Assembly (NCBI RefSeq): GCF_024713945.1
Contig: NW_027461518.1
Span: 186,001 to 250,000 of the forward strand
Direction: 5' to 3'
Source of the DNA: Dermatophagoides farinae
Lineage: Eukaryota > Arthropoda > Arachnida > Sarcoptiformes > Pyroglyphidae
Length of the DNA: 64,000 nt
The notes beneath the pieces are model-generated. The model was not told the origin of the DNA. It saw only the letters and a program-made list of their open reading frames with translations, and did no database searches. Numbering within the stretch: the first letter of the stretch is position 1; every line of letters starts with the position of its first letter. Below are positions 1-64,000 of the stretch, piece by piece. The position numbers and the translations under genes are program-made.

Positions 1-621
1 TTCATGAAGGTCTAGACAACACTGTAAAGCTAAGTAACAAGCCGTCTTCGCCGAATCATATCTGTACGAGTAGTCAACTAATCTCGAATTAGGTTGAACC
101 GGCCAAATAACCATCAAAGCATCGCCTGCAAATTGTATTATATCACCTCCCCAATAATTCAAAATTAAAATAATTGAACTCATATATCTGTTTACCGCGT
201 TTCCAAGCAACTCGGCCCCGTTATCATGCAGACAAAATTTCTCACATAGACGCGTAAAACCGCTAGCGTCACATATTATTATGGCTGCGGGAAACTGAGA
301 TATGAGAGGACGAAATTTGAAATTGGAAATTAAAGTATATTCCTCGAGCATGCACTTCGGAATAAAACTCATATAAGACTTGATTAGTTTTGTGCAAGCA
401 GTTGTTACACTCTTCTCATCTAGTACATCTAAAACTTGGTTTTCGTCTTTGGTATTTACTTTGTTTGTGTAATGTTCTTCTAAAAAAGACTTTTCACATA
501 ATCCTAAATAGTACATCAAATTAGACTCTGAGGGTTCTATAATCATAAATCCAGCATTGTCTAAAACTTTGTTTTTGACGCAAAAATATTTGGTTACATC
601 GAAAATTTTGCTTTTTGTCAT
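1..621 (-). CDS. Class III adenylyl cyclase, soluble (ADCY10-like) type, N-terminal part only
   Basis: The open frame begins at ATG 619-621 on the minus strand and runs off the left window edge without a stop (207 codons seen). About 85 residues without a clear domain precede a class III nucleotide cyclase domain. It shows AAIIICDASGFTRLCEKF, where the Asp is the expected first metal ligand, and GGDIIQFAGDALMVIWP, which carries the second metal Asp. The GGDI.FAGDAL.. pattern is typical of the C1 domain of bicarbonate-regulated soluble adenylyl cyclases and of the Plasmodium AC-beta type; these make cAMP from ATP. The second cyclase domain and any NTPase/TPR region would lie outside the window. 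Cyclase identity is secure; the soluble subtype is inferred from motif wording. Confidence 0.85.
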   Translation of the reverse strand, partial: MTKSKIFDVTKYFCVKNKVLDNAGFMIIEPSESNLMYYLGLCEKSFLEEHYTNKVNTKDENQVLDVLDEKSVTTACTKLIKSYMSFIPKCMLEEYTLISNFKFRPLISQFPAAIIICDASGFTRLCEKFCLHDNGAELLGNAVNRYMSSIILILNYWGGDIIQFAGDALMVIWPVQPNSRLVDYSYRYDSAKTACYLALQCCLDLHE

Positions 622-920
622 ACCTTACTATAATATAGTGTTCACGTAATTTTGATATCAGCAAAATGGCGTTAATCAAACGTGTTTAATTCATTGAAAA
701 AAGTTGTTTAAGTGTTATTTCATAAAGTAATGCTTTTTCAAGTGTAAATTACATTAATATCGTTCCATTATTTCAAGTTTCAGAATGATTAGGTTTCTGA
801 AAAATGAAAATAAAAATTTGTATTATCAATAATTATTTATATTAGCTAGTGCTATATAAAATACGACACCATTTGAATAGATGTATTAATAGTATATTGG
901 CTTATAAATTCTAAAAAAAA

Positions 921-2111
921 TTATAATTCATCATCTTTTCGAGGAGTTGCTGGTTTAACTTCAACGTAATTTTTGAATCTAATATTTCCAGACTCCATTT
1001 CATTTATAAGGTTAACAACATTGTTAACGCTCAGTTCGTCTTCTAAAACAACATATTTGTTGGGACGAGCTCTGTATAATACAGGTTTGTTATCTTTGAG
1101 CAAATTGTTCCACTTAGAGTCACTTTCAATATTGACCCAGCTAAAGGTGTATTTGATCGTGGATTTGGTGTACCTCTTAATAAGTGTTTCATATATTTCT
1201 TCTATTTCAGAAGGAACTTCATTTCCCTTTATAGGCTGAATGATGCATACGTGTGACTTAGTTCTTTTACAAAGCTGATTTTCCGTGACATCGTTTAATT
1301 CCTTGAATAATTTTTTATTTTGTTGTGCAGATTGTTTAGATTTGTTTTTATCAACATTAGAAAAAAGGTCATTGCTGATATTTGACTCGGCGTAGGTGTT
1401 TAAAAACTTGTGCATATCGAAATACTTGAATGGGCCCTTATACATGTAAACCTGACTGGTGTTTAAATTGTTGTTTGATACTTTAATAATTAACTTGTTG
1501 AGAGAAGGCTTGCCAACCCTCATTCTAGATGCGACATCTTCTGAATTACAAATAGCGAAAAGTAGCTTGTCATCAAATGAGTGAGCGAGAGATTTCAGGA
1601 AAGGAGGAATTCTTAATTTTTTTGAAAACAAAAAAACTTTCGAGTATCTGTTGTCACTCTCTAAAAATTTTTTTGCGTCAGCGATTGACGATATTTTCTC
1701 GACTTTCGCTTCCGCTATTTGATTTTTTAGTTCGCCGGCCAGATCATGCACGTTATCTGTTTCTACCTCGAATTTTGGCATCGGAAGTCGTGGGTACATA
1801 TACACAGCGTAGTTCTTAGTTCCTAAGGGTTGTCCTAATTCTTTTTTACATATAGTTTGATACTTAGAACAATCCAAAGTCGCTATGGTTGCCAAACCGT
1901 TTAGCTTTTCAAACAAAGGATTTATGACATTTTTAATATATTCTGTAGCTTTTTTTGAGCTGTCATGAAAAACGACTAAGCCTCCATATTTTACTAATTC
2001 AGATCTGAAAGCGACTTCAAAGTTGTCATTGTTTAACAAAACAGGATAAGTTAGCAACTGAAGACAACGTACAGAAAATGTCAAAAAAGGTAAAAGATAA
2101 CTTAATTTCAT
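921..2111 (-). CDS. PDI-like ER-lumen protein without CXXC active sites
   Basis: 396 residues from ATG 2109-2111; a longer reading would need a TTG start, so the ATG is preferred because it puts a hydrophobic signal peptide (MKLSYLLPFLTFSVRC) at the N-terminus. The C-terminus is RKDDEL, an HDEL/KDEL-type retrieval signal, so the product should be resident in the ER lumen. At least two thioredoxin-like folds can be traced: one near residues 20-130 (GGLVVFHDSS.K.. followed by LATIATLDCSKYQTICKKE) and one near 270-375. In protein disulfide isomerases the strand is followed by WCGHC; here the place reads HDSSKKA, so no redox pair is present. A chaperone or scaffold role is more likely than oxidation. 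Fold assignment is by eye. Confidence 0.65.
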   Translation of the reverse strand: MKLSYLLPFLTFSVRCLQLLTYPVLLNNDNFEVAFRSELVKYGGLVVFHDSSKKATEYIKNVINPLFEKLNGLATIATLDCSKYQTICKKELGQPLGTKNYAVYMYPRLPMPKFEVETDNVHDLAGELKNQIAEAKVEKISSIADAKKFLESDNRYSKVFLFSKKLRIPPFLKSLAHSFDDKLLFAICNSEDVASRMRVGKPSLNKLIIKVSNNNLNTSQVYMYKGPFKYFDMHKFLNTYAESNISNDLFSNVDKNKSKQSAQQNKKLFKELNDVTENQLCKRTKSHVCIIQPIKGNEVPSEIEEIYETLIKRYTKSTIKYTFSWVNIESDSKWNNLLKDNKPVLYRARPNKYVVLEDELSVNNVVNLINEMESGNIRFKNYVEVKPATPRKDDEL

Positions 2112-2309
2112 TATAACGTTCAACTAAATGCACGCGGGCTTTTAAATTAGTAGAGTTGTAATTAGATTAAAATGTTATTTTTATTTGAAAATAATATAAT
2201 ATAATTTTCAAATATTTAGAATCCATTTATTCTCTTCGAGGTATAATATGTCAAGCCTCAAAAATAGAATGTGGTATAATAATATTTTTCAGTTAGCTAA
2301 TTAGATAGA

Positions 2310-5102
2310 ATGCCTAAAGACTGTGTGACAAATAAAAATTTGAAAAAGAGTACACAAAACTCTATATTTTTAGAAACAACGCTACAATCATGGATAAATA
2401 ACATTAATGACAAGCAACTAATTTCCGTTTTGGATTACTTCAACGACATTGACTACAACCAAATGAAATGGTGGCAGGTATCGTCTAAAATTTTAAACTC
2501 ATATAAGAAGGAGGACGATTGTAAGGAACACGTTACTGTTCGAATCAGTCACGACGATTATGAAAATACAATGCAAAATTTTTTGGAAGCATTATTTACA
2601 AAGCGAAAATCTATTCCTCATTCAAAACTTGACTTATCTGACAAGGATTATTTATGGGCTTTGAAAATGTCGAAAGAAGGAGTTTTGAAAGACAGACTAA
2701 ACGGTTCTTTAAGTTTGATATACATCTCACCCATTGTAGAGATTGCTGCACTTGATGCGATATCTCATTCGATCTCAGCTACTAATAGAACAGAGTTTGA
2801 AAATGCTTTACAAACCGTTGAAACTATTTGGTCAGGTAGAAAAATTCTGACAAATGAACGAAGTTTATTTGATATTTCTCAGCGTGAAACAATAAATGCG
2901 CTCATTTCAAAAGATAATGTCGGTTTTATACAATCTGTTATTACAAAGAAAAGAAATGAATACTGGATTTCACTTCCAAATGCAAGTTGTACCCAATATG
3001 AACTATTTCTCAAGTGTTTATTACTACTTTGTTCTGAATATCGATTGGAAAAATTCGTCAAACTCGTTCTGAAGGTATTAAACGATAAAATGCATGATTC
3101 CGTAGATTTTGTCAGACGCAGAGCCATCGAACTTATAAGTACTATGCTCATGTTCGATAGTAAGCAGTTAGACCTAATAAAGTTAGCTGTCTTTGCGTTG
3201 AGAGACAAAAAACCGAAATTAGCGGGTCTAGCTATTTCTAACTTAGTGATTTTTATGAAGAAGTTCCCAGAAATGAAACCTGTTGTTGCAAAATGCGTTG
3301 AAGAAGCTATTTGGGCAATTACCATTAATATTAGTTCAGTGACAACTATTTACCAACTTGGATCCGATACGTCGTCACTAAAACGACTTGTTAAAACGGT
3401 CAAAAATCAGAACTTGTCGCTTAAATCACTAGACAAAAAATCTAAAAAAGAAATTGAAGAAGAAAAATCAGCAGATTCTGCTGCCCATCGCAAGTTAAAG
3501 GCGTTATTACTCATGTTGTCTTCTATTTTTTACTCAGCAACCGATCCTAAAGAGTTTTTCCACGAACAACTGGAAAGGTACTTTAGAATACTTGTTGTTA
3601 TGAGCGAACAACCCATAATAAGTGATGCATGTAAAACTTTGCGTAAACAGTTGTCTAAAAACAAGTCTGTTATCAAACTACTCAAGTCAGGTAAGAGTGA
3701 GGAAAAAATTTCGCTTGAACCCGAAAGTACTAAAAAAATTCAATACATAAAGGGAATTGCCTATTCCAGTGGGGGCTGGAGCTTTTTAAAAATACTTTTT
3801 TTGTGTATGAGGATCTTGCTGAAGTATTTGGAACCTACAGCCATAATTAAAGTTTCTTATCACACGAAAAAATTATTTAACAGGTTACCTTTTAAAATTG
3901 ATGAAAACGAACCCTTTATCAATATTGTAGTTAAATTATTAGTTTACTTAACCAACAGTCAAAAGTCGGCTCTGACAAAAGCTCATGGATGGGGTCTACT
4001 CTGCGCATTTGAGATAAAGTTTAACCAGCAGTTCCGTAAAGATTTGCTGTCAAAACTTTTGGTTAGTTTAACAGATTGCAGCATACTTTCAGCTGGTGCA
4101 GGTATGGTTTGGTGTAAGTTGGTTATTTCGCTAATCAACGAAAAATCTATTAAAACTAATGATAAAGCTTGTATCTTGTCCAGGTTTCTAACGACTTTGT
4201 CTTTTAGCGACAAAAAGTTAATTATATCGCCGTTTTTGTATTATTTCGTCTTGTTTTTAATGAGAGACGAATCAATGATTTTCGAATGGGTTAAGTACAG
4301 CTTAGCAGTTTCCGACTCTAGTTCATCAATCATTGTCTCAGACTTCTTATCGGTTGCTGAAGATGGCTCGAAAATATTTGACATACCTTTATTTTCTTTC
4401 TTTGTGTTTAAGAATTTTGCATTTACTATTGTAAGCGACATGGTTGACGCAGTTCATTACTTTGTTCTCGAAATATCTGGTGAGTTAGATAACAACAGCG
4501 ATGAAGAAGCACCGGAAAACGTTATAATGAGAGATGAAAAATCCGCTAAATCATATGAAGCACAGGAAGAACAATATTTTAACTTACTTGGTTGGTCCTA
4601 TCCTTATTTAGTGATTAAGCAAACTGAGAGTTCTTTGTATTCTAAGCATCTAAGCAATATGCTAGAAAACCTCGTTTCTGCTCCAACACTTAACAAGTTA
4701 ATAAATGGCTGTTGTTTATTCAAAGCTTTATCTGGAATGACACCTCCAAAGGAAGTTAAAAAGAGTTTATTAACCGACGACGATATAATAATTTGGACAT
4801 ATTCAGTGCGTTCGAAAGAATTCTGGGACGCAATTGAAAGAACAGATTTCAATTTTCCATTTAAAAAGATGTTGGAGCCTGTATTGAAATTAAACTCAAA
4901 AGAAGCAAAGCATGAAATAGAGTTTGAAACTGAAGTAGATCAATTTGCGGCTAAGTTTATGGGTTTTAACGACTCATCTGGCAGCGAATTTGAAGAAGAA
5001 TCTAATTCAGAATTCGCAAATGATGAGCCCATGTTCCTCGATTCCGACATGGATGATGTAAGCGAAAGTGATATTGAAGATGAAACTTTTGAATTTGATT
5101 AA
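2310..5102 (+). CDS. NOC1: NOC1/MAK21/CEBPZ family 60S ribosome-assembly factor
   Basis: 930 residues in one exon. The N-terminal third contains LSDKDYLWALKMSKEGVLKDR and the following helices that resemble the Noc1/CEBPZ N-terminal block. It is followed by a HEAT-like stretch (VRRRAIELISTMLMF, DKKPKLAGLAISNLVIFMKKFP) and HRKLKALLLMLSSIFY, which corresponds to the KLKALL-TGVNRAFPYA motif of the family, although the NRAFP part has decayed. The last 60 residues are strongly acidic (DSSGSEFEEES...SDIEDETFEFD), as in many nucleolar factors. Noc1 with Noc2 escorts early pre-60S particles in the nucleolus. The gene is transcribed away from the PDI-like gene across a gap of about 200 bases. The family call rests on motif order and not on a search, and the central CBF domain is divergent. 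Confidence 0.65.
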   Translation: MPKDCVTNKNLKKSTQNSIFLETTLQSWINNINDKQLISVLDYFNDIDYNQMKWWQVSSKILNSYKKEDDCKEHVTVRISHDDYENTMQNFLEALFTKRKSIPHSKLDLSDKDYLWALKMSKEGVLKDRLNGSLSLIYISPIVEIAALDAISHSISATNRTEFENALQTVETIWSGRKILTNERSLFDISQRETINALISKDNVGFIQSVITKKRNEYWISLPNASCTQYELFLKCLLLLCSEYRLEKFVKLVLKVLNDKMHDSVDFVRRRAIELISTMLMFDSKQLDLIKLAVFALRDKKPKLAGLAISNLVIFMKKFPEMKPVVAKCVEEAIWAITINISSVTTIYQLGSDTSSLKRLVKTVKNQNLSLKSLDKKSKKEIEEEKSADSAAHRKLKALLLMLSSIFYSATDPKEFFHEQLERYFRILVVMSEQPIISDACKTLRKQLSKNKSVIKLLKSGKSEEKISLEPESTKKIQYIKGIAYSSGGWSFLKILFLCMRILLKYLEPTAIIKVSYHTKKLFNRLPFKIDENEPFINIVVKLLVYLTNSQKSALTKAHGWGLLCAFEIKFNQQFRKDLLSKLLVSLTDCSILSAGAGMVWCKLVISLINEKSIKTNDKACILSRFLTTLSFSDKKLIISPFLYYFVLFLMRDESMIFEWVKYSLAVSDSSSSIIVSDFLSVAEDGSKIFDIPLFSFFVFKNFAFTIVSDMVDAVHYFVLEISGELDNNSDEEAPENVIMRDEKSAKSYEAQEEQYFNLLGWSYPYLVIKQTESSLYSKHLSNMLENLVSAPTLNKLINGCCLFKALSGMTPPKEVKKSLLTDDDIIIWTYSVRSKEFWDAIERTDFNFPFKKMLEPVLKLNSKEAKHEIEFETEVDQFAAKFMGFNDSSGSEFEEESNSEFANDEPMFLDSDMDDVSESDIEDETFEFD

Positions 5103-5155
5103 AACTATTTATATATCTGTATATTTATTGTTGTCATATTTAATAGAATTACCAT

Positions 5156-5180
5156 AAAAAACCTCAACATGAGGTATTTT
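5156..5180. terminator. Small inverted repeat in convergent gap
   Basis: ACCTC and GAGGT (5161-5175) form a 5-bp stem around the loop AACAT. Beyond one A·A mismatch, AAAA and TTTT extend the stem, so the hairpin is nearly symmetric and has a T run on each strand. It lies in the 80-base gap between the stops of two convergent genes. Whether it acts in 3'-end formation is inference. Confidence 0.3.
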
Positions 5181-5182
5181 AA

Positions 5183-5626
5183 TTAATTTATTTTAGATTC
5201 TAGCGATTCAATGTAACAACAAGCTTGGGTAACTGGGTCGATGTCACTCCACGGTTGCGACAAATCGACATGTTCGAAAATGTGTCCAGACGAGGAAACA
5301 ACTGAAAACCCCGGCGCAAGAAGAATTTCCAAAATATCAACTTTTCTGCTTTCAAAAGTTGCAATAACTTTGCTTTCTTCGTCTATGTTTTCGTATAACA
5401 TTTTACTGCTTTGCGGTATGATTTTCATGTTGCCGAATTTCAAGACGAGATGCGCTTTGCCAGGACTGTTAGGAACGTCAAAAGTTTTTAAATAGTTTAA
5501 TGTTACTAAATCTCTAACTTCACCGTTGGCGTTTATTTTGAGATGAAATTCGTACGTTTCTGGTACGATGACATGAGAGACATTTTCATTGATTCCAAGA
5601 TTAGTTACCCAGTTGTACTTAGGCAT
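5183..5626 (-). CDS. CZIB: CZIB/DUF866 (UPF0587) protein lacking its zinc-binding cysteines
   Basis: 147 residues from ATG 5624-5626. The length and the layout match the CXXC-motif zinc-binding protein family (human C1orf123/CZIB, about 160 residues). VPETYEFHLKINANGEVRD occupies the place of the family's YLKMKCGNCGE segment. SKVIATFESRKVDILEILLAPGFSV matches the segment FxTIVEFECRGLEPVDFxPxxGF. DLSQPWSDIDPVTQACCYIESLE matches the C-terminal W-x-DYDE-x-A motif. Both CXXC pairs that bind zinc in the family are absent: NANG replaces CGNC, and the second site reads LKFGNMK. The only cysteines are the pair near the C-terminus. The molecular role of the family is poorly defined. It converges with NOC1 and leaves 80 bases between the stops. 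Confidence 0.65.
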   Translation of the reverse strand: MPKYNWVTNLGINENVSHVIVPETYEFHLKINANGEVRDLVTLNYLKTFDVPNSPGKAHLVLKFGNMKIIPQSSKMLYENIDEESKVIATFESRKVDILEILLAPGFSVVSSSGHIFEHVDLSQPWSDIDPVTQACCYIESLESKIN

Positions 5627-5723
5627 TGGGCTTGAGAAATGTTAAAGGAATAAATTATAACCAATAAATATTATAAATAAAAGATTAGCGTAAATACACA
5701 TAAACGTTTTATAAATACAATAA

Positions 5724-6503
5724 CTAGTAGCTTTTAACTCGCTCTGCTTGCTTGTCTAAAATAGTTTTTCTTACACCGTTGTCTTTGTAAAGAGAAATCT
5801 TGCAACCTTCTTCGTTTCCAATGATGTATATGTTAGAGTCGATGGTGGTAATCAAGTCATTTTGGCTGTCACGAACGGTAACGTAATTTTCCTTACCAGG
5901 GACAACTTTTATGGATTCAATGACACCAATTCGACCAATGTTTCTACCGCCGGTGACGCAGCATGGGGCTCCAACTTCAAATTTATATATCTCGTCGACC
6001 TTGCCGGTGATAATGTCTAACTTGACAGAGTCACCAATTTTGATTTCTGGGTTAGCGTATCTAACGGTGCGACCGTCAGATAAATAAGCGTAAGGAATGT
6101 GTTTGGAACCGATCTTGACTTTACGTACCTTGCAGATTTTGTATTGGCTTTCTTCGGCTGAAATACGGTTGGCTACAAAGCGGCCGTGGGCATCGTAAAG
6201 AATTCTGTAAACCTCGTTAGTTTTTTCAATTGTAACAACATCCTGAAATCCGACTGGGAAAGTTCTGTCAGTTCTGACTTTGCCGTCGATTTTGATTAAT
6301 CTTTGCATGAGAATCAGTTTTACTTCATTGTAATTCAAAGCGTACTTGAATTGGTTGCGTAACAAAACGGCTAGAGGGATGGATTCAGTAGCTTTATGAG
6401 GACCTGAGCTGGTTTTGGGAGCATAGATTCCTCCTAGTTTGTCTAGACACCAATTTCTGGGAGCGTTAATACGTTTGAGATGCTTTTTCGGACCTGCAGC
6501 CAT
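5724..6503 (-). CDS. RPS4: 40S ribosomal protein S4 (eS4)
   Basis: 259 residues, the usual length for eukaryotic eS4. It begins MAAGPKKHLKRINAP.NW.LDKLGG.YAPK.S.GPHK, the near-invariant start of the family. It then shows the S4 RNA-binding segment (QFKYALNYNEVKLILMQRLIKIDGKVRTD), the KOW-containing centre and the C-terminal block with GRIGVIESIKVVPGKENYVTVRDSQNDLITTIDSNIYIIG. It is a structural component of the small ribosomal subunit that contacts 18S rRNA. Codon use is visibly more GC-rich than in its neighbours, as expected for a highly expressed gene. The ATG at 6501-6503 is the only sensible start. Confidence 0.98.
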   Translation of the reverse strand: MAAGPKKHLKRINAPRNWCLDKLGGIYAPKTSSGPHKATESIPLAVLLRNQFKYALNYNEVKLILMQRLIKIDGKVRTDRTFPVGFQDVVTIEKTNEVYRILYDAHGRFVANRISAEESQYKICKVRKVKIGSKHIPYAYLSDGRTVRYANPEIKIGDSVKLDIITGKVDEIYKFEVGAPCCVTGGRNIGRIGVIESIKVVPGKENYVTVRDSQNDLITTIDSNIYIIGNEEGCKISLYKDNGVRKTILDKQAERVKSY

Positions 6504-6715
6504 GATTTTTTTTGTTGATACAACTTAATTCGAAAAAATATTTCTAAAAATTGTTTTGTCGTTTTATTAGTCCATTACAAAAAATTCTCACATATTTATA
6601 CGCCATTCTGTTTACTTTATAAGGTTATTGCGATTAATAATTTATTCGTGGTCTATATGTTCAAACCAAGTTATGCATGAAAAATTTTATAAATAACTCA
6701 TTAATTGCCGATTCT

Positions 6716-6973
6716 CTATGACGCAGCAGAAGAACTGCTTAAAGAGCTTCTCGATGAATAAGATAATTTACGGCTCCTTCTGCGTTTAGTATAATTATTG
6801 TTGGACTTAGCTAAAAGATAAGTAGCCAGGGACAAAATGGTGGCACCTCCTGCAACATATGCAAAAGTTTCCATAATACTTCCCTTTCCTAATGCATCAT
6901 TTATTTGATTTGTAGTCATTTCATATGTTTTGTTTATACATGTTGTATATGGTTCGATATTATTAGATTCCAT
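6716..6973 (-). CDS. Small single-pass membrane protein, unknown
   Basis: 85 residues if the first ATG (6971-6973) is used; the frame is open for 15 more codons upstream but only from a TTG. Near residues 38-60 there is one hydrophobic helix (FAYVAGGATILSLATYLLA). It is followed by a basic cluster (KRRRSRK) and a serine-rich tail (SYSSRSSLSSSSAAS). The positive patch directly after the helix predicts a cytosolic C-terminus. I recognise no family. Support is limited to open frame, composition and a coherent topology. It is divergent from the p24 gene, with about 380 bases between the starts. Confidence 0.5.
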   Translation of the reverse strand: MESNNIEPYTTCINKTYEMTTNQINDALGKGSIMETFAYVAGGATILSLATYLLAKSNNNYTKRRRSRKLSYSSRSSLSSSSAAS

Positions 6974-7353
6974 GCTTTCTAATACTTGAAAATTTTTTTG
7001 AATCAAGTAAAAATTCAAAAATTTTAAGAACTCATAAATTATTTGTGTTAAAACTTATTATTACTACTGCATAAAATCATTTATTTAATATTTGAATAGC
7101 ATTTAGCATTTCATTCTCTTCGCCCACATGTAGCTAAAAATGAATTTTTTCATGAATTATATTTAATTTTGTCTTCAAGGTTTTTGTATTAATTGATAAA
7201 TATTTTTTCAACCTTTTTAAAAAAATATTGCGATCATTATTTTATCGATCACCGTTACCATTGATAACTTAGCAATATTTTGATAATTTGTTTAGTAACA
7301 AAGCTAAATTAAAGTACACATAACTTGTATTATTAGAAACACGTCTAGATATT
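6974..7353. promoter_or_regulatory. Divergent intergenic region
   Basis: About 380 bases of AT-rich sequence lie between the start of the small membrane protein (minus) and the start of the p24 gene (plus). I see no second coding frame and no RNA gene. Around 7240-7275 there are GATCA and CGATCA repeats. It presumably carries both promoters. Confidence 0.4.
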
Positions 7354-9075
7354 ATGTTTCGACGGGGTATTTTAGGAATACTTACATTTCAGTCGTTGAG
7401 TATCTATTTATCGTATTCAGCTGTATCTTCTGAAACGGCTAAAACGGTTCCTCACGTTCCTATTGTTGTAGCGGGAAACAACTCAGTAACTCCTGAGCGC
7501 AATGATATTGGAAAACAAAGCAAATCTCAGTACATTCATGAGCAGCACAACGTTCACTATGCAGGTCAAAACGGTAACTATGTAGATAACTCTTTTGTTG
7601 AGGAACTATTTAAACCTGAAACTGTTAAAGAAAATAACAATGTAAATAATACTACGTCGTCACAGCCTGTACATCAGGCGATGAATCCTCCATCAAATCG
7701 CTCAGTTACGCAAGCAGTAAATCATCCAGCAAACCAACCTGTTCAGCATCCCGTTTACCAACAAGTACCGGTCCATCCGACAGCTCATCAAACGGCAAAT
7801 CAAACAGTTTATCAATCTGCGTATCAGCAAGTGCCAGTGCAACCGCCAATTCATCAAGCAGTAAATTCTCAAACTGTTAATGGGGTAAATAATCACACGC
7901 GAAATTACCAGCCCAGTGCGTATCAGCATGCATATGGTAATAATGCCGCGTATCCAGACGCAAATCAAAACTATTACTATCCACAAAACCACGAAAGTTA
8001 CTCAGCTGTGGCATATGGACAGCCTGCGTCTCATAATTCGTATCAGCCCGCGTATAATCATTCGCATCAGCAATACACAAAACCTATCGAAAAGGTAAAC
8101 AACATCAAAGTAATACCTGAAACTATCAAGCCAAATAATGTAAATCCAACCGTTTATGAAAAAATTAATGATCCTGTCAATAAAGGTACTAGAGAAAACT
8201 TTGATAATTATAAAGTTGCTAGTTTATTCGAAAACTACAACGATGAATTCCAGTATGATCAAAAACTAGGAAACGTAGATAAAATTAGAACCATATCACA
8301 GCACAACGAACCCGCTTTTGAAGATTTTGAGCTATATAATCACGATAATAAATTTATCAAAGACAAAGAGCCAATTGCGGAATCGCAATTCGATGACAAA
8401 AAACACACTAAAGCCACTGAAAAAGTTTTAGATAACTCGTTCAATGACAGATGGGAGAAGCTCATGGAAAACTTCGTTCCGCAAATGGTTGTAACTTTCA
8501 AGATGTCTGGAATCGAGCAAGAAGTTTTTTACCAATACGTGCACGAAAAAGGATTATTAATTCGTGGAGGGCGTTTTGAAAACAAATACGGCAACTTAGA
8601 CTACGTTACGCTTACTATTTTATCTCCCAGTTCTAAAGTCATATATCAATCTACAGAACGGGATTCTATATTTTCTTTTGTTGCGGATGAAATAGGAGAG
8701 TACAGTATTATACTTAACGCTGACTTCTACAGTTCTAGCAGATACATTACGTTCTTGCTCGGCGTCGGATCAGATACGCAGCTGTCCAGCACAGAATTGT
8801 CCAGCTTTTCAAAAACTATTCTTAATTTAAAACAAAAAATCTCTAACATCGAAACCCAGTCGTCAATTTACTGGAATCGAAAGCGAAACCAAATAGAGTC
8901 TGTTAAAGAAATAACTAAAAAAACAAAGGTATTATTTATGATAGAGTTCGTTGCAATTATCACAATCGCAGCGCTGCAGTACTATTTCGTTGGCATGATG
9001 TTTAACACCAAATCATCGTCCAATGTATTGTTTTCCGCGGTTGCTTTTGCCAAATCTTTGTTTAATAAAAATTAA
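7354..9075 (+). CDS. p24/emp24 GOLD-domain cargo receptor with a large N-terminal extension
   Basis: 573 residues; ordinary p24 proteins have 200-230. A signal peptide (about 1-26) is followed by some 330 residues rich in Q, N, H, P, V and Y. They contain degenerate repeats such as HQAVN, QPVYQQVPVHP and AYQQVPVQPP (about residues 105-180), then a charged linker. The p24 core starts near residue 366: a GOLD domain (MVVTFKMSGIEQEVFYQYV... GEYSIILNADFY), a short coiled coil (about 470-520), one transmembrane helix (VLFMIEFVAIITIAALQYYF) and a tail of about 28 residues ending KSLFNKN. p24 proteins package cargo in COPII/COPI vesicles at the ER-Golgi boundary. Both cysteines of the conserved GOLD disulfide are missing (EVFY where ECFY is usual), and the typical FF..KK tail is not evident. 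Confidence 0.8.
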   Translation: MFRRGILGILTFQSLSIYLSYSAVSSETAKTVPHVPIVVAGNNSVTPERNDIGKQSKSQYIHEQHNVHYAGQNGNYVDNSFVEELFKPETVKENNNVNNTTSSQPVHQAMNPPSNRSVTQAVNHPANQPVQHPVYQQVPVHPTAHQTANQTVYQSAYQQVPVQPPIHQAVNSQTVNGVNNHTRNYQPSAYQHAYGNNAAYPDANQNYYYPQNHESYSAVAYGQPASHNSYQPAYNHSHQQYTKPIEKVNNIKVIPETIKPNNVNPTVYEKINDPVNKGTRENFDNYKVASLFENYNDEFQYDQKLGNVDKIRTISQHNEPAFEDFELYNHDNKFIKDKEPIAESQFDDKKHTKATEKVLDNSFNDRWEKLMENFVPQMVVTFKMSGIEQEVFYQYVHEKGLLIRGGRFENKYGNLDYVTLTILSPSSKVIYQSTERDSIFSFVADEIGEYSIILNADFYSSSRYITFLLGVGSDTQLSSTELSSFSKTILNLKQKISNIETQSSIYWNRKRNQIESVKEITKKTKVLFMIEFVAIITIAALQYYFVGMMFNTKSSSNVLFSAVAFAKSLFNKN

Positions 9076-9192
9076 TATAAGTTTTTTTTCGAATAAATTT
9101 GTCTCATAAGCAAAGACATTAAAACTATATGTGACGTTCTTCGGTTTAGATTTACTAACATTGTACTGGGTTAATTAACGAATAGATTGGAC

Positions 9193-9807
9193 ATGGGGAA
9201 AAGAAAAAATCGAAAAGCTCCGCCTAAGAAAATAAAATTACGATTACAAAAAGAATTTGATTGCCCTTTGTGTTGTACAAAAAAATCTATCAAATTTCGA
9301 ATGTAAGTTTGCTACAAAAAAACGTATATTAGCAACCACCAGACGCGTACAGGGTGTTTGTTGTGCCAATATTGTGAAGCTACCTATTCAACTACCTTAG
9401 GACTGAATGACAAGGCGATTGACGTCTTTGCTGAATGGATTGATGTCATAAGCAACACAGCGCCCGTCAAGCTTCTGAACAAAGAAGACGGCACCGAGAT
9501 AACCAACGCGATACGTGAAAAGTCTCTTCCGCGTTACGCAGAAGGCATTGAAATAACACTGTGCTCGACCGACATGGCTAGGAAGGGCATGGCTGAGCGA
9601 TACAATTTGTCTTTAGACTCACCAACAGAAAAACGCTTTACTCCTCCTGTTCCTGCAGCTGTTCGAGAAAACAATGAGCCTTTACACGAGCAAGTTGAAG
9701 AAATGGAAAGTAATATTTTCAATAATAACAAGCTCAAGATAATAAACAATATTCCAAATATGTCAAACTTGTTCGAAAATGAACCTGAATTAGATATGAA
9801 ATACTAA
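9193..9807 (+). CDS. ELOF1: ELOF1/Elf1 transcription elongation factor, two exons, with C-terminal extension
   Basis: Exon 1 is 9193-9302 and exon 2 is 9333-9807, giving 194 residues. The start MGKRKNRKAPPKKIK is the basic tail of Elf1, which inserts in the Pol II-nucleosome complex. FDCPLCCTKKS and, after the intron, RTGCLLCQYCEATYST form the two CXXC knuckles of the family's zinc ribbon. AIDVFAEWIDVI matches the closing PxDVYSDWIDxC helix. Without splicing the frame stops at TAA directly after the donor. Human ELOF1 has 83 residues; here about 110 more follow, polar and with no domain I recognise. The extension is in frame and AT-normal, so I treat it as real. The core assignment is secure. 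Confidence 0.88.
9303..9332 (+). other. Intron, 30 nt (ELOF1)
   Basis: It runs from GTAAGTTTG to TATATTAG in phase 2, splitting codon 37. Splicing restores the zinc-ribbon frame, and reading through gives an immediate TAA. A different AG at 9342 would break the frame. Confidence 0.85.
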
Positions 9808-9815
9808 ATTCTAGT

Positions 9816-10700
9816 TTACGCCTGGTTTGTTTGTTTGTCGTTGCAGTCCTTGATGAACGCATCGTTGATGCAGTGCATCTTGTAAATTAAGTCGGTTACT
9901 TTTTCTGAATAAACAGGATGATCGTTTATTTCGTTTTCGTAAATTGATTCCGCTTCAATAAACTCATCGTCGTCAATTTCGAATGTTCTGAGCAATTTGA
10001 ATCGTAAATACAAAATTAAGATTGCAAAGTTTATTGTCATGTTTCTATCTTCCTTTGGAATTTCCTTCTTTAAACGCTCGTGTAGTTCTATGGAAGCTTC
10101 GATCTTTAATTCGTATAACTGTATTAGTTTATCTAGCGATATTTTTTCTTTTAACTCGTTTAGCGACGTAGAGCTTGACGGTATACCAGGTTGCAAAAGC
10201 TGGCTCAATAATTCGCTATACTCATCGTTATGAGGTGAATCCAAAAGTTTGGTTATGTCCTCTTCGGACAAACCGTACTCAATCAATACAGACTTAGGGT
10301 AGATCTCTTTTAATCTATAGTAGAGTCCTTTGATATCAATGTTATCATTCCCTGCCGATACTAATCTTTGAGTTTCAGTTTCAATAACCTCTTTAGCGGT
10401 TTTTCGTTCTTCAATTAGTGCATTGAGAATTTCAATCAGCTTTTCATTAGAAATGGTTTCTGATTTTTGTGAACACATAATGTTTTTTTCTTCGTGATTT
10501 TCAATACCATTTTTTTGATCTACCTTATTAGACTCGTTGTTGTTCTGAAGACTGTAAATTAAATTTTTCGCTTTTGTTAAGATCTTTGATGGAAGACTAC
10601 CCTCATCGTTAGATACTATAGTTGTGATAATGGTAATTCCAATCCCGATTGTCAAACAAGCTGCCAATATTTTGTTGCAGTTTTTCTTTAAATAAGTCAT
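9816..10700 (-). CDS. Membrane-anchored protein of unknown function
   Basis: 294 residues from ATG 10698-10700. One hydrophobic segment at residues 10-30 (ILAACLTIGIGITIITTIVS) follows a short lysine-rich start. This suggests an N-terminal anchor with the bulk of the chain on the other side. The rest is polar, charged and mostly helical by appearance, for example ELKEKISLDKLIQLYELKIE and a second helical block near 215-275 (MTINFAILILYLRFKLLRTFEI). No catalytic motif is visible, and I do not recognise the family. Its stop lies only 8 bases past the end of ELOF1 (convergent), and its start faces the CCp gene across about 150 bases. Confidence 0.6.
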   Translation of the reverse strand: MTYLKKNCNKILAACLTIGIGITIITTIVSNDEGSLPSKILTKAKNLIYSLQNNNESNKVDQKNGIENHEEKNIMCSQKSETISNEKLIEILNALIEERKTAKEVIETETQRLVSAGNDNIDIKGLYYRLKEIYPKSVLIEYGLSEEDITKLLDSPHNDEYSELLSQLLQPGIPSSSTSLNELKEKISLDKLIQLYELKIEASIELHERLKKEIPKEDRNMTINFAILILYLRFKLLRTFEIDDDEFIEAESIYENEINDHPVYSEKVTDLIYKMHCINDAFIKDCNDKQTNQA

Positions 10701-10848
10701 TTTGAAAAATTGATATGAGATTGAATAAATTATAAAAAAAATAATTTACGAGATAAAAAAATTTTTGATTTTATAATAAACTTTTCCTTTGATCAATGGA
10801 TTTTTTATTCCAATATCATTTTTAAACAATAATGTAAATTATATCTAA

Positions 10849-13800
10849 ATGTTTCATTTCTGGTTGCTTCTAACAATCGTTCAGTGTAGTGTTTTAACTA
10901 AAATTGAAGAGAAGGTCAAATATCGAAGCAGCCTGAATACCCTAAGTAATTTCAATGAAAGTGAGTGTTCGAACGTCGAAACCAATAGCTCTTGCGAAAA
11001 TCTGTTGAATCGAGGTACCAGTTCGTTTGTGGCCAGGTTGAACTACGTGGACGTCGTGTTGAAGAATAATCAGACGCGTCCAATTGAAAAAATAATAATA
11101 AAATTTGGATATAATTCCACTGGCAAAGTTAAGTTATTTATTCCTCACGATTCACCAAATGAAATACAGGAAAATACCGTGAACTCGGATGCTATCTCAA
11201 TAAGTTTCCCTTTGATGTTTACTAGGACCGTTAAACTGTCATTTTCTCTTAGCAATCGTGTAGTAATTAATTATGTAGCTCAATATGCTAACCACGATTC
11301 CCATTATGTAATAATCAATGGCTTACAGGCAACTACTTCTTCTGAACAATGTTTAATTTACAGACCCGAACTTAAATTACTGAGTCTGGCTCCGTGTGAA
11401 TATGCCATTGTCGAAGGATCAGACAACCATATCTGGCAAGTTGGAACAATAAACGACTATTTGTATTTAATGTGGAATAAAAAAGTACTAACTGTCAACG
11501 AAAGCAACAAACTCGTGTTAATGCCTTTGTTCGACGCTAAATCAGTTTTTGCATTCACTGAAACAGATGAAATTAGGCTCGTAGATTATAAACGCAAAAA
11601 CGACTCAGAACAGCAAGAATTAAACGAAAAAAATAACCACTGTTTAGTCCCTATGGGTAAAGGTGACTATATAACAAACAAAATGAACGAGTCAGTCAAA
11701 ATAGCAGCCTCCTCGTCTTTAAATTTTAAATATGACGCGATCAACGTTCGTACGTCTGACCCAAATGCTGTGTGGCTTTCTAATTATCTCGCTAATGAAG
11801 AAACGAAAGTTAGTTTATCCATTTCCGGTTTTGAGTGTGAAAACCCATATTCAATCGTTATTTACTGGAAGTATCCTGCAAAGTCTTTCAGCGTACACGG
11901 TAGAAAAGCTGAAAACGAGAAATTTGAGCATATTTATTCGGTCTACCAAAACGAATCCTTCATAACAACAATTCCGCTTTATCGTTGTTTTAAGGAGTAC
12001 AAAATTGAACTGAACAACACTCATCCTACTTTATCATATTTAGCTGAATCAAATTCTTATGCTTATGGGATCAAAGAAATCCGACTTCTGGAGTTTAATT
12101 TTTTGGTTGGAATTGAAGATTGCGACAAAATAAACAATAGTGATGCTAGAAAGTTTTGGTTCACTCAACGAATTTTGCTGATACAAGATAAAAATAGATA
12201 CAAAAAACTGATCTCGTGGTACGATAAACTATTTAAAAACCTAAATAATAAGGTCAGCGAATTAAAATCCTTGTCTCGAACAGCTAATAACTGTTTTAAG
12301 CAATTGGCCAAATTGGAAGACTTTATTTCCGTTTCTATGAACAAACTACAAGTTAACAGCATACAGTTCAAACTTAACCATGGCTCTTATAATAACCTTC
12401 CAATAAAATGCCCGGTAAAGCAGGAGGATATTCATAATAGGCAAACTAAACTTGTTCCTCTCGGGTTTTTCGATATAAAACCTTATCTGTCAACTACGAA
12501 TGATGCTACTCGAATAATATGTATGACAGGCTATGAAGGCATAACTTTTATTAAATTATATTCTTCTTCTTTCTACAACGCAATTTCTTCATGCCAGAAA
12601 TTGGGTTTGTTTCCTTTTCTATTTAATGGTGAAAACACGGAATATTTATTGAACGCGTTAAAATTAACTGATATCTGCCTAGAAAATCCTGAAACAACAA
12701 TTCTTCTAGCTTACAAAGTGAAAAATTCAGACCCTCACTTTCTAAATTTGATGGAAAAGCCTTTTCAATTCAATTATTTTCCTTTGAATCCGAAAGATAA
12801 ATATTTAGGGTTGTCTTGTCAAACTTATAAAATTTACTCTTTTGAGTCTTTAACCAATTTGTTTTATGCTGCTTGTCAAGAAGAAATTATAAAGCACGAC
12901 GTAAATACTGCTACCTTTGCTAGCTGCGACTCGTCTTTCGAAAAAACGTTATCTATTGCTCAAGACGAAGTACATAACGGCAAAATTAATAGATCACAAA
13001 TGAATAAACTTAAAATGCTGAAATGCTCTGTTTCCTGCGAAATTTCTGAAAGCCGAAAAATCTATTATGATTTGAAAAATAAAATTTATACTTTAGACAG
13101 TAATGTTTGCAAAGCAGCTAGACACAGTTATACTTTACCCCCAAATGGAGGTAGTTTGTATTTTTACGCAGAGACTGTGATGGTCAAAAACGCTGATTTT
13201 TCTAAATCATTTATTAAAAATGATATAATGGCACAACAAAAACTAAATAAACAAACTACAAATTTGTATGTTAAACTCAGTCCTGTTTTTCATGAGCTAA
13301 ACATTAACGATTTGCCAGTATCTGAAAAAAAGATTCAGAATGCTTCTTCGCATTACAGTATCGTTGATGATTCTTTATTAAGTTTACACGAATACGTTTT
13401 TGAGAAAGAACAGTTAAGTTATTATGCCAAAGAAGCTGCCAGAAGACTACTTAACATGCAAAAAGTTTATTTTCAATGGATTAATCGTGATCAATTGAGT
13501 TTCTTAGAGCACATATTGAAAAAGTCTTGGGTCGATTTGCTTATTGTAGTAAAACCTAACACGCATAAATCAGAACTAGTTAGTTCTAATTTAGGAAAAT
13601 TAATAAAAGTTTTGGACACATACGACGCCTCTCTAAGATTTAAAACTCAAGCCAATATGTATTACGTAACAGAACTAGAAAAAAAAATCAAACGTCTCTT
13701 AGTAAAAAAAGACCAATATGATGTCTCAAATTATGAGAGTTTAATAGAAACGTTTTTTAGAAATTACACCTTGGCGAGTATAGATTCTAACTATGATAAT

Positions 13801-15135
13801 TTCATTAGTGTAGAAAATTATATTGACAAACAAGTCAAAACTTATCTACCTTACCCATACAACGTATATCACAAAGTGCAGGTAAAACAGATAGCTTATA
13901 AAGATCCTAAAAGCGCATCTTCACTGCAACTTGTTATAAAAAGTAAAAAACACGATTCCACTGTGCTTAAATCACATCATAAAGATCTTGAAAGTATTTG
14001 GTTTGAACTGTTGCTGACTCATAAATCAATTTATAACGGTATTGTTGAAGCACAGTTTGAGTTTGACGAATCAAACAATACAAAACAAGAATTTGACTAT
14101 TTTGGAATTATTCTCAAGAAAAATCAGCTAAAATCCTTAGCTTTCTTGATTAGTAGCAACGGTTACGCAGGTTTTTACGAAGTTAAAAACAACAATATTC
14201 TTATTTCAAGAACCGTGAACAAGGTGAATTTAAATCTATGGCAAGAAAGAATTGTACAGATTAAAATCTTGATGTATCGCGACACATTTTACCCTAGAAT
14301 AACTCTGCTCGGACACGGAGAACAAAGTGAACGCGAGTTTCTCAATATGTCGTTAGACGCCCATCAAGACGAATATTTCTTACTTGGTTCTCCAGTAGGA
14401 ATTATTGCTCAACTGCACAACTATAAAGTAAAAGTTAATGAATTTTCGATGAACCCGGTTTTGTGTGACTACGATGTTCTTTATCTTATTGATAATCTCG
14501 TTTATAACAATGATAATAATAAAGAACAAAAATACTTCGACTCTTTGAGTGTAATATACCCGAAAATTTGTGCACGATTTTCCATGGGTTCAAGCATGGA
14601 TGATTTTGTTGTTCGTTCAGGAGATTGGACACTTAAATCGACAAAAACACTTTATGCTGAAAAGTTCAAACTTGTGCAAAATTCTATAAATATTCAGTCT
14701 AAAATACCACAACGAGTTTTCCTAAAAAAAGAAATTAGCTGCGCTGAAGGAAAGCTTAAATTTAATATAAAAAATAGCTGTTCCCATAACTCAGCGTATT
14801 TCGGTGTTCTATTACAGTTTGATTCTAAACAAGAATGCGGAGTGGAAATACTGTTCACTAAAAAACATGTCATTTTGAAAAAAGGTTTTGTTAATAAAGC
14901 AAACGCTCATCAAAAACTATTGTTTACTCTTGAAAATGTTGGATCCAGCCAATCGTCCCAATTATCAATTGTTTTTACAAAAAATACATATAACATTACT
15001 TATAATAATATGGTAATAAGATCAATAAAATTTGATGATGAAAAATTCGTGTGTGAAGGTCGAGAAGTTGGTTTCGAAACTAAATCTTGCAACAATTATG
15101 AATTTGAGGATATCCATTTATCGCCTTTAAAATAA
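10849..15135 (+). CDS. LCCL-domain CCp1/CCp2-like multidomain secreted adhesin
   Basis: 1428 residues in one exon with a clear signal peptide (MFHFWLLLTIVQCSV). By eye the order is a discoidin-like beta domain (about 60-155), a ricin-B-like lectin unit (about 165-250, with CEYAIVEGSDNHIWQVG) and a second discoidin/F5-8C-like domain (about 300-420). A cysteine-containing region (about 540-720) precedes an LCCL domain (about 722-795, with YTLDSNVCKAARHSYTLPPNGG). A concanavalin/laminin-G-like C-terminal half closes the chain. This architecture matches the CCp (LAP) family that is conserved across Apicomplexa, where members are expressed in sexual and sporogonic stages and form complexes. There is no membrane anchor. 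The LCCL motif is the firm anchor of this call; the other domains are weaker. Confidence 0.75.
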   Translation: MFHFWLLLTIVQCSVLTKIEEKVKYRSSLNTLSNFNESECSNVETNSSCENLLNRGTSSFVARLNYVDVVLKNNQTRPIEKIIIKFGYNSTGKVKLFIPHDSPNEIQENTVNSDAISISFPLMFTRTVKLSFSLSNRVVINYVAQYANHDSHYVIINGLQATTSSEQCLIYRPELKLLSLAPCEYAIVEGSDNHIWQVGTINDYLYLMWNKKVLTVNESNKLVLMPLFDAKSVFAFTETDEIRLVDYKRKNDSEQQELNEKNNHCLVPMGKGDYITNKMNESVKIAASSSLNFKYDAINVRTSDPNAVWLSNYLANEETKVSLSISGFECENPYSIVIYWKYPAKSFSVHGRKAENEKFEHIYSVYQNESFITTIPLYRCFKEYKIELNNTHPTLSYLAESNSYAYGIKEIRLLEFNFLVGIEDCDKINNSDARKFWFTQRILLIQDKNRYKKLISWYDKLFKNLNNKVSELKSLSRTANNCFKQLAKLEDFISVSMNKLQVNSIQFKLNHGSYNNLPIKCPVKQEDIHNRQTKLVPLGFFDIKPYLSTTNDATRIICMTGYEGITFIKLYSSSFYNAISSCQKLGLFPFLFNGENTEYLLNALKLTDICLENPETTILLAYKVKNSDPHFLNLMEKPFQFNYFPLNPKDKYLGLSCQTYKIYSFESLTNLFYAACQEEIIKHDVNTATFASCDSSFEKTLSIAQDEVHNGKINRSQMNKLKMLKCSVSCEISESRKIYYDLKNKIYTLDSNVCKAARHSYTLPPNGGSLYFYAETVMVKNADFSKSFIKNDIMAQQKLNKQTTNLYVKLSPVFHELNINDLPVSEKKIQNASSHYSIVDDSLLSLHEYVFEKEQLSYYAKEAARRLLNMQKVYFQWINRDQLSFLEHILKKSWVDLLIVVKPNTHKSELVSSNLGKLIKVLDTYDASLRFKTQANMYYVTELEKKIKRLLVKKDQYDVSNYESLIETFFRNYTLASIDSNYDNFISVENYIDKQVKTYLPYPYNVYHKVQVKQIAYKDPKSASSLQLVIKSKKHDSTVLKSHHKDLESIWFELLLTHKSIYNGIVEAQFEFDESNNTKQEFDYFGIILKKNQLKSLAFLISSNGYAGFYEVKNNNILISRTVNKVNLNLWQERIVQIKILMYRDTFYPRITLLGHGEQSEREFLNMSLDAHQDEYFLLGSPVGIIAQLHNYKVKVNEFSMNPVLCDYDVLYLIDNLVYNNDNNKEQKYFDSLSVIYPKICARFSMGSSMDDFVVRSGDWTLKSTKTLYAEKFKLVQNSINIQSKIPQRVFLKKEISCAEGKLKFNIKNSCSHNSAYFGVLLQFDSKQECGVEILFTKKHVILKKGFVNKANAHQKLLFTLENVGSSQSSQLSIVFTKNTYNITYNNMVIRSIKFDDEKFVCEGREVGFETKSCNNYEFEDIHLSPLK

Positions 15136-15298
15136 GTGCTATTTAATTTTATACAAAAAAATTTCAAGTGTACGATTAAAGCTATTTTGCTTTGTTTTTG
15201 CTTTTATTTATGGTAGGTTTGAAAGAACAAAAAAGCATTTGTTTTTATTGAAAGCAAAAGTTAAAATATTTTATCTCATGAACTAATACGTTAAATCA

Positions 15299-16924
15299 AT
15301 GAAAAAAATTGAAAAACTAAAAGAGACTGATATTCTTAAAATTAAAGCAGGCTGCTTATATCGGTATCCATCTGATATTCTGAAAGAACTAATAGAAAAT
15401 TCACTCGATGCGCAATCAACTAAAATCGAAATTCTTCTTGAATCAGGGGGTTACGACTTAATTCAAGTAATTGATAACGGGGTGGGAATTCCAAAACAGA
15501 TATCTGAAAAGCTGTGTTATCGAGGCTTTACAACTAAACTAGATGGAGATAAAAATAATTCATTGGGTTTTAGGGGGGAAGCTTTAGCATACTTATCAGT
15601 GCTTAGCGACCTGACAGTTCAATCTAAACACGTTGAAGATAATGAAGGTTGGGCTGCTAGTTACAAAGAAGGGGCACGAACAGTATATTCAACTAGTTAT
15701 CAGCAACAAGGTACAATTGTGATCGCTAAAAATTTGTTTAAAAATTATCCAGAAAGAAAAACATTAAATGCTAGAGGCGTGAAAAAATCTATCGCCATGA
15801 TAATAAATCTCGTCAACAACTATTTTTTGCTAGCTGCTAATGTATCATTATACGTTGACGTAAAAAATTCTGAAAGCATCCTTAGAAAGAATTTGTTGTC
15901 TTTGCCAGCATCGTCTTCAATTTATAATCGAATTAGAAACCTTGTATCAGATTACGACTCTATTAACTGCTGTGACAATATTGATGAAAGTTTTTTCTGG
16001 GGGATTATAAATTGTTTGGCAGAAGCACAGTGTAGCCAAAGCAAGTTTATATTAGTCATTAACGGAGCTGTTAGAATTTGGCCTGAGCTCCAAAGCAAAA
16101 TTATGGCATTAGTAGAGTCGTATCGTAGCGCTGCGACTAAGTGTCACACGTTTATCTATATTAATATAGAAGTGGACTTGAACCTCATTGATAAGAATGT
16201 CGATGCAAATAAATACAGGATAATAATAGAAGACGCTGATTTGATAATCAACCATATAGTCGGTCAATTCGACCTTTTGATGCAAAGCAAAGCTAATTCT
16301 TCACAGTTATCAATTGATTCTGATGTGATACAAAAAAATCTTCGTCTGGAAGATGTTTCACAAAGAAACAAAAGCGAAATACAAAAAGATATTAAGTCGG
16401 ACCTAGAAAACTTGGATAAAATAAAACAAGATCTACTTGCAAATACAAATTTGTCTTATTCAGACTACATGTACATAGGAACCTATGATCTTCTTGAATA
16501 TTTCATTGGCCACAAGCTTACTATCATTATACTTGATGCTAGAGACTTGGTTTGTTTATTAATAAGCAAATCTTTAAGACGCAATGATCTTGAAAAAACT
16601 GTTAAATTAGATCTGGAACGCAATCTTACGATTGACGTACCTTACATGAAGATAGTTGATAACACATTGCACGCAGTGCCGTTGTTTTATTATGAAACAG
16701 ATTTAGACCTGTTTATCAATACGCTAAGACAAAACTTAAATTTTTCTCCGTTTGAATTAACACTTAAATATATTATAGGTTTATACAACAAAGATGAATT
16801 CAGAAAATTGGGTAGAGTTTTGTGGGATAATTTTTCTACTTACTTACTAAACTCTCAAATACCACTTAAATTCAAACTTTTCCCAAAATTGAAGGAAATA
16901 CTAAAAGAATTTGAACGCTGTTAA
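15299..16924 (+). CDS. MLH1: DNA mismatch-repair protein MLH1
   Basis: 541 residues. The N-terminal GHKL ATPase motifs are intact: KELIENSLDA (residues 29-38, catalytic Glu and Mg-binding Asn), DNGVGI (59-64) and GFRGEAL (90-96). The chain ends KEFERC. A terminal FERC is specific to MLH1 among MutL homologues, and its cysteine completes the endonuclease site of the PMS partner. The protein is shorter than human MLH1 (756) because the linker between the ATPase and the dimerisation domain (about 340-400) is brief. The family motif IAAGEV appears as IKAGCL. MLH1 with PMS nicks DNA next to mismatches marked by MutS proteins. The 3' end overlaps the EMC6 coding sequence on the other strand by 24 bases. 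Confidence 0.9.
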   Translation: MKKIEKLKETDILKIKAGCLYRYPSDILKELIENSLDAQSTKIEILLESGGYDLIQVIDNGVGIPKQISEKLCYRGFTTKLDGDKNNSLGFRGEALAYLSVLSDLTVQSKHVEDNEGWAASYKEGARTVYSTSYQQQGTIVIAKNLFKNYPERKTLNARGVKKSIAMIINLVNNYFLLAANVSLYVDVKNSESILRKNLLSLPASSSIYNRIRNLVSDYDSINCCDNIDESFFWGIINCLAEAQCSQSKFILVINGAVRIWPELQSKIMALVESYRSAATKCHTFIYINIEVDLNLIDKNVDANKYRIIIEDADLIINHIVGQFDLLMQSKANSSQLSIDSDVIQKNLRLEDVSQRNKSEIQKDIKSDLENLDKIKQDLLANTNLSYSDYMYIGTYDLLEYFIGHKLTIIILDARDLVCLLISKSLRRNDLEKTVKLDLERNLTIDVPYMKIVDNTLHAVPLFYYETDLDLFINTLRQNLNFSPFELTLKYIIGLYNKDEFRKLGRVLWDNFSTYLLNSQIPLKFKLFPKLKEILKEFERC

Positions 16925-17305
16925 ACGATTTTTAACGTCCAAATTCTTAAACATATCTTTATTGTAAGCTTGCTTTATGTTGTAGTTTATGATCCACATG
17001 ATGAAACAAGTTTTTAACCCGTTCAAGACTTGCAACAAGATGGTCGATAATAAAATGGTACGTTGTTTGGGATAGTAAAAGTGAGTTATTAGCAAAAGTA
17101 AGCTTATGGTCCAAACAGTTCCAATTATATATATCAAAATAAAGTCTGTGATGCGGGTGACATCCATGATGCCAGCAGCTGTTCCCGATATGATAGCATT
17201 TAAATGCAATCTATAGCTTAGTGTTTTGTTAAACACTTACGCTGCTGCGATGTTGAGTTCATTATTGTTCTGATTTACAGAATCTATCCACCTTTCTGTT
17301 GGCAT
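16901..17305 (-). CDS. EMC6: ER membrane complex subunit 6, two exons
   Basis: Exon 1 is 17305-17241 and exon 2 is 17210-16901, giving 124 residues starting MPTERWIDSVNQNNN. LNAIISGTAAGIMDVTRITDF aligns with the EMC6 signature SGATAGILGLTGLYGF. Hydrophobic helices follow (ILIYIIGTVWTISLLLLITHF, then TILLSTILLQVLNGLKTCFIMW) in the family's arrangement. EMC inserts tail-anchored and multi-pass proteins in the ER membrane. The ORF that starts at an internal ATG inside the intron would lack the conserved N-terminal segment, so I prefer the spliced model. An alternative acceptor at TAAG would shorten the intron to 24 nt and add two residues, also in frame. The last 8 codons overlap MLH1 antisense. 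Confidence 0.8.
17211..17240 (-). other. Intron, 30 nt (EMC6)
   Basis: On the minus strand it runs from GTAAGTGTTT to CTATAG, phase 2 after codon 21. The unspliced reading stops at once (GCG TAA). A second possible acceptor (TAAG, position 17217) gives 24 nt in the same frame. I choose 30 nt because the other introns here are 27-30 nt. Confidence 0.75.
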
Positions 17306-17340
17306 CTTGTGTGAAAGTTATTTTTGTCTTATCAGATTAA

Positions 17341-17357
17341 TTTAGCCGGCCGCTAAA
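17341..17357. promoter_or_regulatory. GC-rich inverted repeat in a divergent promoter
   Basis: TTTAGCCGGCCGCTAAA has arms TTTAGC and GCTAAA around CGGCC. It is a GC island inside the 130-base AT-rich spacer between the starts of EMC6 (minus) and the HTATIP2-like gene (plus). A binding site for a dimeric factor is possible but untested. Confidence 0.3.
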
Positions 17358-17435
17358 ATAATATTTGAAATTAATTTAATTAATTTATGATGGTGGTAAT
17401 AAATTAATTTTTATTTGTGTGGAATTGAATCAGTG

Positions 17436-18134
17436 ATGAGTTCTACAACCGACGACATATCGAAGATTTTGCTTTTTGGTGGGAATGGTCTTTGTGGAAA
17501 AGAGTTTTTACGTTATGCAGTTTCGAAAAAATTAAGACTCAGAGTAGTGCTTCGACCAACCGCGGACACTAGCGATATTAGCGCCGTACTTACTTCTAAG
17601 TTTGTGGAAGTTGTCAAGAATGACTTTAAAAATTTAAACGCTCTACTTTCGCCAACTTTGTTTGAGAACGTGACCACAGTTGTTGTTTGTTTAGGCACAA
17701 CTAGATCCAAAGCTGGTTCCGCAAAAGCTCAATACGGTTTTGAGGTAAAAACCATAACAAAAATAGCTCAAGTAGCAAAGGCTAACAATGTTCAACAATT
17801 TATTTTGATTTCTGCAACTGGCGCAAATCCTAAATCTTACTTTTTCTTCAACAAAATGAAAGGTGTAATTGAAAACAATGTGCTAAAACAAAACATCCCG
17901 CAAACTATCATTCTGAGGCCGTCGTTTTTACTGGGTGTGAGGAAGAACGACTTCAGATTCTTTGAATACATCATAAGCAACTTTGCCCATCTGTTTTTGC
18001 CGCAAAAGGGTATCTACAATCACAGCTATGAGCTGGCTCTGATTATGGTAGATTACATCCGTAACAAACGTCCAGAATCTTCCATCATTCTATCGTCTGC
18101 CGATATTTACAATCACAAAAAAAAAGTTGGCTAA
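17436..18134 (+). CDS. HTATIP2/TIP30-like atypical short-chain dehydrogenase
   Basis: 232 residues from ATG 17436; upstream in-frame codons lack an ATG. ILLFGGNGLCGKEFLRYAV is a Rossmann GxxGxxG nucleotide-binding loop at the N-terminus. VVVCLGTTRSKAGSAKAQYGFEV is nearly diagnostic for the HTATIP2/CC3 and yeast FMP52 group (CLGTTRxKAG). FILISATGANPKSYFFFNKMKGVIE carries the S..GA....YL..KG.VE element with a conserved Lys, and QTIILRPSFLLGVR the RPG.LL motif. These proteins bind NADPH; their physiological substrate is unclear. No transmembrane segment or targeting peptide is visible. It shares the spacer promoter with EMC6 on the other strand. Confidence 0.8.
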   Translation: MSSTTDDISKILLFGGNGLCGKEFLRYAVSKKLRLRVVLRPTADTSDISAVLTSKFVEVVKNDFKNLNALLSPTLFENVTTVVVCLGTTRSKAGSAKAQYGFEVKTITKIAQVAKANNVQQFILISATGANPKSYFFFNKMKGVIENNVLKQNIPQTIILRPSFLLGVRKNDFRFFEYIISNFAHLFLPQKGIYNHSYELALIMVDYIRNKRPESSIILSSADIYNHKKKVG

Positions 18135-18183
18135 ATCTAAGTCAACGGCAGTCACTGCGGAAAAACGCTAGATTTATTTTAAG

Positions 18184-18232
18184 AAGTGATACTTGAGTCT
18201 TAATTTTTTACGAATTAAAATTAATATCACTT
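18184..18232. repeat. Nested inverted repeat between HTATIP2-like gene and LAS1
   Basis: The outer arms AAGTGATA (18184-18191) and TATCACTT (18225-18232) and the inner arms TTAATTTT (18200-18207) and AAAATTAA (18217-18224) are all perfect. The two arms on the 3' side are directly adjacent; on the 5' side 8 bases are bulged. The hairpin sits 50 bases after the upstream stop and 70 bases before LAS1, so it may be in a 3' or a 5' UTR. Function unknown. Confidence 0.4.
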
Positions 18233-18301
18233 AATTTTGCAATATTTTAGCTATAATACATTGACTTTAATTGGAATCTCTCTCGATGACTAAGCGCGTG
18301 A

Positions 18302-19483
18302 ATGGACAAGAAAATACCTAACTTAGTAAGCTGGAATTTGCCCAGACTCAAGACTTGCTTGCTGGAAATTATCAAGAACAGTGAAGAAGCAACGAGTGAA
18401 GCTTTTTACCGAGAGTTCGTCGACTTGGCTACTGACATAAGCAACTTGTGTGACTGTCCCATTATAATTGAGCCCTGTTTGTATTTAGTTCGTGGTTTGT
18501 TTGCTGACGTAGACGTCATCTGCGCAAAGGCTTTGTTGTCGTTGGGCGTTTTACGTTACGTAGACTCTCTAGTATTCCTTCATCGGTCCAAAAACTTCGA
18601 CATGCACGAGATGCAATACATATGCGACATCCACAAACTTCCTTCTTGCGTAGTGGAATTACGCCACCAAATAGTCCACAAAAGCCTGCCTTCTATCGAT
18701 CAGCTTAAATGTGAAGCCTGGGTCGTGCTCAATCATGCTTACAACGATTATTTCAAAGAAATCCTCGAATTACCTGCGCGCGACAATTTGACCATGGTCT
18801 CGTTCTCTTCCAACAAAAGCTTACAATCTGACCTTTTACAGATGCTATTAGTTCAAGAGTCTCTAAACAACGACATGTTTCCCTATATCTATAACCTAGT
18901 GTACAACTGTGCGAAGTATACTATGATTGCTAATGAAATAAATGAGCTTGAACACCTGGTTCTGCAAACAGACTGTGAGTATCTATGCCAACTTATTGAG
19001 CAAACCGTCGAAGACGCTGTCGATAGCGGTCTTAACGCTCTCTCCCTGGAATCTGACGCGCAAATCGAACTGATTCACTCTATTTTTTGTCACGAACGAA
19101 AATTTTTCCAGATCATTCTTAATTCAAGAAAAAATAACTGCCATCGACACATTGTAGTTTATTTTATTTTGAAGTTTGCAGTAAGTAGCAATCAAAGCTT
19201 GTTTTTTAAACTTGTAAAAAAAGTGTTGTGCAGCGTGAACCATATTTCAGCTGGCCATGCAGCAAATGTCAAGGTACAAACGACTCTTTCCTGGATTCAC
19301 CATGTCTTAAACGGTGAACGTTTTTTTTATAACACAAACGACAAAAAGTTCTTGCACGACTGCAAAATCTTTGTGGCTCGAATAGCGTCAGAACTGTTCC
19401 TGTTGCTGGAGAACGAAAAATTCGCCAATGTCAAAAATTGTATTTTGGATATATTAAAAATAAAGTTTAAGCGTCTAATCTAG
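18302..19483 (+). CDS. LAS1: LAS1-like ITS2 pre-rRNA endonuclease
   Basis: 393 residues. Near residue 120 is VVELRHQIVHKSLPSIDQLKCEAWVVLNHAYNDYF, which matches the LAS1 family block LRHEATHGELPSLxxLRxAAxxALDWLxxxYW. R121 and H126 give the R-x4-H signature of HEPN ribonucleases, the catalytic motif of Las1. Las1 with the kinase Grc3 cuts ITS2 at the C2 site during 60S maturation. The rest is helical with no further motif that I can name. In other organisms the C-terminal tail of Las1 inserts in Grc3; the tail here cannot be judged by eye. One exon. Confidence 0.75.
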   Translation: MDKKIPNLVSWNLPRLKTCLLEIIKNSEEATSEAFYREFVDLATDISNLCDCPIIIEPCLYLVRGLFADVDVICAKALLSLGVLRYVDSLVFLHRSKNFDMHEMQYICDIHKLPSCVVELRHQIVHKSLPSIDQLKCEAWVVLNHAYNDYFKEILELPARDNLTMVSFSSNKSLQSDLLQMLLVQESLNNDMFPYIYNLVYNCAKYTMIANEINELEHLVLQTDCEYLCQLIEQTVEDAVDSGLNALSLESDAQIELIHSIFCHERKFFQIILNSRKNNCHRHIVVYFILKFAVSSNQSLFFKLVKKVLCSVNHISAGHAANVKVQTTLSWIHHVLNGERFFYNTNDKKFLHDCKIFVARIASELFLLLENEKFANVKNCILDILKIKFKRLI

Positions 19484-19751
19484 TTTTCATATTTTTTAAA
19501 AAACGTTTGACTAATCAAAATTGTCGGAAAACATGCATAATTAGAATTAATAAAAATTTTTTTTGAAGTTTAAATAAAAAAATAATTATTCGTTTCTAAG
19601 TAAACAAAATATTTATCTCAACGTCATTGTCAGCTATTGGAAGAACGGTCGATTATAACTTAGAGTTCCTGCGTTCGAAAGCTATTTGCAGGTTTAATAT
19701 CTATTTGAAAAACAGATTTTCATCTAGCCTATTATAATTTATAATTTTTTT

Positions 19752-22703
19752 ATGGATAATCTTCCTCAAAACAAAACTGCCAAGACAGTAAAGGAATCTA
19801 GTCAACTCAAATTTAGTTTAAACCCTTATGCTGCGCCATACTACCCAGACGGATTTAACAATCAGCAAGTGAAACAGAACTCGTCTGTAGGTACACGAGA
19901 TCGTAAAGTTAGCCGAAACCGTGGTAAAGATCACTCAGTGAACTACTCGTCAGACTATCAGAATAAATTTGACCATGCAAGTAACACCAAGAATGTTTCT
20001 CAAACTACGCACAACGGCACCAAAACGGACGAAAAACACAATTACTTTTCCAAACCCAACATCAGAGTTTCTCCTAATGCCACTGCGCCAGACTCATACT
20101 CAGAAGGTTTGACAAAACATCACAATTACCACAATAAACATCATTATGGCAAGAAAACGCACGAAGCTGTTGAGAACGATGAAAAGGAACTTCCTAATGA
20201 ACCAGCTTTGAAAGAAAGTGATGAAAGTAAAGTTTTTTCGACAAAAGAAACCCCTGCTGCCGACAAGACAGAGTCAAACGCCAGCCAACCAAACCACTAC
20301 TCTCGTAAGCACCAGCACACCAAACATTGGGCAAATAAAGTGAGCAGCAAGGCTGAGCATGCTACAGAAACTGAAATCGAAATCGAAGGCGGAATTGTTG
20401 ATAACGTAGTTGAGTCGTTGCAAAGATTAAACGCCTCGGAACACGGTTCTAAACACTATCGAAGAGACAACAAACGTACGAAGTCTAGAAACCAAGAAAA
20501 TAAGATACTTGCGACAGAGCCAACTCTTAAAGCCCCGCCTCTTGATAAATTGGAAACAGTGGAAGCCAGTCTGAAATCAACCGTTATCTTTGTTAAAAAG
20601 ACCGACAAACCGGTTGAAAACTTGACCGGCAACACAGCCACGAAGTCTTCAACCGAAGAAACTTTTCTTGAGAATGGCAAAAAGAAGACTGGTACTCAAA
20701 CTGTGGAGAGATTGTCTTACGCAACAATCGTTAAGATGAGCAAACCAAACAACTTGCAAACCAAAAACCAACCTGTCAAGAATGCTTCTCCAGAGAGCAC
20801 AGAAGTAACTGAAGAAAAACCAGCAGTCGAAGTGGGTAAAACAACCAGCAAAGACGCTAAACCAACGCAATCTTCTGTTGCTTCAGCCAAACCCATTGAA
20901 CCTAAAATAGCCGCAGCTAGTTCTGCTACTCGCGCTAACGTACCTAAACCAGAAGAAATTTCTGAAAAAATTCAAGTAGAAGCAGAAAAGCGGGCTGCAA
21001 AGGAAACTGTTACTACTCAACAAAAGACAATCTTCCGTGATGTCGTTTCTAAGTCTCACAAACACGAAAAAGCTGAATCAAAACACCCCACGATTGAAAA
21101 GGAAACAGGTTCGAAATCTTCTTCGAAGACCCATCAAACTGCTACTTTCAAAAAAACACATAAGGCTGAAAAAGCTGTTGAAGCGCCAAATGTAGAGGTT
21201 GAAAAGCATGTCGAGGTCAAACCTGAAATCGTTGAAGTTGAAAAGCCGAGGGAACACGTTTCAGCTCAACCAGAAGCGGGCAAGGAAAAAAAGCAAGCCA
21301 CGAGAAATCGATGGGCTGACATTTGCCGTGGCGACAATTCAAAAACAGCGTCAAAATTGTCATCAACTGCTTCTAGCAGTATGTTTATTCCTGGTTTTAG
21401 ATCTACCTCGAGTACAACAGCTCACACGGCTGGCGCAGACGCCGCGACCGAGCAAGCTACTTCTTCTGTTGATCTGTCCTTTAAACGTCAAAAGAACATG
21501 ACTAATTTGAAATCCAAAATCGAAAAACACGAACAAACCCCAGTAGCCGCAACTTCCGAAAAAATTTCGTTGGACAAGCTAATATCCGACAAGACAATAC
21601 TTTCATCCATTTCAAAAGCTCCGGCCGAAGTTGCTAACGAGAAGCACATCTACGACATAGACTTCCTCTGTAGCATTAGAAAGAATTGCGAAAGCGAAGA
21701 AATGTTCAAGCCGCAAAACCTCCCCTGCTACCTGTTTAACTTGAAGTCTCAAATGGAGAAGCAAAAAGAACTCATTGACGCTTTTGATAAAATTGTTGAA
21801 ATTTCAGAAAAATTCTCTCCAGAAAGCCTTAAGAAGACATTGAACAAGAATTCTTTTTCTTCTGCGAAGTCTACTGAAACAGCATCAGCTTGTAAACCGA
21901 TTGTAGGTGCTGCTTTCACTGAATTAATAAACGCAGTTAGTCCCGTTTTCCAATTAGACCAAAACAAAGAAGGAAGAACGTTCTCAGACTTCTCTTCGAC
22001 ATCTGACAAGACTATGATAGCTAAGACCAAACGTCTGAGAGCTTTACTGAACAAAATGACTCCGACAACTTATGACAACATTTTCGTAGCTATAATCGAA
22101 ATTTGTGAACCTACCATCGAAGACGCTAGAAACGTACTTGAACTTATTTTCGAAAAAGCAACCACCAACCACATGCATCTGAGTATGTATGCAGATCTTT
22201 GTTCCAAACTGGGTATTTACTTTGTCGAGGCTGGACTTTTTACCAATGTGCCAACCGAAGGCAAACATCGCTTCAACTATTTCTTGACTGATATGTGTGA
22301 GAATTCGTTCAATCGATACATCCTTCAACCTTTCAACGCTCCTGAATCGCTAAGCGAAAACGATGCGTTCGAAGCTCTTCTCGATTTCAAAAAACGCATG
22401 AAGGGTAACTTGACTTTTATTTGTCTGCTCGCTCAAACTAAGCGCGTCAGAGCCAAGATCTTGTTACATATAATCAACGATATTTTAAGATTGAAGGATC
22501 CCATTCAGCTCGAAGCTTTAGCCTACTTCTTGCCTCAATGCTACGAAGCGCTTCTTGAAAAGCCTAAAGATAAGATATATTTCGAGTCTGACATTTTCCC
22601 TCGAATTAAAGCTATAGCTGATTCTGAGGAACTCCCGCTGAGAGTTCAAGTTTTATTAACTGAGCCTATTTCAAATATTGAGAAACTTATCAATGCTGAA
22701 TAA
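19752..22703 (+). CDS. EIF4G: Translation initiation factor eIF4G with N-terminal PAM2 motif
   Basis: 983 residues. SLNPYAAPYYP (residues 22-32) fits the PAM2 consensus LNxxAxx(F/Y)xP, which binds the MLLE domain of poly(A)-binding protein. A long disordered, Lys/Glu/Thr-rich region follows (about 40-570). YDIDFLCSI at about residue 634 fits the eIF4E-binding motif YxxxxL-hydrophobic and resembles YDREFLL of human eIF4G. A MIF4G domain occupies about 750-975 (LRALLNKMTPTTYDNIF, LELIFEKATTNHMHLSMYADLCSKLG, ICLLAQTKRVRAKILLHII). It contacts eIF4A and eIF3. No MA3 or W2 domain follows, so the C-terminus is of the short yeast type. Codon use is richer in GC than in neighbouring genes. Confidence 0.85.
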   Translation: MDNLPQNKTAKTVKESSQLKFSLNPYAAPYYPDGFNNQQVKQNSSVGTRDRKVSRNRGKDHSVNYSSDYQNKFDHASNTKNVSQTTHNGTKTDEKHNYFSKPNIRVSPNATAPDSYSEGLTKHHNYHNKHHYGKKTHEAVENDEKELPNEPALKESDESKVFSTKETPAADKTESNASQPNHYSRKHQHTKHWANKVSSKAEHATETEIEIEGGIVDNVVESLQRLNASEHGSKHYRRDNKRTKSRNQENKILATEPTLKAPPLDKLETVEASLKSTVIFVKKTDKPVENLTGNTATKSSTEETFLENGKKKTGTQTVERLSYATIVKMSKPNNLQTKNQPVKNASPESTEVTEEKPAVEVGKTTSKDAKPTQSSVASAKPIEPKIAAASSATRANVPKPEEISEKIQVEAEKRAAKETVTTQQKTIFRDVVSKSHKHEKAESKHPTIEKETGSKSSSKTHQTATFKKTHKAEKAVEAPNVEVEKHVEVKPEIVEVEKPREHVSAQPEAGKEKKQATRNRWADICRGDNSKTASKLSSTASSSMFIPGFRSTSSTTAHTAGADAATEQATSSVDLSFKRQKNMTNLKSKIEKHEQTPVAATSEKISLDKLISDKTILSSISKAPAEVANEKHIYDIDFLCSIRKNCESEEMFKPQNLPCYLFNLKSQMEKQKELIDAFDKIVEISEKFSPESLKKTLNKNSFSSAKSTETASACKPIVGAAFTELINAVSPVFQLDQNKEGRTFSDFSSTSDKTMIAKTKRLRALLNKMTPTTYDNIFVAIIEICEPTIEDARNVLELIFEKATTNHMHLSMYADLCSKLGIYFVEAGLFTNVPTEGKHRFNYFLTDMCENSFNRYILQPFNAPESLSENDAFEALLDFKKRMKGNLTFICLLAQTKRVRAKILLHIINDILRLKDPIQLEALAYFLPQCYEALLEKPKDKIYFESDIFPRIKAIADSEELPLRVQVLLTEPISNIEKLINAE

Positions 22704-23340
22704 GAGTCTAAGTAGATTTTTCAGTTTTTTCGACATTCAGCCTATGTTGAATGCCCATTAAACTAAATATTGAAACTTTATATTTCCTGATGTTATTTAG
22801 TTTTTAGATAAATATTTAGTTATTTAAAAGTCTCTATAAGATGTTTTTACATTTAAGTGATTTAATTTCATATCATTGATCAGTTATAAATAGCCTGTCT
22901 TAGCTATCTTCATTTATAAACTAAGTTAAACTTATCTCATCATCTGATTTCCCTGTTTGCCGGATATTGACCACTTTTTCTAGTATTAAAGTGTGAAAGC
23001 ATGTCAAGCCTTTGTTTTTTTTGCTATGGCGCTGGACAAAGTTCAGCATAACGTACACTTGCTACTAATTTTGGAAAAATTAAGCAGATTTGTACTATGT
23101 TTTTATTTTTCAGAAGAAGTGCATTTATTGATCGTTTTACAGACATTAATCACCACATATACAAATTTAAAAACTTCTTTATTTTGAAAATACTAACTAT
23201 AAATAAAAGATCAAAATAGAAGTATTCACACAAAGATTGTTCTGTAAATAAATACCATTTATCAAAACACCATTCTGTGTGGTTAATTAATTTGTGGATA
23301 TTTAATAAAACAATTATATAAGTCGCTGTGGTTAGCTAAA
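22704..23340. other. Convergent intergenic region, 637 nt, unusually long for this window
   Basis: This lies between the stops of eIF4G (plus) and the aspartyl protease (minus), where a promoter is not needed. It has a short frame on plus (first ATG 23026, 53 codons, hydrophobic) and a 40-codon frame on minus across the same bases; neither looks convincing. On the minus strand a box C-like ATGATGA and a box D-like CTGA lie about 60 nt apart (near 22940 and 22880), but the terminal stem is poor. A noncoding RNA is possible. Confidence 0.35.
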
Positions 23341-24855
23341 TTAATTGATTACGTTTGCTTTGCACGTGGAGTTTCTGAACCCAATTTTGTTTTCATCGAT
23401 GTCAAAAATAACTTCTGAGTCTCTGAAAAATGTTTGACCTAAAACAATGCTATTTTCTCTATCTGCGTAGTAACCGAAACAGTAGGTAGACATATTTGTG
23501 CGAACCAAAAAGTTAGATAGCTGAATTGAGTATCTGACCAACTCTGGTGCCATTGGGTCCGGGCCTCTAGATTCAAATACAAAATCTAATTTGGGAAGTG
23601 ATTGCAGCGCTTTTACTAATTCATACATTATTAATTCGCGTTTTTTCATAATTGGCAAATTTTGCCTCATGATTTTCTTGAATAACCTGCTGTTTTCGAT
23701 GTTCAAACAAGTCTTCTGTTTGAAAGTTAAATTTTTAGACGTCGAACAAATTATGTTGTCAAATTTTTTTGTGTGTCTATGAATGAATAGACAAATAGCA
23801 TCAAACAAATTGTCCAGGTCGTTTTTCATAGCTTTTGGAAAGTAAGAGAAAGTAGTTCCTGAGTCAATCAAAGCCAATTCATTTTCAAATTGCACACTGT
23901 GTTTTGTGTTCATTTCTTTTTGAGAACTCATAATGCCCTGTGGAAGTTCCAAATCGATCTCGATAGCTTCTAATTTCAACTTGTATCTGCCTGGTTCGTG
24001 TAAATGGACCCATTGATACAATGAATCGTCTGACGAAGAAATGTTTCTTCCTAACGATAATTCTCCGCCTATGATACCTAAGCACATTCCAAACCGTTTA
24101 TTAGATAGTTTATCCAAGATATTTGAAATGAAAGTGTTTTTAAAATGTTTAGAGTTTGCTCCAAAGCCAATTATTCCGTTCGCGTCTTGTTCGTAAAATA
24201 ATATCGATTCCTGCATAGCACATCCAAACGGAAAATTGACCGTCAGTTCTAAACCGTTAACATTTTCTAAATAGCCGTTTAGTGTTATGTTGTCTCGCAC
24301 GATCCGCCCAAATAAATGAGAACCTTCAGTGTAACTTTGGCTAAACAGACAGTCAGAGTTTCTTAAATTACAACTTCCGTTCAGCTCCGCGCAAGCCTTT
24401 TCACTACATGTAACTACTTTGGCTGTTTTACTTATCGAATTGCTGTAGTTTGAAAAATATTTGTGGTGTGGGCCTTTTTCACTGGTATCGCATGATAAAG
24501 ATATTATAGATGAACCAGTGTCTACAATCATAGCCTGTTGAATGCTTTCTCCTGTTTGAACGCTAGACCCAATGTTTGCTATTATGAAATAATACGCTTC
24601 ATTTTCAATTGATCCAAACACTGGCAGTATCAACCCAGACGTTTTTACACTCTGATTACTTTCTTTATTCAAAAATCTCGGTTCCTTACCATTCGTTTGG
24701 CTATTAGACCCGTATTTAAACCTTGTCGACGCTGTATTTGCTTGGTTTCTGTCTCCCAATGCGGCAGTGGAACTGCTTTCGTGCAAATTTAATTTTCCGA
24801 ATATTGGCAATAATAGCAAGTTTTGAACTATTAAGCTGTATTTTAAAACTTTCAT
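23341..24855 (-). CDS. Nepenthesin-type aspartyl protease (ASP5/plasmepsin V-like group)
   Basis: 504 residues with a signal peptide (MKVLKYSLIVQNLLLLPIFG). The two catalytic motifs are VDTGSS (Asp112) and IDSGTT (Asp near 331). After the first, VTCSEKACAELNGSCNLRNSDCLFSQSYTEGSHLFG reproduces the C..C....C.....C.....Y.EGS..G pattern of the nepenthesin insert, seen in plants and in apicomplexan plasmepsin V/ASP5. ENSIVLGQTFFRDSEVIFD is the C-terminal hydrophobic-hydrophobic-G motif. No C-terminal transmembrane helix is present, unlike plasmepsin V, so the enzyme may be soluble in the secretory route. A 70-residue propeptide-like stretch precedes the core. Protease identity is firm; the orthologue is not. 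Confidence 0.8.
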   Translation of the reverse strand: MKVLKYSLIVQNLLLLPIFGKLNLHESSSTAALGDRNQANTASTRFKYGSNSQTNGKEPRFLNKESNQSVKTSGLILPVFGSIENEAYYFIIANIGSSVQTGESIQQAMIVDTGSSIISLSCDTSEKGPHHKYFSNYSNSISKTAKVVTCSEKACAELNGSCNLRNSDCLFSQSYTEGSHLFGRIVRDNITLNGYLENVNGLELTVNFPFGCAMQESILFYEQDANGIIGFGANSKHFKNTFISNILDKLSNKRFGMCLGIIGGELSLGRNISSSDDSLYQWVHLHEPGRYKLKLEAIEIDLELPQGIMSSQKEMNTKHSVQFENELALIDSGTTFSYFPKAMKNDLDNLFDAICLFIHRHTKKFDNIICSTSKNLTFKQKTCLNIENSRLFKKIMRQNLPIMKKRELIMYELVKALQSLPKLDFVFESRGPDPMAPELVRYSIQLSNFLVRTNMSTYCFGYYADRENSIVLGQTFFRDSEVIFDIDENKIGFRNSTCKANVIN

Positions 24856-24949
24856 TCGCTAATTCGGATTTTGAAATTACCTGTTGTAACTAAAAGCAAA
24901 CCCTGTTGTTTTTTATTGAGCGATTGAAATCACAACCACAACTTAAAAC

Positions 24950-24976
24950 GCGCATTTTAATTACGATATAATGCGC
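24950..24976. promoter_or_regulatory. GCGCATT inverted repeat upstream of aspartyl protease
   Basis: GCGCATT (24950-24956) and AATGCGC (24970-24976) are 13 bases apart, and a further GTGCGCG lies near 24992. This is about 100 bases upstream of the protease ATG. TGCGC-type words are rare in this AT-rich spacer. A transcription-factor site, for instance of the ApiAP2 type, is inference only. Confidence 0.3.
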
Positions 24977-25085
24977 AAAAATCTTTACTTAGTGCGCGAA
25001 TAAATTGCTACAAAAAACTTCAAAAGAGAAATCCGGTTTATCTATAAGACATGCTTCGACATCTTGAAACCAGGCTTGGAAAAAC

Positions 25086-27350
25086 TTAGGTATTTAACTT
25101 TTTATTGTTTTTCTTTTTGACGATCGATACGATTAACTTAATCAAAAAAAAATAAAAGATACTCTTAACTATTTTGGATATCAGCAAATAAATTTGAATC
25201 ATAGTTTCTAATGTGCGCATACTCGTCCATAAAAACAAAACGTTGATACGACGGTTGTTTTTTAAAATAACGCTTTTTAGCTCGTTGTGCAATAGCGATG
25301 GAAAAAAAGTTTCTAATAATAGCGTTAGGTACAGTTGTAATAGTTTAGTGATTTCTGTAACGGGAGTTTTTCTTCGTAATATTGAAAAAGTAGACAGATC
25401 TGAAACTTGTGCAACTACTAAGTCTTGCTCAGCTTTAGTAAACAAATCGTTTTTTACCGACAAATACGCTTCAAGACAATAATGTCTCGTTTGACGTGAA
25501 ATAGATAGAAACCAGTCTTTTTTATAGAGCGAGAAACAGTAAGTTCTGAGTCTTTTTCTCGATATTGAAGAAAACTCTAACTCGCTTAGGTGTTTTAATT
25601 TATCCATCTCTATCAAGTCTTCTTTTGTATGGAGTAACTGTTTTAGTTTGGAATTCTCTTTTTCTGCCGATTGTAACGTAGCTATCATTTTTGTAAGCAC
25701 CACGGCCAAAGTATTTTGTTGCTTTTCAAGTAATTCCATTCTGTGGTTCATACCTACGACGGGTGGTAGACTGTCGTTTATGAGAGCGTTTTGTTTTTGT
25801 AAATTATTCTTGATATCAGCTAATAAGCTTTCCATCTCAAAATAGCTGCTAGTAGAATTTATAAAGTTTGTGTTTTTGATAGCGTGGTACGTATCGACGA
25901 GTTCCGAACTGTTTTTATTTATCTCGGACCCATACTTGTTTTTGGTGAAAAAACGATTCGAATTCGAGTTTAACTGGAAATTGCTGTAATAAAATTTGGC
26001 GTTTTCTGAATCGTCAAAGTCCTCGTTAGCTAACAAGTTTGTTGTGTACATTTTTTGCTGCGTCTGCAAGTTTAAGTTGCGGTCGGTGGTGGTTTTGTTT
26101 TCCAGATTTTGAACTTGAGTAGATCCAAAAACCTTAACCTGAGACAATGTGCAAATGTTGATATCGTGGATCTCATAGTACGATAGAACTTCAAACTTAA
26201 TGTACGACGTCCAGCAAGCTTCCTTAGGTAAATTTTCACACGCAGGTTTTAAGTAGAACAGGTTGGATTCTTTTAAGGCTGACAGCTCTACTGTAGCTAT
26301 GTGTTTCCATTCTTCAGTGGGGTACCTCATAGAAGAGTACACTGTTATCCGATCAAAATAACTGGAAAAAGGTTCGGAAGAAGTAAACTCAATGGCGTGC
26401 AAAGAGATCGGCTCATGAAACCCAATAATAAACATAGTTGGCGAAGTACAGAGTGTTTTAATGTATGAATCTTTGGGATTATGTAAAAGCGCGTTGGGAT
26501 TGCTTACTTCTGAAGAAAAAGCCACTACACGAGCCCCGGCTGACGCACTGGCGAAATTATAATTGAAGTTATGCAGCTTAGGAGATGTGGGCTTTAAAAT
26601 TAGCATATCGGAAGTTTTGGATAAAATAAATTTGCGATGAGTTATGGTGTCTTTAGGCGTTAGTTTTATTGTTGAAGAAACGCATTTTAACAATATGTAA
26701 AGTATATTGGTAAGAATCAGCTTGAGAAACCTTTTAGCGCTGAGAACAAACCTTTTGATCTTGCGATAGAGGGAGTATAATTGTGAAGTGTCAGTCTCAT
26801 TAGAAAGTATATCAGGAAAGTAACTAATCTTATTATTTCGTTCGCGTATTTTTATGGCTTTTTTTACACTGGGTTTCAAAACTGCATTTTCAATCGTTCG
26901 TACCGCTGACTCATGTGGAAGCGTTTTAAAAGCGTCAGACTTGTCCAAGCCATAAGCTGTGTTTGAAAAAACAACATTTAAACTGTCGTTAAAAGATTTT
27001 TTTTTCGAAAAATTATGTTTTGCGGTTTTTCTGATTTCAGATTGAACTTCAGTATGTCCAGTGTCTTTGTCGATTGGGTCTGAATTCGGCCGCGACAAAA
27101 AACTACTTAAAAAAGCATCTACCTCAACATCAACAAAGCATGTCTCAAATAAACGCGCGAAGTAGAGATCTAGCGGCGTTAGTGACAAACACTGCTTGTC
27201 GGTTTGCGTTAAGGGTGGCGTTACGGAAAAAAAAATATCGCAATCGTGCGACTGGTTGGTTTCCGTATCTGAAGCAATAATTCTATTTATATATGCTAAA
27301 GATATTACAGATGACGATAAAATACTCTTTCTAAAGAAATTGAAAAACAT
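25086..27350 (-). CDS. SUN-domain ER membrane protein of the SLP1/SUCO/OPT type
   Basis: 754 residues with an N-terminal signal peptide. FNYNFASASAGARVVAFSSEVSNPNALL (from about residue 262) and EPISLHAIEFTSSEPFSSYFDRITVYSSMRYPTEEWKHIATVEL are the hallmark of SUN domains. This includes the N(F/Y)AS..SGA opening, and the region ends with ICTLSQVKVFG. The domain is central (about 262-420), not C-terminal, as in Slp1, SUCO and plant osteopotentia. A coiled coil (about 530-585) and a C-terminal hydrophobic helix (SIFYFFLIKLIVSIV) with a lysine-rich tail follow; another hydrophobic stretch lies near 210-235. In yeast the Slp1-Emp65 pair protects folding of soluble ER proteins. A partner is not visible here. 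It lies upstream of the aspartyl protease on the same strand. Confidence 0.75.
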   Translation of the reverse strand: MFFNFFRKSILSSSVISLAYINRIIASDTETNQSHDCDIFFSVTPPLTQTDKQCLSLTPLDLYFARLFETCFVDVEVDAFLSSFLSRPNSDPIDKDTGHTEVQSEIRKTAKHNFSKKKSFNDSLNVVFSNTAYGLDKSDAFKTLPHESAVRTIENAVLKPSVKKAIKIRERNNKISYFPDILSNETDTSQLYSLYRKIKRFVLSAKRFLKLILTNILYILLKCVSSTIKLTPKDTITHRKFILSKTSDMLILKPTSPKLHNFNYNFASASAGARVVAFSSEVSNPNALLHNPKDSYIKTLCTSPTMFIIGFHEPISLHAIEFTSSEPFSSYFDRITVYSSMRYPTEEWKHIATVELSALKESNLFYLKPACENLPKEACWTSYIKFEVLSYYEIHDINICTLSQVKVFGSTQVQNLENKTTTDRNLNLQTQQKMYTTNLLANEDFDDSENAKFYYSNFQLNSNSNRFFTKNKYGSEINKNSSELVDTYHAIKNTNFINSTSSYFEMESLLADIKNNLQKQNALINDSLPPVVGMNHRMELLEKQQNTLAVVLTKMIATLQSAEKENSKLKQLLHTKEDLIEMDKLKHLSELEFSSISRKRLRTYCFSLYKKDWFLSISRQTRHYCLEAYLSVKNDLFTKAEQDLVVAQVSDLSTFSILRRKTPVTEITKLLQLYLTLLLETFFPSLLHNELKSVILKNNRRINVLFLWTSMRTLETMIQIYLLISKIVKSIFYFFLIKLIVSIVKKKNNKKLNT

Positions 27351-27445
27351 ATCATTTTTTTCAATATGAGATTACTTGCTATAGAATATTTATTCTCTAA
27401 TTAACAAACACGTGCGTTATTACAAATTTAAATTAACTGCGTTAT

Positions 27446-28471
27446 ATGGAATATGTACAACTCGAGGGTAATCATTGCATTTACAATTGTGACTTAATGC
27501 CAAACGACCCCGTACCACTAGTAACAGCCAGCGGAGCAGCTTCAGCCTTCGCTCAAGAATATTCTCAACTCAGAAGTCGATCAAATTTAAACGAATCTGC
27601 TGCGCTTAAAAAAAATGATGTAGAACATGGTTTGCTGCCTCAGAACAAGTTTAAAACAGAGAAGAACGCGGTCAAACTAGCATTCAGACGCTTATCCTGT
27701 CTGCAAACTGACGACTCAGACGAGAACTCGCCTCAAATGAACATCAAAAACATTGAACACGCTTATCCCAACTTCCAGAAATCTGTGCAAAACATTATCA
27801 AGAATGATCTGCGCTGTAAACCTCTGAGCAACTGGTCGGAAATAGATTTTGCGTCAACTACTTGTTTAGCTGGTCACGCTGAGCTCGATTCGGTTGCGTC
27901 CAACACCTTTTTTAATATGAGCGAAACTTACATTAACAATCACTCAAATCAGAAAATTGAGTCGGAAACTTCTTTCGTTACCCCCAAATTAGTGAAACAA
28001 AAACAAGATTCCGCCGCAAATTTATTGTCTCAACCACCATTGACGGTGTATTATTCTGCATCTCCTGAGAATAACAACGAGACAGATTACCAGCTACAGT
28101 ATAAAGCGAACACGACGTATTTAAATGGTTCGTCTGGTTTTAGCCATTTCGACTCTCCCATGGCTGAAGGCGTGACTTGTTTTGACATAGAACTCGTCGA
28201 CGAAGATTTGTTTTCGTTTTCGGCTGACCAAAAGCGATTAACCATTTTACCCGAAGAGCAGTCTAAGCGAGGAACTGTCAATTTACACGCTATAGAAGAC
28301 TCTTCGTCAAAAGTTCAAAATGTGATCTTTCAACCAAACCAAAAATCAACATTGATATCCTACTATGAACGAACTGTAATGAAAAGAAATTATACTGATG
28401 ATAAAAAACCGTTAAAAGATGATACGAACAGAGAATTTGCAAAAAAACTTTATAAAAGATCGACTCTGTAA
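27446..28471 (+). CDS. Hypothetical protein, mostly disordered
   Basis: 341 residues in one exon. The composition is Ser/Asn/Gln-rich with no transmembrane helix, signal peptide or known motif that I can name. A few hydrophobic stretches (TASGAASAFAQEYSQL near 28-43; CFDIELVDEDLFSF near 255) may be short binding elements. The start lies 95 bases from the SUN gene start on the other strand, so the two probably share a promoter region. Codon use is normal for the window, and the frame is long enough not to be chance. Function unknown. Confidence 0.7.
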   Translation: MEYVQLEGNHCIYNCDLMPNDPVPLVTASGAASAFAQEYSQLRSRSNLNESAALKKNDVEHGLLPQNKFKTEKNAVKLAFRRLSCLQTDDSDENSPQMNIKNIEHAYPNFQKSVQNIIKNDLRCKPLSNWSEIDFASTTCLAGHAELDSVASNTFFNMSETYINNHSNQKIESETSFVTPKLVKQKQDSAANLLSQPPLTVYYSASPENNNETDYQLQYKANTTYLNGSSGFSHFDSPMAEGVTCFDIELVDEDLFSFSADQKRLTILPEEQSKRGTVNLHAIEDSSSKVQNVIFQPNQKSTLISYYERTVMKRNYTDDKKPLKDDTNREFAKKLYKRSTL

Positions 28472-28879
28472 CTTATAAGTTTCAGAGCTCAGCTTCTATC
28501 AGATTTTAGAAAGCTGAACTGTGTGTTTAAACAGCTAAGATATTATTGGAACCAAAATGATTTTTTCGACGCAGCTTATCAGGCTAATCGTAGTACCAGC
28601 AAGTTTTTCAAAGTATGCAATGGAAGCTCTTTATAATAGCTAGTTAGTTGTATGCAACAGCTTGAGTACTATTTTTTAATTAATTTTTGTGATTAACTAT
28701 TGTTCTATCTTTAATTTGATATTTTTGTATAAATATAGTTGTAATAATTGTAGAATATTTTGGTATTTAAGGTTGGTTTTCACATGAAAGTGTGTTCAAT
28801 TATTGGAGAAAAATTTACTTTGTAATTGTTTTAGTAAAATTTTTTGAAAACCAAAAAAGAATATTTGGCTAAATGACTC
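28472..28879. other. Intergenic region upstream of midasin, 408 nt
   Basis: No frame of useful length exists on either strand, and no GTAAG donor is present. A stem-loop (CAGCTTCTA with TTAGAAAGCTG, near 28493-28519) follows the upstream stop and might mark its 3' end. The rest is AT-rich and probably carries the midasin promoter. I searched here for a missing N-terminal exon of midasin and saw none. Confidence 0.4.
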
Positions 28880-31800
28880 ATGGTGAAGGCTAAAGTTTAT
28901 TTTCTCGACGAGGCTACTAGATTTGAACATGTAAAAAACAGTTATTACGTTGCATTTGACGACACGAGCGACGCTTTGAGTTTGCTTGGTTACTGGGCTC
29001 TCGAGTCTGGCAACAAATATTCTTGGAAACCCGGAATTTTAGAAACAGCAGCACAAAAAGGACATAATTTGGTCATTGAAGCCGTTGAAAGCTGCACCCT
29101 AGACATATTAATTAAGCTTCAACAGGTTGTAAACACGCAGTTGCTCGAAAAAGAGGGAAGTAAGTATAAATATTTCACTCCTCACGAAAATTTCGAAATA
29201 ATTGTATTATATGTTTTGAACAGCGTAGACCTCGTTTCTAATTGTTACAAGAGCTATGAATTACCTCCGTCGTACAAGTTGACGAACGCCAGCAAAATTT
29301 TCACTAACTGGCCTTACTTTTACTGTGAACAGTTGGATTTACAAGATTACATAGAAAAAAATTTTGCGCAATTCAACAAATTTTTGGTCGATGTTGGGCT
29401 GGTTTTGACAGCTCAAATTAACGATTATCTTTCAAAGGTTGCTGACAATTTGGGCGCTTTTAAAAGTAACAATATATACTTTAAAACCATTTCAAAATCA
29501 GACGTCTTGAACTTGTGTTTGATCGTGGATTACTTTAAAAATTCTTTGCAAATCTTCGACAGATGGCCAATAATAAACAATATTCCCGAAGTGCATCGTA
29601 TAAATATTGTAAAAATTATTGTTGCATGTTGTTTGTCACATCTGCCTATATATTTGAAACTACTTATTGTTAATAATGTGATTTACCCTTTTTTCGGGTT
29701 GAAAGCGTTGTTTGAAAATTTCGACGAGTTCACTACTATAAAATACCTCGACAACTTTGAGCCAGACTTACCAGCTAGCTTAGACGACATTCTGAATCCT
29801 GTTTTAAACATTTCTGCTTCGGTTAAGAGTTGGAACTTTTTAAACCGGATTCAACAAAGCGTTGTAGACTTGATGTCGCAATTTCTGAAAAACAAAAAAC
29901 CCATTTTACTTGTTGGACCGGCTGGAACAGGAAAAACGCACCTGTCATCATTGGTTTTGAAGCAAGACGTAATTGTTTTTAACGTACATGACCAAACCGA
30001 GTCATCTGATTTGATTGGAACACTGCAACCAGTGACGAAACTAAACCGACTGATAGAAATTGTCAATGTTTTGAATTCTTTGAATTACAAATACAAGATA
30101 TTTCACTACAATCAACATCTCATTTCGCAACTTACGACCATTAAAGAGTGTTTAGAAGTGATTGAAAATTTGCTAACTAAATTCGAAGAATTTTCGTCCA
30201 GCCAAAATCTAGATTCACATTTAAACACTGCTGAAATCAGGGCAAAATGCGAAAGCATTGTAAACAATAATACGACATCGACTGAGTTTAGAGACGGGGT
30301 GTTGCTAGATGCAGTTAAGAACGGAAAAGTCTTGGTACTTGATGAAATAGATTTAGCTCCCAACGACGTTCTTAACAAACTACTTCCTCTATATCATCGT
30401 ACGTCTGAAGTCTATCACGTTATGGAAGACGGAGGAAGAGAAATCCCTATACATCCCAATTTCCGACTAATCGGTACCATGAACCCTCCAAACTATTTGA
30501 CACCTAACGGACTTCACGTGCTTAGCGGCGGGAAACGCAAAACGTTTCCATCAAATTTGTTACATTATTTTAAAATTTTTTACGTTGAAGACGTATATCG
30601 TCTGGCCGAGATAGTTAGCATTATAGAGAACGATTTGACACTTGTCAAATATAAGTATGAACTAGCTAGGTTCTTCCTTACTTTAAAAGGTTTGATCGCT
30701 TCAAGACAACTAGACACAAAATCTACAAATTTTATTTGCAATATTCGTCTTTTGTTTCGTTGTCTCTCCTACGTTCGAGAACGTCAATCGGTCGACAATT
30801 CAATTCCCGTAGTCATTTATCTTTTTGAAGCTTTAAGCGTTTACATTGCGGATGAACTTACCGTCAATTCAATTGTACAATACAAAAAATTGTTGTTGGA
30901 GATTTTCGGCAACCATGCAACGACATATCTTGAAAAATACTTTTTCAGTGAGAACGAAGCAGAATCTGGAAAACTCTTAAAAAATTTACAATCTGGCAAG
31001 CCAAAGAATAGTTTATCAGTGAAAAAATGCAAAAAAGACGGTTATGTAACTGTTGAAAACTTTTTTCACATCAAAGTTAGTGAATTCGAGGCGTCTCTGA
31101 AGCAACCTAGCACATATATCTGTACTCCTTACACTATCGCGTTTATTTACAAAATTTTGCGAATATGTTCTGGTACGATGAGTCCAGTTCTTTTACAAGG
31201 GCCCACGTCGATAGGTAAAACTAGTATGGTTTTATTTGTTGCTTCACAATTAGGAAAGAAATTAATTCGTATAAACAATCATGAACATATAACAATGTCT
31301 GATTACTTAGGGCATTACAATATCATGGAAAATGGAGACTTTGTGTTTGTCCCAGGTCCATTGATCACAGCCATGCAAAACGGTTACTGGTTTATTTTAG
31401 ACGAACTTAACCTTGCGCCCACGGAAGTAATTCAGGGATTAAACAGTATTTTAGATGATAACCGTTCAATTTTTGTCCCTGAGCTGGGCTATGTAATTCA
31501 CGCACATCCCGATTTCAGAGTATTTTCGACGCAAAACCCGATTTCCTACTCCGGACGTAAATTACTTACCGAAGCGATTCAAAACAGATTTATCAAATTG
31601 GAAGTTGGAAGTTTGCCTTTGCGGGATGTAAAATTAATCATTGAGTTGATTTTCCCAGAAATCGCCCCCTCTTTGGTTGTTCTAATAGCAGATGTTTATC
31701 ACGAATTTCGTACACGGCATTTTCATGATTTTGGAGATATTTCATTTTTGATATATTTAAGAGATCTCTATCGTTGGTGTAAACTAAAGCCTTCTAATCT

Positions 31801-34800
31801 CGAAGAGCTGGTAAAAACTGCCTTCGACATAATAGTAAGCAGAATTCGAAACCCAACGACGAAAAAACAATGTGAAGAGTTAATCGTCAATGTTATATGT
31901 AAAAACAAAACAAAAAATTTCTCTGACAACATTAAAGCTGCTGTGTACGCTGATATGTACAAATTCAACAATCCTGCCTTTTGGGAGCAAACTTATCTGC
32001 TTAAAACGAATGTAACAGAAAAGATACTGTATTTTTGCGATTTGTCTTACAGATTAAAAGAGCCTTTGCTTCTAATAGGAGGTACCGGGCTTGGTAAAAC
32101 GTCGGTTATTCAAGAATACGTATCATGGGTGGGCAAAATGGCTAAAAAAAACCAAAAACTGTATATTGTCAACTGTCAACAAGGGACTGAAGCTTCTGAT
32201 TTCTTAGGTTGTTTCATACCTAACGCTATTTCCAAATTGGAATGCGACGAATTAAAAGACATCTTGCTTACTCTATTTGAATTGAATAACATCCCTTTAG
32301 AGACGAAAACTTTATTGCATAAAATTCAGCATGACGTTGAATGCACATTACACGAGTTTTCCAAAAGCTCGTTCTTGCAAGCTCATAAAATCTTCATTAA
32401 AAGAACCGATATTAATGAGTTAGTTGAATATGTGGAAAGTATTGACAAGGAATACAGTTGTTGCTCTTCTAGTAATGTGAGTGAAAATTTGGAAGATGCT
32501 TCTGAAACGTTAGATACGCATGGCACAGTTCAATCTAATAAACGCATCAGAACTTTGTCCGTTACCCGAATCATTGAAAAGTTACAACGATTAACTTCTT
32601 TATTTAAATGGCAGAATGGACCTTTGGTAAACGCAGCATTGAATGGTGACATTCTATTAATAGATGAAATCAATTTGGCAGAGGATTCGGTCTTAGAACG
32701 ATTAAACAGCGTTTTGGAAGGTGAAAATAGCTCTCTTTATTTAGCAGACCAACAAGTTTCAATAAACATCCACGCTGATTTCCGAGTTTACGCAACAATG
32801 AACCCTTCTGGGGATTACGGCAAAAAAGAACTTTCGCCTGCTCTTAGAAATAGATTTTTGGAAGTTTGGACAGATGTGATAAACTTGGATGACGAAAGAG
32901 TCTACTACATTATTTCAAATTTGCTCTGCAAGCAAATTAAAAACATTGATAAAGACGTATTAGAAAAAATAAGTAAAATTATTCAACGTATTTTCGTCAT
33001 TTGCGATGAAACATTTAGTTACGACTATTCACTTAGAGACATTCTTGGTTTATGCACGACCTTTGAAAACTTGCTTAAGTTTTCTTCCATCAACCCCACG
33101 AATTTTGATATTCTTTTTATTTCGAAGCAACTGTTGCATTCCTTATGCACTATAGTACTCGATGGATTGAGTATAGGAAATATCCATGTTACTCCTATCG
33201 ACAATGTAATTGAGCACTATTGTTCTAATCTAACTCAAAAATCAGTTTTAATAAGTTTTTTAAACAAAAAAACTCAGAAAGTTCTCGATGACGAAACCTT
33301 TAATAATGATTTTTCGATTTGCAAGGCTAAAATTTTGCTCGTTGCTATTGAATTAGTAGGAACGGCATTCGGTCTAAAATTGACGGATTTACAAACTTTG
33401 GTTACTTTTTTCCTACCCGATGGAAAAAATTGGGTTCATTTTAACGCTCTAGAAATTGTACCTACTCAGTTACAGATTGGAGAAATTGCGATCAGCCAGG
33501 TTTTTGAAAACTTTTCCATTTTGGAAAAAATAATTGATGATATGGACTTTAGCGGATTCGTTGCTAAGAGTAATTTAACTAAACTTCTTTTGGCGTTTTT
33601 TTCAAAACGGCCCATACTTATCGAAGGAAAACCTGGGGTGGGTAAAACTTGCACAATAGAATGGCTTGCAAAAGTCTTTAACAAGAAGTTGTATCGTTTT
33701 AACATGAGTGACCAATCGGATCTGTTTGATCTGTTGGGATCATATTCATTTGAAAACGCAAATTTTGTGTGGAAAATCGGTGGTTTAACAAGTGCGATTC
33801 TAAATGGCGACTGGGTTTTGATAGATGAAATCAATCTGGCGCCTCAGTCTATTTTGGAAGGTTTGAATTCTTTGTTTGATTTCAGAAATTCTCTGTACAT
33901 TTCGCAATTCGATGAAACTCTGGTGCCTACAGATGGATTCAGACTTTTTGCAACTCAAAACCAACATTCTTACGGAACTGGCCGAAAAGGGTTACCTATT
34001 TCATTTTTAAACAGATTTGCCAAGTTGGAATTAGATTGCTTGAGTACACAAGATATTTTTTTTATCTTGGAACAAAAATATCCAAAGCTTTCAAGCAAAA
34101 TCAGTGCAGACTTATCTGTTCTTTTTTTCCGTTGTTCGCAAATTCAGTGGCAAACAATTCATTCCGACCAATGGGAGTGGAACACGCGAGAGCTTTTCAA
34201 AGTTGTGCAGGTAGCAAACACTACCTTTGAAACCCTGTTCAAAGACTTGGTAAACTACGATTTAGCTCAATATGTTTGTGTCAAATATGCGTTAAAATTA
34301 ATTACATCTATGAAGTTTTCAGAAGTTCACGACATCGAACAGTTTGATTTATTGCTAAACGAAATTTGTAGCTCGATATCAAGTTTAGACGAAAATTACA
34401 TTGACAATCTTCTGATTGACCATTCTACTAGCGAAACCAAGGGGCTTAGTTCTTTTGATTCACGGCTTTTAGTTTCCAGAATTAACTTATTACTAAGCCA
34501 AAAATTTCCGCTTGTAGTTGAATCTGAAAATGACTTTTACGATCTGTTATCTGAAAATATCATTTGTCCTCAAAAAAAGACCGTTATTTTCGGTATTACT
34601 CCTTTAACCGATGCAAACGATTTAATAGGGTCATATGATGTGGAAAACAAAAAGTTTGTTTGGAAAAACAGCATTATAATTGATGCTTTTTCGAACGGTC
34701 ACTTACTTATCATAATAGATGTCGATTATTCGGAACCTGGGCTGATCGATAGGTTGAACGCGCTACTCGAGACAGATTCGACTTTTTCTACTCATGAAGG

Positions 34801-37800
34801 CGAAGCCTTTAAAGAATATCAGAGACATCCAGATTTTAGACTGATGTTTTTAGTCAAATCATCAGAAAGTATGAGTATTAGTCCGGCAGTTCGCAACAGA
34901 ACCATATTAGTAAGATCGTCTTCACTCATTGACAATATTTCACTCTTACGTTTAAACAAAGTTACTTATTCGCTTTATACAACTAGCGTTACTGGTCTCG
35001 AAAACCCGATGTTAGACTTAAGCGAGCTAAGCTTGCTTGAGAATCTTAAACTGCAAGACTTATTTTTTGCTAGTTTATTGTGCTTTCAAAATAAGAAGCA
35101 CGATTTGTTCACCGTTTTATTTGTATCTATTGTTTTATCGCAAACAGAATCCGACAAAACCGCAATTTCCATCTTGAAAACTTTTTTTTCAAAACTCGAT
35201 TTCAGTTTCACTGAGGAGCTTCAAAATACAGTACAAAACAATAACAGATTCACCCATAAAATACTGGATCTATTCACAAAATGCAAAATCTTCTCAGTTT
35301 GCCCACTTGAAGTTGTCTTACAAATTTTTCAAACTATTAGCACTTTATCTGCTACTCAGCATGCATTTTTGAACGACTTATCGTCACATCTTTTCAAAAT
35401 CAAGGAGTTTTTGCGAAAAATACTTTGTACTTTCGAACTGCACAAAGAATGGTTTTTATACTTATCCTTGTCGAACATTCCAATTGAAAGTGCTTATGAG
35501 ATATTTTATGTAGAATCCTTTTTAGAGGTATTTATTGATGAGAATTTAACTACTTTTTTCAACGACATTTCAGCTGCAGTAACAGATATACCTGGTTTTT
35601 CTGGTTCGACTGTATCTTTGGATATCAGGATGATTAGTTTAGCATTTTTACAACTGCTTAAACACAACGTCTTGGTTCAAAATAAACTTTGCTTTTTGGA
35701 TGGCGACTTTGTTCTGCGGTTGACCAATTTCTCTCATAAATATTTCCTATTAGGTTATGTTTTATTTATGTCGAAAACCACTCGTGAGATGAATAGAAAG
35801 TGTATATCCGATATGATGTTATTATTTATTGGTTATGAATTAGACTATGTCATAACTCAGCTTATTAGTTTATCTGATGTTTCTTTTGAATTCCATTCAT
35901 GGCTACTTGCCTTTAAAAGATATTTAGATGCTTTTTTTTTGTCTAAACAATTTGCTCGAAAACCCGATATGGGTTTTAATGGTACAATCGATTTAGCTTA
36001 TTACTTGTCAAGTTCGATCATTCTTGAAAAAAAAGAACTCAGTAATGTTTTCAATACATTGCTAAGTATTAAACCTTTTACATCAAAATTTAAGTCAACG
36101 CTACATATTTTGCCATCTGTAGAAGCGTTAAACAAAGACGTAGAAGTCTTTATAAAGTCTACTGAAAAAAGCAATCTTTATACTGAACTTAAAAATATTT
36201 TTTTTCAACTTCGCAATGACAAGACTTTTCAAGATACAGCAGATGTAAATCTGAACTTAGTAAAAACCAGATCTATACATTCTATCAAGAGATTGTCAGA
36301 TTTACTCTTAAAGATATTTGAGTCCTCATTTCCAACTGTTGTTCTCAATTCTTTAAATCAGAAAACAGACCAGTTCTCAATCTATTTTGTGGAATTTTTG
36401 GAATACATGAGATGGCTCAATAAAATAAGCACTAAATACGGCTTATCAGTTTCTTCCGTTATCTCAACTAAAAACATTTTCTCAATTTTTTCAGCTGGTT
36501 TCATGAGTTTTTGCCAAAACCGCAAAGGATTACTACTTATTGTTACAACCATTCTTTTAAAGAACATCACTAATAAAGAACATTTGCTTACTCCTGAAAT
36601 GACTAGATATTTATACTATTTTGAATTACACCAGCAAATAACAAGGCATCCAAATCTTGAGTTTATTTCCACTTCCATCATCGCTCGGAACAATGACGAT
36701 CTTAGCACTTGCTATGATTTAAACCACTGCACTGAAATGCCGACATCTATATTGGCAGAGAAATTCTCAGAATGTTCTAGCAAAGGCTTAATCGAAATTT
36801 TCACTTGTTTCAGAGACTTACTAGATTCGATGCACGACGAAGAATGGAATTTTGTGGCAAACAAATACATTAATCCTGCGCTGCAAAAAAGAAATTACAG
36901 TTCCTTGGAAAATAAATGTTTGCTCATGCTGGATGGCGCTATTTGGGCTTTTTTCTATCATATTGTCACGCAATATGAGAGCATGTTCATTAATGAAATG
37001 GATTTGCTCATCGATAGTATAAAGCAAAATCATAATTGTTACTCACGTAAAGCTACAAAACTTGTAAAAGACATTTTATACTACAAAAATAACATTTCGA
37101 ACAATCTCAACGCAATAAGAGATATTTTAATAGACAACCGCGAAATCATTTTAACCTACAATGTCGACTCTTTTTTAAACGTGCTTAGTGCTTATATCAT
37201 TACTAGACAGAATCTGTATGAATACCTTATGGATCTGGATAATCAGCAAATCACTATAATCGAAAAGTTTCAAAATGATGTTATTTTCATCTCAATGTCC
37301 TCGACTTTGAACAAATTTATCTACTTTGTTTATTCTGTTGTTATTTACATGACGTTAAAAATGATACCATCGTCGTTCAATTCAACTAAAGCATTCCAGA
37401 TCGAATCTTTTTCGTTGGCGACCAAGAAATACTACCTTATTTCTGAGTTAAATGCAATAATTCATTCCGACACAAATCTTGTAGTGTTTCCTGTAGACGT
37501 TTTTAATGTTTCGCTAAAAAATCACACTCTGTCTCTTTCAGCATTTCTACCGTTTACGACAAAAAATTGGCTATCGAATAAATCTCTTAGTCAATTATCT
37601 CCTGACGCACCCACGTTTTCGATTTATGCTTCAATCATCCTTAAATGGATCTTTTACGGTTTTATGCGGTTTGACAAATTCAACATGGACTATTTATCAA
37701 ATGTAATGTCCAACTATAATGCGCATCTAAATTCTGAAATTAACGACAATGATATCAACTGGACTCAAGAAAATTGGGGCACTCGAACTGAACTGAACGA

Positions 37801-40800
37801 ATTTGAACTTCTTAAACCAGTTTTTGAAGACCAATTTGAAGATGATTTTGACGCAACTAGTTTTTCACTCAAGAACAAACAAGAAATAACTGAAAGTTCT
37901 TACACGGACCTTGAGAACGCTCTTCAAGCTAGTTCAATTTTTTTCGGAAACGAACTAAACGCTAACGCAGTTAACTTGTTTACTATATACGAGAATATAA
38001 TACGTTCTGCACAGCTTTTTTCTAACGATATATACAGTGCTGATTTGCTAAACAAACTCGCTAATATTCACCAAAAAGTTATAAAGCATAGAATCAGCTC
38101 GAACGAAAATTTTTACAGGTTCAGCTTTTTATCGAATAAATTTTTGTCAGTCGCTTCAAAAAACGACGTGCCTGTCTCAAGCATTGATTTTTCAAAGCAT
38201 GTCAGTTTGTCTGATATGATGAAATTTGCTCTCATTATAGACGAATTAAATCTCTCGTTGAAAAAAACTACTACGACTCTTAGTTTAACTAACAATAACG
38301 AAATGTTTCACATTGAAGAAACGCTTGATTTATGTTACGAAATAAAGTCTAACCAAATCAAATACACGTCTTTGTCCATCATAGCAGAGAAATTGTACAG
38401 TTTGGTAAAACGATTCATTTCAAACTTTGTACCTAAATCTGACCCAGTGTATAAATCGCATGAAAAACTTGGAGCCTTCCTGCTTAATTTATATCAGAAT
38501 AGAATTAATTATTGGAACGAACTTATTTTTTGGCGAGAAGTCACGTGTCAAAAACGATTTTATAAGCTTTCCGTAGTAAAGTTATTAGACTTAGTTTTAG
38601 CTCTGCTAAAGGGAGTTATCGATCGCTACAGTTTTGCTAGAAACATTTTTTCGTACTGTTGTACAGAAATATCAGGCGCCACTCTGGTCGAAATTCCTTT
38701 GATTATTTTATTTCTGAAACAGTTGGCTAGTATTAATGTCACTTATTCCTCATTGCTTCTTAATTTAGTTGAATATCTGAGTACTCGATTTGAACTATTC
38801 CAGGATGAATATAATGCAGTACTTAACGAAATAAATTCGCAAATAAAAGCTGTCGTCCTTTCGCACAGATCTTACAAATTGGAAGTTGATAAAGAGGAGC
38901 GTCGAGTTCAGAACAAATTGCAGCAAATTTGCAGGCTCATTTCCAAACTTGATACTTTTTACCAAACTCCGTTTCAACATTTTGTCAAAAAAGACAGTTT
39001 GAAAATAACTTCTTCCGCGTTTATTACGAATTTAAAAGCAAAATTAGCAGCATTCCGCAGACACGATTACCAGTTAAAACTGACAAATCAAACATGCGTT
39101 AATCAAGTTTCTAATAGTTTGGTTTCCGGTGTGAAAACTATCAGCGAACTGTTTTCCATGTTTAAGCAAATGAACGTCAGAAACCAAGTCGAGTTAAACA
39201 ACAACCAAATTAGGAAAATTGCAATGCTTATCTTTGGACCGGATTTCAAGACGTTTGTCAGCAGAGTCGAATTCCGCAACATGGTTAATTTCTTTTGTAT
39301 TTCAAACGACAATATTGATCAATCAGTATTGGCAAAGCAACATCTTAGTATTTACTTAGTAGAAAAAATACTTTTCATAGACGAAGCAGAAATTCATCCA
39401 AGTTGTGTATCTCGCTATTTACATTGGATCTGTTTAGCATATCACCTTTTCGTTTATTCAATGGTGTTTATTCGGTTAGACAACTATTCGAACTTGTCTG
39501 GAACGTTAGAAAAAGGTTTTGCAACTTTATCAAATAATGATATTTCCGACCTAACAGATGCTTACAACGATATCTTACTTTCACTCATGGACTTAAGCAT
39601 CGATAGCTTCAATAAAGATAATTTAGAGCTCAAGGTGAATGAAACCATTGTTGAAATTCGCAATTTCATTGAAAACCTTTCTTCTTTGTTTACAGCCGCG
39701 ATAAAATCAGACCTGATTGAGCTGCTTCAAAGTCAAAAACGATATCTTAACGTCATTAATACTATTATACAAAAAATGGCAAAAAGCTCTATTACAGCTA
39801 CACTAAAAAAACAAATTAATTCTCAAATAGAACGTATTAACTTTATTTGTGATAGTCTGGGTGTAAACGAAGAAATTTCGTTTTTCGGGCCCAACTGGCA
39901 CTCTATATTCCAACTGCTGTTTTCGAACAATTCTGATGAAGAATTTGATTTTTCTTTAGTTTCAAACTTGTACAGAGAGATGAACAATTTATTGTTTTTT
40001 ATTAAGGGCAAACTCGATTCGCCACTCACTAAGAGTTTCGTTTACACAAACGCTATAACGGTCGAACAGAGTAACATGCTTAGCGAATTGATCCAATCAA
40101 CAGGTTATACTTGGCAGGATTTATCGATGTTGGTGTATGCAGAAATATTTGAACTTCTTAAGAACGGTTTGTCTTTTGAGCAGGATGAAGAAATGGAACA
40201 AACTGGCAACGAAGAACTTGGCAATGGTACAGGTTTAGCTGAAGGCAAAGGTTTGGAGAACGCCCAAGAAAAATTGGAAAATGAATTGGATTTCGACACA
40301 CTACAAGGTGAAGAAAACTACGATAACGAAAAATCTAACAATAAAAAGAATGAAGAAGCTTTCGAAACCAATATGGATTATGGCGGCGAAGTTAGCGATG
40401 TCAGCCAAAATGACGCGGATGAGTTAGACTCCAACAATTACGAAGACGAGTTTGGACATTTCTCTGATGACGAAAATTCCAAAAATATTGACGAAGACTC
40501 AGACCTCCCCATGGATGAAAACGAGACTATGAATAAAATCAACAAAGATCCGGACTTGTCTGATGACGGGCAAAAACAAACTGATAATTCAACTCAGGAA
40601 CCTGAAAAGACAAAAGCAAGAGACACAGACGATTTATCTTTTATTGATGATTTACATAAGGATGTGGATAATCTCGAAAATGGGGCCGAGGACGAAACTA
40701 TGAATGCAGAAAAGCCTGACAATGAACAAGATGGCGTTCAGTCCAGTTTACTAGAAGACTTATTGAACAACGATATATTATCGGACAACAAGTCTGCATC

Positions 40801-42424
40801 AGACATGGAAAACCTGAGTGAAAACGAAGATTCACAACTTAATGAAGATGTCTACGAAGATGATAATACGTTGGACGATGACAATACTAATGACTCAGAA
40901 AAAGAAATCAAAGATATTACTGATGGCCAAGATGAAATCCCAAAAAACGAAAATGTGGAGCAAATTGAAAACAATGACATCGCTGCTAGTTCCCAGTCCA
41001 ATACTACATTTGATACAAAGCAACATAATTCAGTTGCAGAAGACACAATTCAACAGCCTGAGGCTGGCGAGAAACCCACCGAACCTAAATTTACGGATGA
41101 CGCGCAAATTTCGGATAATACCAAAGACCAAAACGAAGGATTAGAGGCTGTCAGCGACTTAGTAGATCAAACTAAGCCGCAAACTTCTTTTTCTAACGTT
41201 CAAAAAGACATAAAATCGGAAAACAACATCGACACTTGTAATGAACAACAAAAAGCAAATGCCGAAGTCTCTGATTTGAACATATCTAATTTGAGCAACA
41301 ACTCTACGCAAAATGATCAAGACGAGACAGTGAACAGGTCTGCTTCAGCGAGTCTGAACGAAACTTCTAGTATGACTGGAAATCTGCTGTCATCTAAGAA
41401 AGGTGAAGCAAATACCGAAACCAATTTTGCAAAAAAACGGAATCAAGAAACGGAAAAGTGTTCAAACGAGGAAACCGCCAAAGATGAACTAAACTTTGAC
41501 TTTAACGACATGGATAGAACGAAAACCCATCCTCACATTCAAAATGAAACAGGCACTGATGTTGACTTTGAACTGCCCGAATATCAGTTCAGCAATTCTT
41601 TAACAAGCTCAATAACAGTTCAAGCCAATTTGCTGCGAGAAACTTTGCGAGTATACTTGGAGCCCACTAACAGAGGCAAATACAAAGGGTTTTTCAAACA
41701 AGGTAAACGCATCGCGATAAAACAGGTAATCGCATATATTGCAAGCAATTATCAGAAAGACCACATTTGGCTGCAGAGAACTAAAAAGACGAAAGTTGAC
41801 TATTTCATTTCTATCTGTATCGATAACTCCAACTCCATGGTAACCTCTAACGTTTGCGAAATAGCGGCGGTCTTGTCTCTCTCTTTAATATCGGCGTTTC
41901 AACAGTTAGAAGCCGGCAAGATCAATTTAATCAGTTACGGTTCCGACGAACCCGAATGCATCTTCTCGGAGACGGACATAGTTTCGCCGTTTACAATTGC
42001 AAAAGTGCTGCGAAAACTAAACTTTGCTGGAAACATGAAATCAGGTTTTGACCACGCGCAACAGTTGCTGCTTCGCTATTTAATTGATAAATTCACGAGT
42101 TCTGAATTCGCTTCCGTCGGCGCTCAGAAGAAACTCGTGATTATTTTGTCTGACGGGCGTTTCAAACAAGCCGAGTTGCCGCAGCTCCTTCAGAATTTGC
42201 AGAATCTAAACGCACATCCTATCCTGGTCATACTGAACAACGAGAAAAATTCTATTTTTGACATTAAGCAAGTCAAATACGACGTTATGACGAAGAAAGT
42301 CACAAAAACCGACTTTATCAACGACGAAACGTTCCCGTTTAAGTATTACACGGTTATCAATGACATGAATCAATTTCCGAGTATCGTTTCAGATCTGATA
42401 CGCACATGGATCAGCAACAATTAA
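28880..42424 (+). CDS. MDN1: Midasin (REA1/MDN1), giant AAA+ ribosome-assembly ATPase
   Basis: 4514 residues in a single exon; yeast has 4910. Walker A loops that look functional: GPAGTGKT (346-353, AAA2 by sequence), GPTSIGKT (774, AAA3, followed by RINNHEH), GGTGLGKT (1067, AAA4) and GKPGVGKT (1583, AAA5). AAA6 (about 1880-2010) keeps the fold words DANDLIGSYD and DFRLMF but has lost Walker A and B. AAA1 begins only at LLGYWALESGNKYSWKPGILETAA (about 35), without a P-loop. The long helical linker (about 2050-3760), an acidic D/E-rich region (about 3770-4230) and the C-terminal MIDAS domain (DNSNSM at 4315; ILSDGRF) follow. Midasin strips Ytm1 and Rsa4 from pre-60S particles. ATG 28880 has an in-frame TGA two codons upstream. 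Confidence 0.97.
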   Translation: MVKAKVYFLDEATRFEHVKNSYYVAFDDTSDALSLLGYWALESGNKYSWKPGILETAAQKGHNLVIEAVESCTLDILIKLQQVVNTQLLEKEGSKYKYFTPHENFEIIVLYVLNSVDLVSNCYKSYELPPSYKLTNASKIFTNWPYFYCEQLDLQDYIEKNFAQFNKFLVDVGLVLTAQINDYLSKVADNLGAFKSNNIYFKTISKSDVLNLCLIVDYFKNSLQIFDRWPIINNIPEVHRINIVKIIVACCLSHLPIYLKLLIVNNVIYPFFGLKALFENFDEFTTIKYLDNFEPDLPASLDDILNPVLNISASVKSWNFLNRIQQSVVDLMSQFLKNKKPILLVGPAGTGKTHLSSLVLKQDVIVFNVHDQTESSDLIGTLQPVTKLNRLIEIVNVLNSLNYKYKIFHYNQHLISQLTTIKECLEVIENLLTKFEEFSSSQNLDSHLNTAEIRAKCESIVNNNTTSTEFRDGVLLDAVKNGKVLVLDEIDLAPNDVLNKLLPLYHRTSEVYHVMEDGGREIPIHPNFRLIGTMNPPNYLTPNGLHVLSGGKRKTFPSNLLHYFKIFYVEDVYRLAEIVSIIENDLTLVKYKYELARFFLTLKGLIASRQLDTKSTNFICNIRLLFRCLSYVRERQSVDNSIPVVIYLFEALSVYIADELTVNSIVQYKKLLLEIFGNHATTYLEKYFFSENEAESGKLLKNLQSGKPKNSLSVKKCKKDGYVTVENFFHIKVSEFEASLKQPSTYICTPYTIAFIYKILRICSGTMSPVLLQGPTSIGKTSMVLFVASQLGKKLIRINNHEHITMSDYLGHYNIMENGDFVFVPGPLITAMQNGYWFILDELNLAPTEVIQGLNSILDDNRSIFVPELGYVIHAHPDFRVFSTQNPISYSGRKLLTEAIQNRFIKLEVGSLPLRDVKLIIELIFPEIAPSLVVLIADVYHEFRTRHFHDFGDISFLIYLRDLYRWCKLKPSNLEELVKTAFDIIVSRIRNPTTKKQCEELIVNVICKNKTKNFSDNIKAAVYADMYKFNNPAFWEQTYLLKTNVTEKILYFCDLSYRLKEPLLLIGGTGLGKTSVIQEYVSWVGKMAKKNQKLYIVNCQQGTEASDFLGCFIPNAISKLECDELKDILLTLFELNNIPLETKTLLHKIQHDVECTLHEFSKSSFLQAHKIFIKRTDINELVEYVESIDKEYSCCSSSNVSENLEDASETLDTHGTVQSNKRIRTLSVTRIIEKLQRLTSLFKWQNGPLVNAALNGDILLIDEINLAEDSVLERLNSVLEGENSSLYLADQQVSINIHADFRVYATMNPSGDYGKKELSPALRNRFLEVWTDVINLDDERVYYIISNLLCKQIKNIDKDVLEKISKIIQRIFVICDETFSYDYSLRDILGLCTTFENLLKFSSINPTNFDILFISKQLLHSLCTIVLDGLSIGNIHVTPIDNVIEHYCSNLTQKSVLISFLNKKTQKVLDDETFNNDFSICKAKILLVAIELVGTAFGLKLTDLQTLVTFFLPDGKNWVHFNALEIVPTQLQIGEIAISQVFENFSILEKIIDDMDFSGFVAKSNLTKLLLAFFSKRPILIEGKPGVGKTCTIEWLAKVFNKKLYRFNMSDQSDLFDLLGSYSFENANFVWKIGGLTSAILNGDWVLIDEINLAPQSILEGLNSLFDFRNSLYISQFDETLVPTDGFRLFATQNQHSYGTGRKGLPISFLNRFAKLELDCLSTQDIFFILEQKYPKLSSKISADLSVLFFRCSQIQWQTIHSDQWEWNTRELFKVVQVANTTFETLFKDLVNYDLAQYVCVKYALKLITSMKFSEVHDIEQFDLLLNEICSSISSLDENYIDNLLIDHSTSETKGLSSFDSRLLVSRINLLLSQKFPLVVESENDFYDLLSENIICPQKKTVIFGITPLTDANDLIGSYDVENKKFVWKNSIIIDAFSNGHLLIIIDVDYSEPGLIDRLNALLETDSTFSTHEGEAFKEYQRHPDFRLMFLVKSSESMSISPAVRNRTILVRSSSLIDNISLLRLNKVTYSLYTTSVTGLENPMLDLSELSLLENLKLQDLFFASLLCFQNKKHDLFTVLFVSIVLSQTESDKTAISILKTFFSKLDFSFTEELQNTVQNNNRFTHKILDLFTKCKIFSVCPLEVVLQIFQTISTLSATQHAFLNDLSSHLFKIKEFLRKILCTFELHKEWFLYLSLSNIPIESAYEIFYVESFLEVFIDENLTTFFNDISAAVTDIPGFSGSTVSLDIRMISLAFLQLLKHNVLVQNKLCFLDGDFVLRLTNFSHKYFLLGYVLFMSKTTREMNRKCISDMMLLFIGYELDYVITQLISLSDVSFEFHSWLLAFKRYLDAFFLSKQFARKPDMGFNGTIDLAYYLSSSIILEKKELSNVFNTLLSIKPFTSKFKSTLHILPSVEALNKDVEVFIKSTEKSNLYTELKNIFFQLRNDKTFQDTADVNLNLVKTRSIHSIKRLSDLLLKIFESSFPTVVLNSLNQKTDQFSIYFVEFLEYMRWLNKISTKYGLSVSSVISTKNIFSIFSAGFMSFCQNRKGLLLIVTTILLKNITNKEHLLTPEMTRYLYYFELHQQITRHPNLEFISTSIIARNNDDLSTCYDLNHCTEMPTSILAEKFSECSSKGLIEIFTCFRDLLDSMHDEEWNFVANKYINPALQKRNYSSLENKCLLMLDGAIWAFFYHIVTQYESMFINEMDLLIDSIKQNHNCYSRKATKLVKDILYYKNNISNNLNAIRDILIDNREIILTYNVDSFLNVLSAYIITRQNLYEYLMDLDNQQITIIEKFQNDVIFISMSSTLNKFIYFVYSVVIYMTLKMIPSSFNSTKAFQIESFSLATKKYYLISELNAIIHSDTNLVVFPVDVFNVSLKNHTLSLSAFLPFTTKNWLSNKSLSQLSPDAPTFSIYASIILKWIFYGFMRFDKFNMDYLSNVMSNYNAHLNSEINDNDINWTQENWGTRTELNEFELLKPVFEDQFEDDFDATSFSLKNKQEITESSYTDLENALQASSIFFGNELNANAVNLFTIYENIIRSAQLFSNDIYSADLLNKLANIHQKVIKHRISSNENFYRFSFLSNKFLSVASKNDVPVSSIDFSKHVSLSDMMKFALIIDELNLSLKKTTTTLSLTNNNEMFHIEETLDLCYEIKSNQIKYTSLSIIAEKLYSLVKRFISNFVPKSDPVYKSHEKLGAFLLNLYQNRINYWNELIFWREVTCQKRFYKLSVVKLLDLVLALLKGVIDRYSFARNIFSYCCTEISGATLVEIPLIILFLKQLASINVTYSSLLLNLVEYLSTRFELFQDEYNAVLNEINSQIKAVVLSHRSYKLEVDKEERRVQNKLQQICRLISKLDTFYQTPFQHFVKKDSLKITSSAFITNLKAKLAAFRRHDYQLKLTNQTCVNQVSNSLVSGVKTISELFSMFKQMNVRNQVELNNNQIRKIAMLIFGPDFKTFVSRVEFRNMVNFFCISNDNIDQSVLAKQHLSIYLVEKILFIDEAEIHPSCVSRYLHWICLAYHLFVYSMVFIRLDNYSNLSGTLEKGFATLSNNDISDLTDAYNDILLSLMDLSIDSFNKDNLELKVNETIVEIRNFIENLSSLFTAAIKSDLIELLQSQKRYLNVINTIIQKMAKSSITATLKKQINSQIERINFICDSLGVNEEISFFGPNWHSIFQLLFSNNSDEEFDFSLVSNLYREMNNLLFFIKGKLDSPLTKSFVYTNAITVEQSNMLSELIQSTGYTWQDLSMLVYAEIFELLKNGLSFEQDEEMEQTGNEELGNGTGLAEGKGLENAQEKLENELDFDTLQGEENYDNEKSNNKKNEEAFETNMDYGGEVSDVSQNDADELDSNNYEDEFGHFSDDENSKNIDEDSDLPMDENETMNKINKDPDLSDDGQKQTDNSTQEPEKTKARDTDDLSFIDDLHKDVDNLENGAEDETMNAEKPDNEQDGVQSSLLEDLLNNDILSDNKSASDMENLSENEDSQLNEDVYEDDNTLDDDNTNDSEKEIKDITDGQDEIPKNENVEQIENNDIAASSQSNTTFDTKQHNSVAEDTIQQPEAGEKPTEPKFTDDAQISDNTKDQNEGLEAVSDLVDQTKPQTSFSNVQKDIKSENNIDTCNEQQKANAEVSDLNISNLSNNSTQNDQDETVNRSASASLNETSSMTGNLLSSKKGEANTETNFAKKRNQETEKCSNEETAKDELNFDFNDMDRTKTHPHIQNETGTDVDFELPEYQFSNSLTSSITVQANLLRETLRVYLEPTNRGKYKGFFKQGKRIAIKQVIAYIASNYQKDHIWLQRTKKTKVDYFISICIDNSNSMVTSNVCEIAAVLSLSLISAFQQLEAGKINLISYGSDEPECIFSETDIVSPFTIAKVLRKLNFAGNMKSGFDHAQQLLLRYLIDKFTSSEFASVGAQKKLVIILSDGRFKQAELPQLLQNLQNLNAHPILVILNNEKNSIFDIKQVKYDVMTKKVTKTDFINDETFPFKYYTVINDMNQFPSIVSDLIRTWISNN

Positions 42425-42495
42425 GATGGATATCTTATCGGTATAATACATATCACTATATAATATATACATATCATAAACAACATCAATTTTTA

Positions 42496-43611
42496 TTAAA
42501 GTATATCAGAATAAGTGTTAATGATAATCTCGCCGTACTCTTTCCAAAGACTAGCTATGCACTTAACGCGTACCTCATCGAAATATGGATGATACAACGC
42601 GTCCTTTGCCGTGATGCGTTCTGTGTGATCGAACACCAAGAGTTTGTCTAGTAGGTCGAATGCATCGTTACTGAGGAAGCGCTGGTCGTCCGAGTCGATA
42701 AACTCTTTCCAGGGGATTCGGGGCTTGTTCAGAATTTCTTTAGAATTTTCGTCGAATGGAGTATTGAGCCCGTACTTCTTGATGTATTTCAAAAACTCAT
42801 CAGTGCCGAGTACTTCGACTATTTTCACAAGTTGGTCCACGTTATCAGCACCTTTAAAAAACGGGTCGCGCTTAAACATGAGAGCCGCCAATATGCAGCC
42901 AACAGACCACATGTCGATGTTGTAATCGTACACGTACAGGTAGGTCAACAATTCCGGAGCTTTGTAGAACCGGGAAGCGACTCGAACATTGTAGAACTTG
43001 CCCTCCAAATAGTATTCAGCCAAACCCCAGTCTATTAGACGCAACTTCTTGTTTGCCTTGTCGTACATGATGTTGTGGGGCTTTATGTCGCGATGCATAA
43101 TTCCTCTTGAGTTTGCCATATCCAGCGCAATTAGCAGGTTGAAGAGGTATATCTTGAGGTCCGTAGCGGTAAATGTCGAAAACAACAATCTGAAATCCCA
43201 CGTGTTTACCTTTTCAGCCACTAGACTCATGACTTTGCTATCTGGGTCTTTGATCGCGGTGATAAACTCAATTATGTTTGGACATCCTTGCAAATGGTTC
43301 AAAATCGAAATTTCTCGTTTTATCTTCTTCTTTCGAACGGGCTTCAAAATTTTTACAATGACTGGATCTTCTTCTTCGCTGCCCACTCGTTTCATCACAC
43401 CGTCGAAGACGTCACTGTATTTCCCGCGGCCAATTTTGTTTATCAGCTCGATGCCGTCCGGGGTATACCAGTCAACCTTGTAAACTTCGTAATCCCAGTA
43501 CTCTGCACCCTGGTCTTCACAATAAGTAGTGTAATACTTACACAGTTTAACTGGAAAGTCGTTAAAAATTACATGACCGTCTTTTACTTCGTAAAATTCC
43601 GCCAACGCCAT
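42496..43611 (-). CDS. CK2A: Casein kinase 2 catalytic subunit alpha
   Basis: 371 residues. The glycine-rich loop IGRGKYSDVFDG, the lysine-rich cluster VRKKKIKREI, HRDIKPHNIMYD and DWGLAEYY (the DWG in place of DFG) identify CK2 alpha beyond doubt. The N-terminus has the family's DYWDYE-type segment (AEYWDYEVYKVDW) that packs on the activation segment. CK2 is a constitutively active acidophilic Ser/Thr kinase. The sequence is more GC-rich than the flanks. It converges with midasin (70 bases between stops) and diverges from the ABC transporter. Confidence 0.97.
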   Translation of the reverse strand: MALAEFYEVKDGHVIFNDFPVKLCKYYTTYCEDQGAEYWDYEVYKVDWYTPDGIELINKIGRGKYSDVFDGVMKRVGSEEEDPVIVKILKPVRKKKIKREISILNHLQGCPNIIEFITAIKDPDSKVMSLVAEKVNTWDFRLLFSTFTATDLKIYLFNLLIALDMANSRGIMHRDIKPHNIMYDKANKKLRLIDWGLAEYYLEGKFYNVRVASRFYKAPELLTYLYVYDYNIDMWSVGCILAALMFKRDPFFKGADNVDQLVKIVEVLGTDEFLKYIKKYGLNTPFDENSKEILNKPRIPWKEFIDSDDQRFLSNDAFDLLDKLLVFDHTERITAKDALYHPYFDEVRVKCIASLWKEYGEIIINTYSDIL

Positions 43612-44132
43612 TAAAAATTCTATATATTTAAACTAACAATCAATTCGACTTTTCAGCAAATATTGTGTAAAATATTGTTTTATATTAGATGTCATGTTTA
43701 CTATTTTAATTTTATTTTTTTTCATTTCTGATTTTTGATTGATTATTCAGCATTTATCTCATATTATGATTAATATTTATTTTTTTGTATAAATTAAATT
43801 TTAGTAAAACATTATGATATGTAACCTATTACTTTTGGATAAAAAAAATTTTCGACACGACATGAACTTCGAAAAAATTTGTCAAAATTTCAAATCCTAA
43901 GAGACTGCACATCGTATATTTAATTAATAGTTATGCAGCGATCTATTACACGTAAAAGGATTTAATCATCGTCATAAAGTAAGGCTCATGAGCTCAGACT
44001 CTCTCTTTGATGATCATGCTAAATCTAAATTATCGTACTGTCAAATGTGCAACAAATAATTTCAAATTTTTTTGTGTAGGGCTGATTTTTTATTTTTTTG
44101 GTTAAAAAATTATTATAGATACTTCTGGCATT
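43612..44132. promoter_or_regulatory. Divergent intergenic region, 521 nt
   Basis: This lies between the starts of CK2 alpha (minus) and the ABCB transporter (plus). On the plus strand it contains small upstream frames (12 codons at about 43861 and 23 codons at about 43988, MSSDSLFDDHAKSKLSYCQM...). These might be uORFs of the transporter if the transcript starts early. TTGATGA and CTGA words occur about 70 nt apart, but without a terminal stem. No longer frame on either strand. Confidence 0.4.
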
Positions 44133-47100
44133 ATGGAGAAAAGAAGACCTTCGTCGCTTACGCAAAGATTATCGATTAATTCGGAGAACCCCGTTTTGAC
44201 AGGCGTTATTACGGACGTCAGCAAACCAATTGACGATTCTATTGAGAAGGAAGAGTCGCTAGAACAAATTAAAGTTCCATTATTTTATGTATTCAAAGCT
44301 TTGACTACTAAAAAAATATATCTATACATTCTTGCCTTAATTTCAGCAAGTTTATTAGGTTTTTTCATGCCTTTGCGAAATGTTATCTTTGGTGATGTGT
44401 TTCCAAAACTTTTAGCTAGCCCTGACGAAAATAAAGCTACAGAAATCCACAAAATAGTAAAAAATTATTTTATTATCGGAGCTTTAGCTTTTTTCACCTC
44501 TGTCGTATCAACTTTTCTTGTGGAGATCTGTTCAGAACTGGTAATATTCGACATTAAGAAGAAGTTTATTAAAAAATTACTCGAACAAGAAATTGCTTTT
44601 TTCGACACCAACGGTGAAGATTCAAGCCCAAGTCAATTAGACGCTAGCTGCATTCACATCCGAGATGCTTTAGGCATAAAGTTAGCTTCTTTAGCCAAAT
44701 CCATCGCAATCTTTTTTACCGCTTTTACAATTGGTTATTGGAAAAACTGGAAACTCGGATTGGCGCTCACATTGACATTTCCGCTAATGGTTTTAAGCAT
44801 TGGAGTGTTTGTAAAACACTTGAAAAAATCCATCGTAGCATCTATTGAGAAGTTCAAAGAAGCGAACGTAATTATGGAAAGCTCGTTCGAATCTCCGCGT
44901 ATAGTTCACTCTTTGTGCATTCAAGAAACAATAATAGAAAAATTTCACAGAATCGTAAAGAGTGGTTACAACAGTGACGAGAGGGCCGCCAGAGCCAAAG
45001 CGTTTGGATTGGCTACTTTATTGATCATTGTTTACGGTACTTACGCGTACGGTTTCGGTCTAATTGGATATTTAATGATACTGAAAATTCGAAAAGGAGA
45101 ATCCATAGCGACACTTCTGTCTACTTTCCAAAGTGGTATCACTACTTTTCTGTGTATTTTGGTAGCTAGTTTTGTTTGCAGTGATATCCCGCCTACCATT
45201 GAAGCCATGCAAACAGCTTCTAAATCTTACGTCGTGCTTAAAAAGTTGGCTGACAGAAAAAGCTTGATAAATCCCAACTCGACTGAAGGAAAGATTCTCG
45301 ATGAAATTAAAGGCGAAATAATTTTGAGAAATGTCTCATTTAGCTATCCAGCAAGACCGGACCAAAAGATTTTCGAGAACTTCACATTAAAAATTAGACC
45401 GGGTGAAGTAGTTGCGCTGGTCGGACCAAGTGGAATTGGAAAAAGCACAATTGTCGATCTTTTAGAGCGATTCTATAACATTTCTAATGGAGAGATCTTA
45501 ATTGACGGACATGATATTAATTCACTAAACTTGTTTTACTACCGCAGTCAAGTTGCCTTAGTAATGCAAGAACCTCGCCTGACTTCCAGCACAATTTTGG
45601 AAAACATTTTGCTTGGCCGGCCTAAAGCATCTAAAGAAGAAGTTATTGAAGCAGCGAAAGTTGCGTACGCGCACGATTTTATTATGAAATTGCCAATGGG
45701 TTACGACACTTACGTCGGAAACTCCGGAAGCATGCTTTCCGGCGGCCAAAAACAAAGAATCGCGATAGCTCGAGCTGTTTTGCAAAATCCTAAATTGTTA
45801 ATTTTAGACGAAGCTACAAGTGCTTTAGACAACAAGAGCGAACAAATCGTGCAAAAAGCTTTGAATGAGCTTATTGCCAGACAAAGATGTACAACGATCA
45901 TCATTGCTCATCGACTTTCCACCATCAAGAACGCCGACCGTATTGTGTTGTTAGGTAAGGATGAAACTAACACCAAGACTGTAATTTTACGACAGGGAAC
46001 TTTTGACCAGTTGATAGCCGATCCTAATAGCATCTTCTTTGCTATGTACAATTCTCAAATTGTTGGGAAATCAGAAGCAAACGACGAAGTTTTTAACGAC
46101 AATGAAGACACACTTGATTCCAAAGAGAAGATTTCAGAAGATGTTTATGATGAGGATTACCCGTACAACGTGGTCAACCCCAACATCTTAAATAACACCA
46201 CAACCAGTTCGGTTTTTAGTGAATTCCTCGTTCATAAAGTTAGATACGGTATCGCTTTCGTGTTAAATATATTCGCAGGTTCTACGCATGCCTTTATCGG
46301 TATGCTTGTAGCAAATTCTATTAATGGCATCACTTCTGTCATTGCAAATCATTTTAGAGACAACGTAACTTCTAGAAACGGAAACAAGTCTTTGATTAAA
46401 GATTTAAAGTTCGCAATAATAAATTCAGTGCTTGGGTTCGTTATTCTCATGATTTTCTCATCTACTATTTCATTCTTCAGCTCAATATTTGGTGAAAGTG
46501 TTTCCAACTATGGTTTGTTTAACTTGAGACTGAAGTTGTTCACTAACTTAATCTACCAAGACATGGAGTTTTTTGACAACCCCAAAAACAACCACGGACA
46601 CCTTTCCAGCGTCATTTCTGCAGACTGTCAGACAGTTAAAATTGTCTCTACTGGAGATTTCTTTTTGCTAGTTAGAACACTAGCAACAATTATCTGCAGT
46701 TTCTGTATCGGTTGTTACTACAACTTTAAGTTGACCCTGGTTTGTTTCTCGATATTTATTTTAATACTGCCAATCACCTATCTTCAGTCTAGACTAACGA
46801 AGATGAGAAATAACGCCGCAGATAATACCAATGGCACAGAAAACCCTACACCGCAATTTATTGCAGCTGAAATCAAGTCTTCTCTTAGATTGATAGCAGC
46901 TTACAATTTGCAAAACTACATGTACAGCAAATACGCCAATGCACTTAAAAAACAACTAGGCACTGTTTATTTCAATACATTTTTCGCTACGTGTATACGA
47001 GCTGTCGTCGATGTTTTCCCTTATTTAGGAACAGCTCTTATTTACTTGTATTCAATCAAATTACTCAAAGACGGCAAGGTTGATCTCCCAACTATAGTGT

Positions 47101-48074
47101 CCACAACAAATACTGTTATTGTTGGGCTACAGGCTTCTTCGAACGCTTTAAACTTCCTCACAGAACTCTTTAGAACTAAGACTGCTTTCAATAACATATC
47201 GGAACTTTTGGCTTGCAAACCATCTATCGACGCCCAATCCGAAGAAGGGCAACGGCTAATTCTCGACGGAGATATCGAAGCAAACAAGATTAAATTCAGA
47301 TATCCACACCGCGTTTCCGTTCCAGTCCTCAAATGTTTAGACTTGCACATCAAGCCTGGAATGACTGTCGCTTTTGTCGGTGAAACAGGAAGTGGTAAAA
47401 GCACCATAATTCAGCTGCTCGAAAGATTTTATGAAATTAAGTCAAATGACGTTTCGATAAACACTATTTCAAATTCCTGCAACTCAGATTTTTACGGAGG
47501 AAGCTTGAATTTAACCAAAAAGAACGTTCAAGATTTAAATATTCAGTTTACCCGTAGTCAAATGTCATTAGTCAGCCAAGAACCTGTTTTGTTCGAAGAA
47601 TCAATTTTGGAAAATGTTAAGTATGGAAACATGGAAGCATCCAATGATGACATCATTAAAGCATGCAAAGCTGCAAACGCTCATAACTTCATCATGTCGT
47701 TGCCAAATGGATACAACACTAACGTCGGAAGCAAAGGTAGCCAGCTTTCTGGAGGTCAGAAACAAAGAATTGCCATTGCTAGAGCGCTCGTCCGCAAGCC
47801 ATCGATTTTAATCTTAGACGAAGCGACTAGTGCTCTCGACGTTCAAAGCGAGCAGATCGTCCAAGAAGCTTTGAATGAGATCATCAAAACTTCTAACTGC
47901 ACAACCGTTTTAGTTGCCCACAGGCTCACTACAATTCGTAACGCCGACGTCATTTGCGTTTTACAGAACCAGATTGGTGAAGGCAGTATAATTGCGGAGC
48001 AAGGAAACCACGATCAACTCATGGAAAAGAAAGGTATATATTATCGCTTAGTTATGAGCAGCAACTCTAATTAA
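44133..48074 (+). CDS. ABCB-family full transporter (P-glycoprotein/MDR-like)
   Basis: 1313 residues with two TMD-NBD halves. NBD1 has Walker A GPSGIGKST (431), the signature LSGGQKQR (535) and Walker B LLILDEATSALD with the H-loop IIIAHRLST. NBD2 has GETGSGKST (1083), LSGGQKQR (1205), ILILDEATSALD and LVAHRLTT. Each half starts with a bundle of about six hydrophobic helices, and the first is preceded by a polar N-terminus of about 50 residues. NBD2 carries an insert of some 25 residues between Walker A and the Q-loop (SNDVSINTISNSC...). Members export hydrophobic compounds or lipids at the plasma or organelle membrane. All ATPase motifs are intact in both halves, so it should be active. The substrate is unknown. 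Confidence 0.95.
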   Translation: MEKRRPSSLTQRLSINSENPVLTGVITDVSKPIDDSIEKEESLEQIKVPLFYVFKALTTKKIYLYILALISASLLGFFMPLRNVIFGDVFPKLLASPDENKATEIHKIVKNYFIIGALAFFTSVVSTFLVEICSELVIFDIKKKFIKKLLEQEIAFFDTNGEDSSPSQLDASCIHIRDALGIKLASLAKSIAIFFTAFTIGYWKNWKLGLALTLTFPLMVLSIGVFVKHLKKSIVASIEKFKEANVIMESSFESPRIVHSLCIQETIIEKFHRIVKSGYNSDERAARAKAFGLATLLIIVYGTYAYGFGLIGYLMILKIRKGESIATLLSTFQSGITTFLCILVASFVCSDIPPTIEAMQTASKSYVVLKKLADRKSLINPNSTEGKILDEIKGEIILRNVSFSYPARPDQKIFENFTLKIRPGEVVALVGPSGIGKSTIVDLLERFYNISNGEILIDGHDINSLNLFYYRSQVALVMQEPRLTSSTILENILLGRPKASKEEVIEAAKVAYAHDFIMKLPMGYDTYVGNSGSMLSGGQKQRIAIARAVLQNPKLLILDEATSALDNKSEQIVQKALNELIARQRCTTIIIAHRLSTIKNADRIVLLGKDETNTKTVILRQGTFDQLIADPNSIFFAMYNSQIVGKSEANDEVFNDNEDTLDSKEKISEDVYDEDYPYNVVNPNILNNTTTSSVFSEFLVHKVRYGIAFVLNIFAGSTHAFIGMLVANSINGITSVIANHFRDNVTSRNGNKSLIKDLKFAIINSVLGFVILMIFSSTISFFSSIFGESVSNYGLFNLRLKLFTNLIYQDMEFFDNPKNNHGHLSSVISADCQTVKIVSTGDFFLLVRTLATIICSFCIGCYYNFKLTLVCFSIFILILPITYLQSRLTKMRNNAADNTNGTENPTPQFIAAEIKSSLRLIAAYNLQNYMYSKYANALKKQLGTVYFNTFFATCIRAVVDVFPYLGTALIYLYSIKLLKDGKVDLPTIVSTTNTVIVGLQASSNALNFLTELFRTKTAFNNISELLACKPSIDAQSEEGQRLILDGDIEANKIKFRYPHRVSVPVLKCLDLHIKPGMTVAFVGETGSGKSTIIQLLERFYEIKSNDVSINTISNSCNSDFYGGSLNLTKKNVQDLNIQFTRSQMSLVSQEPVLFEESILENVKYGNMEASNDDIIKACKAANAHNFIMSLPNGYNTNVGSKGSQLSGGQKQRIAIARALVRKPSILILDEATSALDVQSEQIVQEALNEIIKTSNCTTVLVAHRLTTIRNADVICVLQNQIGEGSIIAEQGNHDQLMEKKGIYYRLVMSSNSN

Positions 48075-48207
48075 TCACAAATTTATTTTATTTATATAGT
48101 ATATGATCGTAGAATAGTTTAGAATAGATATAGCTCAGTTATCACGATAAAAGATTTATAATTTCAAAAAAAAATAATCGAGCATACTGTGTAAAAAGCC
48201 TAGATAT

Positions 48208-50148
48208 TTATAGATCCGAGTATCGGGCGGTGGCTCTAAAGCTCACGGAACGAGATTTATTTTGTAAATCCTTTCGCGGTTCGTCCCAATCACGTCCTGA
48301 CATGGGATTAGACAGCTGGACAGGGCGTTGACGGCGTGACGACGATAATAAATTGCTAGATTCCTTATTTAGTGTGCGCTTACGTCGAATTATATAGTCA
48401 GAGCACTCGATCATGCAAATTAGGGCTGAGTACTTATCGACGTCAAAGAATTCATCTGCTAAAACTGCATAACTCTTTTGTATTAAGTCATTTAACAAAT
48501 TCCTGTGTTTATTTTTGATGTGTTTATGTACGAACTCAGCACCTCTAAACATTTTTCCACACACCTCACACTTGAATCGCTCTTCACACTCTTCGAAAGT
48601 GTTCGCCAAACAAATATCGTTCCAGGTCGTTTTAATCAGTGGGTGAGACTCGCTCATCGGAGTAATCAGATTTTTTAAATTCCACTTGAGGATTGTCTCG
48701 AACCTATTAATGAGATTTCGTCGAGCGAGCTCGGTTTGTTCGTATTGCGGACGCTCAAAGTTTTCGCAACGCACGGAACAGTAGCCAGTAACCTCAAAGA
48801 AAGCTCTGCCGGAATCAAACAGTCTTCCTGTGTAAAAGTCAAAATTATGTACGGTGCGCAAGTAAACAATGCAAAGATCGAGTTTTTTAATTATATCTAA
48901 TGTACAACTTTTAATAAAATCATAAAAAACAGAATTAGGTAAGTTTGCGTCGTCGGTCGTTTCGTCATCAATATCTTTGAAAGACTCCTCAGTTGTTTCT
49001 GTGGTTAGTTCATTAAAGTCTGAAGAAAGTACGGATTTTGTGTTTTCAGAATTTTGAGCTTTAGCATCGCTACTTTGCAATTCTCGATCAGTGTTGGAGG
49101 TTGTACTGGTTTGAATGCAGCTCAATGTATGTTTGTACTTGTCGTTGAGAGGATGCAAATAAAACTTATTAAACGTTTTAATCAGTTGTTCTGCATAGTT
49201 TAGATCGGTAATAATTTGAGCTTCGGACGAGTACTCTTTGACAAGAGTAATTTTCGAAAGCTTCGCGTCGGACTCTTGCAACTGCTGCGGCTTTGGCATG
49301 TTTATCGCGCTAATCGTCAAAAAAGCACAGTTTATAAGCATCTTAGAACGAGTTTCGGCGTCAACAAACTCAACGTACACATATTGAGTGGGAACCAGCG
49401 ACAAGTTGTCGGAGTTCAGTGAGCGCGCTGAGCCGGTCAATGAAACACGAACGTAACATTCGCTTATGAGACGAAGCATTTCGGTTTGGTTTTGATCCGG
49501 AAAGTCTTTAATGTCCTTGCTCAGCAAGGGGTACAGTTTGGAAAAATAATCGTCCGTGAGACAGGAGGGAACGACGTGAAGCGCGACAAAACCGGGTAAT
49601 GCCTCGAAAGTCGAAATGAGATCTGCTTTTTTGATGTAAGGCGAAACATGCTTAAAAACCAGGGTTGAATCCAAGTATGCCGGGCGAGTCCCGAAAAAAC
49701 CAGCTGACGCCAGATCCAAGTTCAGCTTGCAGGCTGGGACCGTTCCTATATTTACACAAGACGTGTCTTGAAACGAGATCATATGTTCTTTCGCAAGCTG
49801 GTTGTACGTCTGGGGTAGAGTCAAAGACAAATCGTTAAAAACTCCGTTTTCGACGTCGGTGTAAAACTTTCGGTCTGCTTCGATGTAGGCTTTCTTTGTG
49901 GAATATAGCCGACTTCTAAAGGCGTCCGGAAAGTAATCTGTGAAATACCTAGCGTTGCTGTTGAGCAGTGAATGCATGTTTTCACGCTGTTTCAACACTC
50001 GGAACTTTTGCTTATAGGCTTCATATAACTCCACGCCTTCGTGAGGCGTCAAAGATTCCGGTTGGAAACGAATAAAATCCTTGAAAGAGTTAAAGCATTG
50101 GTACAGCGCAGCTATGTTTATATCACTTGAAACAACATGATTGGGCAT
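48208..50148 (-). CDS. ARS2: SERRATE/ARS2 RNA-processing factor
   Basis: 646 residues. The C2H2-type finger FKCEVCGKMFRGAEFVHKHIKNKH (about 522-545) matches the ARS2/SERRATE finger [22 protein letters not shown] almost position by position; here the first pair is C..C, as in a standard finger. N-terminal ESLTPHEGVELYEAYKQKF corresponds to the family's helical DUF3546 region. An RRM-like segment is possible (about 170-290), and an acidic low-complexity insert lies near 345-395. The C-terminus is Arg/Ser-rich. ARS2 links the cap-binding complex to RNA decay, export and 3'-end processing. Its gene is convergent with the ABCB gene. Confidence 0.8.
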   Translation of the reverse strand: MPNHVVSSDINIAALYQCFNSFKDFIRFQPESLTPHEGVELYEAYKQKFRVLKQRENMHSLLNSNARYFTDYFPDAFRSRLYSTKKAYIEADRKFYTDVENGVFNDLSLTLPQTYNQLAKEHMISFQDTSCVNIGTVPACKLNLDLASAGFFGTRPAYLDSTLVFKHVSPYIKKADLISTFEALPGFVALHVVPSCLTDDYFSKLYPLLSKDIKDFPDQNQTEMLRLISECYVRVSLTGSARSLNSDNLSLVPTQYVYVEFVDAETRSKMLINCAFLTISAINMPKPQQLQESDAKLSKITLVKEYSSEAQIITDLNYAEQLIKTFNKFYLHPLNDKYKHTLSCIQTSTTSNTDRELQSSDAKAQNSENTKSVLSSDFNELTTETTEESFKDIDDETTDDANLPNSVFYDFIKSCTLDIIKKLDLCIVYLRTVHNFDFYTGRLFDSGRAFFEVTGYCSVRCENFERPQYEQTELARRNLINRFETILKWNLKNLITPMSESHPLIKTTWNDICLANTFEECEERFKCEVCGKMFRGAEFVHKHIKNKHRNLLNDLIQKSYAVLADEFFDVDKYSALICMIECSDYIIRRKRTLNKESSNLLSSSRRQRPVQLSNPMSGRDWDEPRKDLQNKSRSVSFRATARYSDL

Positions 50149-50366
50149 TGACCTTAAAGTATAAAATCGCCACCAACAGGTCTAAATTTAATTTTATGAA
50201 AATTACCTCTGGAAATTGCTGTTTTAAAAAATAAGCAAATTCTGCTAAAGTCCAAAAAAATAGTAATAAATATAAATTTATGTTTATATATTACGGACAA
50301 AGATTTGATTAGAGAATGTTCCTGATGTGACCAGGTTTTTCACTAAGTGTTTACAAGTACATTTAA

Positions 50367-52727
50367 ATGGAATATGATTCGTCTGTAGAAAACGAAATTT
50401 CTGTCTTACTTTTAAACGAAGGAAATGTCGATTTTACGATAGAAGAAAAATTTTTAATTCCATGCGACATTTTCCGCTCAAGTAAAAGCGAATTCGAAAA
50501 CCTGGCAAATTTGATTCCTGTGGTAGTCAAAGTGTTTGAAAAGGCTGATTACTATGAACAGCTTTTAGCGCATGAGTTCCAGCTACAAACTGAAAAATCC
50601 ACTGTCAGAGACGCTTTGATGTATTATAAATTTTCCAAAAACTTGAGCTTTGGACTCAGTTTGTACGTCCTCGTCAGAGCTATAAGTAAGTTTCCAGTCA
50701 GCTACAAACTTTGGAAGCACCTTCTAGAACTCATACTATTGCACGGAGCGACTTACTTGCAGTACCTGCCTTTATTTCACAAAATTTTTCAGCTGAGCTG
50801 GACGTCCATGCAAGACTTTCCGGTCATACTTCTACAGTACCCCCAATTTACATATTACGTTTTGAAAAACATCGCTTTGACCTACAACTTGTACAATTCT
50901 CTGCTAAAAATAGTTCCAGTCGCGCAGCACGAGATGTTAATCTGGCCTGCTATATTTAGGTTCGCGGACGAGACTCAAATTTTATCACTGAAGCTTTGTT
51001 ACTTGTTTCGGTACATTATTGTGTATCGGCACCGAGTAGACACATTAATTGCTTGTTTGCACCAAATACCAAACTTAAAAGACGTTGTTAACTCACATAA
51101 ACTTTTAGAAAAGTTGGCTGATTCGATCGACTATGTCACTGAACCTTACTTTTTACGGTATATTTATGCTCTGGCAAAACTCGACAGAAAAATGGCTATT
51201 TCTGCGATCCAGTACGGTGTTAACAAGTTTCCGTCCCTCTCCGTCGACTTGTACGAACTTGAGCTCAGTATTTACCAAGATAACGAGGAGCAGCTACTTT
51301 TGACTTGCATTAAAATATTATCGTCTTTAAAAGATGAGGACAAATTTGAACATTTCGCAGAAACATTTGAACGAATTCTTCGCAACAATTCTGATCTTTT
51401 CAATCAGTGTTTGAATATGATAAAGATAGACAACTTAAGTAACAATATACAAGATGTCGACTCTTTAATAGAATATTCTCTCAAAACCTTTAAACTCAAA
51501 CAAAGAATCGATGAACCGCTTAGTTGGATCAAATACATTTACTTACTACATAATATTTCTAGCGTTTTAGAAGCGACGCCTGACAAATTAACGTCGATTT
51601 CGCAAATTTTTAACGCCGCCATTGGCTATTTGAAACCTTGCGAAACTACTGATTATTTTGTGATTTGGGCGGAGTACATCAATTTGCTGAAGTTAAACAA
51701 CCAAAAAAGCGAGGTTAGTAAACTGTTCGACCAAGCAAAAGAAATTCTTCCGAATTCTGTGTTTTTTCAAGGCCAAATCAAACTATTAGAGCTGGAACTA
51801 CAACTTGCTGATAATCCAATCTCTGAAGTCTATTCAGACTTGAATAAAAATTTGTCTTCGTACACTTCTCACGCCAATCTCTATAAAAAATCTTTAGGGA
51901 TCAATTTGCTAAAGGTGGACCTAGAACTAATGCTTGGAAAACATGACAAATTTGCTGAAACAGTGGCTACACTTGTGAATGCGAAACTAGCCCCGCCTTC
52001 ACTTCTCAACAGCTTATTAAACAAATTGATTAAGCTAGAAATGTACGATGAATTTTTTTCCATTTGCTCAAACTTTGTGTTCAAATATTCCAACGAAAAC
52101 ATAGGTCCAACATATTTGTTTTATCTTACTGCATTCGTCTCCAGATACAAGAACAAGAAGATAGAGCAAACTCGCTATTTGTTTCGACAGGCTTGCGAAC
52201 AGTTGGACCCAGAACACAGGCGTTATGTTTTGTTTATTCAAGCTAAATTTGAGTTGGAGTTTGGTATTTATAAATTAGCTCTCAATGCGTTTAAGAAAAT
52301 CATTGACTACTCAGCAAAGAAAGAAGTTTTCAAGTCTTACGCTCTCATGGCAAAATATTGCTCAGGTAAAATCGATTTGGAGTCCCTGATCACTGAGATA
52401 GAACCGTGTCTCAATAGTGTTCAAGATTTCGACTATCCCAAAGCGCTTGTTTTGTTGTCTAAGCTTTATTTTTTTAAGAACGAAGCCCGCTACACCGATT
52501 TTCTTTTTACCGACGGTGTGGCAGTTCTTTTACAGCTGTTACGCAGCGATAAGTGGCGGTTGTCCGATATTGAACAAAAGAAAGAAGTAATTCAATATGC
52601 AGACATGTTTTTCAAGTTGTGGCAGGGCTTCTTGTCCAAACAAAAAGACTCAATAAAATTAATGGCCATCGTTAAAGCACAACAAGATTACAACACATTA
52701 ACTTCAATCTATAAAAAAATATCCTAA
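50367..52727 (+). CDS. SYF1: SYF1/XAB2 pre-mRNA splicing factor (HAT repeats)
   Basis: 786 residues made of half-a-TPR (HAT) repeats. ALMYYKFSKNLSFGLSLYVLVRAISKFPVSYKLWKHLLE matches the SYF1 segment with LPxSYKLWxxYL. Near the C-terminus, FVSRYKNKKIEQTRYLFRQACEQLDPEHRRYVLFIQAKFELEFGIYKLALNAFKK aligns with the XAB2/SYF1 FIxRYGGxKLERARDLFEQAL...LYLLYAQLEEEWGLARHAMAVYERA block. SYF1 is a scaffold of the Prp19-associated (NTC) complex in the spliceosome. This retention is consistent with an active splicing system despite few introns. Sister HAT proteins (CLF1, PRP6, PRP39) fit less well. One exon. Confidence 0.75.
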   Translation: MEYDSSVENEISVLLLNEGNVDFTIEEKFLIPCDIFRSSKSEFENLANLIPVVVKVFEKADYYEQLLAHEFQLQTEKSTVRDALMYYKFSKNLSFGLSLYVLVRAISKFPVSYKLWKHLLELILLHGATYLQYLPLFHKIFQLSWTSMQDFPVILLQYPQFTYYVLKNIALTYNLYNSLLKIVPVAQHEMLIWPAIFRFADETQILSLKLCYLFRYIIVYRHRVDTLIACLHQIPNLKDVVNSHKLLEKLADSIDYVTEPYFLRYIYALAKLDRKMAISAIQYGVNKFPSLSVDLYELELSIYQDNEEQLLLTCIKILSSLKDEDKFEHFAETFERILRNNSDLFNQCLNMIKIDNLSNNIQDVDSLIEYSLKTFKLKQRIDEPLSWIKYIYLLHNISSVLEATPDKLTSISQIFNAAIGYLKPCETTDYFVIWAEYINLLKLNNQKSEVSKLFDQAKEILPNSVFFQGQIKLLELELQLADNPISEVYSDLNKNLSSYTSHANLYKKSLGINLLKVDLELMLGKHDKFAETVATLVNAKLAPPSLLNSLLNKLIKLEMYDEFFSICSNFVFKYSNENIGPTYLFYLTAFVSRYKNKKIEQTRYLFRQACEQLDPEHRRYVLFIQAKFELEFGIYKLALNAFKKIIDYSAKKEVFKSYALMAKYCSGKIDLESLITEIEPCLNSVQDFDYPKALVLLSKLYFFKNEARYTDFLFTDGVAVLLQLLRSDKWRLSDIEQKKEVIQYADMFFKLWQGFLSKQKDSIKLMAIVKAQQDYNTLTSIYKKIS

Positions 52728-52823
52728 ACAAATATTATTCCATACTTATTAATATTTTTTGCCAGTCTGGTTTTATAATTCACACAGTTCATTGGGCCAA
52801 GTGGTTCGGCCTTTAATTAAACA

Positions 52824-53960
52824 ATGGAACAGTACGACTGGTGCGATGTTATTGATCTTTCTTATGGAACAATTAAACAGCACGAAAAAGAACTAAGCAT
52901 TTTTTTTAACAAAAACGGGTTTCTGTTTTTGAACAATTTATTATCAAACGAGCAAAAAATTTCTAACGCCACAATAAAACTTATAATTACAGACGTCAAG
53001 CGCGCTTTCTCAACATCAGGCACAGCCGTTCAGCATGTCTCGCAAGAAGCTTGCATCCTGTATTATCATCACCTCAATACAAAATCGTATGCACAAAGTG
53101 ACTACACGATTTTTCAAGCTTTACAAAGTTCTTTGGATTGTAAGAAAAATTTGGCTGTAAAAAGTTTGGTCTTTCGTTTTTTAATCAAAAAAACTTTTAT
53201 CGAAAGCAACTTACAACAAAAGCAGCGTTTATTTCACAGGTTTTTTGAGTCTAAAGTGATTGCTGAAGAAAACATTTTTTTCGAGAATTTACTTTTGGCT
53301 AAGCAACATTTATATCTGTTTGACAGCGACTTATACTATGCTTTCAAAGAGAACGACATTCTCAATACGTGGCTGCAGCCTTTTTTCTACCAACTGATGA
53401 GCCCTGTGTTTGCCGATCTATGGAAAAACTACATGATCAATTTAATAATTATTTCTAAATCGTTCGACATACCAGTAGCAAACTTGGTAGTAGTTTCAGC
53501 AGTAATTTACATTGTGTTATTTCATTCTTGTTTTTGTATGAATGCCCAGTTCAATTGTAGTACTTATTCCGATAAAATTAACTCAAATTTATTTAATATA
53601 TTATATATACATAACGACAACCCAATTAAAGTTACAGAAAATTCAGACGAACGCCCCCAAACTGCCGATACGAAGACGAATTATGATCTCGTCGCAGATA
53701 AAGTGATAAACAATTTATGCACTTATTTTGAAAAGCAACTTCTATTCGATCCAAGCCGTATGAAAAACTTATATTCAACGAACAAAGATAAACATTTTGA
53801 GTGTGTAATAAATTTATTTAATTCCAAAAGTATTGAAACGTTTAATCAGCAAAATAATTGCATAAAAAACATTTTGTTAAGTGTATTACTACAGTATTTC
53901 AACAAATCTGCCTTTATAAGATCAATTAAGTATCCTAACCAAGTGAAACAAATTTTATAG
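52824..53960 (+). CDS. TBC-domain Rab GTPase-activating protein
   Basis: 378 residues. IITDVKR (residues 54-60) fits the TBC motif A IxxDxxR with the catalytic arginine finger at R60. SYAQSDYTIFQAL (Y89-Q91) fits motif B YxQ with the glutamine finger. Further on, FENLLLAKQHLYLFDSDLYYAFKENDILNTWLQPFFYQLMS reproduces the helix before the family's W...LF motif, and FADLWKNYMIN matches the W+..L element. Both catalytic fingers are present although overall divergence is high, so GAP activity is plausible. It would accelerate GTP hydrolysis on a Rab protein. A hydrophobic stretch near 215-235 (VANLVVVSAVIYIVLFHS) is part of the TBC helical core and not an obvious anchor. Confidence 0.7.
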   Translation: MEQYDWCDVIDLSYGTIKQHEKELSIFFNKNGFLFLNNLLSNEQKISNATIKLIITDVKRAFSTSGTAVQHVSQEACILYYHHLNTKSYAQSDYTIFQALQSSLDCKKNLAVKSLVFRFLIKKTFIESNLQQKQRLFHRFFESKVIAEENIFFENLLLAKQHLYLFDSDLYYAFKENDILNTWLQPFFYQLMSPVFADLWKNYMINLIIISKSFDIPVANLVVVSAVIYIVLFHSCFCMNAQFNCSTYSDKINSNLFNILYIHNDNPIKVTENSDERPQTADTKTNYDLVADKVINNLCTYFEKQLLFDPSRMKNLYSTNKDKHFECVINLFNSKSIETFNQQNNCIKNILLSVLLQYFNKSAFIRSIKYPNQVKQIL

Positions 53961-54035
53961 TATGAAACTTAGACCTTTTATTTTTATCTGAGAGCAAGAT
54001 TGGGACGTCATATTTAAAGAATTACAACAAAAGAC

Positions 54036-54750
54036 ATGAACGTTAGTAACTTATTCCTCAAAGGTAAGCAACAGTAAAAATGTATTTGCAGCGTTCAATG
54101 AACAATTGTTTGAAGGCTTTAAAATTTTAAATATTAACGAATTAACAGGTTCATGGATCGAAACTAATAAGCCAGAGGAAAAAATCAAAGAAATACTAAA
54201 CAAATTGGGTATTTCGGGAATAAAACGCCGTTATATTCTCAAAACAAACAACAAAGTCGTGCTGGCATTTCAGGAAATTCCCAATCATAAAGAAAAAAAT
54301 ATCAAACTGTACGATGAGACTGAGACGGGATCGACAACCGACGATGTAGACATTAGTTCTGCAACACTTAGTAACTTTTTTTCCCCGAAAAACATCAACG
54401 AGCAGCAGCAAATCTGCTACATCAAGCAATATTTCCCGATGAAAAAAACGCTCGAGCTACAATTTCAAACGGGCCTCTCTGACCCAATCGACTGCGAAGA
54501 TGACTACATCGGGGTTTGGTCTTGTCATTCAGTTATCATCAATAACATATTGTTTTGCCGTAGATACTCACAAAAGATGCAACTCATCGCTTATGAAATT
54601 CGCTGTTGCATCTCTACGCCAGAAGAGCTCAAAAAATTCACGAATAGTCCTAAAGTGCAGTTCTTTCACTGGTTGATAGAGGACAACACAAAGAAAAACT
54701 CGGACCTAGAATGCACTTTTTACTTAGTGCCTGAATCATCCGCTGCTTAA
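54036..54750 (+). CDS. Hypothetical protein, two exons
   Basis: Exon 1 is 54036-54063 (only 9 codons plus one base, MNVSNLFLK) and exon 2 is 54092-54750, giving 228 residues. The continuous frame of exon 2 has no ATG at its beginning, which supports the upstream exon. The chain is hydrophilic with several beta-like stretches (YILKTNNKVVLAFQEIP, CYIKQYFPMKKTLELQFQTG, YIGVWSCHSVIINNILFCRRYS, QLIAYEIRCCISTPEEL). It has the look of a compact beta-barrel fold, but I cannot name a family. No signal peptide or membrane helix. It converges with SPM1 (83 bases between stops). Confidence 0.65.
54064..54091 (+). other. Intron, 28 nt (hypothetical gene)
   Basis: It runs from GTAAGCAACA to TTTGCAG in phase 1 after codon 9. 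Reading through gives a TAA within five codons. Splicing joins the ATG exon to the long open frame that otherwise has no ATG. Confidence 0.75.
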
Positions 54751-54833
54751 TCCATGAACTAATTTATTTTTCTGTATTTTTCAATCATTTTTCAACTATT
54801 ATTTTTTATATTTGCACAGTAATCATTTAACAC

Positions 54834-55430
54834 TTAATAAAACTTTTTAGATATCTTATCGTAAAAGACGTGATTAATACCCGGAGCTGGGCAGGGCGGC
54901 TTTGGAAGCGATTTAGCGGGACAAATCTGCACGTCTTGTCCTCTGTATACATCTCTAAAGGTTGTTGTACCGTGGAGCGAATCAACCCGAGCGGACGGAT
55001 CGTCAAAATCTTCAACCCTGGTAATAGGCGGTCTGGGTGCAGGAACGTGTCCGCTATATACAGATCTGAACGTCGACTCTGGCTGCGGACCGGTTTCCGG
55101 TATTGAAAACCCTACTCCGTGAACCGCGTTTTCATACGCGGTGTTAAAATCGTGGTTGTGTTTGTTTGTGTCGGGTATGAATCCTTTGTACGCTTTGTTA
55201 AAAGAAGATTCACCTTCGAATCTATAATCTTTCGCTGGAGTTGGGCATGCGTGGCGTCCACAAACACAATATTCATGGATACACTTCCCAGGTTGACCTG
55301 ACGGAGATTCTAATCTGTGCTTCTCATCGAGCGTCGTGAAGACGCTATTTGAGGAGTAAACAGGGTGTAAACTAACAGTGGTTCTCGCTTCAGAAACTTA
55401 CTCGTCAAAAGAAGAATTTAAGTTACACAT
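54834..55430 (-). CDS. SPM1: SPM1/SAXO-type subpellicular microtubule protein, two exons
   Basis: Exon 1 is 55430-55402 (29 nt) and exon 2 is 55371-54834, giving 188 residues starting MCNLNSSFDD. The N-terminal block CIHEYCVCGRHACP (40-53) is the Cys-rich Mn motif C.C..C.CGRH.CP shared by SAXO1/FAM154, MAP6 and Toxoplasma SPM1. It is followed by spaced microtubule-binding units such as ESSFNKAYKG (64-73), ESTFRSVYSG (108-117) and TTTFRDVYRG (145-154), with proline-rich linkers. SAXO proteins bind in the lumen of stable microtubules. SPM1 does this along the subpellicular microtubules of Toxoplasma. It is shorter than the Toxoplasma protein. No ORF of this frame starts with ATG unless the intron is removed. 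Confidence 0.85.
55372..55401 (-). other. Intron, 30 nt (SPM1)
   Basis: On the minus strand it runs from GTAAGTTTCT to ACTGTTAG in phase 2 after codon 9 (GAC GA|). The unspliced reading stops at once (GAG TAA). Removal joins the ATG exon to a 178-codon frame that carries the conserved Cys motif. Confidence 0.85.
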
Positions 55431-55590
55431 ATGAAAGAATTATTATTGCATGTAATATCGCATGAATAAACCTAAATAAATTTAATTAGTGAACGAACAT
55501 AATTTTTGACCAGTAACCATTTTATTGCCGAAGAATTAATGTTAGTCCAAAATTTATGCAAAAATAAATTTAAAAAATTTTAACGCTTCT

Positions 55591-56694
55591 ATGAATGAAA
55601 TAAAGACCAAATCCATCACAATTCGCGCTGCAGAGGGACGAGTACACTGCGTAAAAATAAACGAGGACGGAGACTTGCTTTTCACAGGAGGTTCAACCGC
55701 TTATTTGACTGCGTGGGAAGTTAAAACCGGGAAGAGACTCGGCACTTACATTGTCGCTCCCAACAACCCGTTTAGCCAGCAAGCGGCTCTTGACAGTTTG
55801 ATCAATCCACCTACAGCTGCAATTAAATATATCGACGTTAAAAGAGATTCGTCAGAAGTCGCAATAACTCACAGTTACAGTATAATTATTTTCGAAGTGC
55901 TCACTGGTGCAGTGTTGGATTATATTCCTTACGCCACTAACATAAATGACATTGAGTTCAACCAGTCTCCAATCAAGATTGACAAATTTCTGGTTGGTGT
56001 TAGTGCCAGAGTGCGTAACAGTGCGGACCAGGTGCCGGAAGTTTGTATGTGGCAATGTTCAGATCTACATCCTGAAAATTACGGCAAAAGCAACCGCGAT
56101 TGGAAATTAGTTAAAAACTACTGCACTGAAGGCGAAATACCTGCTGTAGTTCGTTGGGGACCACTTGACCAGTTTGTTATTTGTGGTACTGAACACGGTA
56201 CTATCTTCATGTGGGATATCGAAGGAAATGTCGTCCACAAGCTCAAAGCACACTCTGACGAAATAACGGATATCTCTTTCAACAAAGACCGCTCGGTTAT
56301 GCTCACCGTGTCGAGAGATAAGACTGCCAAGCTTTGGAACACAGTGGAATTACATCTAATTAAAACCTACGTTACTGATCGTCCGCTAAATACTGGTTGC
56401 ATCTCCCCTGACTTCGATAAAACAGGCGACGATAGACGTTTCCATATTATACTGGCTGGAGGTCAAGACGCCAAGGAAGTAACAACGTCAAGTACAGACC
56501 AAGGATTTTTCGAAACACTTATATTGGATCTAATTTCAGGACAAGAACTTGCAAGAATCACTGCGCACTTCTCACCCATATTAACGCTGAGATACTTGAT
56601 GAACGGTAAAGGATTCGTGACCGGCTCTTACGAAGGTAACTGTAAGATCATCGAATTACCAAACAGTTTTTTCGCTGGTGAACTCGTTATATAA
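55591..56694 (+). CDS. EIF3I: Translation initiation factor eIF3 subunit i (TIF34)
   Basis: 367 residues of WD40 repeats. INEDGDLLFTGGSTAYLTAWEVKTGKRLGTY corresponds to the eIF3i opening YNxEGDLLFTxxKDxxxxVWxxxNGERLGTY. VRWGPLDQFVICGTEHGTIFMWDIE matches the fourth-repeat WGPLGExIIxGHExGxL. TDRPLNTGCISPDF and HIILAGGQDAKEVTTSSTDQGFFE match the family's TERPVNSAALSP and VVLGGGQEAMDVTTTSTRxGKFE, which are specific for eIF3i. The HERS-type N-terminal motif is replaced by IRAAEGRVHCV. eIF3i is a seven-blade propeller that binds eIF3b and eIF3g. It diverges from SPM1 with 160 bases between the starts. Confidence 0.95.
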   Translation: MNEIKTKSITIRAAEGRVHCVKINEDGDLLFTGGSTAYLTAWEVKTGKRLGTYIVAPNNPFSQQAALDSLINPPTAAIKYIDVKRDSSEVAITHSYSIIIFEVLTGAVLDYIPYATNINDIEFNQSPIKIDKFLVGVSARVRNSADQVPEVCMWQCSDLHPENYGKSNRDWKLVKNYCTEGEIPAVVRWGPLDQFVICGTEHGTIFMWDIEGNVVHKLKAHSDEITDISFNKDRSVMLTVSRDKTAKLWNTVELHLIKTYVTDRPLNTGCISPDFDKTGDDRRFHIILAGGQDAKEVTTSSTDQGFFETLILDLISGQELARITAHFSPILTLRYLMNGKGFVTGSYEGNCKIIELPNSFFAGELVI

Positions 56695-56785
56695 TGCAGT
56701 CAATAAAACTAATATTCTCTATGTAAATAAATCACTTTTGTAAAATACCAAGTCATTATGAATTCATATCTAAATAAACACAAAT

Positions 56786-58309
56786 TTATCCACATTTTCC
56801 ACCTCCGCAGCTGCCTGACTTGACCCAAGAAACACCAGAAGATTTCTCCACGTCTAGTATGTGGAAACTTTCCGCGTCTGTTGGGTGAATGCAAATCAGG
56901 TTGTCAAAGTCCTGCTTCGTCACACCTTTGCTAAGAGCAAGTGCATACCCATGGGTCGTTTCACCCGCATTGAAGGCCACGCAGTGAAATCCTAGTACTT
57001 TTCCGTTTCTCTTGTCGATCACGAGTTTACTAAGGTTTTCCGGTTCCATTTCTTCGTCATATTCGTCAGATCTGCACACTTCAAACTTGGGCCATTTCGT
57101 TGCAGAAGAAAGCACCCCTTTAAATTCCGAAAGATAAACTTGGACATTCTCTTTTCCAATCACTTCACAAGCCATTTCCTCTGAGAAACCAACACACCCG
57201 TATTCGATGGGTGTAAACACAACGGTTGGAACTAAAGAATAATTCATAAGTATGTTAGAGTCGTTAAAGAGTCGTCGGGCCAACGCTTCTCCAGCTTTTA
57301 TTGCTGTTGGTGTCAACTCTGGCCGTCCGTGAGCACAGTCACCAATAGCGAAAATGTTTGGGTTAGATGTACTATCATCACTATTGACGCGGATTTTGTT
57401 TACTTCTCCGCCGGAAACATCTACGTGTGCTTTTTTCAAGTTAAGTTTTTCGAGCTGAGCTCTGCGTCCAGCTGCATATAACACGGTGTCGTAAATTTCT
57501 TTTGAACCATCTGAGAATTCTACCATTAATTTTTCATTTTCAAGTTTATCTATTTTAACGGGGAGCACTTTCATCAAGAAAGTGCAGCCGAGCTGCTGCA
57601 TTATCGAACCTAATTTTTCAGCACATTGCCTGTCGAAACCGCGTAGTAATACAGATCTTACTGAAATTGTAACGTCATAACCGAGTTCCATTAAAAATCC
57701 AGCACATTCTAATGCTATGTAAGAACCACCTACAACTAAAGTTTTGCCTGGAGGAGTTTTGGTCCAAAATAAGTCGTCACTTGTAATTGCGTATTTCAAA
57801 GCACCTTTGATGTTTTTTGGAATGAAAGGGCGACCCCCCACAGCAATTAATGCATACTTGAAACGAACGTAAAAAATTTCATCTTTCTTTTGATATATTA
57901 TTGTGTTTTCGTCATAAAACGAAGCTAAAGCGTTGACGTAAGTAACTCCTGCATTTCGTAATCCGTTACGATATGAAAAATTCAGGCTTTTAATGTAGTT
58001 TGTAATAGTCTCGCGACAACGCAACCAATTGAATGAAACAGACTCGAATGACCAACCTAGAGCATAAGCAGATAAACGATTTGCAAGTCCTATTTTGGCT
58101 GAGTTGTGGAATAATATTTTTGGTATACAACCAACATTCACACAAGTACCACCCAAACCCCATTTTGTTCCCTGTGTAGATTCAGTAACATAATCAAATA
58201 AGATTACTTTTGCGTTAAGCAAGCTGGCTTCTTTTGCAGCAGCAAGCCCACCACTTCCACCGCCAATGACAACAAAGTCGTACTCTGATATATTGTTTTG
58301 TTCATTCAT
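56786..58309 (-). CDS. TRXR: Thioredoxin reductase, high-Mr apicomplexan type
   Basis: 507 residues from ATG 58307-58309 (an upstream TTG would add three codons). The FAD site is GGGSGG (16-21), the redox pair lies in GGTCVNVGCIPK, the NADPH-binding loop is VVGGSYIALECAGFLMELG, and FAIGDCAHGRPELTPTAIKAG binds FAD. The dimer-interface HPTDAESFH carries the catalytic His-Glu dyad region in a variant form. The chain ends SGSCGGGKCG. The C-x4-C tail is the apicomplexan replacement for the selenocysteine pair in mammals and separates this enzyme from glutathione reductase. It reduces thioredoxin with NADPH. No targeting peptide is apparent. Confidence 0.95.
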   Translation of the reverse strand: MNEQNNISEYDFVVIGGGSGGLAAAKEASLLNAKVILFDYVTESTQGTKWGLGGTCVNVGCIPKILFHNSAKIGLANRLSAYALGWSFESVSFNWLRCRETITNYIKSLNFSYRNGLRNAGVTYVNALASFYDENTIIYQKKDEIFYVRFKYALIAVGGRPFIPKNIKGALKYAITSDDLFWTKTPPGKTLVVGGSYIALECAGFLMELGYDVTISVRSVLLRGFDRQCAEKLGSIMQQLGCTFLMKVLPVKIDKLENEKLMVEFSDGSKEIYDTVLYAAGRRAQLEKLNLKKAHVDVSGGEVNKIRVNSDDSTSNPNIFAIGDCAHGRPELTPTAIKAGEALARRLFNDSNILMNYSLVPTVVFTPIEYGCVGFSEEMACEVIGKENVQVYLSEFKGVLSSATKWPKFEVCRSDEYDEEMEPENLSKLVIDKRNGKVLGFHCVAFNAGETTHGYALALSKGVTKQDFDNLICIHPTDAESFHILDVEKSSGVSWVKSGSCGGGKCG

Positions 58310-58374
58310 TATAAGCAAACTTTGAGGTATAATCCAAAAATTAGTCTAATTAGAAAATTAAATGTATAATAAAG

Positions 58375-58893
58375 TTATTTTAAGGTATTTATTAAATACT
58401 CTTTAAATTTCTGCAAAACATAGTTTTCACGTTCGGAATCTGTTTCGTCTTCATTTTGTTTATCAATTGCAGCTTTGTATTTTAGTATCAACTGTTTTTT
58501 CGCTTCCAATCGTTGTTTTTGTAAAGCATTGAATCTGATTGTCTTTTGTTTTTTTTGTATTGCTAGTTGTTCTCGTCTCATCTTCAAGTTCAAGTTGTGT
58601 TTCAACAAGAGTTCGCTTTTTTTATTATCAATTACTTTATTTTGCTTTGAAAGTTCGAACAAAGCGTCACATTCTTGTCTATTTTTTGAATCTAATAGTA
58701 AATTGTATGAATTAATAAGCACAAGAAATTCTTTGTTCTCGCTCTTTTCGAGTTTATCTGGATGACAAAGCAAAGCTTTTTTTCTGAATGCTTTTCGAAT
58801 GTCTTTGTCAGAATACTGATTTAAAACACTAGGTATGCTGAGATTTAACGCTTTATATGCAGCAGTGGCATCTTCTAGTGTGATTTTTTTCAT
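58375..58893 (-). CDS. Small DnaJ (J-domain) protein
   Basis: 172 residues. The J domain is N-terminal (about 5-75): KDIRKAFRKKALLCHPDK with the HPD tripeptide that activates Hsp70. It is preceded by YKALNLS and followed by FLVLINSYNLLLDSKNRQECD. The rest is a lysine/glutamine-rich helix (KMRREQLAIQKKQKTIRF...KQLILKYKAAIDK), likely coiled coil. No zinc-finger or G/F region, so it is a type III J protein. The layout resembles the first part of DNAJC17/Cwf23 splicing co-chaperones, but no RRM follows and I do not claim that orthology. Its start lies just downstream of the GDI stop on the same strand. Confidence 0.85.
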   Translation of the reverse strand: MKKITLEDATAAYKALNLSIPSVLNQYSDKDIRKAFRKKALLCHPDKLEKSENKEFLVLINSYNLLLDSKNRQECDALFELSKQNKVIDNKKSELLLKHNLNLKMRREQLAIQKKQKTIRFNALQKQRLEAKKQLILKYKAAIDKQNEDETDSERENYVLQKFKEYLINTLK

Positions 58894-59001
58894 CGTTTTT
58901 TAGAGTATTCGCGGGACATTGGCTATTTTACTAGCTTGATATATTTAGTATGATTATTTCTTTTAGTGCAATATTTAAATTGGAAATAAAAAAATCTCGA
59001 C

Positions 59002-60345
59002 TCAATCTAAATCTAGTTTTTGGCCTTCCATAATTTCCCAGATGTCAATCACTTCTTGAGTAGCTTTTTCAAAATGACTCATCGGGTCTAAACTATTTGT
59101 GACGTAAATGTTATCCTGTTTAGTGGCGCTGGCTACTTCGTACAAATCCGTTATATAAACAAATTGTTGCTCTATGTCTTCCAAAAACGACAGCGGAATT
59201 TTGAGTTCTTCCAAAGGATTTTCAGTTTCAACAATTGAGCTTATGATGCTCAAATATTTACCTTCCGGACAAACCCCAAATTCGCTACCTAGCACAACAA
59301 GATAAACATCATTTTTTCTTTTTAGTTGTTTTTGTGAGAAGATAATTTGACAAGAATTACTGTTGTTCGTTTCCTTAATACTATGATTTAAAATATTGAT
59401 TACTCGAATAACTTTTTGAGTTTTTTTCATTGGGATATTCTTGTCGATATAATGAACATAGTTAGGTGAACATATCAACTTGTCACAAGTAATCAGCTGT
59501 CCATTGTTAAATTTGACTCCTTTAATTTTCTCATTTTCGTCTGTAACAATCTTATTAATTTCTGCTCTTAATACAAAAGTTCCACCATGTACGGCACAAA
59601 GCCTCGAAAATCCTTCTGGTAAAGTAGAAAGACCGTATAAAGGATAAATAAACGGAGATTTTCCATATTTTAATACTGACCTCATATACAACGTCAATTT
59701 TGGAATAATTACACCGAAAGGTTTGTTCAAATATTCGTCGTTGTACTCCAACGCTACGGCGTGACCTACAAAATCTCTAATATTTGGATTCAAATTATAT
59801 TTGTTGTAGACGTATTTCATCAAATCTGATCTCGGATTAAAACCTCCGAACGTGGCAGGGTCTTCTGCTCTCCAATTAGCAATCAAACGAAAAAAGTTTC
59901 TTCCTCTCAACTTCTCGGTTAAAGGTATTAATCCACTACTCAATATCTCTGTTTCAGAAGAAGGAATCCGGTGTATGGAATTTTTAAATCCTAACCAGGA
60001 ACTGGTTGGCTGGTAAACAAACGCGTCATTTACAACACTAAATTGGATATAATCTTTTACTTTAGTTTTTAGTAAAATTTTAACAAGTTTACCATTGGAC
60101 ATGATAAATTTGGGAATTAGGTCAATGTTCCAATCTCGATTATTACCCCATTTTGCAACGTCGTACTCGATTGATTTATTAAATTTTTTTATCATGCTAT
60201 TCAAAGACAAGGAGGCAGCTTCACCACCGTAGTAATCATTAATATCTAATTGCAATACTTTTTTTCCATTCGAAGAAATCAAACCACCCAATATAGCTTC
60301 TTTAAAACTAGTTCCACAAATTATTACGTCATAATGGCTATTCAT
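59002..60345 (-). CDS. GDI: Rab GDP-dissociation inhibitor
   Basis: 447 residues, the usual GDI length. It opens YDVIICGTSFKEAILGGLISSNGKKVLQLDINDYYGGEAASLSL, the GDI/REP flavin-like motif. RDWNIDLIPKFIMSNGKLVKILL, YKVPxxxxEALxSxLxxxxEKRR in the variant form RIPSSETEILSSGLIPLTEKLRGRNF and YIYPLYGLSTLPEGFSRLCAVHGGTF are also family blocks. The lengths of the inserts fit GDI and not the longer Rab escort protein. GDI extracts prenylated GDP-Rab from membranes and recycles it. With the TBC protein, it gives two Rab regulators in this part of the window. Confidence 0.95.
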   Translation of the reverse strand: MNSHYDVIICGTSFKEAILGGLISSNGKKVLQLDINDYYGGEAASLSLNSMIKKFNKSIEYDVAKWGNNRDWNIDLIPKFIMSNGKLVKILLKTKVKDYIQFSVVNDAFVYQPTSSWLGFKNSIHRIPSSETEILSSGLIPLTEKLRGRNFFRLIANWRAEDPATFGGFNPRSDLMKYVYNKYNLNPNIRDFVGHAVALEYNDEYLNKPFGVIIPKLTLYMRSVLKYGKSPFIYPLYGLSTLPEGFSRLCAVHGGTFVLRAEINKIVTDENEKIKGVKFNNGQLITCDKLICSPNYVHYIDKNIPMKKTQKVIRVINILNHSIKETNNSNSCQIIFSQKQLKRKNDVYLVVLGSEFGVCPEGKYLSIISSIVETENPLEELKIPLSFLEDIEQQFVYITDLYEVASATKQDNIYVTNSLDPMSHFEKATQEVIDIWEIMEGQKLDLD

Positions 60346-60492
60346 TTTCTAAAAACTTTAGTTTGACGGTTATTTACTCAGAATAATTTTAGTTCGAATA
60401 TACTCTAAAAATATCAAAATATAAACCCTTATAATCAGTTAATATTTTGAATTATTTATATATTAATCGAACTAAGCTGACAGGTTTGTCTC

Positions 60493-62835
60493 ATGAATCA
60501 ATATGACAGTTTAATGGAAAAAAGTGTATGCAATGATCCATCGGCGTACAATGTTCCATATCTGCTAGATTGTCTTGAAGAACTAAAAAAATGCAACAAT
60601 GCAAATGAAATCGAACTATTCAAAAACAGCTTGAAAAAATATCTTAAAAACCAATCTCAATCAAGAAATGCAGCTGTAAACAATAAAATCGTCGAAGAAT
60701 TTCTGGCAAAAGTAGATTCAAATTCGAACATCAACTACAGTAATGGTCTAGATTTCGTCTGCAGCATTGAAAACGCTTTCAATATGAAAAGCTTGTTACA
60801 TTTTGTCATTAAACGCGTTAACGAAAATTACATCACGAGTAAGTGCGGCCAGTATACGATTCTGCTCACTAGTTACATACTTAGTTACAACTACAAAAAC
60901 ATAGCTAGTTCTCAAGATAAAGCTGAAAACCAAAGTTTATTAGAGAATTATACAGTTGCGGTTATAAACATAGTTCAAGCTTTGATTGAATTGAAGCTTA
61001 GTTTAGACGTAATTGTTGGATTTTGTGCAAATGTCAAGTCGATTTTTGCATCCTCACCGAAGTTCAAAACACTTATCGACCAATATATTTCGCAAGACAA
61101 ATTTGTTGAAATTATTCCATTATTATTTAGTGTACGAGATGAACCAATATTAGCGGTTTGCATGAATAAGCACCACTTATCGAAGAAATTTGTTAAGCTA
61201 TTGAAAAACGTTGACTTCGAGAAAAAACGCTTATTACATGGAATACTGGCATATTATTTTGCTATTACTCAAGAAGACTTGAACGAAGGCGAATTTATTG
61301 ATGAGAGTGACCAAGCTTCGATATTACTCGCGTTGTTTACGATTGTGAAAGAATCAAAAGAAGAAATAATAAATAAACTACTCAAAATTGACCCAGCCTT
61401 GCTAATAAAATCATTTAATGAACAGAATCTATCATATATTTTGCAAGACTCAAGATTTAAAAAGCACTTAGTCGGGAACGATGCTATCAAGCCTTATAAT
61501 ATTGATAAATATTCTTACTTTCATCAATACAATCTCGACAAAACAAATATCGTTATTCTTAAAGATTATGTTTATCAGTTACCGTACAATTTGTTGACAT
61601 TTTACAGTTTGTTAGCAGGTAAAGAAGATGAGATCCTTCAGGTTCCTTTAGATCAAGGTGACTACGAGTTTACTTACAAAGAATTGACAGAATTAAATGA
61701 ATTGGTCAAAAACTATTTTGACACAGCGGTCGATTCGATTAAAAAAGAATCTTCTAAAAACCTTTTGAACTTACGCAATACGCTGATTAATTCAGACAAA
61801 ATACATGAAATAATCACCTCCATTAATAACGAGGTAAACAAAAACAAAAACATCGATTTTTATAATATCTACAGCTGTTTCTTAAATTTGTTATTATGCG
61901 TCAACCACATAACAGGCGGTATTTTAATTCAGTGCAATACTTTTTACACGTGCAATAAAATTATGGAAGAAATCTTGAAAAACAAATCAGTATTCACCAA
62001 CAAAGAAAAAAACCAATATCTCATTGAAAAGCGCTTTGGATATTGTGCAGCCAATTTAGCCATCACAATGTGTCGTCTAGCCCTGTCTATTAACCCTGGC
62101 TTTTTAAAATATGAACAGGTTCATTACATCATAGATTACGCCACTCCTTTACTAAAACTAGAACGAACTGAGGCGATAACATATGCATTAGTATGCTTAA
62201 CTAATTTGGCCACTTTGAACGACGCGATAGCGGAAAAAATAGTAAACAAAACACTTGAGACCATTCTGGCAGCATACGAGTTTTTTGAGGACGAAAAACT
62301 CATTCTCTACAACTTAGAACTTATGTGTAATCTTGCTCGCTACGGATACTTCGCGCAAGCGCTGTATAAAATAATTAAACATAACGATTTCAGATACTTT
62401 TTTTTAATTCCTTTGGGCTTTTCAGACCAAAAAGTTCAAACAACAGCCGCCGTCTTATATAAACGCATCGCGCAAAATTCCGATATCATAGACTACTTGA
62501 TAATGACAAAATATGAAGAGCTACCATTGGTAATTCATCTCATCAGCAATTTGAATACACTGATCGCCAATTCTAACACTTCTGCAGCGATATCAATGGC
62601 TAATTTTGTCGTCAGCTTCATTATTTATACGATCCGTCAAAACGCGTACGAACACTTGCAACAAATCGTTCTAGCTATGTCACTCATTTTGTCATTAAAA
62701 AATCCCAGCGTAAACAACACGTTCGCCAATCAGCTCAAAGTAAACAACTGTTCCAACACTTTGCTAAACTTTATTAAGACCATGCATATACCAAACGAAC
62801 ACATTAAGATATGGATAGAAACATTTACAGAATGA
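60493..62835 (+). CDS. UNC45: UCS-domain (UNC-45/SHE4-like) myosin chaperone
   Basis: 780 residues, entirely helical and armadillo-like. Near 575-680, LERTEAITYALVCLTNLATLNDAIAEKIVNKTLETI, followed by LILYNLELMCNLARYGYFAQALY and FSDQKVQTTAAVLYKRIAQNSDII, aligns with the UNC-45 core. That core reads EALxALTNLAxxxDxxRxKI, AATECMCNM and DDxKVQNAAAGALAxLT. No N-terminal TPR domain is visible, so the organisation is like the fungal She4/Rng3 form. UCS proteins fold and stabilise myosin heads; in apicomplexans class XIV myosins drive gliding. The call is by alignment of one region only. The first half is too diverged to assign. Confidence 0.6.
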   Translation: MNQYDSLMEKSVCNDPSAYNVPYLLDCLEELKKCNNANEIELFKNSLKKYLKNQSQSRNAAVNNKIVEEFLAKVDSNSNINYSNGLDFVCSIENAFNMKSLLHFVIKRVNENYITSKCGQYTILLTSYILSYNYKNIASSQDKAENQSLLENYTVAVINIVQALIELKLSLDVIVGFCANVKSIFASSPKFKTLIDQYISQDKFVEIIPLLFSVRDEPILAVCMNKHHLSKKFVKLLKNVDFEKKRLLHGILAYYFAITQEDLNEGEFIDESDQASILLALFTIVKESKEEIINKLLKIDPALLIKSFNEQNLSYILQDSRFKKHLVGNDAIKPYNIDKYSYFHQYNLDKTNIVILKDYVYQLPYNLLTFYSLLAGKEDEILQVPLDQGDYEFTYKELTELNELVKNYFDTAVDSIKKESSKNLLNLRNTLINSDKIHEIITSINNEVNKNKNIDFYNIYSCFLNLLLCVNHITGGILIQCNTFYTCNKIMEEILKNKSVFTNKEKNQYLIEKRFGYCAANLAITMCRLALSINPGFLKYEQVHYIIDYATPLLKLERTEAITYALVCLTNLATLNDAIAEKIVNKTLETILAAYEFFEDEKLILYNLELMCNLARYGYFAQALYKIIKHNDFRYFFLIPLGFSDQKVQTTAAVLYKRIAQNSDIIDYLIMTKYEELPLVIHLISNLNTLIANSNTSAAISMANFVVSFIIYTIRQNAYEHLQQIVLAMSLILSLKNPSVNNTFANQLKVNNCSNTLLNFIKTMHIPNEHIKIWIETFTE

Positions 62836-62846
62836 TAACTACGAAA

Positions 62847-62984
62847 ATGTCTGAACTTGGATTGGACCCATATTCGATGGCTTACGAAAAGAGACACCAT
62901 AAATTCATTTTTTTCTATTGGATTCGTTTTGAAGATATTAAGAATGGCACACAATATCTCTTCGATACAATCCGAACAAATTGA
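62847..62984 (+). CDS. Possible small ORF, 45 codons
   Basis: The frame begins ATG TCT GAA 12 bases after the UCS stop and reads MSELGLDPYSMAYEKRHHK... to DTIRTN. Composition is protein-like with an aromatic cluster (FIFFYW) in the middle. A second frame on the same bases gives MAHNISSIQSEQIEE..., so there may be a spliced or frameshifted gene, but no GTAAG donor is present. It might equally be 3' UTR. I recognise no family. Confidence 0.25.
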   Translation: MSELGLDPYSMAYEKRHHKFIFFYWIRFEDIKNGTQYLFDTIRTN

Positions 62985-63120
62985 AGAGTTTCTCCCGATG
63001 CTTACTAATTCTCAAAAATAAAAATTAAAAGAAAAAAAAAATGGCCGTTTGGACAAATAAATTCAGAGTATTTCGAATTTAGCGGATTTTTACTTTCTGC
63101 TTTCAATTCGTTAAACATGC

Positions 63121-63717
63121 ATGGGTAGAATCAAACGAGTTCGTAAAATTCAAAAAATACTTAAAAAAACTGATGCCAGAGTAAGCGATAATCCTAGTAA
63201 TTTTGTTGGGCAAAATGTTCCGGTAAAAAAACTAACAAAAGAGGAACAACAAAAGAAAGACGGTGTTGTGTACACTGAAGAAACACCTGCTTGTTTGTTT
63301 TTCAACGCAAACTTGAACCTAGGACCTCCTTACCATGTTTTGCTCGATACCAACTTCATTAATTTTACCATTCAAAATAAAATTGATCTTTTTCGCGGAC
63401 TTGTTGACTGCTTTTTGGCGAAATGTGTACCCACAATCTCTGACTGTGTCGTGGGCGAGCTTGAAAAGATGGGCCACCGTTATCGAATGGCTCTGCGTAT
63501 TGCAAAAGATCCTCGTATAAAACGCTTGACTTGTGATCATAAAGGCACGTATGCAGATGACTGCATCGTCCAAAGAGTTACGCAACATCGCTGTTACATA
63601 GTTGCAACAAATGATAAAGAGCTTAAACAACGAATCAGAAAAATTCCAGGTGTACCTTTAGTATCGATTCAAAATCGTCAATACAAACTTGAACGTTTGC
63701 CCGATGTAGCTTTATAA
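63121..63717 (+). CDS. FCF1: FCF1/UTP24 PIN-domain pre-rRNA endonuclease
   Basis: 198 residues, the family length. PACLFFNANLNLGPPYHVLLDTNFINFTIQNK, KCVPTISDCVVGELEKMGHRYRMALRIAKDPRIKRL and HKGTYADDCIVQRVTQHRCYIVATNDKELKQRIRKIPGVPL are nearly colinear with human FCF1. The acidic PIN residues stand in LLDTN, GELEK, YADDC and TNDKE, so the active site is intact. Utp24 cuts the pre-rRNA at sites A1 and A2 in the small-subunit processome. The N-terminus is a basic helix (MGRIKRVRKIQKILKK). A run of ten A lies about 85 bases upstream. Confidence 0.97.
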   Translation: MGRIKRVRKIQKILKKTDARVSDNPSNFVGQNVPVKKLTKEEQQKKDGVVYTEETPACLFFNANLNLGPPYHVLLDTNFINFTIQNKIDLFRGLVDCFLAKCVPTISDCVVGELEKMGHRYRMALRIAKDPRIKRLTCDHKGTYADDCIVQRVTQHRCYIVATNDKELKQRIRKIPGVPLVSIQNRQYKLERLPDVAL

Positions 63718-63796
63718 AAATTTTAGAAATATCAAATTTATATTTTATTTTTATTTGTTTGGCGTAGTCTCTGCTTATCACGACACACAGTGAACG

Positions 63797-64000
63797 ATGA
63801 GTTTGCAGTCTTTCAAGCCAATGCACAACTATCTTTTAGTTAAGCCGTTAAATGTTAAGAAATCGTTATTTCTGATTAACGACAGTGATGACTCAGAACG
63901 CTTCCAGCTAGCTGAAGTAAGTAAAATCGAAAAATTACTTTAGGTTGTCAAAACTTCTCACCAGATTACCGATATAAAACCCGGCAATAAGGTTTTAGTT
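63797..64000 (+). CDS. CPN10: Cpn10/HSP10-type co-chaperonin, 5' part
   Basis: Exon 1 is 63797-63916 and exon 2 starts at 63944 and runs off the window. NYLLVKPLNVKK is the opening strand of Cpn10 (DRVLVKxxE), FQLAEVV is the AEVVAVG strand, and DIKPGNKVLV matches VKxGDKVL. The mobile loop that docks on Cpn60 is normally 10-15 residues long with (G)GI.LP. Here it is reduced to KKSLFLINDSDDSE, and the roof segment between the second strand and DIKPG is also short. The protein begins directly with the domain, so a cleavable transit peptide is not visible. Mitochondrial or mitosomal location is a guess. Confidence 0.65.
63917..63943 (+). other. Intron, 27 nt (Cpn10)
   Basis: It runs from GTAAGTAAAA to TACTTTAG, phase 0 after codon 40. 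Although it is a multiple of three, it cannot be read through, because its last three bases are an in-frame TAG. Splicing joins LAE to VVK, restoring the AEVV strand. Confidence 0.8.

Follow-up and report, generated by a model that had tools for sequence, protein, structure and literature searches.

Tiny introns of about 28 nt on apicomplexan-like contigs deposited within the Dermatophagoides farinae assembly

Genes and introns in the window

The window, that is, the whole stretch of 64,000 nucleotides that was analysed, contains five putative introns that had been placed by an earlier sequence-only reading, whose coordinates, lengths (30, 30, 28, 30 and 27 nt), GTAAG starts and AG ends all proved exact. 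The introns and their host genes are listed below.

9193..9807, + strand: Elf1/ELOF1-like transcription elongation factor gene in two exons, host of intron 1
9303..9332, + strand: intron 1, 30 nt, 36 whole codons upstream, recovered de novo
About 16901-17305, - strand: gene for a small EMC6-like membrane protein, host of intron 2
17211..17240, - strand: intron 2, 30 nt, 21 whole codons upstream, with in-frame stops that splicing removes
54036-54750, + strand: gene, host of intron 3
54064..54091, + strand: intron 3, 28 nt, after codon 9, recovered de novo
54834-55430, - strand: gene, host of intron 4
55372..55401, - strand: intron 4, 30 nt, after codon 9, recovered by the trained model
63797-64093, + strand: Cpn10-like gene extending beyond the window end, host of intron 5
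63917..63943, + strand: intron 5, 27 nt, after codon 40, recovered de novo

Four of the five introns were recovered by a gene finder trained on the contig, which required GT...AG ends and applied learned splice-site weights with no length preference, the exception being the intron at 17211. A Pfam domain crosses the junction in two of them: positions 1-77 of the Elf1 profile span the junction of intron 1, scoring 68.4 bits in the spliced protein versus 27.3 bits in the downstream exon, and positions 2-93 of the Cpn10 profile span that of intron 5, with 23.3 bits after splicing versus 14.0 bits for the exon alone. The support for the intron at 17211 consists of frame and motif, because the junction is not covered by the EMC6-like match, which is located downstream of it and falls below the cut-off of 23.3 bits both spliced (17.9 bits) and as the exon alone (18.7 bits); this intron is the weakest of the five. 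Pfam profiles revealed no informative domain in the genes hosting the introns at 54064 and 55372, the latter giving no match at all, and the 55372 gene (54834-55430) presumably resembles the SPM1/SAXO-type microtubule proteins. When AG alone was required as the acceptor, the gene finder picked an 18-nt shortened version of the 55372 intron.

The description of the DNA as intron-poor was borne out, 29 of the 32 predicted genes lying wholly within the window being without an intron, and the 29 include two spurious mini-genes predicted where the 17211 intron lies. The early placement of the five introns also held, with 36, 21, 9, 9 and 40 whole codons upstream and thus a maximum of 40.

Evidence for an intron class

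The class-level tests were based on a 264 kb sample of the contig and a self-trained gene finder. Naive GT-AG gene finding without shams was discarded; the 32 introns that it returned varied widely in length, and the analysis was therefore switched to motif shams. With GTAAG...AG, 27 introns were found in the 264 kb, of which 21 were 25-32 nt long, whereas 59 sham motif pairs in the same sequence yielded 0-3 introns of this length each; a sham pairing GTAAG with the acceptor GA gave 23 introns in total, just one of them of 25-32 nt. With trained weights, 31 introns of 27-31 nt were obtained, compared with a mean of 1.25 and a maximum of 4 over 24 shams. A count made without gene models gave 29 cases of GTAAGT with a following TTAG at 26-32 nt, where 7.1 were expected.

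Protein domains were assessed in 20 spliced proteins, drawn from the 34 genes that carry a short intron. A Pfam domain above its curated cut-off crosses the junction in six of these (Elf1, Cpn10, Thioredoxin, PTPLA, Dopey and EMG1), the other 14 having no Pfam domain across the junction, and splicing raises the domain scores of Elf1, Cpn10, Dopey and Thioredoxin. The acceptor of the EMG1 intron may be misplaced, since this intron ends in AAAG. Taken at the level of sequence, these results support a class of about 28 nt spliceosomal-type introns, from which we infer splicing itself.

Length, position and splicing signals

A curated set of 37 introns was assembled from 36 of the 41 predicted short introns (five were dropped) together with the one at 17211. 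Its members range from 26 to 37 nt, with a median of 29, quartiles of 28-30 and commonest lengths of 29 (10 introns) and 28 (9 introns), corresponding to a Porospora-type length class (25-30 bp, mode 28). The 41 short introns have the donor GTAAGT, with A at +3 in 40, A at +4 in 37, G at +5 in 38 and T at +6 in 38, in a set that was seeded with GTAAG, and the acceptor is mostly TTTAG. The length is a multiple of three in 8 of 41, a shortage left uninterpreted because the method favours frame-breaking introns. A second, longer class of up to 300 nt was considered and rejected, the count at 41-300 nt being 15 against a sham mean of 18.4.

Introns of 22-40 nt occur in 29 of the 156 predicted genes in the 264 kb sample, in which the predicted coding share is 87%. 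The proposed 5' bias, which covers all five introns of the window, is partial in the larger sample: just 18 of 31 introns lie within 40 codons, and 7 of 31 lie in the 3' half. The bias is real but not universal, because only 4.6 introns would be expected within 40 codons under a uniform distribution, and it is compatible with the suggestion of intron loss via reverse-transcribed mRNA.

With TACTAAC serving as the branch-site reference, no branch-point consensus was found above that of shuffled introns, the observed score being reached by 163 of 500 shuffles. An adenine placed 6 bp upstream of the acceptor, as in Porospora, was likewise not found in the 37 introns (A at -7 in 15, at -8 in 12; interior A 0.35). 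A broader zone at -10 to -12 is A-rich (60 of 111).

A U1 snRNA was detected on contig C18 (72.8 bits, cut-off 69.5), the 5' end of which, AAACUUACCUG, is complementary to GTAAGTTT; the U1s of the mite, on C7, have the 5' end AUACUUACCUG. The contig on which it lies suggests that the C18 U1 comes from the same organism as the introns, which accordingly combine GT-AG ends with a donor complementary to their own U1, as in U2-type introns. The T at +7 expected from the variant U1 occurs in just 19 of 37 introns (p 0.16), and a compensatory change between this U1 and intron positions +7/+8 was rejected as not significant (36 of 74 T, p 0.15). Searches for U2 and U6 snRNAs and SF1-HH gave no match on C11-C22, an incomplete set of genome contigs, with U2 and U6 matches limited to C6, C3 and C10; this is weak counter-evidence, because the outer 500 bases of C15 are without telomere repeat and C11-C22 are therefore incomplete.

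Origin of the contigs

The window had been treated as a sample of its own genome, but it instead belongs to a cobiont contig within the mite assembly, one of eleven small leftover contigs, totalling 3.59 Mb and apicomplexan-looking, in Dermatophagoides farinae GCA_024713945.1. The motif pair GTAAGTN{17,20}TTTAG occurs 143 times on C11-C22 versus 60 times on the mite chromosomes C1-C10 (58.8 Mb), while at a sham spacing of 40-43 the corresponding counts are 16 and 96 (Fisher p 1e-22). The intron class, with its motifs and their spacing, is concentrated on C11-C22.

Plasmodium-type thioredoxin reductase (TrxR) with a C-terminal CXXXXC and AP2 domain proteins are defining features of apicomplexans, and both were found. 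The TrxR scores 556 bits against 4b1b, which we take to be a Plasmodium-type TrxR, versus 425 against the best mitochondrial TrxR2 entry, and its CGGGKCG tail is the same as that of 4b1b. AP2 domains are present on C19, C16 and C14 and absent from C1-C10. The best match of RabGDI is 3p1w, at 445 bits, with the next at 394, and both C14 and C16 begin with CCCTAAA repeats. RPS4 was of no use for placement, animal and apicomplexan chains reaching similar scores: among PDB entries it matches 4v6w best (298 bits), presumably an animal entry, with 3j7a, presumably from Plasmodium, at 288. As judged by such matches, the predicted proteins of the window and the contigs have apicomplexan affinity. The idea that C14-C21 form the whole parasite genome was dropped, because telomere repeats are missing from both ends of C15, and the class is also present on C11-C12. 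No published record of an apicomplexan in D. farinae was found among the titles and abstract openings searched, or in the available portions of literature naming both Dermatophagoides and gregarines (e.g., PMC6321676, PMC8595220). Three further assemblies of D. farinae are listed in PMC11074847.

Weighing of explanations

It is very probable that these are ordinary U2-type introns compacted to a narrow class of 26-37 nt, and that the nuclear genome carrying them is that of an apicomplexan, with a gregarine as the likeliest candidate, which lived inside or alongside the sequenced mites. It could be argued instead that gene-model fitting has made introns out of inserted coding sequence, assembly indels or GTAAG...AG strings that arose by chance, in that sham introns always turn up (a mean of 4.8 of 22-40 nt per sham) and the 17211 intron has motif and frame as its evidence. 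The contrast between GTAAG and the sham motifs (21 versus 0-3 at 25-32 nt), the frame shift or added stop caused by retention in 40 of 41 introns (obtained with a method that favours such cases) and the domain scores raised by splicing in Elf1, Cpn10, Dopey and Thioredoxin render this account highly improbable. That the contigs are the mite's own, for example through a large horizontal transfer or as a strange mite chromosome, would agree with their deposition within the mite assembly after a contamination filter, but is scarcely credible in view of a gene density and GC that differ from those of the mite in the samples taken, TTTAGGG-type telomere repeats, AP2 domains, the Plasmodium-type TrxR, a U1 of their own and a tiny-intron motif that is about 40-fold denser than on the mite chromosomes.

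Among apicomplexans, a gregarine would be the most likely source. The length class is nearly identical to that of Porospora (PMC9250747, in the portion of the text available), and amplification from the mite Caparinia has yielded an 18S sequence assigned to a gregarine (PMC6321676, likewise in part); the same paper names GenBank MG766260 from Caparinia. These points weigh against a piroplasm-, coccidian- or adeleid-like cobiont whose class would have an origin separate from Porospora's, a somewhat unlikely alternative in whose favour stand the 20 bp introns of Babesia microti mentioned in the Porospora paper, the absence here of Porospora's conserved adenine, and a GC content of 35% versus 54% in Porospora (PMC9250747, available portion).

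Proposed mechanism and significance

For compacted U2-type introns of an apicomplexan, recognition may begin with pairing of U1 with the near-invariant GTAAGT, which would define the intron. The branch would be an adenosine somewhere in the stretch rich in A that lies roughly 7-13 nt before the 3' end, and the 3' splice site a short U-rich run ending in UAG. With so little space for successive stages, the whole unit would probably be recognised in one step by intron definition. The crowding of introns towards the 5' end is probably due either to introns being lost preferentially from 3' regions or to first introns being kept for a function.

A bolder reading, which is quite unlikely, holds that these contigs represent the first pieces of genome from a house-dust-mite gregarine whose spliceosome handles this size class only, without longer introns or a fixed branch adenosine, and whose U1 has changed from U to A at position 2; if so, the 5' splice site and the 3' UAG at a near-fixed spacing would carry nearly all recognition. 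With its few, tiny and mostly 5'-placed introns, the compacted class offers a natural system for probing the minimal sequence requirements of a spliceosome. The consequences for practice may weigh more heavily: if the cobiont origin is true, parasite DNA makes up about 3.59 Mb of a published assembly of an allergen mite, and whatever has been derived from that assembly, be it gene lists, candidate allergens or claims of horizontal transfer, would therefore need checking.

Comparison with known tiny-intron systems

Tiny introns are known from the ciliates Nyctotherus, Paramecium and Stentor. Those of ciliates are functional spliceosomal introns of very small size, like the ones reported here, but belong to a different phylum and presumably evolved separately. 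Babesia microti, with introns of about 20 bp and a placed branch adenine (as cited in the available portion of PMC9250747), is likewise an apicomplexan with tiny introns, but is a piroplasm, and its introns are shorter and reportedly have the branch adenine in a set place.

The closest counterpart is Porospora, from which a class of about 28 nt introns has been known since 2022, so that the gregarine and piroplasm comparison drawn by the sequence-only reading was apt. In the accessible part of that report (PMC9250747), the small introns of the lobster gregarines Porospora cf. gigantea A and B have a median of 28 bp [27-30] and a mode of 28, the specific class of 25-30 bp makes up 71-72% of introns, introns occur in 2957 of 5270 genes of genome A at 1.8 each, and an adenine is strongly conserved 6 bp upstream of the 3' acceptor. 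The two systems share a size class of about 28 nt and a gene-dense genome (84% coding in Porospora and 87% predicted here). They differ in GC content (54% versus 35%), in the share of genes with introns (2957 of 5270 versus 29 of 156), in the conserved adenine, which has no counterpart at that position here, and in the place of the small class among all introns, being 71-72% in Porospora, with no excess at 41-300 nt here (15 versus a sham mean of 18.4). What is new is a second apicomplexan with the class, in which GC content is very different and introns are roughly five times sparser than in Porospora; the recurrence of the same class at such different GC suggests that the size of about 28 nt is not a by-product of base composition.

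Introns of the Window and Their Genes

The observation of five introns of 27-30 nt, each running from GTAAG to AG, holds, and their coordinates proved exact. Named here by their start positions, they lie in the following genes, each read once its intron is removed.

Elf1-like protein, 9193-9807, + strand, intron 9303
EMC6-like small membrane protein, about 16901-17305, minus strand, intron 17211
Unnamed protein, 54036-54750, + strand, intron 54064
SPM1/SAXO-like protein without a Pfam match, 54834-55430, minus strand, intron 55372
Cpn10-like protein, 63797-64093, + strand, intron 63917

It is SPM1/SAXO microtubule proteins that the 54834-55430 product resembles. The Elf1 profile scores 68.4 bits on the spliced protein, where the match spans profile positions 1-77 across the junction, versus 27.3 on the downstream exon alone; the corresponding values are 23.3 and 14.0 for Cpn10, 47.6 and 42.8 for Thioredoxin, and 47.5 and 34.0 for Dopey. 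Intron 17211, preceded by 21 codons, is the least supported of the five, its evidence being the reading frame and motif only. A Pfam test covered 20 spliced proteins, some shortened, from 34 short-intron genes (33 predicted, plus that of 17211). An over-cut-off domain crosses the junction in six (Elf1, Cpn10, Thioredoxin, PTPLA, Dopey, and EMG1) and in none of the other 14, among which is RNA_pol_Rbc25, with one of its two matched stretches not displayed.

Tests Against Chance

The window was joined to its neighbors (C15:96001-360000, 264 kb), and a codon-pair model trained on 99 long ORFs was used in a Viterbi gene finder that let intron length vary between set limits. For GTAAG donors and AG acceptors, at 15-120 nt, 27 introns were predicted in the 264 kb, 21 of them of 25-32 nt, while each of 59 sham pairs, made with a permuted pentamer, a GA acceptor, or both and run through the same finder, gave 0-3 of that length; the largest sham, GTAAG with a GA acceptor, gave 23 introns in total, one of 25-32 nt. 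A second finder, with learned splice-site weights, no length prior, and 15-300 nt allowed, predicted 51 introns, including 36 of 22-40 nt (24 permuted donors: mean 4.8, maximum 9) and 31 of 27-31 nt (mean 1.25, maximum 4). No second, longer class was detected: the 264 kb gave 15 introns of 41-300 nt, and the shams averaged 18.4. Independently of gene models, the distance from GTAAGT to a following TTAG shows a peak at 26-32 nt, with 29 cases where 7.1 would be expected. The ten pieces examined hold 58 predicted introns in all, of which 41 measure 22-40 nt; contigs C14, C17, and C19 together supply five of these, one of which (25 nt, L071) sits in a doubtful gene fragment.

Contig Distribution and Origin

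The assembly comprises 62,435,336 bases in 22 contigs, of which C1-C10 (58.8 Mb) were taken as the ten pseudochromosomes of Dermatophagoides farinae; C22 (14,266 bases) looks like a mite mitochondrial genome, with cox1 and cytb read by eye. Eleven leftover contigs, C11-C21, amount to 3.59 Mb and include C15, which carries the window. The pattern GTAAGTN{17,20}TTTAG has 203 matches: 60 fall on C1-C10, 30 on the 645 kb of C11, and at least 10 on C12, and C13-C22 share the other 103 with what is left of C12 (C13-C21 counted together). With the spacing set to 40-43, the same motif pair matches 112 times, and C1-C10 account for 96 of these and C11-C22 for 16 (Fisher p about 1e-22 for the contig contrast between spacings). 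The contig and spacing contrasts were used because reversed-pattern controls outnumber the pattern (706 and 695 versus 95 and 108), an excess taken to reflect mite base composition. The intron class maps to the leftover contigs C11-C21.

These contigs do not look like mite, judging from their sequence. Samples of C14, C16, C18, and C20 show densely packed long ORFs at 36-37% GC, another C18 stretch (L026) being at 28%, and C14 and C16 begin with CCCTAAA repeats. A thioredoxin reductase best matches PDB 4b1b, whose CGGGKCG tail it shares, at 556 bits, whereas the highest-scoring mitochondrial TrxR2 entry reaches 425; the closest PDB match of RabGDI is 3p1w. AP2 domains occur on three of the contigs (C19, C16, and C14); C11 has one that scores below threshold, and C1-C10 have none. 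RPS4 is uninformative (4v6w best at 298 bits, 3j7a at 288). Of these PDB entries, 4v6w comes from an animal and the other three, 4b1b, 3p1w, and 3j7a, from Plasmodium. In GCA_024713945.1, the published assembly of D. farinae, some 3.59 Mb appears to be apicomplexan cobiont DNA, and the owner of the window was misread: it is a parasite within a mite assembly. The assembly's authors report a filter against microbial RefSeq (PMC11074847), and C11-C21 evidently slipped through.

Two small C11 samples (L041 and L062) are unlike the others, with 26.5% GC in 200 bases, and the first 300 bases of C11 are rich in CCTAACC with just two CCCTAAA; despite this, C11 is dense in the intron motif. C11 may represent another organism, related to the first, or contain a join.

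Other observations concern gene content. A 634-codon ORF (L033, C16:100001-103000) contains the motif DGIDFDWEYPG and reads like a family-18 chitinase, a noteworthy gene for an arthropod parasite to carry. The window encodes a secreted-looking 1428-aa protein (10849-15132, +) that is reminiscent of apicomplexan LCCL/CCp proteins; its LCCL match, at 20.1 bits, stays below the cut-off of 22.6. In the 264 kb (window and L002-L021), ARAGORN found no tRNA gene and no Rfam family reached its cut-off.

Position, Anatomy, and Splicing Machinery

The genome was claimed to be intron-poor, and 29 of the window's 32 predicted genes indeed lack an intron. The claim that all introns lie near 5' ends stands for the five; in the larger sample, the 31 introns of 27-31 nt, it becomes a bias. 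Of these, 18 lie in the first 40 codons, where 4.6 would be expected, and from the first to the last quarter of the coding sequence the counts are 19, 5, 2, and 5 (KS p 1e-5).

A curated set (n = 37) comprises 36 of the 41 short introns, five with unusual donor, acceptor, or length being dropped, plus 17211. Median length is 29 (quartiles 28-30), and the donor GTAAGT is almost fixed. TAG closes 33 of the introns and CAG the other 4, the curation having required a pyrimidine at -3; among all 41, this base is T in 33, C in 5, A in 2, and G in 1. Positions -3 to -6, which carried finder weights, are mostly T. Positions -10 to -12 are enriched in A (60/111; at -12, p 0.002, uncorrected for 17 positions examined), and every intron has an A within -13 to -7. 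TACTAAC-like signals did not exceed those of shuffled introns (163 of 500 shuffles reached the observed value, n = 37), and 14 of 37 introns have an upstream AG needing to be skipped.

A U1 gene on C18 (72.8 bits) begins AAACUUACCUG; the corresponding bases of the mite U1s on C7 read AUACUUACCUG. A U at intron +7 would be the partner of position 2 in the C18 U1, but T occupies +7 in 19 of 37 introns (p 0.16), which does not demonstrate matching evolution. The mite C7 U1 genes (L022-L025; 2.79 and 2.88 Mb) are arranged as two oppositely oriented pairs some 90 kb from each other, with a transposase-like ORF alongside. Among the contigs searched, U2 and U6 matches were restricted to C6, C3, and C10 and the SF1-HH match to C1, which is not evidence of absence because the parasite genome is incomplete. 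A U2AF-large-like RRM stretch on C16 scores 88 bits, under the whole-protein cut-off of 310, RRM being a common domain. In the window, a Syf1/Crooked-neck-type splicing factor (50367-52727) adjoins an ARS2-like gene (48208-50181), and the owner of both is the parasite itself. The mechanism would be ordinary splicing under tight packing.

Comparison with Known Relatives

The literature searched, with most subscription papers outside its scope, yielded no description of an apicomplexan in D. farinae. The parasite is probably a gregarine: in the mite Caparinia, an amplified 18S sequence proved to be that of a gregarine (PMC6321676). The report on the lobster gregarine Porospora cf. gigantea (PMC9250747) describes the same intron size class and a conserved adenine at a distance of 6 bp from the acceptor; its Table 1 gives 2957 of 5270 genes with introns, at 1.8 introns each. 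The size class is alike here, whereas the conserved adenine was not found, and the density, about 30 introns per 156 genes, is about a fifth of the Porospora value derived from that table, the true density being somewhat higher because the finder misses some introns (one of the five in the window).
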